Below are positions 1 to 64,000 of a stretch of 64,000 nucleotides of DNA, piece by piece (position 1 is the stretch's first letter; each line of letters begins with the position of its first letter). The stretch comes from Allacma fusca. Taxonomy: Eukaryota; Arthropoda; Collembola; Symphypleona; Sminthuridae. A program made the translations under genes and the position numbers. The stretch spans positions 8,928,001-8,992,000 of the forward strand of contig OX359249.1 in NCBI GenBank assembly GCA_947179485.1, in the 5' to 3' direction. The notes under the pieces were generated by a model, which saw only the letters and a program-made list of their open reading frames with translations, ran no database searches and was not told the DNA's origin.

Positions 1-186
1 ATAATCGAATTACTGATGGCAAAACAGCAAACGAATGTTGGATTTAAAGCGTAACAACAATGAATATAAGTTGGACTTGTGAACGTCAAACTGTCGTTAA
101 GATGAAGGAACGATGAAAATGTGCTTCGTTTCCAGTATAACAGTAGGTAGCCCACAGATATTTTTAACACTTTTATTTCGCAAAAT

Positions 187-922
187 TTAAAACTTGTAAT
201 TGAGATGAATTTTTTTCACATGCTCAATGTGATTCCCATTCTTGTGTACGATGAATCGGCAAAGAGCTTTCCACGGTCGGTACACTCGGTTGACCATGGA
301 CAGGTCGACTTTGCGCCACGTCTCCTACAGGACTTTCCAAAGCCCGTTTTCGGTTGTAGGAGCGCGACGCCCTAGGCGTTTTTTATGGTAGCCAAAACCA
401 AAAAAACCATTTGGCTGGCGTCAGGCGACTTAATAGTTATTTCGCTATTTTTAATGATCTTCACACCGGTAGATTTTCCGGGCAGTGTTGGCGGATGCCG
501 TGTCATGGTGTATGAACAACTCCGATTGGCCATGTGGCGCTGGGTCAACTTATGAACTCGATGTTTGTGACGAATTTCCTTGTTGAGTTTAGAAATAATT
601 TTTCTCACCGCACTCGGGGATAATTCTACTCTTCGAGAAATACCTTTCTGGGTAGGCGGGTTCCCCTTGGACACCAATAATCGGATCTGGCTTACAATGT
701 GTGGTTTTGCTTGGAGAGGCGGGTATTTCTTTTTCGGTGATGGAAGGTCACTAGCTTTAACTTTGCGTCTCAAACCTTTTTTATTAATTATATTGGTCAC
801 TGTCACATAAAAAATACTAATTCCCTGCACTTTAAGTTTCCTACTTATTGCACGGGAGCTAAATCCCCCGTGGAAAGTCACAAAACTGTCCCCTCAACTT
901 CCGGACTAAATTTCTTTGCCAT
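187..922 (-). pseudogene. Tc1/mariner-type transposase remnant, internally deleted
   Basis: This is a decayed DNA-transposon transposase read on the minus strand. A start at 920-922 gives MAKKFSPEV; an early stop and frame change follow, and the main open stretch then runs 881 to 372. It contains a two-part helix-turn-helix DNA-binding region (SSRAISRKL, then PPTQKGISRRV) joined by a basic linker (ASDLPSPKKKYPPLQ). Right after HKLTQRHMANR the sequence jumps to the second catalytic-Asp region, readable in another frame near 475-516 as FIHHDTASANTARK. The third catalytic region follows (NSEITIKSPDASQM), then, after a further frame change, a C-terminal part ending NGNHIEHVKKIHLNYKF before a stop at 187-189. 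About 100 residues that should hold the first catalytic Asp are missing, so this is a deletion derivative that cannot transpose itself. No terminal inverted repeats were identified. Family assignment rests on motif order and is inference. Confidence 0.75.
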
Positions 923-1238
923 TTTAATAAACACGGACGGTCGCATAAGCTCAATGTGAAGCCCTTAAATGGCGCTCTAAATTACATTTAGCGGTTTGGC
1001 CCATACGTCATCAGTGACGACATTAAATGTTGTCTGAAAGTGTTAAAAATATCTGCGTGCTACCTGTGTTTATGTGCCGGGTTCTGGTTGAAAACCAGGA
1101 GTTTATTTGCTGGAATCTAACAATCGGTTATTTGTTGGCCTGTTGGACAAAACCTAACATCGTTCCGACACCATCGGGCCAGCATTTATCCAGCAAAATT
1201 TTGTTACTTGGGTGCTGTCGTACAACCAACCCATGCGA

Positions 1239-1335
1239 CGGAGGGATAATCTCCAACTACAGGAGGGAATAATTCCGGAGGGATTATCACCGGAGGGATT
1301 ATGTACGGAGGGAAAATGTAGGAGGGCTTATCTCC
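1239..1335 (+). repeat. Cluster of six GGAGGGATTAT-like motifs
   Basis: Six copies of a roughly 12-16-bp word (CGGAGGGATAAT, CGGAGGGATTAT and variants) are spaced irregularly in under 100 bp. Two related words recur at about 2,463-2,495 (CGAGGGATTG, CGGAGGGAATAT). The pattern may be a terminal or subterminal part of an unrecognised repeat; no function can be assigned. Confidence 0.5.
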
Positions 1336-1742
1336 ATACTCCATAAAAATGACAAGAAATGCATAATCATTTGCTTATGATTACTACCACTGCAATAAAA
1401 AACTAGAAATACAACCAAAAATGAAAGACATGTTCCAGCGTATTCTGTGGAACAACTATGAACCGCACAAGGGACAAATGAATTAATTTGTTCAAGCGGT
1501 GGAATTATTTCGAATTTTCTGAAATTCTCCAGTAAGTAACATCTGTAATCTTGAGCATTCCAGCAACTTAGGTTACTGTGGGAAGATTTTTCTCTGCATT
1601 GTTTAATTTAAAACTATAACCTAAGTCGACTACCAGAGGAATCCCTGCAAAACATGTTGTTTATTCGAGTAAACAAACACGATAAATGACGTGGTCGAAT
1701 GACTTAAAAATGACAAAAATAACAATAAATTATAGATTACAT

Positions 1743-1911
1743 GAATAGAATCGGAATTGGAATCGGAATTATTTAAAAATATTTGAATTAATTGGTATAG
1801 GAATTCAAAATTAATTATTTGGGTACATCGGAATCGGAATCTAAATTGAAATTAAATTTAAACAGGTATTGTAATTGGAATCGGAATTTTTATTTTTCCG
1901 ATATTTCATCC
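1743..1911. repeat. GGAATCGGAATT-rich patch ending in CATCCCTG
   Basis: Short direct words (GGAATCGGAATT and close variants) recur about five times, and the patch ends with CATCCCTG. That end matches the outer end of some hAT-type elements (CAGGGATG in reverse complement), like the one ending at 11,711. No partner end or target duplication was found, so it may be a single orphan terminus. Confidence 0.35.
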
Positions 1912-3090
1912 CTGGTACGGACGCAAAAGGAACGCTGTTCATACACAGAATGAAAATGGGGTAGGAATAGTGTTTCTGTTGGTGCAAGTATTGGCAATAA
2001 TCGCACCATAATTGTTAATGAAAGTACTAGTTATGTCGTTACTGGTACTTGCTAAAATGCGGCAATTAAATCATGCAAATAACCGAAGTTGAACTTGCAA
2101 TTAGTTCATAAGTCACTTGCAGTTGGTAAGGCAATTGCTAAAACACTTGGAAGTAATTGCACCGATACGTACAATAATTGCAACTGATACTGTGCACTGA
2201 TATACAGTATAAATCGTCGACTAAGAGGCCTAAAAGGTGAAAAAGGCTTAAATCATCCGTGCATTTTTGATTTGTAGCAAGATGATATACGTTGTTTTAC
2301 TCAATTGAACAAAGTGTATTAAATAAAATGATTGTTATGATTGATGCATGATTGTTACAAAACACAAATACACTTGCAATGTACGGATGATATGGGCTCA
2401 GCCCGAAAAGATTCCTGAATAAAGAATTTAATTTAAACAATAAATTTAAAAATTTTAATAACCCGAGGGATTGTGTCGGAGGGAATATATCCGAACACGA
2501 ACTTGAGTTGTGAGGAGCCCTATTAGGTTACTTGTGATCCTAGTGTTACATCATGACAAAATACCATGCAGTTATGCGTTAACCTCTAATATCAATAAAC
2601 TGTCTACTGCTTGCCAAGAGGAACTGTCTAAAAGATTGTCATGCATGCCTTTGTAATTGTTTTCATTCACTGCGCTTTTGGTGAAATGTGGAATTAATAA
2701 TGGTTCGCGTTTATTTCCAACGGTTCTATGAATTATTTAAACAGACTAACTATATCCATCAAGCTCGCTTATATAGTAGATCCATTACAGTATTGTACTT
2801 CCCAGTGTTTCCAGAACATCAGTACGCTGCCAGTGCTTTAGGCTTTCAGTAGATCCTCATAAAACCCCCAATCCACAAGCGGGTAATTGTTGGGCTTGTC
2901 CATTGGGGTTCTTTGGCCAATCATGGCAAACGTTGTGACGAAAATAAAATTAAAATTAAACAACTCTCTTCGATAATAATTTGTTTAAAAAACTTATTTT
3001 CATTGCAAGCATTAATTACTGAATAGAAATATCTGAATCTTGTAACCGCGTGGCGGTCCATAGATGCACATCCTCATGAGGACAGAGTAC

Positions 3091-4702
3091 AGCACTCGCA
3101 CTCACCTCGCACTCAGTGTACTCACGACTTTACTTACGTGAACTTACGAGGACGAGTTCATTTTATTACAACCGTGCACTCATAGTCATGAGTGCGAGTA
3201 CACTAGGACATAAAACCTGCTTTTGGTTGCTTGAAATGACTTGGAACTTAGACGAATTCGGCCTCTGCTTCGCTTTGGTCGCATTTAAAAAACATGCTAT
3301 ATGTACACACACTCGTCTCGCTAGAACTCTGAGCAAAAGTATGAAGCCAGTGAGATGCAGGGTTTGATTTAAAAGTCCCAATACTCCCTCGCAGTCCTCC
3401 CTGACCCTTGAATTATTCATTAAACCCTTCCATTAATCTCTCTGGAATTTTATGTAACAATAAATAAATATAAATGATCTTGGAAACAAACTTAATGCAA
3501 ATTATTCGCTTTAAACATGAATCACAATGGCACTTACCTCGATCTTACATCGATGAAGCACTTACGCGGCTCTTTCTATTTCGTTGATACGAGGTTTGGT
3601 TACTTTGTGACTTGTTTTCTTTCAGCCGAATTTTCTGTTAAAGTTACTTGAACATTTTGAGGTTTAAAGGTGGAAAACAAAACCGCGTAAGTGCTTAGTC
3701 GATGCAAGATTAAGATAAGTGCCATTGTGATTCGAGTATTGGGACTTTGAAATCAAACACTGCAGCTCACTGGCATGATGAGCGAGTATGTACATGCATG
3801 TTTTTTAAATGCGACCAAAGCAAAGCGAAACAGAGATAATTCGTCTAAGTTCCAAGTCATTTCAGGCAACCAAAAGTAGGTTTTACGTCCTAGTGTTCGA
3901 GTACATACCACAGATTTGTTTATTAATGAGTGTCAGGACGAGAACACAAAAATATACACTCATTTTAAAAAATGCAATACTCTGCACTTTAGTGTTAAAA
4001 AATTCAATTTAATGCTAGGTTTGTATGTCGTATATACAATTTTGTAAAATTACGCGAAAAAAAAAGAAACGAAAAAAATCGGTCAGTGAGTATTATTGAG
4101 AATTGCATCCGTTAATATTTCAGTCATAATAATCTTGTGTCAATCTTGAAGGAATGAGAACAATGTAAAGCAAAAAGGCGAAAAACTATTGTTAAAACCA
4201 TGGAGACTTGCTCAAATAAAAACAATCTAGACTTAAAAGGTCTGCAACTGTAAATATTTTGTTACCGTGATTTTCACATGGTTAAACTAAACCTTTACAA
4301 ATAACAATTTGCTGTATTTAGCCTTTATCGTCTTCGTAGCCATTTCAAGCATGTTATTTACTCATGTGTGTTAGTAGTTTCCAACTAATCATTTTCTGTT
4401 CGTAACTATATTCCAACTTGAAAAAGCGTTTTCAAGGTGATACATGTAGTATTATTTGCTTATTAACATTACATGTAAAAATAAATACGGGACAAAATCA
4501 TTCGAATGTATTCAAAATGGATAAGTCAGGTATGCATACATATATACATATTAAATGCACTCATTAGTACGAGTGCGAGGATCAAATTCTAGTCTTCTGT
4601 CCTCATGAGGACGAGTGTGAGTGTAGACTTGATAATGTTAAACACATCAGTGTGAGGATGAGTGCAGTTCATTCAATTTGTACTGAGTGCGAGTGGAGTG
4701 CT
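3091..4702. mobile_element. Foldback / inverted-repeat element
   Basis: The outer ends are imperfect inverted repeats: AGCACTCGCACTC at 3,091 and GAGTGCGAGTGGAGTGCT ending at 4,702. Inside lies a large imperfect palindrome. The arm at 3,189-3,386 is the reverse complement of 3,734-3,907, both carrying words such as ACTTGGAACTTAGACGAATT, and the arm at 3,519-3,571 pairs with 3,680-3,733 (GAATCACAATGGCACTTA). The inner loop is about 106 nt, and the left arm carries about 130 nt of extra sequence between its two parts. GAGTGCGAG-like words are scattered through both ends. No transposase is encoded and no target duplication was found. It is best described as a non-autonomous foldback-type DNA element; the superfamily is unknown. 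Confidence 0.6.
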
Positions 4703-4852
4703 AGGGTTTCCACTTTTGAAACGTCATTCCGGGACAAAATAATTTTTGTTTAAATTTAGTGCATACATCATCCGTAATTGTATTTTTCAGCCCTTTCGGC
4801 ATCTAATAACATTTCCTTGTTTTCTGGTTTGTTCAAAAATGAAAAAACAACA

Positions 4853-5130
4853 TTAAAAGGGCATATTAACCCTGGCTTGAACATCTGCTTTCAGAATTTC
4901 CGTTGACATTAAGTTTCTCTCATCTGTCCAAACTTTCTTTACGCTGAAAACCCTTTCTGCAAACGCGTTGCTAACAGGAATTGAAAGCACGAATAATACA
5001 AAATTGAATAGTTCAGGACAATGTTCTTTCTTAAAAAACTCAACCCACTCTGCACCCAAAAATTAAGGACCAGAGCTTTTTTACAACTTACAATTAGCAT
5101 TGAAAATAACCCAACGAACACTTCATATTT
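4853..5130 (-). pseudogene. hAT transposase, C-terminal dimerisation region
   Basis: Minus-strand frame 5,059-4,853 reads EFFKKEHCPELFNFVLFVLS followed by IPVSNAFAERVFSVKKVW and TDERNLMSTEILKADVQ. The block IPVSNAFAERVFS...TDERN is the signature of the hAT-family C-terminal dimerisation domain, the last piece of the transposase that assembles the active oligomer. A slightly upstream frame (5,121 down, FVGLFSMLIVSCKKALVLNF) looks like its continuation after one frame change. The rest of the transposase (BED zinc finger, RNase-H-like catalytic core) is not visible beyond 5,130, so this is a truncated 3' piece. An antisense plus-strand frame over the same bases (5,021-5,488) is taken to be a shadow. 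Confidence 0.75.
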
Positions 5131-7052
5131 TCGAGAGTATTTGCCGCGCTATGACATGGTTCACATCATTTTCATTTGTACAATAAACCTAAAAGATAAT
5201 CTAATTATTTACAAGCGACCGATTAGCAGCGTTTGGCTGAGGGTTTGCAATAATGAAGACAAAATTAAAGTTAATCAGCTGGCAGTCCATTTTCGAATCG
5301 TTCAAGCACTGTTATTGAAAGCAGCTAAATTAAATTATATTGTCTTTTTTCAAGCTAATAACGGCAGTGTTATTGTCCCAATTAAATTTTACATTAAAAA
5401 TCTTGCAGAAATTTTTACAGTATCACGTTGTGAGTACATTCTGGTAGTACGTAGAATGTCCATTGTAGTTGATGTTTTTATATTGTAGTATAACTTTCTG
5501 TCGGATTAGTGGTGTACTTGTAGTTTTAGTTGCTAATAATAATCTGTGGGGGATTTGTGGATTTTCGGCGTTGAGTTTAATGTTGGAATAAAGTGTAATG
5601 AAAGCGTATTCGTTGATATCTGATATTATTTCTCCAGTTGAGGATTCTATAGTTGTGATGTGTGGCTTCGGCTGAATTGGACGATGGGTGGATTGCTGGG
5701 AGCTCCCTATCCTGACCAGCATAGGGAGCTCCCAGCAATCCACCCATCGTCCAATTCAGCCGTGGCTTCGGTTTGAGTATTTGTTGATTTCATAATACGG
5801 TGGGAGGAAGCCAGTTAAATGTTTGTGCCTGATGGTCTCCCGCTTTCATGAGGCTGTTTAGTTTCCCGATCCCCAGTTTAGATCCTGGCACGAGGAGTAA
5901 CATTCGTTAGGATTGGAATTATAAATAAGTGATTTAGTTGATTGTTGGAAGTGCATGCATAGTTGTAAAGTGGTCGATTTGAATAGAAGTTGTCATGTTA
6001 ATGGTAAATGCTTCGTTTTGGGTTGAGTTGGTTTTGTTGACTATTAAAATATGAAGGATGTTGAGTTGAAGGTACACCGTTTCGTTGTTGAAAATAGTGG
6101 CGATAATTTATCAAACCGTTGTATTATGACTGTTAGTGGTATTTCAACCAAAGCGTACAGTTTATTACAGGCACGAAAGTAAATACAAAATAAGAGAGTT
6201 GTTGTCGGCTAAATGTGATATCAGTGTTTAATCGTAAGCAATTAATTATCACTTTAATTTATTTGTGGAAGCAGCTCGGTAGGTTAAATATCAAAAGTAG
6301 CTGTGAAATTAAAAGGATTGTGCATACAGTATCTCCTTGGGGGAGGAGGTCACGAACACCGGCGAATTGTTAAAACACTAAAATGTGTGTTGTGAAAAAG
6401 TAGTGAAAATGTAGGGTAGCTCACTTTCGTAGCACAATAAAAGATAGGTCAAAGTGTGTCAAGAATTAAAACTGCATTGATTCCCTTAATTTATTTAACA
6501 GAATAGATGGTAGTGGTTTAGTTAGGTAGGTAAGCATCATACAGTATTAAGCATTGGTTAATATCCTTCATAATATTAGGCATCATGCATAAATTATGTA
6601 ACGCTTAGTCGGTCGGTGGTGGGTTTTCTTAACGTTATGCTAGCGTTACGCAATGTAGGTGGTACCTTTTTACCTAATATAATAATTGATTAGACCCGGT
6701 TTCAACCCGGTATATTTTGTGAAAATATTTGAGAGCGAGGTTTAATTTTTAAGAATGTGTGTGAAAATCAAAGGACTGTAATTTCTACAAGACGAGAGTA
6801 ATTTCCGACATAATTTAAGTACTAATTATTTAAGTTATGCATAAATTCATTATCATTACGTTATGAATGATAGTGGGGATTAGATGACAGCGTTTAGTAT
6901 GCGTTACTCGGGGTCAGAGGTGGTCAAAAATGTGACAAATTACCGTTATATAATTTATACATGCCGCCTTATAGTTCATTATTTCTAAAACAAGTAATAA
7001 TTGTTGAATTTATTAAATACATGTAGTCATTTTAACAATGTCATAACAAAAT
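5131..7052. other. Non-coding stretch with one hairpin and a weak open frame
   Basis: Mostly AT-rich sequence with no recognised gene. A minus-strand frame at 5,423-5,669 has protein-like composition (SDINEYAFITLYSNIKLNAE, HRLLLATKTTS) but no domain I recognise, and its nearest Met lies inside the right arm of the hairpin at 5,670-5,761, so it is not called as a gene. Beyond 5,770 I see nothing. Confidence 0.5.
5670..5761. repeat. Perfect 41-bp inverted repeat with 10-nt loop
   Basis: Bases 5,670-5,710 and 5,721-5,761 are exact reverse complements over 41 positions, separated by the 10-nt spacer CCTGACCAGC. The hairpin is bracketed by a 10-bp direct repeat, GTGGCTTCGG, at 5,662-5,671 and 5,762-5,771. 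The perfect arms imply a recent event or an artefact, unlike the decayed repeats around it. Template switching during replication, or a library or assembly artefact, would both give this structure. Confidence 0.9.
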
Positions 7053-7543
7053 ATGGCCAGATGGAAACGCCCATATGAAATTATTGAACAAGAAACCCCT
7101 CGCCGTTTTAAACTGATCTAAAAAAGAGAAAAGAAAACCCCTAAATTTGTCACTTCAAACTCCCAACATCTCAAACGTTAATACCCACCAAGATTGTCTA
7201 ATCAAAAAGGCAGTCAACGCAAGTATTGCATTCAATAATGTAATCATTTCCATCACTTACTTGCAGATGGAGATCGACATTCTTGATGTGCAACAATTAT
7301 TCAACGATATTTAAATAATTGTAATAAATGTGCACCTGGCTATAATCTTCCGCAGGCGACGTTTGTTACAGCTGTTAAATCCTAAAACTCTAACGATCCA
7401 ACCTTTGAATCTCCTTACCCACCAAACGATCACCACATTCCTCACCAACTTTAACATTTCCCGATTGTCTATGTGACACGAACAACGCACTCAACTTTGA
7501 CGAACTCCTTTCGACTCACAACGACTCCAGAATATTCCAAATC

Positions 7544-7850
7544 AAAACCGTGGAAATTGACGATGCCCCCGAAATTATTTACTTATCATCTGGCCAGACT
7601 ACTCCAATCCCATCGCCACCAGTATCACAACAATCGGTAATTCCGCACTTGAACTTCGAATTGTTCAATGGAATTCCATTCCCAACGACTCTAGAACATC
7701 CTCCATCTAAAACCATGGAAATTGACGACATGTACCTATCATCCGATCAGACTACTCCAATCCCATCACCCCAGCATCCTCACGATCGGCTACTCGAGTC
7801 CTCCCTGTAATTTTGAATGGTTCAATGGTACTCTTTCCATAACAGATCTG
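7544..7850 (+). repeat. Diverged tandem duplication, period 165 bp
   Basis: Bases from 7,544 and from 7,709 are two diverged copies of a unit of about 165 bp. Both contain TGGAAATTGACGA, then an ACTACTCCAATCCCATC block, then a TTCAATGG block. In protein terms the copies read EIDDAPEIIYLSSGQTTPIP and EIDDMYLSSDQTTPIPSP. The second copy is shorter by small deletions. The duplication lies inside the degenerate coding-like region. Confidence 0.7.
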
Positions 7851-8044
7851 CTCTCAGCAACGACAATGACTTCACCAAAGACTACAACTGACCACCCTGT
7901 ACCCTCTACACTTATAAAGACGACTGACGAAGGAGTTATTTTTGGAGAAACATGGATGCCTTACCCGAAGAAATATATGGAAACGTATCAACATCCCAAC
8001 AACAACTATACCGACACTTTCAACCATGCCGCATATAAAAATGA

Positions 8045-8187
8045 AACTACCTTCAAAACCACCCAACGTAAAGTTGTACGAGGAGCACCTGTCAGGGGAA
8101 AAATCGGATTTTGTGGTAACTCTTGCCGGAGCATACTTCTTTTTCAGTGACTGTAATGACGGTACTCGGTATGAAACTGTTTTATAA
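8045..8187 (+). pseudogene. Tc1/mariner transposase fragment, first catalytic region
   Basis: The plus-strand frame from 8,071 reads KLYEEHLSGEKSDFVVTLAG followed by AYFFFSDCND, with a stop at 8,185-8,187. This corresponds to the region around the first catalytic Asp of Tc1/mariner transposases, where the motif is usually VVTLDEA; here it is VVTLAGA, so the catalytic Asp and the Glu after it are not present. It is the very region that is deleted from the related remnant at 187-922, and the residues expected just after that remnant's HMANR break. It is therefore a second, independent scrap of a similar element. The length is too short to date it. Confidence 0.55.
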
Positions 8188-8239
8188 TACTATGAATCTT
8201 AATTATTTCTAATCATATATTTTATCCCTACTTTTACAG

Positions 8240-8395
8240 ATTGAGAAAATCCAAAGCCAAGAAGACACGACCAATTGCCGAAAATTTAAGTTTGCAGCTA
8301 TTTACGACCCAACTAAAATCCGTAATAAAAAAGACATCAGCCGACACAAGAAGTCATGCGCAAAATTTCTATGTAGCTCATTTGTACCGAAATAA
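8240..8395 (+). other. Exon-like block with zinc-finger-like motif
   Basis: A pyrimidine-rich tract ending CTTTTACAG (8,231-8,239) looks like a splice acceptor. The open frame that follows reads IEKIQSQEDTTNCRKFKFAA and then RNKKDISRHKKSC before a stop at 8,393-8,395. KKDISRHKKSC resembles the second half of a C2H2-type zinc finger (helix plus His/Cys ligands), but the first Cys pair is not clear. It is a candidate terminal exon of an unrecognised gene; an overlapping 62-codon frame at 8,241-8,429 is less convincing. Confidence 0.3.
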
Positions 8396-8499
8396 TGTAA
8401 CTGAAGCCTCTGACACACTGATTATTTAAAATAACAAAAATGAAAGGAATTCATAACCAATTCTTTTTTTGCATTTACCATAAAGTGACTCTTAGCTGC

Positions 8500-8575
8500 A
8501 TTAAATATTCCTATATTTATTTATAGGAATTTAGGATTTTATTTAGGAATTTATTATTTATATATTCCTAATATG
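8500..8575. repeat. AT-rich self-complementary tract
   Basis: ATTCCTATA, then TTTATT, then TATAGGAAT forms a 9-bp perfect stem, and AGGAATTTA words repeat next to it. It sits exactly where the LINE fragment stops, so it may mark the break or a later insertion. Confidence 0.6.
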
Positions 8576-9970
8576 CATTTGAACTCCATTTACTGAGCTT
8601 TCTTGCAGTATATTCACGATTTTATCTATGTATATAGAAAAAAGTGTTGGCGATAGTGTCTCCCCCTGTAATACCCCTTTCATGGTTCTGATTGGGTCAG
8701 TGTATCCCTGCTGGCTCCTTATATGTGTTTTCGCTTTATCGTATAACTCCTTTACTACTCTCACGAGGTAATCGTCTAGCCCTTCATCCCTTAGTCGCTT
8801 CGAAAGTTGCGTTTGCTCAATTGAATCAAAGGCCTGACTCATGTCTACAAACAGTGTGTATAACTTCTTTCCTGATTTTTGCAAGGTCTTGCATATTGTG
8901 CTGTACAATAAGAAGATGTGCTCTGTGCACCCCTTCCACTTCTGATAGGCGGCTTGGTTATCCGATATTGTTCCATGTATCACACAATGTGACCAGACCC
9001 TGCCGGCAAGTACTGCCGTAAATATTTTAACAATTGTGTTCAGTAATGACATCGGCATATAGTTGCCAGGGTTGTCCTTGTCTACTTTATTGTGAATTGG
9101 GACGGTAATAATAGTTCCCCATTCTTCGGGAATTCCTTTAGCCATAATGTTGTTTATTGTTGTAGTCATATGTTGTAGCGTTTTCTCGTCCAGTGCTTTC
9201 CATACCTCATTGGGTATTCCATCACTCCCGGGAGACTTATTGTTAGCTATCGTCTTCAGCGCCCTCTGCATTTCTTCTACTCTTATTTCTTGCGGTCTTT
9301 CCCTTACCAGATCATTTTCTGTTTCGTGCCCCCTAATTTCTGTGTCGCATTGTAACTCAAATATCGTTCTAAAGTGCTTAACCCATTGCTCGTTTGTTGT
9401 ATATTTGTGTTTCTAAAAGTATTAAATGCTTTCCAAAACTGCGCTGAGCTTTTGCTATTTTTTCCTGCAGGTTCTCGTAAAATTTGTTTTGTTTTCCCTA
9501 CATAGCTGCCTATATTGTCTTAGTCTTGCTTAGGTATTTGATTATATTTGTCCTGTTCTGAGATTCACTTCTTCTAAAGGCTCGGACTATCTTGTTTACC
9601 TTCTTTTTTAGCGTTTTACATTTCCCGTCGAACCATTTTGGACCGTTTGTAACATTTGGTATATGGTAGCCTTTGCACTTCAGCCCTGTCCTTTCCGCTG
9701 CTCTACTTATATGTTCATATAGTTCTTGCATGTCTGGGTCTTCAGAGTTTATCGGATGTTTTGTTAGGTTTTCGGTAAAAAAGATGCTTTTTCTCCGGAT
9801 TCCAGTGTATTTTGTAGCAAAAGCTCCTGGTATGTGTCAGCTCCAGCGTTTTCTCCCATTTAACTTGTATTCCGCAGTGGTCTGACTCCTCAGTATCTAT
9901 TACCCGCAATACAGTATTTGAGAGTATAACTGACGTAAATGTACAAATTGTTATAATAAGTATTCAATTC
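8556..9970 (-). mobile_element. Non-LTR retrotransposon (LINE) fragment: endonuclease end and partial RT
   Basis: Reading leftwards, the C-terminal end of an APE-type endonuclease is visible, with the conserved ESDH motif (SDH codons at 9,877-9,885). Then comes the linker (PKWFDGKCKTLKKKVNKIVR, near 9,600) and a reverse transcriptase. RT features include NNKSPGSDGIPNEVWK, the first catalytic Asp in FVDMSQAFDSI, and GVLQGETLSPTLFSIYIDKI. The sequence stops at about 8,556, before the second catalytic box (usually YxDD), so the enzyme is truncated at its 3' side; the 5' part of the endonuclease and any ORF1 are also absent. At least two frame changes separate the blocks. The clade is uncertain; an APE-type (Jockey/I/R1-like) element is most likely. 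No poly-A tail or target duplication is visible. Confidence 0.85.
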
Positions 9971-10513
9971 CATTTGATTTTTAATAATAGGAAACCCACA
10001 CTTATGTGTACAAAGGTCAGTCAAAAAATCTCCTCGAATTTTCAAGTGTTGTAACCGAACGTAGGTTTTTCACTGCCAGACTTTGATTATTTATATATAA
10101 TGTTTATAATAATTATGGTTAGATTAATATTATTATCAGTGTCATCGGCATTTTTTACGTGTGGCCAAATAATTTAAAATTCAATCTATTTAATCAAATT
10201 GTAAAAGATTTTTTACACTAACATGTAACTATCGTTTACATGCCGTGGATGCGGACGACTGTGTGGTCTGGAAAACTAGAAAGTACATGTAGTTTGAAAC
10301 ATGGGTAATAGTGACCTTTCGGCTACCTGAATTAACTCTTTTATACATGTCATGTGAATGCCGTAATTATACCCATATCAATGGTCATGCAGTTTATAAA
10401 ATAAATTTAACAAAACAAGATTTAAAAAGTATTAAAGATAAATTGTCTTTGAAATTATTAATGTACTGGAGCTACTGCACATTTATTCAGGCATCAGGGT
10501 AAATTCTAGTTAT
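9971..10513. other. Non-coding stretch
   Basis: AT-rich, with no recognised gene or repeat. A 63-codon plus-strand frame at 10,311-10,502 has no domain I recognise. Confidence 0.5.
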
Positions 10514-10539
10514 GTGTCGACAGGGATGTCAATTTCCAA

Positions 10540-11065
10540 TTTTGTGATTACAATTAACGATTAACGATTACTTCGAAAACAAAATGAATTTATAATTACA
10601 ATTAATGATTAATGGGCTTATAACTAATAATTAATAATTACGATTAACGATTACTTTAAAAATATTATTCACTGATGATTACAATTAACGATTACTTTAG
10701 AAATAATTTTCACTGATGATTACAATTAACGATTACTTTAGAAATAATTTTCACTGATGATTACAATTAACGATTACTTTGAAAATATTATTCACTGATG
10801 GTTACAATTAACGATTACTTTAAAAATAATTTTCCGTGTTGATTACAATTAACGATTACTTTAGAAATAATTTTCACTGATGATTACAATTAACGATTAC
10901 TTTAGAAATAATTTTCACTGATGATTACAATTAACGATTACTTCGAAAATAATTTTCATTGATGATTACAATTAACGATTACTTTAAAAATAGTTTTCAT
11001 TGATGATTGCAATTAACGATTAACGATTATTTTGAAAATTAATTAATTGAGGATTGCAATTAACA
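10540..11065 (+). repeat. 41-bp minisatellite, left block
   Basis: About nine to ten copies of a unit containing GATGATTACAATTAACGATT and then ACTTTAGAAATAATTTTCAC, mostly 41 bp apart. It lies just inside the left end of the hAT-type element. Confidence 0.85.
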
Positions 11066-11105
11066 ATGTAATGTGGGTATTTAGATACTGCTTGCATTTA
11101 TCATT

Positions 11106-11294
11106 TTAATAAGCTAACTTGTACACAGGGTGAGACGAGGAGTTCAGGATTCTGTTCATGTCGTGTAAACTGCTCTGATCGTAAACAGAGTGTATTATAT
11201 CCTTTATATTATCAGCCAGATACACCGGACACTGCTTAGTAAAAACTTCTTCGAACCCTAGACTGCTTAGAATTTTGGAGACGTCGCCAGCCCG
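11106..11294 (-). other. Coding-like core frame inside the hAT element
   Basis: Between the two minisatellite blocks the minus strand is open for about 62 codons, ending at a TAA at 11,106-11,108. It has ordinary protein-like composition, with words such as DVSKILSSLGFEEVFTKQC and YLADNIKDIIHSVYDQ. There is no Met at its upstream edge; the open frame runs on into the repeat. I recognise no domain. It may be a captured exon or the last scrap of the parent element's own gene. Confidence 0.4.
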
Positions 11295-11296
11295 AT

Positions 11297-11615
11297 AATT
11301 GATGATTACAATTGATAATTGATTTTTGAAAACGGCTAATTGATGATTACAATTGATAATTGATTTTTGAAAACGGCTAATTGATGATTACAATTGATAA
11401 TTGATTTTTGAAAACGGCTAATTGATGATTACAATTGATAATTGATTTTTGAAAACGGTAAATTGATGATTACAATTGACGATTGATTTTTGAAAAAGGT
11501 TAATTGATGATTACATTTGATGATTGATTTTTGAAAAAGGTTAATTGATGATTACAATTGATGATTGATTTTTGCAAAAAGGTTAATTGATGATTACAAT
11601 TGATGATTATTTCAA
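11297..11615 (+). repeat. 41-bp minisatellite, right block
   Basis: Eight copies of a 41-bp unit starting AATTGATGATTACAATTGAT and continuing with a TTTTTGAAAACGG block. The period and the GATGATTACAATT word are shared with the left block, so both probably descend from one unit. Confidence 0.9.
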
Positions 11616-11741
11616 ACAATCCAAGCTTACTAAATTAACGATTGATGATTAATAATTAGTAATCATTAATCGTTAATCATTAATCGTGATTATTAATCGT
11701 TGACATCCCTGTGTGTCGATATCTAACTAGTCATAGAGGAA

Positions 11742-12089
11742 ATGCCACCTTATCGTTGTAGCGTTTGCTTGGAGATGAGAGATGAAAATCCAAAACGTCT
11801 CCATAAAGATACTCATGTCTGGAATTATCATGTGAAACATCGAAAGGTTTCCCAACCAGAGTTAGTATATAATTGCAGAATGTGTCTACCATGTGACTCC
11901 AGAGCACGACAAAGGCTCAAAAAACGTGATCAGGTTCCAGTACAGCCCCTTATTCCGGTTCCAGGACCAGGAGAGTTATTAGTTCGCAAGGTGGCACGAA
12001 CTAATAGTTGTTGTTGTGTGTGCTGGGGAAAGAACTCCACATTAAATGTCATTAGGTTGGTTTCGGCTTGCAAGGGGGTTTCTGATTAA
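11742..12089 (+). pseudogene. Cys-rich N-terminal part of a DDE/SWIM transposase gene
   Basis: An open frame of 115 codons begins MPPYRCSVCLEMRDENPKRL. It has paired cysteines and histidines (CSVC, H...H, CRMCLPC, later CCCVCWG) that look like one or two zinc-binding modules. It ends shortly after a possible splice donor, and a matching acceptor-like CATCTTTAG lies near 12,137, after which a frame resumes with RFNPDALAMLRQRQIKVFRR. Together with the catalytic and SWIM regions downstream it reads like one gene of a Harbinger-like (DDE_Tnp_4) transposon. The start codon is the first Met in the frame and lies 31 bp past the hAT element, so the promoter region may have been displaced by that insertion. 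Confidence 0.6.
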
Positions 12090-12119
12090 ATGTTATATAC
12101 AAACGACGTTTAACCTAAC

Positions 12120-13170
12120 ATGTGATGTCCATCTTTAGGAAGGACGGTTCAATCCTGATGCCCTGGCAATGCTCCGACAACGGCAAATAAAGGTGTTTAG
12201 ACGATATTAATTTTGTACAAGACTTTACGTACTATTTCTACAGTTATCGAATGGAGGTGATGTGTAAAGGCGAGCTTCTGAAACATGTACAGGCCTTGAT
12301 GACGTACCAGAAAAAACAATGTGTTGGACTTTGATTCAGACGATATAGACGAATCAGATTATAGTTGGTACACTGGGTTGTCCAAAACCCAATTTAATGA
12401 AATACTGAAGCAAATCCAGGGAAGAATTCATGATTCCAGTAAACGGACTACATGAAATGCTTTTGCAATATTTTCCCCCAAACTTCGGATGGATCTCAGC
12501 CACAACCAAGTGGGTCATTTGTTTGGACTGGATCACCACCGAATTTCGGAGATTTTTCTTATTGTGGGAGAAGCTCATGAGGACATCAGTATATGGGATT
12601 TCAACAAATCTCAAGAAAAGATTTCGTAGAAAATCATACGCGAGGTCTGGCTACCACCCTATTGGATCGCAAAACTAACGTATGTGTCCTCCTTTTGGAT
12701 TGCACTTATTTCGAGATTCAGAAGTCTACAAACTTTCAGTTCCAGCATGACAGCAATTCTGACCATAAGCTATACAATTCGGTAACGATTATGGTGACCT
12801 GTGCAACGGTTATTTCTCGGGAATAATAACGATACTACCATCCTAAATAGTATGTTGCAGCGGAGTAAACCTTTACTAGCTTTGTCGAAGAAGATGGCAT
12901 TCTTATTGTTGATAGAGGATTTCGCGAGCCCTGACGACGACTGGAAGGTCTGAAAATGGTGTTTCCCAATATTCTTAGAGAAGGCCAAACGCAATTTTAA
13001 GACGTGGAACCAAATGAGATTAGGATGCGACAATGCTCCGGTGGGTGGTTGAAGCTGTGAGAAGATGAATCAAAAACATCTTCAAAGTCTTCCGCAACAC
13101 TATCAATAATACGTACATGCAAAAAGGGTTTCTTCTGAAGTTACTTACTGCATTGCGTGAGCCATCCTAA
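12120..13170 (+). pseudogene. DDE_Tnp_4 (Harbinger-like) transposase catalytic region, decayed
   Basis: All three acidic catalytic positions can be read, in different frames. The first Asp is in VLLLDCTYFEIQKSTNF (GAT at 12,698-12,700), the second in LIVDRGFREP (GAT at 12,911-12,913), and the Glu in LRWVVEAV (GAA at 13,051-13,053). Upstream, WYTGLSKTQFNEILKQIQG and VGHLFGLDHHRISEIF match the helical region that precedes the catalytic fold, including a helix-turn-helix-like segment. Several stops and frame changes interrupt it, so it is inactive. The family is assigned from the spacing and wording of these motifs; DDE_Tnp_4 enzymes move Harbinger/ISL2EU-type DNA elements by cut and paste. No terminal inverted repeats were found. 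Confidence 0.7.
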
Positions 13171-13740
13171 ATCATGCTTGCAACTTTCAGGGAAAATTCA
13201 ATTCAAGTTCAACTCCATAATCCATGGATTCCAAACACATTCAGTTCAATGTTCAATTCAGTTCGCCGTGAAAATACAAATAAGACGTTCACTTAAGTTC
13301 ACTGTAATGTTTTTACCACCCAGTCAGTTCAGTTCAAAATTTTGCAATTAAATCAGTTCAGTTCAAGTTCAGTTAAATCAATTAATCGTTCAATTCAGCT
13401 CATTTTTAATAATTATTTATTTATTTTTGCATTTAAACATTTCAACGGGGAACGAATCCCGATTTCAGCATTGTAGAAAAATGCTATTCATTGTCTGGTT
13501 TACTTTTATCTTATATTCTTAAATAAACTAAATGAATAATATAAACTAATGACCCATTTTGAAATACTGGTTTTAATAAAAATATGATTATATCAAAAAT
13601 GACTTTGAGGTGGGATTTTCGTGGAAATTAATGCAAACTTAACATTTATTACACACTGAACTAATTTTTAAGTTCATTTTTTACGCAAACTTCTCAAACA
13701 AACTTAGTTTCCTTGAACGTGGAAAATTTAGTTTCGCATT
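13171..13740. other. Insertion-like stretch between catalytic and SWIM regions
   Basis: The transposase similarity breaks off near 13,170 and resumes near 13,745. Between them the first 250 bp are rich in CAGTTCAGTTCAAG-like words and the rest is AT-rich. It begins close to CAGGGAAAATTCAATTCAAG, which resembles a hAT-type end, but no matching right end or target duplication was found. Confidence 0.4.
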
Positions 13741-13744
13741 CTAT

Positions 13745-14164
13745 CTATGGAAAACCTACGTGGGATCCAGCTGGGGTTACATCAAATAAGGATAACGCAA
13801 AACGATACTCCTCGTCAAATTCCTGATGAACAGTATCTGTTCCAAGTAATTTTAAAATGGTTTTAGGAAATCTCTTTAATAAATTGAATTCTGCTGCGTT
13901 GTTTAATAAGCATAATTTTTTCATTATTAGATTCAACGAGAGAAACCCGATTTGATTAGGGTAAAGATCGAATCCAGATTTATAACTGGATCAGCGTATA
14001 CATGTTGGATTGGCTATTGGCCTTTTAGAGAGGGTAATGGAAGCATTACAGGCTATTACTGCAGCTGCCAACAAGGTGCAAGAACCCCTGTATTGCTGTG
14101 CTCATTTTATGAGTGTAATCTGGTATTTTGGTTTTGATAGTCGAATTAGGGACTTAGTAGTTAA
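13745..14164 (+). pseudogene. SWIM zinc-finger C-terminal region of the transposase
   Basis: After a block reading LRGIQLGLHQIR, the frame NPDLIRVKIESRFITGSAYT leads into a SWIM-type zinc finger: GYYCSCQQGARTP, then, after one frame change, CCAHFMSVIWYFGFDSRIRD and a stop at about 14,164. The CxC...CxH arrangement followed by a tryptophan-containing helix is the SWIM pattern, known from MULE and other eukaryotic transposases. It would be the C-terminal DNA- or protein-binding module of the DDE_Tnp_4 enzyme upstream. A minus-strand frame over 13,745-13,936 is a shadow. Confidence 0.65.
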
Positions 14165-17035
14165 TATTAGAATATAGTACTGTATTTGTACGTGTTTTAG
14201 TTTATAACTAGCCATTTTGTTAGAAATGTTTGCTCCTGCAATATTATTAATTAGAAGTACCTACGTGTGCTTAATTCAACTGGTGTATATCATATGCTCA
14301 TTATATTTTGCATGGATTCTTAGTGCTTGATGACTTGAAGAATTGCAATGATTTTGTATTCCCACACTAATAGCAACAAGAAATATATGATTACATGGAC
14401 AAAACGTCTAAACATTAGCTAATAATGTTGTAACTTGCATTGTTAACATTTAATTTTTTAAATACGAGTGCTAATTGTTCTTCTAATTCATCGGCAACCA
14501 GGCATACTGTAGTATCAACTAAGTTGATTCTATCATTCTAATTAGGTTAACTTCCGCGGGACGGGGTCCGATTTCTGTTCTGTTTCTAATTTCAAATTAT
14601 CTTGAAGAGGTGTTTCATAAATTATCATTTTTACTAACTTTAAATTCTTTTTCGCTATAGCAAAAATAAATGCATTCGAAACCTATTAGATACATAAAAT
14701 AACCGTTGATTGTGTATAATTTATGAAAACGGGTCACGCCAAAAGTTTTTAAATAGCAGATACAACATGGTGCAAAACAATGTTTGCTCCAAAAATATTG
14801 TTTCACAGTACCCCATGTATACAAAATGTGATCCGATTTCATTCAAATTTTACAAATTAATTCCCAATACTGCTGTCCATCATTCCTGAAAATTTAAGAA
14901 TTGTCCAAGCAAAGTTTAAAAAAAATATTTTCAAAATTTTGAAAATTTCAAAAATCACTAAGAGCCGAGTCAAAATTGTCACAAATAGAATTGTCACAAT
15001 TACCACAGAGTACCAATCATCAGTTTGAGAAAAGTGCCCATTTGAAAGGTTTCAAAATTATAGGAGTAATTTAATTTTGAACTTTCAATCTTGACAAAAA
15101 AAGCAGGCTAAAGTTATGCCGCATAGCGCACTAAGAATAATTGTTAAGGAGGGAGCTCCTCAATTATTCGAGACTGTGAGTCTCCACACTAAAAGCGTGT
15201 AGGACGTTCATAATTTTAGGAGTAAAATTATAAATAAGTGTAACGCTTGAAATAAGCATGCTATTTTATGCCGCTAGCGCTTACAGATAAATAGAGTCAA
15301 ACCTCGATGCTAAGCTAAGACGACAATCAAGTTTTTTGAGCGTGAGGTAAAATAAACTCCTTGAAAGTTTAAGTTATGGTTTTTTTAACGTGAAAATAAT
15401 TATTAACAGTCTGCTTAATCACCGTAGTGATAGAAAAACCTTGCGTCTATTCGGTAATTCGTAATTATAGATAGATTTTCTGGAGCGTAAAATATATTTC
15501 CCCCATAGAGAGAGATGGGATAAGAAAGGCTTGAAATATTGCCGAGTACCAGTTTATTATTTTAGTAAGGAAAATAAATTATGAAGACAAGCCACTTGAC
15601 TCGCGGAGTTAAACCTTGTCAAATAAAATCCCTATTGTACCATATTTGTTAGGATCATCATACAAATATATGGAGTAGTATTTCCAATGTAGAAATACCC
15701 CGTTTTTGAATAAACTACGGAACTGAGTAGAGATCGCGGAATTTTTACAAAGTTAAAAAGTTTTATGAAGTGAAAATCTCCATCACGACAGAGCGCCGTA
15801 TGAGGAGTAGTGTGAGACTCCCCTCTCTGATTTGTTGCTTGGTTTGTCTTCTTTACCCCAAGCTGTGGTGTGTATCACACAGCCTGAGAAAGAGACCTGA
15901 AAAGTATATATACTCAGATTATACGCTGAAAACCTTTACCCAACTAGTTATAGCTACCAAGTTAAGCTGTTAGTAAGCCTATAATAAGATCATACGTGTT
16001 TAATTGGATACCCAAGTAAGGATATTCTTGAAGCTTGGCCAGCGTTGAGAAGGTCTTTACTTTGAAAAATCCATCGGGTTTTTAACAGTTTAACCAAAGT
16101 TCTAGCCGTTAAAAACTAAAGGCTTCAACGCCTGGAGGACAATAAACATGTCAAGCTGACAGATTGATGGGATTTGTACAGGCATTCTCCAATTACTAGT
16201 GTAATTATTAGAGAAACATCGCAAGTTGTGTTCAGCTTGTCAGCCCACTTCTACCACTTTTCTTGGCTCTCAATCAACTTGAGTCAATCTATTACACGCC
16301 ACTTAAAGTATTAGAATAAGGGCAGAATGAACACACATTTGGAGAGCTGAATGTGTAAAGATTTCGAATGAGGTAGGAAATGTTCATTTTATTCTAGTAC
16401 TGCTGTAAAGGGAAGAGAGCAAATTCTCTTTACAATTGGAGAAGGAAAACTCCAAGTGTAGACTACAGATCGGAGAAAGAGCGAGGCTTAAGCTTATAGT
16501 ACACATACACAAAACATGAAAACACGACGGGTGAGATGACAGCCTTCCCATTGTATTACTGATCGGAGATAAGAGCAAGGCTCAAGCTAGTAGTTACAAT
16601 GAACAAGTCATTATGGATGAGAATAACATTCATACTACATACTTAGTGAGAAGGAGCGTGTGACTCTGGAAACATCGTGTGTAGTGAAAGTCAAATTTAT
16701 GACTAGCAAGAGTAAAACTTGAGTCAACAGACGGAGTAATCCTGTGAGAAAAGTTTACTCTTAGTGCCAAATATTGAACTTACAATACAAACTAATTAGG
16801 AGATTGTGTTGTGATGCGTGAATTAAATTAATCCTTTAAGTAGTTTCACATGAAAATAACAAGTCCTCAACAAGGAAGAAGAAAGTAACTTGTGTGTCTA
16901 CCCTACGGGATACCAAGACAAATAACCTTGTCTACAGCACATAATAGAACCAAATTAGCCCTTAAAGGTTGACAAGGGGGTAATAAATTTTCACCACAAC
17001 TTACTATTACCTCTGAAAGCAAACAACATGCTAAT
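14165..17035. other. Non-coding stretch, possible retroelement leader but unproven
   Basis: No coding region is recognisable. A TATATATA-containing segment near 15,905 with GC-richer surroundings could be promoter-like. A roughly 25-bp word beginning GATCGGAGA occurs at 16,468 and again at 16,561, 93 bp apart. Part of this stretch could belong to the upstream end of the Ty3/gypsy fossil, but no LTR pair or primer-binding site can be shown. Confidence 0.4.
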
Positions 17036-17043
17036 GGTTCCAG

Positions 17044-17442
17044 CAGGGTTGGAAAAAAACCGGATTTTATCAATAAAGACCAAGCCAGTGGCAAGAAATG
17101 GTAGAAACCGGTTTTTATTGGACAGTGGATTTATTTGGATAGTATTAATTATGGCCATTTTATACCAACCTATACAACAGCTCCAGGCCGGTTAGAACCG
17201 GATTTTAACCAATAATGACCAGGCCTTTTCTTGCCACTTGGCAACCCTTTGTTAATGAATGCGTAATATTAGCCAAGCCAGTGGCAAGAAATGGTAGAAA
17301 CTGGTTTTTATTGGACAGTGGATATATTTGGATAGTATTAATTATAACCATTTTATACCAACCTATACAACAGGTCCAAGCCGGTTAGAACCGGATTTTA
17401 ACCAATAATGACCAGGCCATTTCTTGCCACTTGCCAACCCTG
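17044..17442. mobile_element. 399-bp hAT-type MITE with internal duplication
   Basis: The ends are CAGGGTTGG at 17,044 and CCAACCCTG ending at 17,442. An exact 8-bp target-site duplication, GGTTCCAG, lies at 17,036-17,043 and 17,443-17,450. Inside, a segment of roughly 170 bp occurs twice, from about 17,076 and again from about 17,275, with a few differences; both start AGCCAGTGGCAAGAAATGG. Each copy is itself inverted-repeat-like: AGTGGCAAGAAA near its start pairs with TTTCTTGCCACT near its end. There is no coding capacity. The superfamily is inferred from the 8-bp duplication and CAGGG ends. Confidence 0.92.
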
Positions 17443-17450
17443 GGTTCCAG

Positions 17451-17974
17451 GTTACTCTCTTCCACATGTTTAAGATAAACACCACCCAACTACTAGCAAT
17501 AGATGGTCGACTGAAACCACAAAAGGATAAAATAATCCAATTATTTTTACATGATTACTTTCAGACTCATAGGCATCGGACAAACCCCAGTCAGGAAATA
17601 CATGTCAGAAAAACCAAAACTTTTGACCTTGTTTTTCCACAGCTAATCTGATTACACGTGCACGAGTGACGTGTATTCAGGGGGAAAAGATCCCTGAGCA
17701 TCGGTTAACTTAATTTAGTAAGTACATTCAGAGAAGTTGAATTTTACTTGCTGGTTACGAATAGGATTTTTCGCCACGTTAGTGGCACACCACAACCAGT
17801 GTGATGAGGAGGAGCATAGAAAGACGCTATAGTTTCTAGAGCCAACCAACAAGAGGAGATATGTATCATAACACACTAAGATTATCCCCCTCTCACCTGA
17901 CTCACCTCACTGTAGATGAATTGTAAGTCAAAGCTTATGAGATGTGCACCTAGAAAGAAATCACAATCCAAGAG
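17451..17974. other. Non-coding stretch
   Basis: A 75-codon plus-strand frame starts inside the MITE and is not credible. No protease or gag-like motif of the retroelement downstream was seen here. Confidence 0.5.
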
Positions 17975-20294
17975 TAGTGGTCGGAACGATTCAATTCAAT
18001 TCAGAAATTTTCGATTCAATTCAATTAGTTATGTGGACTGAATCGTTAACCGTTTTGCGATTCGGTCCAGTATAAAAACAATTCAATTCAATTCGGTTTT
18101 ACTCTATGAATTGAACTGAATTGAAGATCGTTTGTTTTTTGCGGGAATACAAATTAAGCACTCAGCACCTGCTACCACACGTAGATGTGCTTTATTCATT
18201 CATTTAGAAATACATGAATTAATACTAATTTAGCAATACCAAATTAAGTTTAATATTAAAATGATTATTTAATTCATATTTCTTAATTAATAATCAGAAA
18301 TTACTGGAAGTTGAATTAAATTATGAGATGTCAGAACATTGCTGATTGTAAGTTGTGTTAACGCGATTTTTAAAAAAACATATGTTTCAGTTAAATATAA
18401 CTACCTGTATTTGGCTTGCTTATGAAGAAGAAAACATACTGATTCTAGTTTCATAATTTTGTATGAGCTCCTCAGTGACCCTAAATATTTTTGAAATATT
18501 TTTACCCAGATTCTTCCCGATCTTCATAGAAGTCTAACAAAGTATCTGAAATCACGTGGAAGGCATTTCTTTTTTTTATTTCTTGCATGTGATTCTATCG
18601 AAAATTAACATTCTGGAGACATCATTTAATTTATCTAAGTTTCGAGTAAAAACGTAGCTAGAACATTTTGAACTGAAACTACAACTTTGGTATTTCCTAA
18701 AGTTATAAAATCGCCATTTCAGAATCTGGAAATATTTGTCTTACTAAACTAGAAAGACAGTCTGAACGTATGAAAGATTGGTGCTGCTTTAGTACATGCT
18801 ACGTTAAGGTTAACATGGCAACTGTAGTAATGTTATCACTGTTTTTCAAATGGTTGAAACAGCCAAATTTGCTTGACTAGCCCAATAAGTGTTCGTTTTA
18901 TGATTTTTTGTCAAAATATGTTTTGTAAAATCCATGATGAACAAAACTGTGATAACGATACAACCGAATTCGGTTGTTTCTTGTTTCGTGCATGGTAGAC
19001 ATTTCTGCATGATATATTAGTGTAATTTTGAATTTTTGTAAAAAGCTCTTAAAATTGTTCTTCTTTGTTTTAAATTTCAAAATTTCAAAAAACTTATAAT
19101 TTTATACTGGAGGTACAGAATCAATTTCTCCGCGATATATTTGAATATTTTTTAAAATTCTCTCAAAAGTTACATTTTTTTCAATATTTAGGGTAATAAG
19201 AACAATAAAGGGAATATAGTAAGAAAATTATTAGATTATTTGCATTTGGTTGGCATGATCACGCTGATTAACCGCATTTTAATTAACTTTTCAAAATTAC
19301 TCAAATATACTACAGACATAATTATGCTGTACCTCCGTTCAAAAATTTGATGGTTTTGTGCCCACCACATTGAAAATGTGTATGATTTTCTAAAAACTTC
19401 GAAACTTTTTGAAAATCGTGAGTGAATTTTTAATTTAAAAAAACATTCAAATATACCAAGAAGGAATGTCTTCCACGCTTGAATCAAGAAATAAGACCAA
19501 AATCGGCTGTATATTTATCGAGATATTTAGTTTCCCCCTCAAAAAACAGAAAATTGTCCGTATGTCGGAGATTATGCATAAATGGGAGCAACTTTCGCCA
19601 TCTACAGTGTTGTATACGTGCCTTGCACTAGTCTACCAAATATCATTGAATTTTAATGGCATGCGGGCGTTACCGTACAGGTTGCCCGTAAAACAAATGT
19701 AGATATAAACTGTTACTGGTAGATAATTGTAAATCAACACGACAGAACTGTTCCGTACAACTGCAGTATCGATCATTACGAAATTAAACCATTTTACATA
19801 AAGGGCAGCATATAGGTTCATGTATATATAGTTTCTGCTAGCATTACGATGGACTTTATGAAAAATAATGACAAATGTTAGTCACTTTACCCCAAAATGC
19901 TAAAAAGTGATGTTTTTGTTTGAATTGAATCGAATCAAATCATGTGAATTGCAATTCAAACAATTCATCAAAATCGCTTCGGCTGCGCACGAGTACTTTT
20001 TTCCCGCATATTCAAAGTCCAAATACTACGTATACCACAACGTTTGTTATTTCAGCGTAGCTTTTACTATACCCTTTATAATATGTATACGACACTCTAG
20101 TAACATAAGGAAAATTTTTTACTTTCCCACTTGAATCGTTCGATTTACGATTCAATTCGATTCACTGAGTGAATTGAATCGAATTGAATTGCTTTGGGGC
20201 AAATTGAATCGAAAATCGGTTTTTCGATTCAATTCAAGCTTCAAATTGAATCACATTGAAAAATTCGAATCAAATTGAATCGATCCGACCACTA
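17975..20294. mobile_element. 2.3-kb TIR element with AATTGAATCG-rich ends
   Basis: The ends are inverted: TAGTGGTCGGAACGATTCAA at 17,975 and, in reverse complement, TAGTGGTCGGATCGATTCAA ending at 20,294, about 20 bp with one mismatch. Both subterminal regions (to about 18,120 and from about 19,920) are packed with ATTCAATTCGATT-like words. The interior of about 1.8 kb has no coding frame I recognise. The TAG...-type ends and size would fit a non-autonomous hAT element, but the flanks (TCCAAGAG and CAGTAGAA) do not form a target duplication, so the superfamily is left open. The Ty3/gypsy fossil begins directly at its right edge. Confidence 0.75.
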
Positions 20295-22631
20295 CAGTAG
20301 AAGTAGATATTCCCCCTTGCCAGGATAAAACCTTTTTATTTGAACCCTCAAGATTATTTTACCAGAGGCAACGAGGATTAGGGACAAGAGCACTAATTCC
20401 CACCAAAAATCCTGTAGTTTTCCTCTGTAATCCCAGCCATGAACCAGTACGCCTATATGCTACAACCACCGTAGGGCATATAGAGTACGAAGACTCATTT
20501 GAAATACTTAAAGACTATAGACGAAGTACCAAGGATATAGATAAACGCCTAACCGATGAACAACTTGACTCATTAGATATAAACCCTGACTTACCTATAG
20601 AATTTCAAGCCAGATTTAGAGACTTACTCAGTAGATATCCCGAATGCTTTTATTTTGATCAGGAAGAATTACCACTCGCTAAGGTTCCACCCCATCATTT
20701 AAATACAGGAGATGCGGCTCCAGTCAAAGAGCATCCGTATAGAGCCTCTCCTACAGAAAGAAAGCATATTATGGAGGAAGTTTAGAAATTTGTTAAAAAA
20801 GGATTACTCAAACCCTGTAGCAGCGAATGGGCTTCACCCTTATTTCTCATCAAGAATAAGGACGGAACTTTTCGTACTGTAGTAAATTATGGAAAGGTAA
20901 ACAAGAAAAACAAAATAAAACAAAGTAAAACATAGAGTATATTCTATGCCTTGAGTCGATGACATTCTAGACCAATTTCAAGGAAAAATATATTTTGACA
21001 CAATGGATCTTGTAGCAGGATTCCACCAAATTCCTGTAACAAAGTCCAAAGGCAAGAAATTAGCTGTAGTCACCCAAGACGGTATGTGGTGTACATTGAG
21101 AATGCAAATGGGCGATACAGATGCTCCAGCAGCTTTTCAATGCATTCTAGACCACATACTAGCCTCCCAAAAATTTAGAAGTGCAAAGGTGTATATCGAC
21201 GATATTATCTGTTATGCGGAAGATGAAGACGGAATTCTATATGCCTTAGAAGAATTTTTACTAAGACGTGGTAAAGCAGAGTTTGTAGTCAAACCCAACA
21301 AATGTAAATTTGGATACCAAAACATTGAGGTTTTAGGATTCCTCATTACCCCAGAAGGAACAATGCCACTCAAAGACAAACTCAAGGCAATGGAGTATTT
21401 CCCGGTTCCACAGACAGAAAAGCAAGCAAGAAGTTTTTATGGAATGTGCTCTTTCTATAGAAAATCTATTAAAGACTTTGCTAGTATAGCTGGCCCTATA
21501 TCCGCTTGCTGGAAATGTAGCAAGGGTAGCAAGGCCAAGAAAACTAGAATAAGTATGTTTGGATGGACACCTGAAGCTACATATGCCTTTCATAAATTGA
21601 AGAAAGCATTAATTACCGCTCCAGTACTAGAGCATTTCAATGCTGATCTGCCAAAAATATTACATTGTGATGCAAGTAGAAGAGGGTTAGGTGCGTCGAT
21701 ACTACAAAAGCATCCCACAGGCGGACACCCAGTAGGTTATGCTTCTAGAGGTTTACTCCCAGCTGAGAAGAATTCATTTTCAGTAACCGAACTTGAACTC
21801 TCTGCTGTAGTTTTTGGTTGTAGGAAATTCCGGCCATATTTATATTTGTCGAAATTTCTTATACGTAGCGACCATCATGCCTTATGCAATTTAAAGGTAC
21901 GAGTTCAAAATACCAACAATAGCTTCAGACTAACCGCTTTCTATTTAAATTGTTGGATTACGACTATGAAGTCCAATATATTAGTGGAAAGAAACATCTC
22001 GATGCAGATTTTCTGTCAAGATGCCCACTGCCAGTTACAGAGGCAGATGAGGAAGATCTTGAAGATAGACTTCCTCATGACATACTTCTTACAGGAATTA
22101 AGATGGAACCCAAGATCCCCAAGGCCGCTCTTAAAATTTTACAACCTGTCAACCAAATTAGACCCACCACTGCCGCTGCGGCACTCATTGAGGAAAGGAA
22201 TACTTATCAACCTTTTAGAGTACTCAATGACGGAGAAATCGTGTCTGAAAATAAGCCTCCACTTCCCTCCAATAACATTAGAGAAATGCAAGCCACTGAT
22301 CCTACCATACAAAACAAACTTAAGAAAATTAAGGCCATTCCTAATAACAAAAAGATAGCTAATTACCATATTGACTCAGATAATATTTTATACCACAAAA
22401 GAAATAATCACTTTAAACTATTCATACCTAAATGTCTAGTAGAATTTATACTGAAACCCGCTCACGATGACACATTTTCAGGTCACTTAGGTTTTGCTAA
22501 AACATTAGGTCGCATTAAGGACAGATACATATGGAAAAGCATGACCAAAGACGTAGCCGAATACGTCCTAAGCTGTAAGACTTGCGGTCACACAGCACAC
22601 AAAAACACACGACCACTAGACCCGTAGGCGG
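20295..22631 (+). mobile_element. Ty3/gypsy retrotransposon pol fossil, partial
   Basis: This is a fossil of an LTR retrotransposon of the Ty3/gypsy family. Parts in order: a linker upstream of reverse transcriptase, reverse transcriptase (including MDLVAGFHQIPV and VYIDDIICYAED), RNase H (ILHCDASRRGLGASILQ), a tether, and the H2C2 zinc-binding start of integrase (FSGHLGFAKTLGRIKDRYIW, LSCKTC). The order RT, RNase H, integrase is that of Ty3/gypsy. It looks broken, with an estimated four to six interruptions, and neither gag nor either LTR can be shown in the window. The left edge abuts the TIR element ending at 20,294, and the right edge abuts the satellite array within the integrase region. 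The protein motifs are still easy to read, which suggests middle age rather than great antiquity; no date can be computed without LTRs. Confidence 0.9.
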
Positions 22632-23159
22632 ATTGAACATGAATCGGCTTCTTGTGGAACAGGATTGTACATGGATCGGCTTCTTGTGGAACTGGATTGT
22701 ACATGAATAGGATTCTTGTGGAACTTGATTGTACATGAATCGGCTTCTTGTGGAACTGGATTGTACATGAATCGGATTCTTGTGGAACTTGATTGTACAT
22801 GAATCGGCTTCTTGTGAACTGGATTGTACATGAATCCGCTTCTTGTGAACTGGATTGTACATAAATCGGCTTCTTGTGGAACTGGATTGTACGTGAATCG
22901 GCTTCTTGTGGAACTGGATTGTACATGAATCGGCTTCTTGTGGAACTGGATTGTACATGAATCGGCTTCTTGTGGAACTGGATTGTAAATGAATCGGATT
23001 CTAGTGGAACTGGATTGTATATGATTCGGATTCTAGTGGAACTGGATTGTACATGAATCGGATTCTTGTGGAACTGGATTGTACATGAATCGGCTTCTTG
23101 TGGAACTGGATTGTACATGAATCGGCTTCTTGTGAAACTGGATTGTACATGAATCGGCT

Positions 23160-26100
23160 TCTTGTGGAACTGGATTGTACATGAATCGGCTTCTTGTGGA
23201 ACTAGATTGTACATGAATCGGATTCTAGTGGAACTGGATTGTACATGAATCGGATTCTAGTGGAACTGGATTGTACATGAATCGGATTCTAGTGGAACTG
23301 GATTGTACATGAATCGGATTCTAGTGGAACTGGATTGTACATGAACCGGATTCTAGTGGAACTGGATTGTACATGAATCGGATTCTTGTGGAACTGGATT
23401 GTACATGAATCGGATTCTTGTGGAACTTGATTGTACATGAATCCGCTTCTTGTGAACTGGATTTACATGAATCGGCTTCTTGTGGAACAGGATTGTACAT
23501 GAATCGGATTCTAGTGGAACTGGATTGTATATGATTCGGATTCTTGTGGAACAGGATTGTACATGAATCGGATTCTAGTGGAACTGGATTGTATATGATT
23601 CGGATTCTTGTGGAACAGGATTGTACATGAATCGGATTCTAGTGGAACTGGATTGTACATGAATCGGATTCTAGTGGAACTGGATTGTACATGAATCGGA
23701 TTCTAGTGGAACTGGATTGTACATGAACCGGATTCTGGTGGAACTGGATTGTACATGAATCGGATTCTTGTGGAACTGGATTGTACATGAATCGGATTCT
23801 TGTGGAACTTGATTGTACATGAATCGGCTTCTTGTGAACTGGATTGTACATGAATCGGCTTCTTGTGGAACTGGATTGTACATGAATCGGCTTCTTGTGG
23901 AACTTGATTGTACATGAATCGGCTTCTTGTGGAACTGGATTGTACATGAATCGGATTCTTGTGGAACTGGATTGTACATGAATCGGCTTCTTGTGGAACT
24001 GGATTGTACATGAATCGGCTTCTTGTGGAACTGGATTGTACATGAATCGGATTCTTGTGGAACTTGATTGTACATGAGTCGGCTTCTTGTGGAACTGGAT
24101 TGTACATGAACCGGATTCTAGTGGAACTGGATTGTACATGAATCGGATTCTTGTGGAACTGGATTGTACATGAATCGGATTCTTTTGGAACTTGATTGTA
24201 CATGAATCGGCTTCTTGTGAACTGGATTGTACATGAATCGGCTTCTTGTGGAACTGGATTGTACATGAATCGGCTTCTTGTGGAACTTGATTGTACATGA
24301 ATCGGCTTCTTGTGGAACTGGATTGTACATGAATCGGATTCTTGTGGAACTGGATTGTACATGAATCGGCTTCTTGTGGAACTGGATTGTACATGAATCG
24401 GATTCTTGTGGAACTTGATTGTACATGAGTCGGCTTCTTGTGGAACAGGATTTTACCTGAATCGGCTTCTTGTGGAACTTGATTGTAAATGAATCGGCTT
24501 CTTGTGGAACTGGATTGTACATGAATCGGATTCTTGTGGAACTTGATTGTACATGAATCGGCTTCTTGTGGAACTGGATTGTACATGAATCGGATTCTTG
24601 TGGAACTTGATTGTACATAATTCGGCTTCTTGTGAACTGGATTGTACATGAATCGGATTCTTGTGGAACTTGATCGTACATGAATCGGCTTCTTGTGGAA
24701 CTGGATTGTACATGAATCGGCTTCTTGTGGAACTGGATTGTACATGAATCCGCTTCTTGTGGAACTGGATTGTACATGAATCGGCTTCTTGTGGAACTGG
24801 ATTGTACATGAATCGGCTTCTTGTGGAACTGGATTGTACATGAATCGGCTTCTTGTGGAACTGGATTGTACATGAATCGGATTCTAGTGGAACTGGATTG
24901 TATATGATTCGGATTCTTGTGGAACAGGATTGTACATGAATCGGATTCTAGTGGAACTGGATTGTACATGAATCGGATTCTAGTGGAAGTGGATTGTACA
25001 TGAATCGGATTCTAGTGGAACTGGATTGTACATGAATCGGATTCTTGTGGAACTGGATTGTACATGAATCGGCTTCTTGTGGAACTGGATTGTACATGAA
25101 TCGGATTCTTGTGGAACTGGATTGTACATGAATCGGCTTCTTGTGGAACTGGATTGTACATGAATCGGCTTCTTGTGGAACTGGATTGTACATGAATCGG
25201 CTTCTTGTGAACCGGATTGTACATGAATCGGATTCTTGTGGAACTGGATTGTACATGAATCGGCTTCTTGTGGAACTGGATTGTACATGAATCGGCTTCT
25301 TGTGGAACTGGATTGTACATGAATCGGCTTTTTGTGGAACTGGATTGTACATGAATCGGATTCTAGTGGAACTGGATTGTATATGATTCGGATTCTAGTG
25401 GAACTGGATTGTACATGAATCGGCTTCTTGTGGAACTGGATTGTACATGAATCGGCTTCTTGTGGAACTGGATTGTACATGAATCGGCTTCGTGTGGAAC
25501 AGGATTGTACATGAATCGGCTTCTTGTGGAACAGGATTGTACATGAATCGGCTTCTTGTGGAACTAGATTGTACATGAATCGGATTCTAGTGGAACTGGA
25601 TTGTACATGAATCGGATTCTAGTGGAACTGGATTGTACATGAATCGGATTCTAGTGGAACTGGATTGTACATGAATCGGATTCTAGTGGAACTGGATTGT
25701 ACATGAACCGGATTCTAGTGGAACTGGATTGTACATGAATCGGATTCTTGTGGAACTGGATTGTACATGAATCGGATTCTTGTGGAACTTGATTGTACAT
25801 GAATCCGCTTCTTGTGAACTGGATTTACATGAATCGGCTTCTTGTGGAACAGGATTGTACATGAATCGGATTCTAGTCGAACTGGATTGTATATGATTCG
25901 GATTCTTGTGGAACAGGATTGTACATGAATCGGATTCTAGTGGAACTGGATTGTATATGATTCGGATTCTTGTGGAACAGGATTGTACATGAATCGGATT
26001 CTAGTGGAACTGGATTGTACATGAATCGGATTCTAGTGGAACTGGATTGTACATGAATCGGATTCTAGTGGAACTGGATTGTACATGAACCGGATTCTAG

Positions 26101-27908
26101 TGGAACTGGATTGTACATGAATCGGATTCTTGTGGAACTGGATTGTACATGAATCGGATTCTTATGGAACTTGATTGTACATGAATCGGCTTCTTGTGAA
26201 CTGGATTGTACATGAATCGGCTTCTTGTGGAACTGGATTGTACATGAATCGGCTTCTTGTGGAACTTGATTGTACATGAATCGGCTTCTTGTGGAACTGG
26301 ATTGTACATGAATCGGATTCTTGTGGAACTGGATTGTACATGAATCGGCTTCTTGTGGAACTGGATTGTACATGAATCGGCTTCTTGTGGAACTGGATTG
26401 TACATGAATCGGATTCTTGTGGAACTTGATTGTACATGAGTCGGCTTCTTGTGGAACTGGATTGTACATGAACCGGATTCTAGTGGAACTGGATTGTACA
26501 TGAATCGGATTCTTGTGGAACTGGATTGTACATGAATCGGATTCTTTTGGAACTTGATTGTACATGAATCGGCTTCTTGTGAACTGGATTGTACATGAAT
26601 CGGCTTCTTGTGGAACTGGATTGTACATGAATCGGCTTCTTGTGGAACTTGATTGTACATGAATCGGCTTCTTGTGGAACTGGATTGTACATGAATCGGA
26701 TTCTTGTGGAACTGGATTGTACATGAATCGGCTTCTTGTGGAACTGGATTGTACATGAATCGGATTCTTGTGGAACTTGATTGTACATGAGTCGGCTTCT
26801 TGTGGAACAGGATTTTACTTGAATCGGCTTCTTGTGGAACTTGATTGTAAATGAATCGGCTTCTTGTGGAACTGGATTGTACATGAATCGGATTCTTGTG
26901 GAACTTGATTGTACATGAATCGGCTTCTTGTGGAACTGGATTGTACATGAATCGGATTCTTGTGGAACTTGATTGTACATAATTCGGCTTCTTGTGAACT
27001 GGATTGTACATGAATCGGATTCTTGTGGAACTTGATCGTACATGAATCGGCTTCTTGTGGAACTGGATTGTACATGAATCGGCTTCTTGTGGAACTGGAT
27101 TGTACATGAATCCGCTTCTTGTGGAACTGGATTGTACATGAATCGGCATCTTGTGGAACTTGATTGTACATGAATCGGCTTCTTGTGGAACTGGATTGTA
27201 CATGAATCGGCTTCTTGTGGAACTGGATTGTACATGAATCGGATTCTAGTGGAACTGGATTGTATATGATTCGGATTCTTGTGGAACAGGATTGTACATG
27301 AATCGGATTCTAGTGGAACTGGATTGTACATGAATCGGATTCTAGTGGAAGTGGATTGTACATGAATCGGATTCTAGTGGAACTGGATTGTACATGAATC
27401 GGATTCTTGTGGAACTTGATTGTACATGAATCGGCTTCTTGTGGAACTGGATTGTACATGAATCGGATTCTTGTGGAACTGGATTGTACATGAATCGGCT
27501 TCTTGTGGAACTGGATTGTACATGAATCGGCTTCTTGTGGAACTGGATTGTACATGAATCGGCTTCTTGTGAACCGGATTGTACATGAATCGGATTCTTG
27601 TGGAACTGGATTGTACATGAATCGGCTTCTTGTGGAACTGGATTGTACATGAATCGGCTTCTTGTGGAACTGGATTGTACATGAATCGGCTTTTTGTGGA
27701 ACTGGATTGTACATGAATCGGATTCTAGTGGAACTGGATTGTATATGATTCGGATTCTAGTGGAACTGGATTGTACATGAATCGGCTTCTTGTGGAACTG
27801 GATTGTACATGAATCGGCTTCTTGTGGAACTGGATTGTACATGAATCGGCTTCGTGTGGAACAGGATTGTACATGAATCGGCTTCTTGTGGAACAGGATT
27901 GTACATGA
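23160..27908. repeat. Tandem higher-order duplication, period 2,362 bp
   Basis: The pattern of variant units from about 23,160 repeats from about 25,525 with a constant shift of 2,362 bp. For example the rare GCTTCGTGTGGAACAGG unit near 25,488 recurs near 27,850, TGATCGTACATG near 24,673 recurs near 27,035, and GAATCCGCTTCTTGTGG near 24,747 recurs near 27,109. A few single-base differences exist between copies. The period corresponds to about 74 basic units, some of them 31 bp long. Confidence 0.85.
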
Positions 27909-28059
27909 ATCGGATTCTAGTGGAACTGGATTGTATATGATTCGGATTCTTGTGGAACAGGATTGTACATGAATCGGATTCTAGTGGAACTGGATTGTAC
28001 ATGAATCGGATTCTAGTGGAACTGGATTGTACATGAATCGGATTCTAGTGGAACTGGAT

Positions 28060-31000
28060 TGTACATGAATCGGATTCTAGTGGAACTGGATTGTACATGA
28101 ATCGGATTCTAGTGGAACTGGATTGTACATGAATCGGATTCTTGTGGAACTGGATTGTACATGAATCGGCTTCTTGTGGACCTTGATTGTACATGAATCG
28201 GCTTCTTGTGAACTGGATTGTACATGAATCGGCTTCTTGTGGAACTGGATTGTACATGAATCGGCTTCTTGTGGAACTTGATTGTACATGAATCGGATTC
28301 TAGTGGAACTGGATTGTATATGATTCGGATTCTAGTGGAACTGGATTGTACATGAATCGGATTCTTGTGGAACTGGATTGTACATGAATCGGCTTCTTGT
28401 GGAACTGGATTGTACATGAATCGCCTTCTTGTGAAACTGAATTGTACATGAATCGGCTTCTTGTGGAACTGGATTGTACATGAATCGGATTCTTGTGGAA
28501 CTAGATTGTACATGAATCGGATTCTAGTGGAACTGGATTGTACATGAACCGGATTCTAGTGAAACTGGATTGTATATGATTCGGATTCTTGTGGAACAGG
28601 ATTGTACATGAATCGGATTCTAGTGGAACTGGATTGTACATGAATCGGATTCTAGTGGAACTGGATTGTACATGAATCGGATTCTAGTGGAACTGGATTG
28701 TACATGAATCGGATTCTTGTGGAACTGGATTGTACATGAATCGGATTCTTGTGGAACTTGATTGTACATGAATCCGCTTCTTGTGAACTGGATTTACATG
28801 AATCGGCTTCTTGTGGAACAGGATTGTACATGAATCGGATTCTAGTGGAACTGGATTGTATATGATTCGGATTCTTGCGGAACAGGATTGTACATGAATC
28901 GGATTCTAGTGGAACTGGATTGTACATGAATCGGATTCTAGTGGAACTGGATTGTACATGAATCGGATTCTAGTGGAACTCGATTGTACATGAACCGGAT
29001 TCTAGTGGAACTGGATTGTACATGAATCGGATTCTTGTGGAACTGGATTGTACATGAATCGGATTCTTGTGGAACTTGATTGTACATGAATCGGCTTCTT
29101 GTGAACTGGATTGTACATGAATCGGCTTCTTGTGGAACTGGATTGTACATGAATCGGCTTCTTGTGGAACTTGATTGTACATGAATCGGCTTCTTGTGGA
29201 ACTGGATTGTACATGAATCGGATTCTTGTGGAACTGGATTGTACATGAATCGGCTTCTTGTGGAACTGGATTGTACATGAATCGGCTTCTTGTGGAACTG
29301 GATTGTACATGAATCGGATTCTTGTGGAACTTGATTGTACATGAGTCGGCTTCTTGTGGAACAGGATTGTACTTGAATCGGTTTCTTGTGGAACTTGATT
29401 GTAAATGAATCGGCTTCTTGTGGAACTGGATTGTACATGAATCGGATTCTTGTGGAACTTGATTGTACATGAATCGGCTTCTTGTGGAACTGGATTGTAC
29501 ATGAATCGGATTCTTGTGGAACTTGATTGTACATAAATCGGCTTCTTGTGAACTGGATTGTACATGAATCGGATTCTTGTGGAACTTGATCGTACATGAA
29601 TCGGCTTCTTGTGGAACTGGATTGTACATGAATCGGCTTCTTGTGGAACTGGATTGTACATGAATCCGCTTCTTGTGGAACTGGATTGTACATGAATCGG
29701 CTTCTTGTGGAACTGGATTGTACATGAATCGGCTTCTTGTGGAACTGGATTGTACATGAATCGGCTTCTTGCGGAACTGGATTGTACATGAATCGGATTC
29801 TAGTGGAACTGGATTGTATATGATTCGGATTCTTGTGGAACAGGATTGTACATGAATCGGATTCTAGTGGAACTGGATTGTACATGAATCGGATTCTTGT
29901 GGAACTGGATTGTACATGAATCGGCTTTTTGTGGAACTGGATTGTACATGAATCGGATTCTAGTGGAACTGGATTGTATATGATTCGGATTCTAGTGGAA
30001 CTGGATTGTACATGAATCGGATTCTTGTGGAACTGGATTGTACATGAATCGGCTTCTTATGGAACTGGATTGTACATGAATCGGCTTCTTGTGGAACTGG
30101 ATTGTACATGAATCGGCTTCTTGTGGAACTGGATTGTACATGAATCGGCTTCTTGTGGAACAGGATTGTACATGAATCGGCTTGTTGTGGAACAGGATTG
30201 TACATGAATCGGATTCTAGTGGAACTGGATTGTATATGATTCGGATTCTTGTGGAACAGGATTGTACATGAATCGGATTCTAGTGGAACTGGATTGTACA
30301 TGAATCGGATTCTAGTGGAACTGGATTGTACATGAATCGGATTCTAGTGGAACTGGATTGTACATGAATCGGATTCTAGTGGAACTGGATTGTACATGAA
30401 TCGGATTCTAGTGGAACTGGATTGTACATCAATCGGATTCTTGTGGAACTGGATTGTACATGAATCGGCTTCTTGTGAACTGGATTGTACATGAATCGGA
30501 TTCTTGTGGACCTTGATTGTACATGAATCGGCTTCTTGTGAACTGGATTGTACATGAATCGGCTTCTTGTGGAACTGGATTGTACATGAATCGGCTTCTT
30601 GTGGAACTTGATTGTACATGAATCGGATTCTAGTGGAACTGGATTGTATTTGATTCGGATTCTAGTGGAACTGGATTGTACATGAATCGGATTCTTGTGG
30701 AACTGGATTGTACATGAATCGGCTTCTTGTGGAACTGGATTGTACATGAATCGCCTTCTTGTGAAACTGAATTGTACATGAATCGGCTTCTTGTGGAACT
30801 GGATTGTACATGAATCGGATTCTTGTGGAACTAGATTGTACATGAATCGGATTCTAGTGGAACTGGATTGTACATGAACCGGATTCTAGTGAAACTGGAT
30901 TGTATATGATTCGGATTCTTGTGGAACAGGATTGTACATGAATCGGATTCTAGTGGAACTGGATTGTACATGAATCGGATTCTAGTGGAACTGGATTGTA

Positions 31001-32650
31001 CATGAATCGGATTCTAGTGGAACTGGATTGTACATGAATCGGATTCTTGTGGAACTGGATTGTACATGAATCGGATTCTTGTGGAACTTGATTGTACATG
31101 AATCCGCTTCTTGTGAACTGGATTTACATGAATCGGCTTCTTGTGGAACAGGATTGTACATGAATCGGATTCTAGTGGAACTGGATTGTATATGATTCGG
31201 ATTCTTGTGGAACAGGATTGTACATGAATCGGATTCTAGTGGAACTGGATTGTACATGAATCGGATTCTAGTGGAACTGGATTGTACATGAATCGGATTC
31301 TAGTGGAACTCGATTGTACATGAACCGGATTCTAGTGGAACTGGATTGTACATGAATCGGATTCTTGTGGAACTGGATTGTACATGAATCGGATTCTTGT
31401 GGAACTTGATTGTACATGAATCGGCTTCTTGTGAACTGGATTGTACATGAATCGGCTTCTTGTGGAACTGGATTGTACATGAATCGGCTTCTTGTGGAAC
31501 TTGATTGTACATGAATCGGCTTCTTGTGGAACTGGATTGTACATGAATCGGATTCTTGTGGAACTGGATTGTACATGAATCGGCTTCTTGTGGAACTGGA
31601 TTGTACATGAATCGGCTTCTTGTGGAACTGGATTGTACATGAATCGGATTCTTGTGGAACTTGATTGTACATGAGTCGGCTTCTTGTGGAACAGGATTGT
31701 ACTTGAATCGGTTTCTTGTGGAACTTGATTGTAAATGAATCGCCTTCTTGTGGAACTGGATTGTACATGAATCGGATTCTTGTGGAACTTGATTGTACAT
31801 GAATCGGCTTCTTGTGGAACTGGATTGTACATGAATCGGATTCTTGTGGAACTTGATTGTACATAAATCGGCTTCTTGTGAACTGGATTGTACATGAATC
31901 GGATTCTTGTGGAACTTGATCGTACATGAATCGGCTTCTTGTGGAACTGGATTGTACATGAATCGGCTTCTTGTGGAACTGGATTGTACATGAATCCGCT
32001 TCTTGTGGAACTGGATTGTACATGAATCGGCTTCTTGTGGAACTGGATTGTACATGAATCGGCTTCTTGTGGAACTGGATTGTACATGAATCGGCTTCTT
32101 GCGGAACTGGATTGTACATGAATCGGATTCTAGTGGAACTGGATTGTATATGATTCGGATTCTTGTGGAACAGGATTGTACATGAATCGGATTCTAGTGG
32201 AACTGGATTGTACATGAATCGGATTCTTGTGGAACTGGATTGTACATGAATCGGCTTTTTGTGGAACTGGATTGTACATGAATCGGATTCTAGTGGAACT
32301 GGATTGTATATGATTCGGATTCTAGTGGAACTGGATTGTACATGAATCGGATTCTTGTGGAACTGGATTGTACATGAATCGGCTTCTTATGGAACTGGAT
32401 TGTACATGAATCGGCTTCTTGTGGAACTGGATTGTACATGAATCGGCTTCTTGTGGAACTGGATTGTACATGAATCGGCTTCTTGTGGAACAGGATTGTA
32501 CATGAATCGGCTTGTTATGGAACAGGATTGTACATGAATCGGATTCTAGTGGAACTGGATTGTATATGATTCGGATTCTTGTGGAACAGGATTGTACATG
32601 AATCGGATTCTAGTCGAACTGGATTGTACATGAATCGGATTCTAGTGGAA
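28060..32650. repeat. Tandem higher-order duplication, period 2,330 bp
   Basis: Variant order from about 28,060 repeats with a constant shift of 2,330 bp. For example the unit with TCGCCTTCTTGTG near 28,420 recurs near 30,750, and GAATCGGTTTCTTGTGG near 29,376 recurs near 31,706. The block is related to the 2,362-bp period further left and is shorter by one 32-bp unit. Confidence 0.85.
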
Positions 32651-33719
32651 CTGGATTGTACATGAATCGGATTCTAGTGGAACTGGATTGTACATGAATC
32701 GGATTCTAGTGGAACTGGATTGTACATGAATCGGATTCTAGTGGAACTGGATTGTACATGAATCGGATTCTTGTGGAACTGGATTGTACATGAATCGGCT
32801 TCTTGTGAACTGGATTGTACATGAATCGGATTCTTGTGGAACTGGATTGTACATGAATCGGCTTCTTGTGAACTGGATTGTACATGAATCGGCTTCTTGT
32901 GGAACTGGATTGTACATGAATCGGCTTCTTGTGGAACTTGATTGTACATGAATCGGCTTCTTGTGGAACTGGATTGTACATGAATCGGCTTCTTGTGGAA
33001 CTGGATTGTACTTGAATCGGCTTCTTGTGGAACTGGATTGTACATGAATCGGCTTCTTGTGGAACTGGATTGTACATGAATCGGCTTCTTGTGGAACTTG
33101 ATTGTACATGAATCGGCTTCTTGTGGAACTGGATTGTACATGAATCGGATTCTAGTGGAACCGGATTGTACATGAATCGGATTCTTGTGGAACAGGATTG
33201 TACATGAATCGGATTCTAGTGGAATTGGATTGTACATGAATCGGATTCTAGTGGAACTGGATTGTACATGAATCGGATTCTAGTGGAACTGGATTGTACA
33301 TGAATCGGATTCTAGTGGAACTGGATTGTACATGAATCGGATTCTTGTGGAACTGGATTGTACATGAATCGGATTCTTGTGGAACTTGATTGTACATGAA
33401 TCGGCTTCTTGTGAACTGGATTGTACATGAATCGGCTTCTTGTGGAACTGGATTGTACATGAATCGGCTTCTTGTGGAACTTGATTGTACATGAATCGGC
33501 TTCTTGTGGAACTGGATTGTACATGAATCGGCTTCTTGTGGAACTGGATTGTACTTGAATCGGCTTCTTGTGGAACTTGATTGTAAATGAATCGGCTTCT
33601 TGTGGAACTGGATTGTACATGAATCGGATTCTTGTGGAACTTGATTGTACATGAATCGGCTTCTTGTGGAACTGGATTCTACATGAATCGGATTCTTGTG
33701 GGACTTGGTTGTACATGAA

Positions 33720-36200
33720 TCGGCTTCTTAGGAACTGGATTGTACATGAATCGGCTTCTTGTGAACTGGATTGTACATGAATAGGCTTCTTGTGGAACTG
33801 GATTGTACATGAATCGGCTTCTTGTGGAACAGGATTGTACATGAATCGGCTTCTTGTGGAACAGGATTGTACATGAATCGGATTCTAGTGGAACTGGATT
33901 GTATATGATTCGGATTCTTGTGGAACAGGATTGTACATGAATCGGATTCTAGTGGAACTGGATTGTACATGAATCGGAATCTAGTGGAACTGGATTGTAC
34001 ATGAATCGGATTCTAGTGGAACTGGATTGTACATGAATCGGATTCTAGTGGAACTGGATTGTACATGAATCGGATTCTTGTGGAACTGGATTGTACATGA
34101 ATCGGATTCTTGTGGAACTTGATTGTACATGAATCGGCTTCTTGTGAACTGGATGGTACATGAATCGGCTTCTTGTGGAACTGGATTGTACATGAATCGG
34201 CTTCTTGTGGAACTTGATTGTTCATGAATCGGCTTCTTGTGGAACTGGATTGTACTTGAATCGGCTTCTTGTGGAACTGGATTGTACATGAATCGGCTTC
34301 TTGTGGAACTTGATTGTACATGAATCGGCTTCTTGTGAACTGGATTGTACATGAATCGGATTCTTGTGGAACTGGATTGTACATGAATCGGCTTCTTGTG
34401 AACTGGATTGTACATGAATCGGCTTCTTGTGAACTGGATTGTACAAGAATCGGATTCTAGTGGAACTGGATTGTACATGAATCGGCTTCTTGTGGAACTG
34501 GATTGTACATGAATCGGCTTCTTGTGGAACAGGATTGTACATGAATCGGCTTCTTGTGGAACTGGATTGTACATGAATCGGCTTCTTGTGGAACTGGAAT
34601 GTACTTGAATCGGCTTCTTGTGGAACTTGATTGTAAATGAATCGGGTTCTTGTGGAACTGGATTGTACATGAATCGGCTTCTTGTGGAACTGGATTGTAC
34701 ATGAATCGGCTTCTTGTGGAACAGGATTGTACATGAATCGGATTCTAGTGGAACTGGATTGTACATGAATCGGATTCTAGTGGAACTGGATTGTACATGA
34801 ATCGGATTCTAGTGGAACTGGATTGTATATGATTCGGATTCTTGTGGAACAGGATTGTACATGAATCGGATTCTAGTGGAACTGGATTGTACATGAATCG
34901 GCTTCTTGTGGAACTGGATTGTACATGAATCGGCTTCTTGTGGAACAGGATTGTACATGAATCGGCTTCTTGTGGAACTGGATTGTACATGAATCGGCTT
35001 CTTGTGGAACTGGATTGTACATGAATCGGCTTCTTGTGGAACTGGATTGTACATGAATCGGGTTCTTGTGGAACTTGATTGTAAATGAATCGGCTTCTTG
35101 TGGAACTGGATTGTACATGAATCGGATTCTTGTGGAACTTGATTGTACATGAATCGGCTTCTTGTGGAACTGGATTCTACATGAATCGGATTCTTGTGGG
35201 ACTTGGTTGTACATGAATCGGCTTCTTAGGAACTGGATTGTACATGAATCGGCTTCTTGTGAACTGGATTGTACATGAATCGGCTTCTTGTGGAACTGGA
35301 TTGTACATGAATCGGCTTCTTGTGGAACAGGATTGTACATGAATCGGCTTCTTGTGGAACAGGATTGTACATGAATCGGATTCTAGTGGAACTGGATTGT
35401 ATATGATTCGGATTCTTGTGGAACAGGATTGTACATGAATCGGATTCTAGTGGAACTGGATTGTACATGAATCGGAATCTAGTGGAACTGGATTGTACAT
35501 GAATCGGATTCTAGTGGAACTGGATTGTACATGAATCGGATTCTAGTGGAACTGGATTGTACATGAATCGGATTCTTGTGGAACTGGATTGTACATGAAT
35601 CGGATTCTTGTGGAACTTGATTGTACATGAATCGGCTTCTTGTGAACTGGATGGTACATGAATCGGCTTCTTGTGGAACTGGATTGTACATGAATCGGCT
35701 TCTTGTGGAACTTGATTGTTCATGAATCGGCTTCTTGTGGAACTTGATTGTACATGAATCGGCTTCTTGTGAACTGGATTGTACATGAATCGGATTCTTG
35801 TGGAACTGGATTGTACATGAATCGGCTTTTTGTGAACTGGATTGTACATGAATCGGCTTCTTGTGAACTGGATTGTACAAGAATCGGATTCTAGTGGAAC
35901 TGGATTGTACATGAATCGGCTTCTTGTGGAACTGGATTGTACATGAATCGGCTTCTTGTGGAACAGGATTGTACATGAATCGGCTTCTTGTGGAACTGGA
36001 TTGTACATGAATCGGCTTCTTGTGGAACTGGAATGTACTTGAATCGGCTTCTTGTGGAACTTGATTGTAAATGAATCGGGTTCTTGTGGAACTGGATTGT
36101 ACATGAATCGGCTTCTTGTGGAACTGGATTGTACATGAATCGGCTTCTTGTGGAACAGGATTGTACATGAATCGGATTCTAGTGGAACTGGATTGTACAT
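33720..36200. repeat. Higher-order duplication, shift 1,498 changing to 1,434 bp
   Basis: The short unit TTCTTAGGAACTGG at 33,727 recurs at 35,225 (shift 1,498). Further right the same two copies are shifted by 1,434, so one copy has lost exactly 64 bp, two basic units. Unique markers such as GATGGTACATG (34,151 and 35,649) and TTGTTCATG support the alignment. Confidence 0.75.
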
Positions 36201-39200
36201 GAATCGGATACTAGTGGAACTGGATTGTACATGAATCGGATTCTAGTGGAACTGGATTGTATATGATTCGGATTCTTGTGGAACAGGATTGTACATGAAT
36301 CGGATTCTAGTGGAACTGGATTGTACATGAATCGGCTTCTTGTGGAACTGGATTGTACATGAATCGGCTTCTTGTGGAACAGGATTGTACATGAATCGGC
36401 TTCTTGTGGAACTGGATTGTACATGAATCGGCTTCTTGTGGAACTGGATTGTACATGAATCGGCTTCTTGTGGAACTGGATTGTACATGAATCGGGTTCT
36501 TGTGGAACTGGATTGTACATGAATCGGCTTCTTGTGGAACTGGATTGTACATGAATCGGCTTCTTGTGGAACAGGATTGTACATGAATCGGATTCTAGTG
36601 GAACTGGATTGTACATGAATCGGATTCTAGTGGAACTGGATTGTACATGAATCGGATTCTTGTGGAACTGGATTGTACATGAATCGGCTTCTTGTGGAAC
36701 TTGATTGTACATGAATCGGCTTCTTGTGGAACTGGATTGTACATGAATCGGCTTCTTGTGGAACTGGAATGTACTTGAATCGGCTTCTTGTGGAACTTGA
36801 TTGTAAATGAATCGGCTTCTTGTGGAACTGGATTGTACATGAATCGGCTTCTTGTGGAACTGGATTGTACATGAATCGGATTCTTGTGGAACTTGATTGT
36901 ACATGAATCGGCTTCTTGTGGAACTGGATTGTACTTGAATCGGCTTCTTGTGGAACTTGATTGTAAATGAATCGGCTTCTTGTGAACTGGATTGTACATG
37001 AATCGGCTTCTTGTGAACTCGATTGTACATGAATCGGCTTCTTGTGGAACTGGATTGTACATGAATCGGCTTCTTGTGGAACTGGATTGTACATGAATCG
37101 GATTCTCTTGGAACTTGATTGTACATGAATCGGCTTCTTGTGGAACTTGATTGTAAATGAATCGGCTTCTTGTGAACTGGATTGTACATGAATCGGCTTC
37201 TTGTGAACTTGATTGTACATGAATCGGCTTCTTGTGGAACTGGATTGTACATGAATCGGCTTCTTGTGGAACTGGATTGTACATGAATCGGCTTCTTGTG
37301 GAACTGCATTGTACATGAATCGGCTTCTTGTGGAACTGGATTGTACATGAATCGGCTTCTTGTGGAACTGGATTGTACATGAATCGGCTTCTTGTGGAAC
37401 TGGATTGTACATGAATCGGCTTCTTGTGGAACTGGATTGTACATGAATCGGCTTCTTGTGGAACTGGATTGTACATGAATCGGCTTCTTGTGGAACTGGA
37501 TTGTACATGAATTGGCTTCTTGTGGAACTGGATTGTACATGAATCGGCTTCTTGCGGAACTGGATTGTACATGAATCGGATTCTAGTGGAACTGGATTGT
37601 ATATGATTCGGATTCTTGTGGAACAGGATTGTACATGAATCGGATTCTAGTGGAACTGGATTGTACATGAATCGGCTTCTTGTGGAACTGGATTGTACAT
37701 GAATCGGCTTCTTGTGGAACAGGATTGTACATGAATCGGCTTCTTGTGGAACTGGATTGTACATGAATCGGCTTCTTGTGGAACTGGATTGTACATGAAT
37801 CGGCTTCTTGTGGAACTGGATTGTACATGAATCGGGTTCTTGTGGAACTGGATTGTACATGAATCGGCTTCTTGTGGAACTGGATTGTACATGAATCGGC
37901 TTCTTGTGGAACAGGATTGTACATGAATCGGATTCTAGTGGAACTGGATTGTACATGAATCGGATTCTAGTGGAACTGGATTGTACATGAATCGGATTCT
38001 TGTGGAACTGGATTGTACATGAATCGGATTCTTGTGGAACTTGATTGTACATGAATCGGCTTCTTGCGGAACTGGATTGTACATGAATCGGATTCTAGTG
38101 GAACTGGATTGTACATGAATCGGATTCTAGTGGAACTGGATTGTACATGAATCGGATTCTTTAGGAACTGGATTGTACATGAATCGGATTCTTGTGGAAC
38201 TTGATTGTACATGAATCGGCTTCTTGTGGAACTGGATTGTACATAAATCGGCTTCTTGTGGAACTGGAATGTACTTGAATCGGCTTCTTGTGGAACTTGA
38301 TTGTAAATGAATCGGCTTCTTGTGGAACTGGATTGTACATGAATCGGATTCTTGTGGAACTTGATTGTACATGAATCGGCTTCTTGTGGAACTGGATTGT
38401 ACTTGAATCGGCTTCTTGTGGAACTTGATTGTAAATGAATCGGCTTCTTGTGAACTGGATTGTACATGAATCGGCTTCTTGTGAACTTGATTGTACATGA
38501 ATCGGCTTCTTGTGGAACTGGATTGTACATGAATCGGATTCTTGTGGAACTTGATTGTACATAAATCGGCTTCCTGTGAACTGGATTGTGCATGAATCGG
38601 ATTCTTGTGGAACTTGATCGTACATGAATCGGCTTCTTGTGGAACTGGATTGTACATGAATCGGCTTCTTGTGGAACTGGATTGTACATGAATCGGCTTC
38701 TTGTGGAACTGGATTGTACATGAATCGTCTTCTTGTGGAACTGGATTGTACATGAATTGGCTTCTTGTGGAACTGGATTGAACATGAATCGGCTTCTTGC
38801 GGAACTGGATTGTACATGAATCGGATTCTAGTGGAACTGGATTGTATATGATTCGGATTCTTGTGGAACAGGATTGTACATGAATCGGATTCTAGTGGAA
38901 CTGGATTGTACATGAATCGGCTTCTTGTGGAACTGGATTGTACATGAATCGGCTTCTTGTGGAACAGGATTGTACATGAATCGGCTTCTTGTGGAACTGG
39001 ATTGTACATGAATCGGCTTCTTGTGGAACTGGAATGTACTTGAATCGGCTTCTTGTGGAACTTGATTGTAAATGAATCGGGTTCTTGTGGAACTGGATTG
39101 TACATGAATCGGCTTCTTGTGGAACTGGATTGTACATGAATCGGCTTCTTGTGGAACAGGATTGTACATGAATCGGATTCTAGTGGAACTGGATTGTACA

Positions 39201-41639
39201 TGAATCGGATTCTAGTGGAACTGGATTGTACATGAATTGGCTTCTTGTGGAACTGGATTGAACATGAATCGGCTTCTTGCGGAACTGGATTGTACATGAA
39301 TCGGATTCTAGTGGAACTGGATTGTATATGATTCGGATTCTTGTGGAACAGGATTGTACATGAATCGGATTCTAGTGGAACTGGATTGTACATGAATCGG
39401 CTTCTTGTGGAACTGGATTGTACATGAATCGGCTTCTTGTGGAACAGGATTGTACATGAATCGGCTTCTTGTGGAACTGGATTGTACATGAATCGGCTTC
39501 TTGTGGAACTGGAATGTACTTGAATCGGCTTCTTGTGGAACTTGATTGTAAATGAATCGGGTTCTTGTGGAACTGGATTGTACATGAATCGGCTTCTTGT
39601 GGAACTGGATTGTACATGAATCGGCTTCTTGTGGAACAGGATTGTACATGAATCGGATTCTAGTGGAACTGGATTGTACATGAATCGGATTCTAGTGGAA
39701 CTGGATTGTACATGAATCGGATTCTAGTGGAACTGGATTGTATATGATTCGGATTCTTGTGGAACAGGATTGTACATGAATCGGATTCTAGTGGAACTGG
39801 ATTGTACATGAATCGGCTTCTTGTGGAACTGGATTGTACATGAATCGGCTTCTTGTGGAACAGGATTGTACATGAATCGGCTTCTTGTGGAACTGGATTG
39901 TACATGAATCGGCTTCTTGTGGAACTGGATTGTACATGAATCGGCTTCTTGTGGAACTGGATTGTACATGAATCGGGTTCTTGTGGAACTGGATTGTACA
40001 TGAATCGGCTTCTTGTGGAACTGGATTGTACATGAATCGGCTTCTTGTGGAACAGGATTGTACATGAATCGGATTCTAGTGGAACTGGATTGTACATGAA
40101 TCGGATTCTAGTGGAACTGGATTGTACATGAATCGGATTCTTGTGGAACTGGATTGTACATGAATCGGATTCTTGTGGAACTTGATTGTACATGAATCGG
40201 CTTCTTGTGGAACTGGATTGTACATGAATCGGCTTCTTGTGGAACTGGAATGTACTTGAATCGGCTTCTTGTGGAACTTGATTGTAAATGAATCGGCTTC
40301 TTGTGGAACTGGATTGTACATGAATCGGCTTCTTGTGGAACTGGATTGTACATGAATCGGATTCTTGTGGAACTTGATTGTACATGAATCGGCTTCTTGT
40401 GGAACTGGATTGTACTTGAATCGGCTTCTTGTGGAACTTGATTGTAAATGAATCGGCTTCTTGTGAACTGGATTGTACATGAATCGGCTTCTTGTGAACT
40501 CGATTGTACATGAATCGGCTTCTTGTGGAACTGGATTGTACATGAATCGGCTTCTTGTGGAACTGGATTGTACATGAATCGGCTTCTTGTGGAACTGGAT
40601 TGTACATGAATCGGCTTCTTGCGGAACTGGATTGTACATGAATAGAATTCTAGTGGAACTGGATTGTATATGATTCGGATTCTTGTGGAACAGGATTGTA
40701 CATGAATCGGATTCTAGTGGAACTGGATTGTACATGAATCGGATTCTAGTGGAACTGGATTGTACATGAATCGGATTCTAGTGGAACTGGATTGTACATG
40801 AATCGGATTCTAGTGGAACTGGATTGTACATGAATCGATTCTTGTGGAACTGGATTGTACATGAATCGGATTCTTGTGGAACTTGATTGTACATGAATCG
40901 GCTTCTTGTGGAACTGGATTGTACATGAATCGGCTTCTTGTGGAACTGGAATGTACTTGAATCGGCTTCTTGTGGAACTTGATTGTAAATGAATCGGCTT
41001 CTTGTGGAACTGGATTGTACATGAATCGGATTCTTGTGGAACTTGATTGTACATGAATCGGCTTCTTGTGGAACTGGATTGTACTTGAATCGGCTTCTTG
41101 TGGAACTTGATTGTAAATGAATCGGCTTCTTGTGAACTGGATTGTACATGAATCGGCTTCTTGTGAACTGGATTGTACATGAATCGGCTTCTTGTGAACT
41201 TGATTGTACATGAATCGGCTTCTTGTGGAACTGGATTGTACATGAATCGGATTCTTGTGGAACTTGATTGTACATAAATCGGCTTCTTGTGAACTGGATT
41301 GTGCATGAATCGGATTCTTGTGGAACTTGATCGTACATGAATCGGCTTCTTGTGGAACTGGATTGTACATGAATCGGCTTCATGTGGAACTGGATTGTAC
41401 ATGAATCGGCTTCTTGTGGAACTGGATTGTACATGAATCGGCTTCTTGTGGAACTGGATTGTACATGAATCGGCTTCTTGTGGAACTGGATTGTACATGA
41501 ATCGGCTTCTTGCGGAACTGGATTGTACATGAATCGGATTCTAGTGGAACTGGATTGTATATGATTCGGATTCTTGTGGAACAGGGTTGTACATGAATCG
41601 GATTCTAGTGGAACTGGATTGTACATGAATCGGATTCTA

Positions 41640-44600
41640 GTGGAACTGGATTGTACATGAATCGGATTCTAGTGGAACTGGATTGTACATGAATCGGATT
41701 CTTGTGGAACTGGATTGTACATGAATCGGATTCTTGTGGAACTTGATTGTACATGAATCGGCTTCTTGTGGAACTGGATTGTACATGAATCGGCTTCTTG
41801 TGGAACTGGAATGTACTTGAATCGGCTTCTTGTGGAACTTGATTGTAAATGAATCGGCTTCTTGTGGAACTGGATTGTACATGAATCGGATTCTTGTGGA
41901 ACTTGATTGTACATGAATCGGCTTCTTGTGGAACTGGATTGTACTTGAATCGGCTTCTTGTGGAACTTGATTGTAAATGAATCGGCTTCTTGTGAACTGG
42001 ATTGTACATGAATCGGCTTCTTGTGAACTTGATTGTACATGAATCGGCTTCTTGTGGAACTGGATTGTACATGAATCGGATTCTTGTGGAACTTGATTGT
42101 ACATAAATCGGCTTCTTGTGAACTGGATTGTGCATGAATCGGATTCTTGTGGAACTTGATCGTACATGAATCGGCTTCTTGTGGAACTGGATTGTACATG
42201 AATCGGCTTCTTGTGGAACTGGATTGTACATGAATCGGCTTCTTGTGGAACTGGATTGTACATGAATCGTCTTCTTGTGGAACTGGATTGTACATGAATT
42301 GGCTTCTTGTGGAACTGGATTGAACATGAATCGGCTTCTTGCGGAACTGGATTGTACATGAATCGGATTCTAGTGGAACTGGATTGTATATGATTCGGAT
42401 TCTTGTGGAACAGGATTGTACATGAATCGGATTCTAGTGGAACTGGATTGTACATGAATCGGCTTCTTGTGGAACTGGATTGTACATGAATCGGCTTCTT
42501 GTGGAACAGGATTGTACATGAATCGGCTTCTTGTGGAACTGGATTGTACATGAATCGGCTTCTTGTGGAACTGGAATGTACTTGAATCGGCTTCTTGTGG
42601 AACTTGATTGTAAATGAATCGGGTTCTTAAGGAACTGGATTGTACATGAATCGGCTTCTTGTGGAACTGGATTGTACATGAATCGGCTTCTTGTGGAACA
42701 GGATTGTACATGAATCGGATTCTAGTGGAACTGGATTGTACATGAATCGGATTCTAGTGGAACTGGATTGTACATGAATCGGATTCTTGTGGAACTGGAT
42801 TGTACATGAATCGGATTCTTGTGGAACTTGATTGTACATGAATCGGCTTCTTGTGGAACTGGATTGTACATGAATCGGCTTCTTGTGGAACTGGAATGTA
42901 CTTGAATCGGCTTCTTGTGGAACTTGATTGTAAATGAATCGGCTTCTTGTGGAACTGGATTGTACATGAATCGGCTTCTTGTGGAACTGGATTGTACATG
43001 AATCGGATTCTCTTGGAACTTGATTGTACATGAATCGGCTTCTTGTGGAACTGGATTGTACTTGAATCGGCTTCTTGTGGAACTTGATTGTAAATGAATC
43101 GGCTTCTTGTGAACTGGATTGTACATGAATCGGCTTCTTGTGAACTCGATTGTACATGAATCGGCTTCTTGTGGAACTGGATTGTACATGAATCGGCTTC
43201 TTGTGGAACTGCATTGTACATGAATCGGCTTCTTGTGGAACTGGATTGTACATGAATCGGCTTCTTGTGGAACTGGATTGTACATGAATCGGCTTCTTGT
43301 GGAACTGGATTGTACATGAATCGGCTTCTTGTGGAACTGGATTGTACATGAATCGGCTTCTTGTGGAACTGGATTGTACATGAATCGGCTTCTTGTGGAA
43401 CTGGATTGTACATGAATTGGCTTCTTGTGGAACTGGATTGTACATGAATCGGCTTCTTGCGGAACTGGATTGTACATGAATCGGATTCTAGTGGAACTGG
43501 ATTGTATATGATTCGGATTCTTGTGGAACAGGATTGTACATGAATCGGATTCTAGTGGAACTGGATTGTACATGAATCGGCTTCTTGTGGAACTGGATTG
43601 TACATGAATCGGCTTCTTGTGGAACAGGATTGTACATGAATCGGCTTCTTGTGGAACTGGATTGTACATGAATCGGCTTCTTGTGGAACTGGATTGTACA
43701 TGAATCGGCTTCTTGTGGAACTGGATTGTACATGAATCGGGTTCTTGTGGAACTGGATTGTACATGAATCGGCTTCTTGTGGAATTGGATTGTACATGAA
43801 TCGGCTTCTTGTGGAACAGGATTGTACATGAATCGGATTCTAGTGGAACTGGATTGTACATGAATCGGATTCTAGTGGAACTGGATTGTACATGAATCGG
43901 ATTCTTGTGGAACTGGATTGTACATGAATCGGATTCTTGTGGAACTTGATTGTACATGAATCGGCTTCTTGCGGAACTGGATTGTACATGAATCGGATTC
44001 TAGTGGAACTGGATTGTACATGAATCGGATTCTAGTGGAACTGGATTGTACATGAATCGGATTCTTGTGGAACTGGATTGTACATGAATCGGATTCTTGT
44101 GGAACTTGATTGTACATGAATCGGCTTCTTGTGGAACTGGATTGTACATGAATCGGCTTCTTGTGGAACTGGAATGTACTTGAATCGGCTTCTTGTGGAA
44201 CTTGATTGTAAATGAATCGGCTTCTTGTGGAACTGGATTGTACATGAATCGGATTCTTGTGGAACTTGATTGTACATGAATCGGCTTCTTGTGGAACTGG
44301 ATTGTACTTGAATCGGCTTCTTGTGGAACTTGATTGTAAATGAATCGGCTTCTTGTGAACTGGATTGTACATGAATCGGCTTCTTGTGAACTTGATTGTA
44401 CATGAATCGGCTTCTTGTGGAACTGGATTGTACATGAATCGGATTCTTGTGGAACTTGATTGTACATAAATCGGCTTCTTGTGAACTGGATTGTGCATGA
44501 ATCGGATTCTTGTGGAACTTGATCGTACATGAATCGGCTTCTTGTGGAACTGGATTGTACATGAATCGGCTTCTTGTGGAACTGGATTGTACATGAATCG

Positions 44601-46320
44601 GCTTCTTGTGGAACTGGATTGTACATGAATCGTCTTCTTGTGGAACTGGATTGTACATGAATTGGCTTCTTGTGGAACTGGATTGAACATGAATCGGCTT
44701 CTTGCGGAACTGGATTGTACATGAATCGGATTCTAGTGGAACTGGATTGTATATGATTCGGATTCTTGTGGAACAGGATTGTACATGAATCGGATTCTAG
44801 TGGAACTGGATTGTACATGAATCGGCTTCTTGTGGAACTGGATTGTACATGAATCGGCTTCTTGTGGAACAGGATTGTACATGAATCGGCTTCTTGTGGA
44901 ACTGGATTGTACATGAATCGGCTTCTTGTGGAACTGGAATGTACTTGAATCGGCTTCTTGTGGAACTTGATTGTAAATGAATCGGGTTCTTGTGGAACTG
45001 GATTGTACATGAATCGGCTTCTTGTGGAACTGGATTGTACATGAATCGGCTTCTTGTGGAACAGGATTGTACATGAATCGGATTCTAGTGGAACTGGATT
45101 GTACATGAATCGGATTCTAGTGGAACTGGATTGTACATGAATCGGATTCTTGTGGAACTGGATTGTACATGAATCGGATTCTTGTGGAACTTGATTGTAC
45201 ATGAATCGGCTTCTTGTGGAACTGGATTGTACATGAATCGGCTTCTTGTGGAACTGGAATGTACTTGAATCGGCTTCTTGTGGAACTTGATTGTAAATGA
45301 ATCGGCTTCTTGTGGAACTGGATTGTACATGAATCGGCTTCCTGTGGAACTGGATTGTACATGAATCGGATTCTCTTGGAACTTGATTGTACATGAATCG
45401 GCTTCTTGTGGAACTGGATTGTACTTGAATCGGCTTCTTGTGGAACTTGATTGTAAATGAATCGGCTTCTTGTGAACTGGATTGTACATGAATCGGCTTC
45501 TTGTGAACTCGATTGTACATGAATCGGCTTCTTGTGGAACTGGATTGTACATGAATCGGCTTCTTGTGGAACTGCATTGTACATGAATCGGCTTCTTGTG
45601 GAACTGGATTGTACATGAATCGGCTTCTTGTGGAACTGGATTGTACATGAATCGGCTTCTTGTGGAACTGGATTGTACATGAATCGGCTTCTTGTGGAAC
45701 TGGATTGTACATGAATCGGCTTCTTGTGGAACTGGATTGTACATGAATCGGCTTCTTGTGGAACTGGATTGTACATGAATTGGCTTCTTGTGGAACTGGA
45801 TTGTACATGAATCGGCTTCTTGCGGAACTGGATTGTACATGAATCGGATTCTAGTGGAACTGGATTGTATATGATTCGGATTCTTGTGGAACAGGATTGT
45901 ACATGAATCGGATTCTAGTGGAACTGGATTGTACATGAATCGGCTTCTTGTGGAACTGGATTGTACATGAATCGGCTTCTTGTGGAACAGGATTGTACAT
46001 GAATCGGCTTCTTGTGGAACTGGATTGTACATGAATCGGCTTCTTGTGGAACTGGATTGTACATGAATCGGCTTCTTGTGGAACTGGATTGTACATGAAT
46101 CGGGTTCTTGTGGAACTGGATTGTACATGAATCGGCTTCTTGTGGAACTGGATTGTACATGAATCGGCTTCTTGTGGAACAGGATTGTACATGAATCGGA
46201 TTCTAGTGGAACTGGATTGTACATGAATCGGATTCTAGTGGAACTGGATTGTACATGAATCGGATTCTTGTGGAACTGGATTGTACATGAATCGGATTCT
46301 TGTGGAACTTGATTGTACAT
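41640..46320. repeat. Tandem higher-order duplication, period 2,363 bp
   Basis: Variant order from about 41,640 repeats from about 44,000 with a shift of 2,363 bp. For example TCGTCTTCTTGTGG near 42,268 recurs near 44,631, and the GGAACTGCATTG unit near 43,205 recurs near 45,568. The length is almost the same as the period seen at 23-28 kb although the variant content differs. Confidence 0.8.
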
Positions 46321-49300
46321 GAATCGGCTTCTTGTGGAACTGGATTGTACATGAATCGGCTTCTTGTGGAACTGGAATGTACTTGAATCGGCTTCTTGTG
46401 GAACTTGATTGTAAATGAATCGGCTTCTTGTGGAACTGGATTGTACATGAATCGGCTTCTTGTGGAACTGGATTGTACATGAATCGGATTCTTGTGGAAC
46501 TTGATTGTACATGAATCGGCTTCTTGTGGAACTGGATTGTACTTGAATCGGCTTCTTGTGGAACTTGATTGTAAATGAATCGGCTTCTTGTGAACTGGAT
46601 TGTACATGAATCGGCTTCTTGTGAACTCGATTGTACATGAATCGGCTTCTTGTGGAACTGGATTGTACATGAATCGGCTTCTTGTGGAACTGGATTGTAC
46701 ATGAATCGGCTTCTTGTGGAACTGGATTGTACATGAATCGGCTTCTTGCGGAACTGGATTGTACATGAATAGAATTCTAGTGGCACTGGATTGTATATGA
46801 TTCGGATTCTTGTGGAACAGGATTGTACATGAATCGGATTCTAGTGGAACTGGATTGTACATGAATCGGATTCTAGTGGAACTGGATTGTACATGAATCG
46901 GATTCTAGTGGAACTGGATTGTACATGAATCGGATTCTTGTGGAACTGGATTGTACATGAATCGGATTCTTGTGGAACTTGATTGTACATGAATCGGCTT
47001 CTTGTGGAACTGGATTGTACATGAATCGGCTTCTTGTGGAACTGGAATGTACTTGAATCGGCTTCTTGTGGAACTTGATTGTAAATGAATCGGCTTCTTG
47101 TGGAACTGGATTGTACATGAATCGGATTCTTGTGGAACTTGATTGTACATGAATCGGCTTCTTGTGGAACTGGATTGTACTTGAATCGGCTTCTTGTGGA
47201 ACTTGATTGTAAATGAATCGGCTTCTTGTGAACTGGATTGTACATGAATCGGCTTCTTGTGAACTGGATTGTACATGAATCGGCTTCTTGTGAACTTGAT
47301 TGTACATGAATCGGCTTCTTGTGGAACTGGATTATACATGAATCGGATTCTTGTGGAACTTGATTGTACATAAATCGGCTTCTTGTGGAACTGGATTGTA
47401 CATGAATCGGATTCTTGTGGAACTTGATTGTACATGAATCGGCTTCTTGTGGAACTGGATTGTACTTGAATCGGCTTCTTGTGGAACTTGATTGTAAATG
47501 AATCGGCTTCTTGTGAACTGGATTGTACATGAATCGGCTTCTTGTGAACTCGATTGTACATGAATCGGCTTCTTGTGGAACTGGATTGTACATGAATCGG
47601 CTTCTTGTGGAACTGGATTGTACATGAATCGGATTCTTGTGGAACTTGATTGTACATGAATCGGCTTCTTGTGGAACTGGATTGTACTTGAATCGGCTTC
47701 TTGTGGAACTTGATTGTAAATGAATCGGCTTCTTGTGAACTGGATTGTACATGAATCGGCTTCTTGTGAACTCGATTGTACATGAATCGGCTTCTTGTGG
47801 AACTGGATTGTACATGAATCGGCTTCTTGTGGAACTGGATTGTACATGAATCGGCTTCTTGTGGAACTGGATTGTACATGAATCGGCTTCTTGCGGAACT
47901 GGATTGTACATGAATAGAATTCTAGTGGAACTGGATTGTATATGATTCGGATTCTTGTGGAACAGGATTGTACATGAATCGGATTCTAGTGGAACTGGAT
48001 TGTACATGAATCGGATTCTAGTGGAACTGGATTGTACATGAATCGGATTCTAGTGGAACTGGATTGTACATGAATCGGATTCTTGTGGAACTGGATTGTA
48101 CATGAATCGGATTCTTGTGGAACTTGATTGTACATGAATCGGCTTCTTGTGGAACTGGATTGTACATGAATCGGCTTCTTGTGGAACTGGAATGTACTTG
48201 AATCGGCTTCTTGTGGAACTTGATTGTAAATGAATCGGCTTCTTGTGGAACTGGATTGTACATGAATCGGATTCTTGTGGAACTTGATTGTACATGAATC
48301 GGCTTCTTGTGGAACTGGATTGTACTTGAATCGGCTTCTTGTGGAACTTGATTGTAAATGAATCGGCTTCTTGTGAACTGGATTGTACATGAATCGGCTT
48401 CTTGTGAACTGGATTGTACATGAATCGGCTTCTTGTGAACTTGATTGTACATGAATCGGCTTCTTGTGGAACTGGATTATACATGAATCGGATTCTTGTG
48501 GAACTTGATTGTACATAAATCGGCTTCTTGTGGAACTGGATTGTACATGAATCGGCTTCATGTGGAACTGGATTGTACATGAATCGGCTTCTTGTGGAAC
48601 TGGATTGTACATGAATCGGCTTCTTGTGGAACTGGATTGTACATGAATCGGCTTCTTGTGGAACTGGATTGTACATGAATCGGCTTCTTGCGGAACTGGA
48701 TTGTACATGAATCGGATTCTAGTGGAACTGGATTGTATATAATTCGGATTCTTGTGGAACAGGATTGTACATGAATCGGATTCTAGTGGAACTGGATTGT
48801 ACATGAATCGGATTCTAGTGGAACTGGCTTGTACACGAATCGGATTCTAGTGGAACTGGATTGTACATGAATCGGATTCTAGTGGAACTGGATTGTACAT
48901 GAATCGGATTCTTGTGGAACTGGATTGTACATGAATCGGATTCTTGTGGAACTTGATTGTACATGAATCGGCTTCTTGTGAACTTGATTGTACATGAATC
49001 GGCTTCTTGTGGAACTGGATTGTACATGAATCGGATTCTTGTGGAACTTGATTGTACATAAATCGGCTTCTTGTGAACTGGATTGTGCATGAATCGGATT
49101 CTTGTGGAACTTGATCGTACATGAATCGGCTTCTTGTGGAACTGGATTGTACATGAATCGGCTTCATGTGGAACTGGATTGTACATGAATCGGCTTCTTG
49201 TGGAACTGGATTGTACATGAATCGGCTTCTTGTGGAACTGGATTGTACATGAATCGGCTTCTTGTGGAACTGGATTGTACATGAATCGGCTTCTTGCGGA

Positions 49301-50249
49301 ACTGGATTGTACATGAATCGGATTCTAGTGGAACTGGATTGTATATGATTCGGATTCTTGTGGAACAGGATTGTACATGAATCGGATTCTAGTGGAACTG
49401 GATTGTACATGAATCGGATTCTAGTGGAACTGGATTGTACATGAATCGGATTCTAGTAGAACTGGATTGTACATGAATCGGATTCTTGTGGAACTGGATT
49501 GTACATGAATCGGATTCTTGTGGAACTTGATTGTACATGAATCGGCTTCTTGTGGAACTGGATTGTACATGAATCGGCTTCTTGTGGAACTGGAATGTAC
49601 TTGAATCGGCTTCTTGTGGAACTTGATTGTAAATGAATCGGCTTCTTGTGGAACTGGATTGTACATGAATCGGATTCTTGTGGAACTTGATTGTACATGA
49701 ATCGGCTTCTTGTGGAACTGGATTGTACTTGAATCGGCTTCTTGTGGAACTTGATTGTAAATGAATCGGCTTCTTGTGAACTGGATTGTACATGAATCGG
49801 CTTCTTGTGAACTTGATTGTACATGAATCGGCTTCTTGTGGAACTGGATTGTACATGAATCGGATTCTTGTGGAACTTGATTGTACATAAATCGGCTTCT
49901 TGTGAACTGGATTGTGCATGAATCGGATTCTTGTGGAACTTGATCGTACATGAATCGGCTTCTTGTGGAACTGGATTGTACATGAATCGGCTTCATGTGG
50001 AACTGGATTGTACATGAATCGGCTTCTTGTGGAACTGGATTGTACATGAATCGGCTTCTTGTGGAACTGGATTGTACATGAATCGGCTTCTTGTGGAACT
50101 GGATTGTACATGAATCGGCTTCTTGCGGAACTGGATTGTACATGAATCGGATTCTAGTGGAACTGGATTGTATATGATTCGGATTCTTGTGGAACAGGAT
50201 TGTACATGAATCGGATTCTAGTGGAACTGGATTGTACATGAATCGGATT

Positions 50250-53200
50250 CTAGTGGAACTGGCTTGTACATGAATCGGATTCTAGTGGAACTGGATTGTA
50301 CATGAATCGGATTCTAGTGGAACTGGATTGTACATGAATCGGATTCTTGTGGAACTGGATTGTACATGAATCGGATTCTTGTGGAACTTGATTGTACATG
50401 AATCGGCTTCTTGTGAACTGGATTGTACATGAATCGGCTTCTTGTGGAACTGGATTGTACATGAATCGGCTTCTTGTGGAACTTGATTGTACATGAATCG
50501 GCTTCTTGTGGAACTGGATTGTACATGAATCGGCTTCTTGTGGAACTGGATTGTACTTGAATCGGCTTCTTGTGGAACTTGATTGTAAATGAATCGGCTT
50601 CTTGTGGAACTGGATTGTACTTGAATCGGCTTCTTGTGGAACTTGATTGTAAATGAATCGGCTTCTTGTGGAACTGGATTGTACATGAATCGGCTTCTTG
50701 TGGAACTTGATTGTAAATGAATCGGCTTCTTGTGGAACTGGATTGTACTTGAATCGGCTTCTTGTGGAACTGGATTGTACATGAATCGGATTCTTGTGGA
50801 ACTTGATTGTACATGAATCGGCTTCTTGTGGAACTGGATTGTACATGAATCGGCTTCTTGTGGAACTGGAATGTACTTGAATCGGCTTCTTGTGGAACTT
50901 GATTGTAAATGAATCGGCTTCTTGTGGAACTGGATTGTACATGAATCGGCTTCTTGTGGAACTGGATTGTACATGAATCGGCTTCTTGTGGAACTGGATT
51001 GTACATGAATCGGCTTCTTGTGGAACTGGATTGTACATGAATCGGCTTCTTGTGGAACTGGATTGTACATGAATCGGCTTCTTGTGGAACTGGATTGTAC
51101 ATGAATCGGATTCTAGTGAAACTGGATTGTATATGATTCGGATTCTTGTGGAACAGGATTGTACATGAATCGGAGTCTAGTGGAACTGGATTGTACATGA
51201 ATTGGATCTTGTGGAACTGGATTGTACATGAATCGGATTCTAGTGGAACTGGATTGTACATAAATCGGATTCTTTTGGAACTGGATTGTACATGAATCGG
51301 ATTCTTGTGGAACTTGATGGTACATGAATCCGCTTCTTGTGAACTGGATTGTACATGAATCGGCTTCTTGAGGAACTGGATTGTACATGAATCGGCTTCT
51401 TGTGGAATTTGATTGTACATGAATCGGCTTCTTGTGGAACTGGATTGTACATGAATCGGCTTCTTGTGGAACTGGATTGTACTTGAATCGGCTTCTTGTA
51501 GAACTTGATTGTAAATGAATCGGCTTCTTGTGAACTGGATTGTACATGAATCGGCTTCTTGTGAACTTGATTGTACATGAATCGGATTCTTGTGGAACTT
51601 GATTGTACATAAATCGGCTTCTTGTGAACTGGATTGTGCATGAATCGGATTATTGTGGAACTTGATCGTACATGAATCGGCTTCTTGTGGAACTGGATTG
51701 TACATGAATCGGCTTCTTGTGGAACTGGATTGTACATGAATCGGCTTCTTGTGGAACTGAATTGTACATGAATCGGCTTCTTGTGGAACTGGATTGTACA
51801 TGAATCGGCTTCTTGTGGAACTGGATTGTACATGAATCGGATTCTAGTGGAACTGGATTGTATATGATTCGGATTCTTGTGGAACAGGATTGTACATGAC
51901 TCGGATTCTAGTGGAACTGGATTGTACATGAATCGGATTCTAGTGGAACTGGATTGTACATGAATCGGATTCTAGTGGAACTGGATTGTACATGAATCGG
52001 ATTCTTGTGGAACTGGATTGTACATGAATCGGATTCTTGTGGAACTTGATTGTACATGAATCGGCTTCTTGTGGAACTGGATTGTACATGAATCGGCTTC
52101 TTGTGGAACTGGAATGTACTTGAATCGGCTTCTTGTGGAACTTGATTGTAAATGAATCGGCTTCTTGTGGAACTGGATTGTACATGAATCGGCTTCTTGT
52201 GGAACTGGATTGTACATGAATCGGATTCTTGTGGAACTTGATTGTACATGAATCGGCTTCTTGTGGAACTGGATTGTACTTGAATCGGCTTCTTGTGGAA
52301 CTTGATTGTAAATGAATCGGCTTCTTGTGAACTGGATTGTACATGAATCGGCTTCTTGTGAACTTGATTGTACATGAATCGGCTTCTTGTGGAACTGGAT
52401 TGTACATGAATCGGATTCTTGTGGAACTTGATTGTACATAAATCGGCTTCTTGTGAACTGGATTGTGCATGAATCGGATTCTTGTGGAACTTGATCGTAC
52501 ATGAATCGGCTTCTTGTGGAACTGGATTGTACATGAATCGGCTTCTTGTTGAACTGGATTGTACACGAATCGGCTTCTTGTGGAACTGGATTGTACATGA
52601 ATCGGCTTCTTGTGGAACTGGATTGTACATGAATTGGCTTCTTGTGGAACTGGATTGTACATGAATCGGCTTCTTGCGGAACTGGATTGTACATGAATCG
52701 GATTCTAGTAGAACTGGATTGTATATGATTCGGATTCTTGTGGAACAGGATTGTACATGAATCGGATTCTAGTGGAACTGGATTGTACATGAATCGGATT
52801 CTAGTGGAACTGGATTGTACATGAATCGGATTCTAGTGGAACTGGATTGTACATGAATCGGATTCTTGTGGAACTGGATTGTACATGAATCGGATTCTTG
52901 TGGAACTTGATTGTACATGAATCGGCTTCTTGTGGAACTGGATTGTACATGAATCGGCTTCTTGTGGAACTGGATTGTACTTGAATCGGCTTCTTGTGGA
53001 ACTTGGTTGTAAATGAATCGGCTTCTTGTGGAACTGGATTGTACATGAATCGGCTTCTTGTGGAACTGGATTGTACATGAATCGGATTCTTGTGGAACTT
53101 GATTGTACATGAATCGGCTTCTTGTGGAACTGGATTGTACTTGAATCGGCTTCTTGTGGAACTTGATTGTAAATGAATCGGCTTCTTGTGAACTGGATTG

Positions 53201-54730
53201 TACATGAATCGGCTTCTTGTGAACTTGATTGTACATGAATCGGCTTCTTGTGGAACTGGATTGTACATGAATCGGATTCTTGTGGAACTTGATTGTACAT
53301 AAATCGGCTTCTTGTGAACTGGATTGTGCATGAATCGGATTCTTGTGGAACTTGATCGTACATGAATCGGCTTCTTGTGGAACTGGATTGTACATGAATC
53401 GGCTTCTTGTGGAACTGGATTGTACATGAATCGGCTTCTTGTGGAACTGGATTGTACATGAATCGGCTTCTTGTGGAACTGGATTGTACATGAATTGGCT
53501 TCTTGTGGAACTGGATTGTACATGAATCGGCTTCTTGCGGAACTGGATTGTACATGAATCGGATTCTAGTGGAACTGGATTGTATATGATTCGGATTCTT
53601 GTGGAACAGGATTGTACATGAATCGGATTCTAGTGGAACTGGATTGTACATGAATCGGATTCTAGTGGAACTGGATTGTACATGAATCGGATTCTAGTGG
53701 AACTGGATTGTACATGAATCGGATTCTTGTGGAACTGGATTGTACATGAATCGGATTCTTGTGGAACTTGATTGTACATGAATCGGCTTCTTGTGGAACT
53801 GGATTGTACACGAATCAGCTTCTTGTGGAACTGGATTGTACTTGAATCGGCTTCTTGTGGAACTTGGTTGTAAATGAATCGGCTTCTTGTGGAACTGGAT
53901 TGTACATGAATCGGCTTCTTGTGGAACTGGATTGTACATGAATCGGATTCTTGTGGAACTTGATTGTACATGAATCGGCTTGTTGGGGAACTGGATTGTA
54001 CATGAATCGGATTCTTGTGGAACTTGGATGTACATGAATCGGCTTCTTTTGAACTGGATTGTACATGAATCGGCTTCTTGTGAACTGGATTGTACATGAA
54101 TCGGCTTCTTGTGGAACTGGATTGTACATGAATCGGCTTCTTGTGGAACTGGATTGTACATGAATCGGCTTCTTGTGGAACTGGATTGTACATGAATCGG
54201 ATTCTAGTGGAACTGGATTGTACATGAATCGGCTTCTTGTGGAACTGGATTGTACATGAATAGGATTCTTGTGGAACTTGATTGTACATGAATCGGCTTC
54301 TTGTGAACTGCATTGTACACGAATCGGCTTCTTGAGGAACTGGATTGTACATGAATCGGCTTCTTGTGGAACTTGATTGTACATGAATCGGCTTCTTGTG
54401 GAACTGGATTGTACATGAATCGGCTTCTTGTGGAACTGGATTGTACTTGAATCGGCTTCTTGTGGAACTTGATTGTAAATGAATCGGATTCTTGTGGAAC
54501 TTAATCGTACATGAATCGGCTTCTTGTGGAACTGGATTGTACTTGAATCGGCTTCTTGTGGAACTTGATTGTAAATGAATCGGATTCTTGTGGAACTTGA
54601 TCGTACATGAATCGGCTTCTTGTGGAACTGGATTGTACATGAATCGGCTTCTTGTGGAACTGGATTGTACATGAATCGGCTTCTTGTGGAACTGGATTGT
54701 ACATGAATCGGCTTCTTGTGGAACTGCATT
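50250..54730. repeat. Long-range duplicated block, left copy
   Basis: This block matches about 58,060-61,940 with shifts of 7,429, then 7,269, then 7,205 bp. The steps between shifts are 160 and 64 bp, that is five and two basic units, showing unit-sized deletions in one copy. Rare markers shared by both copies include GAATTGGATCTTGTGG (51,199 and 58,628), CGGATTATTGTGG (51,646 and 59,075) and GGCTTGTTGGGGAACTGG (53,976 and 61,181). Confidence 0.85.
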
Positions 54731-57700
54731 GTACATGAATCGGCTTCTTGTGGAACTGGATTGTACATGAATCGGCTTCTTGTGGAACTGGATTGTACAT
54801 GAATCGGCTTCTTGTGGAACTGGATTGTACATGAATCGGCTTCTTGTGTAACTGGATTGTACATGAATCGGCTTCTTGTGGAACTGGATTGTACATGAAT
54901 CGGCTTCTTGTGGAACTGGATTGTACATGAATTGGCTTCTTGTGGAACTGGATTGTACATGAATCGGCTTCTTGCGGAACTGGATTGTACATGAATCGGA
55001 TTCTAGTGGAACTGGATTGTATATGATTCGGATTCTTGTGGAACAGGATTGTACATGAATCGGATTCTAGTGGAACTGGATTGTACATGAATCGGCTTCT
55101 TGTGGAACTGGATTGTACATGAATCGGCTTCTTGTGGAACAGGATTGTACATGAATCGGCTTCTTGTGGAACTGGATTGTACATGAATCGGCTTCTTGTG
55201 GAACTGGATTGTACATGAATCGGCTTCTTGTGGAACTGGATTGTACATGAATCGGGTTCTTGTGGAACTGGATTGTACATGAATCGGCTTCTTGTGGAAC
55301 TGGATTGTACATGAATCGGCTTCTTGTGGAACAGGATTGTACATGAATCGGATTCTAGTGGAACTGGATTGTACATGAATCGGATTCTAGTGGAACTGGA
55401 TTGTACATGAATCGGATTCTTGTGGAACTGGATTGTACATGAATCGGATTCTTGTGGAACTTGATTCTACATGAATCGGCTTCTTGTGGAACTGGATTGT
55501 ACATGAATCGGCTTCTTGTGGAACTGGAATGTACTTGAATCGGCTTCTTGTGGAACTTGATTGTAAATGAATCGGCTTCTTGTGGAACTGGATTGTACAT
55601 GAATCGGCTTCTTGTGGAACTGGATTGTACATGAATCGGATTCTTGTGGAACTTGATTGTACATGAATCGGCTTCTTGTGGAACTGGATTGTACTTGAAT
55701 CGGCTTCTTGTGGAACTTGATTGTAAATGAATCGGCTTCTTGTGAACTGGATTGTACATGAATCGGCTTCTTGTGAACTCGATTGTACATGAATCGGCTT
55801 CTTGTGGAACTGGATTGTACATGAATCGGCTTCTTGTGGGACTGGATTGTACATGAATCGGCTTCTTGTGGAACTGGATTGTACATGAATCGGCTTCTTG
55901 CGGAACTGGATTGTACATGAATAGAATTCTAGTGGAACTGGATTGTATATGATTCGGATTCTTGTGGAACAGGATTGTACATGAATCGGATTCTAGTGGA
56001 ACTGGATTGTACATGAATCGGATTCTAGTGGAACTGGATTGTACATGAATCGGATTCTAGTGGAACTGGATTGTACATGAATCGGATTCTTGTGGAACTG
56101 GATTGTACATGAATCGGATTCTTGTGGAACTTGATTGTACATGAATCGGCTTCTTGTGGAACTGGATTGTACATGAATCGGCTTCTTGTGGAACTGGAAT
56201 GTACTTGAATCGGCTTCTTGTGGAACTTGATTGTAAATGAATCGGCTTCTTGTGGAACTGGATTGTACATGAATCGGATTCTTGTGGAACTTGATTGTAC
56301 ATGAATCGGCTTCTTGTGGAACTGGATTGTACTTGAATCGGCTTCTTGTGGAACTTGATTGTAAATGAATCGGCTTCTTGTGAACTGGATTGTACATGAA
56401 TCGGCTTCTTGTGAACTGGATTGTACATGAATCGGCTTCTTGTGAACTTGATTGTACATGAATCGGCTTCTTGTGGAACTGGATTGTACATGAATCGGAT
56501 TCTTGTGGAACTTGATTGTACATAAATCGGCTTCTTGTGAACTGGATTGTGCATGAATCGGATTCTTGTGGAACTTGATCGTACATGAATCGGCTTCTTG
56601 TGGAACTGGATTGTACATGAATCGGCTTCATGTGGAACTGGATTGTACATGAATCGGCTTCTTGTGGAACTGGATTGTACATGAATCGGCTTCTTGTGGA
56701 ACTGGATTGTACATGAATCGGCTTCTTGTGGAACTGGATTGTACATGAATCGGCTTCTTGCGGAACTGGATTGTACATGAATCGGATTCTAGTGGAACTG
56801 GATTGTATATGATTCGGATTCTTGTGGAACAGGATTGTACATGAATCGGATTCTAGTGGAACTGGATTGTACATGAATCGGATTCTAGTGGAACTGGATT
56901 GTACATGAATCGGATTCTAGTGGAACTGGATTGTACATGAATCGGATTCTTGTGGAACTGGATTGTACATGAATCGGATTCTTGTGGAACTTGATTGTAC
57001 ATGAATCGGCTTCTTGTGGAACTGGATTGTACATGAATCGGCTTCTTGTGGAACTGGAATGTACTTGAATCGGCTTCTTGTGGAACTTGATTGTAAATGA
57101 ATCGGCTTCTTGTGGAACTGGATTGTACATGAATCGGATTCTTGTGGAACTTGATTGTACATGAATCGGCTTCTTGTGGAACTGGATTGTACTTGAATCG
57201 GCTTCTTGTGGAACTTGATTGTAAATGAATCGGCTTCTTGTGAACTGGATTGTACATGAATCGGCTTCTTGTGAACTTGATTGTACATGAATCGGCTTCT
57301 TGTGGAACTGGATTGTACATGAATCGGATTCTTGTGGAACTTGATTGTACATAAATCGGCTTCTTGTGAACTGGATTGTGCATGAATCGGATTCTTGTGG
57401 AACTTGATTGTACATGAATCGGCTTCTTGTGGAACTGGATTGTACATGAATCGGCTTCTTGTGGAACTGGAATGTACTTGAATCGGCTTCTTGTGGAACT
57501 TGATTGTAAATGAATCGGCTTCTTGTGGAACTGGATTGTACATGAATCGGATTCTTGTGGAACTTGATTGTACATGAATCGGCTTCTTGTGGAACTGAAT
57601 TGTACTTGAATCGGCTTCTTGTGGAACTTGATTGTAAATGAATCGGCTTCTTGTGAACTGGATTGTACATGAATCGGCTTCTTGTGAACTTGATTGTACA

Positions 57701-58059
57701 TGAATCGGCTTCTTGTGGAACTGGATTGTACATGAATCGGATTCTTGTGGAACTTGATTGTACATAAATCGGCTTCTTGTGAACTGGATTGTGCATGAAT
57801 CGGATTCTTGTGGAACTTGATCGTACATGAATCGGCTTCTTGTGGAACTGGATTGTACATGAATCGGCTTCATGTGGAACTGGATTGTACATGAATCGGC
57901 TTCTTGTGGAACTGGATTGTACATGAATCGGCTTCTTGTGGAACTGGATTGTACATGAATCGGCTTCTTGTGGAACTGGATTGTACATGAATCGGCTTCT
58001 TGCGGAACTGGATTGTACATGAATCGGATTCTAGTGGAACTGGATTGTATATGATTCGG

Positions 58060-61000
58060 ATTCTTGTGGAACAGGATTGTACATGAATCGGATTCTAGTG
58101 GAACTGGATTGTACATGAATCGGATTCTAGTGGAACTGGATTGTACATGAATCGGATTCTAGTGGAACTGGATTGTACATGAATCGGATTCTAGTGGAAC
58201 TGGATTGTACATGAATCGGATTCTTGTGGAACTGGATTGTACATGAATCGGATTCTTGTGGAACTTGATTGTACATGAATCGGCTTCTTGTGAACTGGAT
58301 TGTACATGAATCGGCTTCTTGTGGAACTGGATTGTACATGAATCGGCTTCTTGTGGAACTTGATTGTACATGAATCGGCTTCTTGTGGAACTGGATTGTA
58401 CATGAATCGGCTTCTTGTGGAACTGGATTGTACATGAATCGGCTTCTTGTGGAACTGGATTGTACATGAATCGGCTTCTTGTGGAACTGGATTGTACATG
58501 AATCGGCTTCTTGTGGAACTGGATTGTACATGAATCGGATTCTAGTGAAACTGGATTGTATATGATTCGGATTCTTGTGGAACAGGATTGTACATGAATC
58601 GGAGTCTAGTGGAACTGGATTGTACATGAATTGGATCTTGTGGAACTGGATTGTACATGAATCGGATTCTAGTGGAACTGGATTGTACATAAATCGGATT
58701 CTTGTGGAACTGGATTGTACATGAATCGGATTCTTGTGGAACTTGATGGTACATGAATCCGCTTCTTGTGAACTGGATTGTACATGAATCGGCTTCTTGA
58801 GGAACTGGATTGTACATGAATCGGCTTCTTGTGGAATTTGATTGTACATGAATCGGCTTCTTGTGGAACTGGATTGTACATGAATCGGCTTCTTGTGGAA
58901 CTGGATTGTACTTGAATCGGCTTCTTGTGGAACTTGATTGTAAATGAATCGGCTTCTTGTGAACTGGATTGTACATGAATCGGCTTCTTGTGAACTTGAT
59001 TGTACATGAATCGGATTCTTGTGGAACTTGATTGTACATAAATCGGCTTCTTGTGAACTGGATTGTGCATGAATCGGATTATTGTGGAACTTGATCGTAC
59101 ATGAATCGGCTTCTTGTGGAACTGGATTGTACATGAATCGGCTTCTTGTGGAACTGGATTGTACATGAATCGGCTTCTTGTGGAACTGAATTGTACATGA
59201 ATCGGCTTCTTGTGGAACTGGATTGTACATGAATCGGCTTCTTGTGGAACTGGATTGTACATGAATCGGCTTCTTGCGGAACTGGATTGTACATGAATCG
59301 GATTCTAGTGGAACTGGATAATATATGATTCGGATTCTTGTGGAACAGGATTGTACATGACTCGGATTCTAGTGGAACTGGATTGTACATGAATCGGATT
59401 CTAGTGGAACTGGATTGTACATGAATCGGATTCTAGTGGAACTGGATTGTACATGAATCCGATTCTTGTGGAACTGGATTGTACATGAATCGGATTCTTG
59501 TGGAACTTGATTGTACATGAATCGGCTTCTTGTGGAACTGGATTGTACATGAATCGGCTTCTTGTGGAACTGGAATGTACTTGAATCGGCTTCTTGTGAA
59601 CTGGATTGTACATGAATCGGCTTCTTGTGAACTTGATTGTACATGAATCGGCTTCTTGTGGAACTGGATTGTACATGAATCGGATTCTTGTGGAACTTGA
59701 TTGTACATAAATCGGCTTCTTGTGAACTGGATTGTGCATGAATCGGATTCTTGTGGAACTTGATCGTACATGAATCGGCTTCTTGTGGAACTGGATTGTA
59801 CATGAATCGGCTTCTTGTTAAACTGGATTGTACACGAATCGGCTTCTTGTGGAACTGGATTGTACATGAATCGGCTTCTTGTGGAACTGGATTGTACATG
59901 AATTGGCTTCTTGTGGAACTGGATTGTACATGAATCGGCTTCTTGCGGAACTGGATTGTACATGAATCGGATTCTAGTAGAACTGGATTGTATATGATTC
60001 GGATTCTTGTGGAACAGGATTGTACATGAATCGGATTCTAGTGGAACTGGATTGTACATGAATCGGATTCTAGTGGAACTGGATTGTACATGAATCGGAT
60101 TCTAGTGGAACTGGATTGTACATGAATCGGATTCTTGTGGAACTGGATTGTACATGAATCGGATTCTTGTGGAACTTGATTGTACATGAATCGGCTTCTT
60201 GTGGAACTGGATTGTACATGAATCGGCTTCTTGTGGAACTGGATTGTACTTGAATCGGCTTCTTGTGGAACTTGGTTGTAAATGAATCGGCTTCTTGTGG
60301 AACTGGATTGTACATGAATCGGCTTCTTGTGGAACTGGATTGTACATGAATCGGATTCTTGTGGAACTTGATTGTACATGAATCGGCTTCTTGTGGAACT
60401 GGATTGTACTTGAATCGGCTTCTTGTGGAACTTGATTGTAAATGAATCGGCTTCTTGTGAACTGGATTGTACATGAATCGGCTTCTTGTGAACTTGATTG
60501 TACATGAATCGGCTTCTTGTGGAACTGGATTGTACATGAATCGGATTCTTGTGGAACTTGATTGTACATAAATCGGCTTCTTGTGAACTGGATTGTGCAT
60601 GAATCGGATTCTTGTGGAACTTGATCGTACATGAATCGGCTTCTTGTGGAACTGGATTGTACATGAATCGGCTTCTTGTGGAACTGGATTGTACATGAAT
60701 CGGCTTCTTGTGGAACTGGATTGTACATGAATCGGCTTCTTGTGGAACTGGATTGTACATGAATTGGCTTCTTGTGGAACTGGATTGTACATGAATCGGC
60801 TTCTTGCGGAACTGGATTGTACATGAATCGGATTCTAGTGGAACTGGATTGTATATGATTCGGATTCTTGTGGAACAGGATTGTACATGAATCGGATTCT
60901 AGTGGAACTGGATTGTACATGAATCGGATTCTAGTGGAACTGGATTGTACATGAATCGGATTCTAGTGGAACTGGATTGTACATGAATCGGATTCTTGTG

Positions 61001-61940
61001 GAACTGGATTGTACATGAATCGGCTTCTTGTGGAACTGGATTGTACTTGAATCGGCTTCTTGTGGAACTTGGTTGTAAATGAATCGGCTTCTTGTGGAAC
61101 TGGATTGTACATGAATCGGCTTCTTGTGGAACTGGATTGTACATGAATCGGATTCTTGTGGAACTTGATTGTACATGAATCGGCTTGTTGGGGAACTGGA
61201 TTGTACATGAATCGGATTCTTGTGGAACTTGGATGTACATGAATCGGCTTCTTTTGAACTGGATTGTACATGAATCGGCTTCTTGTGAACTGGATTGTAC
61301 ATGAATCGGCTTCTTGTGGAACTGGATTGTACATGAATCGGCTTCTTGTGGAACTGGATTGTACATGAATCGGCTTCTTGTGGAACTGGATTGTACATGA
61401 ATCGGATTCTAGTGGAACTGGATTGTACATGAATCGGCTTCTTGTGGAACTGGATTGTACATGAATAGGATTCTTGTGGAACTTGATTGTACATGAATCG
61501 GCTTCTTGTGAACTGCATTGTACACGAATCGGCTTCTTGAGGAACTGGATTGTACATGAATCGGCTTCTTGTGGAACTTGATTGTACATGAATCGGCTTC
61601 TTGTGGAACTGGATTGTACATGAATCGGCTTCTTGTGGAACTGGATTGTACTTGAATCGGCTTCTTGTGGAACTTGATTGTAAATGAATCGGATTCTTGT
61701 GGAACTTAATCGTACATGAATCGGCTTCTTGTGGAACTGGATTGTACTTGAATCGGCTTCTTGTGGAACTTGATTGTAAACGAATCGGATTCTTGTGGAA
61801 CTTGATCGTACATGAATCGGCTTCTTGTGGAACTGGATTGTACATGAATCGGCTTCTTGTGGAACTGGATTGTACATGAATCGGCTTCTTGTGGAACTGG
61901 ATTGTACATGAATCGGCTTCTTGTGGAACTGGATTGTACA
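58060..61940. repeat. Long-range duplicated block, right copy
   Basis: Right partner of the block at 50,250-54,730. It is shorter overall because whole units are missing near 59,590 and near 61,020 relative to the left copy. Single-base differences are few, so the duplication is young relative to the divergence among basic units. Confidence 0.85.
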
Positions 61941-62130
61941 TGAATCGGCTTCTTGTGGAACTGGATTGTACATGAATCGGCTTCTTGTGGAACTGGATTG
62001 TACTTGAATCGGCTTCTTGTGGAACTGGATTGTACATGAATCGGCTTCTTGTGGAACTGGATTGTACTTGAATCGGCTTCTTGTGGAACTTGATTGTACA
62101 TGAATCGGCTTCTTGTGGAACTGGATTGTA

Positions 62131-62825
62131 GTTGAATCTAACTGTTCCCGAATCCGCTTGTACTTGATTTAAAATCCAGTAGAATCAGTTTCCAAGTGAA
62201 ATTGCCTTCCAGCAGAACGTTCAAGGCTAATTTAAAAAAATATCTTTCTTTATAAACCACCTTCATAATTATTTTCCTTCCATATGAATGCGATGTATAA
62301 TATAATAAAATTGTTGATACCAATATTTAATATTCTCTCACTTCTGCGTATATTTGAGTCATCACGTGTTTCAAGGATACAACCGGCTTCAACCCCCTAC
62401 TAGTTTTGGTTAGAAAGAAAGCCTTCCCTTAATCTTCATTTAGCGTTTCCTCGGTATTCCTTCAAGTTGCTGAAAAATCTGCCGCCTTTGAAGGCTGGGC
62501 ATGTGTGAGCCAAATGTCAGTGGGTTTCACTAATATGCAGGAGAAAGGAGAACTCACTCATACATGTACAAAGGGCATACCAAAGTTACTTTTGACCCCC
62601 CTTGGAAAAATCGGAAAATTTTGACCCCCCGATTGATTTTTTTGAAAATCAATATCATGACCTTGTACGTTAAAGTTATGTGGAATAAAGTAGGCTAAAC
62701 GGTAGTTTGAACAATTGTAAAGCCAAAAATCCTGAAATTCATTCAAAATGTGGCAGTAATTACCAAAAACTTATTTTATAAGAAGAAAAAATGCTTCAGA
62801 GGTGCATTGCATGAGAAACGCATAG
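62131..62825. other. Non-coding flank right of the satellite
   Basis: The array degrades over its last tens of bases (GATTGTAGTTGAATC, then unrelated sequence) into AT-rich DNA. A 61-codon frame (62,138-62,323) and a 62-codon frame (62,558-62,746), both minus, show nothing recognisable. No continuation of the retroelement fossil from the other side of the array is visible. Confidence 0.6.
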
Positions 62826-62833
62826 TAAGACAG

Positions 62834-63984
62834 TAGATCACCTCGGGCGGTTAAAGTTTGCGGGTTAGCCCGTAAAAAGCCCGGCCCGCTGGGGCTTCGG
62901 GCGGGTACGGGTAAAATTTATTACACTTGACGGGTTACGGGTGGGTACGGTTTTTTCAATGCGGTTAAAAAAGACCGTAAAAGCCCGTGAAAAAATTCAT
63001 GTGTGGTGCATGCTGGATATAGCTCCTCACGAGTTCGAGTAGATACTCGAGTTTCGAGTACGGTATCAACTTAAGAACGGTACTTGCACTCGTCGGTCGA
63101 GTATCCGTTTTTGTACTCGATTTTGAGTATATTTCTAACGAGTATCAGAACGAGTACAAGTATGTTCAAAGTACTTAAACCAATAAACGAGTACGAGTTC
63201 GGGTCATTAATTTAAAAGTACTTGAACCCGTACTTGGATTTACACGCGATACTCGAGTATTTTTCTCCAGTACAAAGTTCACATCTATATATCCTTGATT
63301 ACAAAAACGTTGTTATTCCGAAGCGAAAAAGGAAAAGCGGTTAAATTTAAAATGATTACGAATTGCATGAAACGTTGCACGTGGCATGGCTAAGTCAAAA
63401 CTTGATTAAGTTGCAATAAGTTATTGTTACAGCTCCGAATGTAGTACTACTGTAGTTATTAAGTACCTATCGCCGTAAAATATTATGGAACCGGAGAATA
63501 GTGTAGAATTAATGGAGGTTAAGGATGAGATTGACCTGATTGAAGAGAACCCAGTCAATGTGACTGGCAGTACCAAATCTTGATCCAAAGTTCATCAGCA
63601 TTTTAACCTCGCTGGAGAAAATTTTCACTGCAAACACTTCGTATGTTGCTGTTAAAAATTCTTTTAATCTGAATTTACTACTTGTTTTCTACGTCTATCT
63701 CTCTTTAACTAAATAGTCTACAAATTTTTTTTCGGTGTACTTGATACTCGAGTACGGTTCGAGTACGAGTTCAAGTACGGTCCAGGTTCGGTAAAAAATT
63801 AAGAACTATAATACCGTCCTTCGAGTATGGGATTTTATACTCATACTTGAAGACACAAGTCCGGATCAAGCGGGAATTTGGCCCGACAATTTGAGTACGG
63901 TTCCAAGTACGAGTACGGTATGGATAACTACTCGACCCGTAGACTCGGGTACGGGTCTAAAATATCCGACGGGGTGATGCTCTA
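62834..63984. mobile_element. Non-autonomous hAT-type element
   Basis: An exact 8-bp target-site duplication, TAAGACAG, lies at 62,826-62,833 and 63,985-63,992. The ends are imperfect inverted repeats: TAGATCACCTCGGGCGG on the left and, in reverse complement, TAGAGCATCACCCCGTCGG on the right. Subterminal sequence is rich in GCGGGTACGGG- and GAGTACGAGTACGG-like words on both sides. It is 1,151 bp long with no transposase, apart from one short open frame in the core. The superfamily is inferred from the 8-bp duplication and TAG-type ends. Confidence 0.85.
63485..63583 (+). CDS. Short coding-like frame in the core of the hAT element
   Basis: ATG at 63,485 opens 32 codons, MEPENSVELMEVKDEIDLIE continuing to NVTGSTKS and a TGA. 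The acidic, protein-like composition in otherwise repetitive DNA suggests the start of a former transposase or an accessory exon kept when the rest was lost. It is too short to identify, and chance is possible. Confidence 0.25.
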   Translation: MEPENSVELMEVKDEIDLIEENPVNVTGSTKS

Positions 63985-64000
63985 TAAGACAGTGAGTAGC

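Follow-up and report, generated by a model that had tools for sequence, protein, structure and literature searches.

The window, by which we mean the whole 64,000-nucleotide stretch of Allacma fusca DNA analysed here, is mostly filled by a satellite array of a 32-bp unit with the consensus GGATTGTACATGAATCGGCTTCTTGTGGAACT, which runs from 22630 to 62138 on the plus strand and is detected by TRF with a period of 32, 1238.5 copies, 93% matches and a score of 66715. Cutting the array by wrap-around alignment yields 1,240 pieces: 1,113 of 32 bp, 121 of 31 bp, two of 33 bp, two of 30 bp, plus an incomplete piece at each end (2 and 18 bp). As all pieces except the ends measure 30–33 bp, nothing is inserted in the array. 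The 1,238 complete units, with the two partial ends excluded, have a mean identity to the consensus of 95.6% (minimum 81%), and they lie in a single orientation, the 17-base core of the unit occurring 888 times on the plus strand and never on the minus strand inside the array. The same core is found on neither strand of the flanks, and unit-like matches in the left flank are within the range of chance, the best reaching 18 on the plus strand and 15 on the minus strand against up to 21 and 17, respectively, in 20 shuffles. The locus is thus a long head-to-tail array of one unit. A sequence-only reading had described some 1,230 such units, in one orientation and without insertion, between 22632 and 62130; that description is borne out, with the ends displaced by 2 and 8 bases.

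The same reading held both flanks to be full of elements, which is true of the left flank, where a Pfam scan of 17 of the 64 listed ORFs found reverse transcriptase (RT), RNase H, integrase zinc-binding and hAT dimerisation domains and where two small elements carry 8-bp duplications, whereas the right flank amounts to only 1.86 kb in the window. The first small element (10521–11711) is bounded by 12-bp terminal inverted repeats (CAGGGATGTCAA) and an 8-bp target duplication (TGTGTCGA), both perfect, and contains two internal arrays of 41-bp tandem repeats; by its features we take it to be hAT-like. The second (17044–17442), upstream of the Gypsy-like pol discussed below, has inverted ends that match at 11 of 12 positions (CAGGGTTGG...) and an 8-bp duplication (GGTTCCAG), and inside it a 193-bp stretch is directly duplicated. 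Both come from a scan for inverted-end elements that returned five candidates; the three others were weak (10/12) and were dropped. A further stretch, 17974–20295, has inverted ends GTAGTGGTCGGA...TCCGACCACTAC and subterminal GATTCAATTC-type repeats; an 8-bp duplication was looked for there and not found. The left flank also holds a hAT C-terminal dimerisation remnant on the minus strand (4856–5062; PF05699, E 1.4e-07), a reverse transcriptase ORF on the minus strand (8558–9412; RVT_1, E 2.3e-18) that we read as being of non-LTR type, a possible DDE transposase piece (12581–12826; PF13359, E 0.021, below cut-off) and a near-perfect palindrome of 94 bp (5669–5762) with a 95.7% self-match on the opposite strand. 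Short CGAGTAC-like motifs form two clusters in the right flank, at 63030–63260 and 63740–63960. Searches of Rfam at gathering scores and for tRNAs returned no match.

Directly to the left of the array lies a decayed pol (20955–22627, plus strand), putatively Gypsy-like as read from its domain order rather than from a tree. One of its ORFs contains RT and RNase H (RT_RNaseH_2), which Pfam recognizes at E 1.3e-13 and 2.8e-29, respectively, and an ORF in a different frame contains the zinc-binding domain of an integrase (E 4.9e-18). The catalytic core of an integrase normally follows its zinc-binding domain; here the core is absent, the stop codon of the integrase-piece ORF (22625–22627) lying within 3 bases of the array start at 22630. 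The ORF upstream of this pol (20279–20785) has no Pfam match, and the Gypsy-like ORF has no relative in viral contigs. At the right edge the unit is lost abruptly. The bases at 62139–62215, to which no strand is assigned, may be what is left of a degenerate or inverted unit, but the evidence is borderline: within 200 bases of the edge, 3 of 100 mononucleotide shuffles on each strand score as high as the best match; over the 500 bases past the edge degenerate units are not significant (15 of 100 and 8 of 100 shuffles as good).

These edges bear on where the array came from. A comparison of the left and right flanks in both orientations gives no match at E up to 1, and Pfam finds no domain in the 10 of 28 listed right-flank ORFs that were scanned (an eleventh, nearly all array, was scanned separately), so that no remainder of the Gypsy-like element is detected in the 1.86 kb at right; an array seated inside such an element, with its remainder at right, is rejected on both counts. 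A related proposal is that the array is the expanded internal tandem repeat of one transposable element and not a free satellite. The two small left-flank elements, with their internal 41-bp and 193-bp units, indicate that such a route exists in this genome, and Helentron elements of oyster are reported to carry satellite-like repeats (PMC7492417). The array itself, however, is bordered by flanks that resemble each other in neither orientation, that lack the unit core and whose best unit-like match, at left, does not leave the shuffle range, and we regard this origin as improbable.

The units fall into well-marked variants: 128 distinct forms are present (partial ends included), the three commonest making up 606 of the 1,240 pieces. 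Between 5 and 40% of units depart from the commonest letter at each of positions 1, 9, 10, 14, 19, 24, 27 and 32, against 0.1–3.1% at the remaining 24 positions. Position 19 is C in 746 units and A in 475, while A at position 24 occurs in 230 complete units, all of which also carry A19. This pattern fits a nested history in which A24 would have arisen a single time on an A19 unit and then been multiplied by copying. Along the array the shares of the variants drift irregularly. A19 accounts for 0.49, 0.55 and 0.51 of the first three 100-unit blocks; thereafter its share is 0.28–0.41 in full blocks, the last of which has 0.39, and 0.25 in the final 40 units. T10 starts at a share of 0 and reaches 0.15, with the last full block dropping to 0.04. 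The A19/A24 subfamily carries the dyad GAATC-G-GATTC, and three of its units as single-stranded DNA fold better than 200 of 200 shuffles (z -3.5), against a z of -1.7 for the consensus, for which 16 of 200 shuffles are equally good. A 16-bp origin of the unit, as two half-units, finds a weak signal, with 8 of 16 positions matching (P 0.02 against 5,000 shuffles, with only this shift considered).

The variants also help to decide whether the minus strand is a coding repeat that specifies a giant protein of 32-residue repeats, a proposal suggested by a consensus without a stop in any minus frame and by the resulting ORFs of up to 616 codons. Pfam NinE exceeds its cut-off of 25 bits in both of the two array ORFs scanned (28.6 and 34.9 bits), but the match spans 21 residues only and no stretch passes on its own; we judge it a spurious chance match multiplied by repetition, and the other Pfam matches of the array ORFs are to unrelated families and below cut-offs. 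Each minus frame contains 84–95 stops, and the 121 units of 31 bp shift the frame. Counted by occurrence, 260 of 1,628 substitutions create a stop, of which 230 are the T24A variant; with T24A excluded the figure is only 30 of 1,398, as a coding repeat would have it, yet because a single variant, which itself creates a stop, supplies 230 of the 260, the count by occurrence proves little. Counted by type, 12 of the 70 changes observed create a stop, compared with 13 of the 96 that are possible; stops are thus not avoided, and by this measure the array is non-coding. The stop counts, T24A and the frame-shifting 31-bp units lead us to reject a coding repeat, which we consider highly improbable, and the long minus-strand ORFs are best explained by a consensus that is stop-free by chance.

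The order of the variants, in turn, is repeated in blocks. When each distinct unit is written as one letter and compared with 10 permutations and 10 first-order Markov shuffles, the latter keeping neighbour frequencies, 65.2% of units belong to exact runs of at least 12 units found again at another place in the array; in all 20 shuffles the share is 0. Recurring runs of at least 6 units cover 86.9%, against means of 0.4% in the permutations and 39.0% in the Markov shuffles; the longest recurring run is 37 units, against at most 6 and 10; and the top unit-level local alignment score is 670, against maxima of 21.4 and 55.3, respectively. Five of the 14 best extracted blocks are longer than their own offset and are therefore tandem duplications of many-unit segments, or super-repeats, a mark of out-of-register exchange. 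One of these five pairs 36222–54822 with 42349–61995 at an offset of 6.1–7.2 kb, joining 507 unit pairs with 83% identical units and 98.8% identical bases. The best-scoring alignment, 23172–48985 with 25534–50420, joins 710 pairs (73% identical units, 98.1% identical bases) at an offset that drifts, and as it crosses both parts of the array, the division into left and right parts, which is our own, is not sharp. With that proviso, the left part (22630–33000, plus strand) has the highest A19 share and a super-repeat of 73–74 units (about 2.33–2.36 kb), this being the best lag in each of the eight 40-unit windows whose starts lie at 22628 to 31534. In the three windows from 32812 to 35362 the best lag shortens to 45–47 units, and the right part (36222–61995, plus strand) is a mosaic that includes the 6–7 kb tandem offset and has no dominant lag, 287, 192, 74, 228 and 27 units leading at 0.17–0.18. 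Over the whole array, units match exactly at lag 74 with a frequency of 0.205, against 0.096 by chance. Likeness between units is 93.4% for adjacent units, 93.7% at lag 2 and 91.9% at lags of 801–1200 units (lags sampled), and since neighbours are hardly more alike than remote units, the working piece is the block and not the unit; monomer-level exchange is not the dominant step. The copies have thus been homogenised by block copying within the array.

Many near-identical blocks at fixed offsets, with up to 99.9% identical bases, might also be produced if the assembler had duplicated stretches of a shorter real array, making the locus partly an assembly expansion. A block copied by an assembler is expected to leave identical copies of several kilobases, whereas the longest exact base duplicates here are 1,203, 1,019 and 960 bp (longest run per offset, offsets of at least 33 bases), the first of them at an offset of 7,269 bp. 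This maximum of 1.2 kb speaks against assembly expansion, as do the scattered changes by which the blocks differ and the many different offsets at which they lie, and we think such an expansion quite unlikely. Somewhat less remote, though still unlikely, is that the super-repeats stem from extrachromosomal circles that were excised from the array, multiplied by rolling-circle amplification and then reinserted. The left super-repeat of about 2.3–2.4 kb and the right tandem offset of 6–7 kb could each be reinserted circles, but the offsets of the exact runs are many and unrelated instead of reflecting one circle length (of 65 runs, the 60 listed span 15 to 588 units), and unequal exchange requires no extra step.

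What is directly observed is an array in a single orientation, with distinct variant classes whose order is duplicated block-wise, and to account for this we propose with good confidence a non-coding eukaryotic satellite, probably in transposon-rich heterochromatin, that has grown and been kept alike by repeated out-of-register exchange. Such exchange, between sister chromatids or homologues, would duplicate or delete blocks of tens to hundreds of units; it would presumably take the form of unequal crossing-over assisted by gene conversion, and the same turnover may also purge insertions from what would be a heterochromatic location. Active turnover had earlier been argued from the insertion-free state of the array, which alone would not have proved it; the turnover stands because the variant order repeats block-wise. 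As to its means, previously given as unequal exchange or gene conversion, unequal exchange fits the overlapping tandem blocks better than conversion alone, within the limit that one haplotype cannot separate crossing-over, conversion and rolling-circle reinsertion.

Decayed edges would be the expected outcome of long unequal exchange. Here, however, the first 12 and last 12 complete units have identities of 0.88–1.0 against an interior mean of 0.956, so that divergence is no greater at the edges than inside. These intact units and a left edge directly after the integrase piece are both at odds with a long and quiet history of such exchange. The near-equal likeness of adjacent and remote units and the lack of a leading lag in the right part also count against the proposed account. 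The array edges look like breakpoints, which may be recent.

Nothing in our analysis identifies the array as centromeric. That the unit might be the main centromeric or subtelomeric satellite of the host, with its loose super-repeats of 2.3–7 kb playing the part of nucleosome-length units, appears rather unlikely. The two unit types tested have at least 3 mismatches in the 9 specified bases of the CENP-B box, a box that is present only in some centromeric families. Neither strand of the window has two consecutive telomere repeats of the form TTAGGG, TTAGG or TTGGG, in a stretch of 64 kb that is too short to judge a subterminal position. What the locus does offer is a clean record of block-wise satellite copying, in 1,238 insertion-free units with well-marked variants, and it may be useful for measuring turnover between individuals.

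The array is a real and well-resolved satellite, its sequence new as far as tested and its kind ordinary. In the portions of the literature that were searched, the letters of the unit gave only 13-base coincidences in 6 papers, apparently on unrelated topics, and six 17-base fragments gave no match. The 17-base core has no match in viral contigs. Prokaryote contigs totalling 257 billion bases contain it 13 times, each a single match, where by our own arithmetic about 30 would be expected for random sequence, so that no relative is indicated; a phage megablast of window positions 1–8000 likewise found none. Most satellite units are described in a review as nucleosome-length or 5–10 bp (PMC8122249), while reports on other hosts give units of 8–400 bp in locust, 29 bp in gecko and 49 bp in Vaccinium, and on these a unit of 32 bp is less common but known. 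The unit is indeed shorter than typical centromeric satellites, as had been remarked, but its length is no mark of novelty, since pCht/StSat, the subterminal satellite of chimpanzee, bonobo and gorilla, also has a unit of 32 bp (PMC12758386).

As described there (PMC12758386), pCht/StSat resembles our array in its 32-bp unit, long arrays (from less than 10 kb to hundreds of kilobases), unit subtypes and higher-order structure. The array here differs in running for 39.5 kb without a spacer, and it differs in sequence, the best ungapped circular match being 13 of 32 positions, fewer than shuffles give on average (14.4; P 0.96, 2,000 shuffles); kinship is rejected. Minisatellites (VNTR) share a unit in the tens of bases, but their arrays, with mean sizes given as 0.5–30 kb in the passages cited (PMC8122249), are exceeded by 39.5 kb, and the transposon-rich left flank is likewise unlike them. 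Alpha satellite, as portrayed in those passages (PMC8122249), is similar in that alike tandem units are copied together in longer blocks, and dissimilar in its unit of about 171 bp against 32 bp and in that the super-repeats here are loose and change in length. Short-unit satellites and block-wise homogenisation being already known, the array by itself changes no general view.
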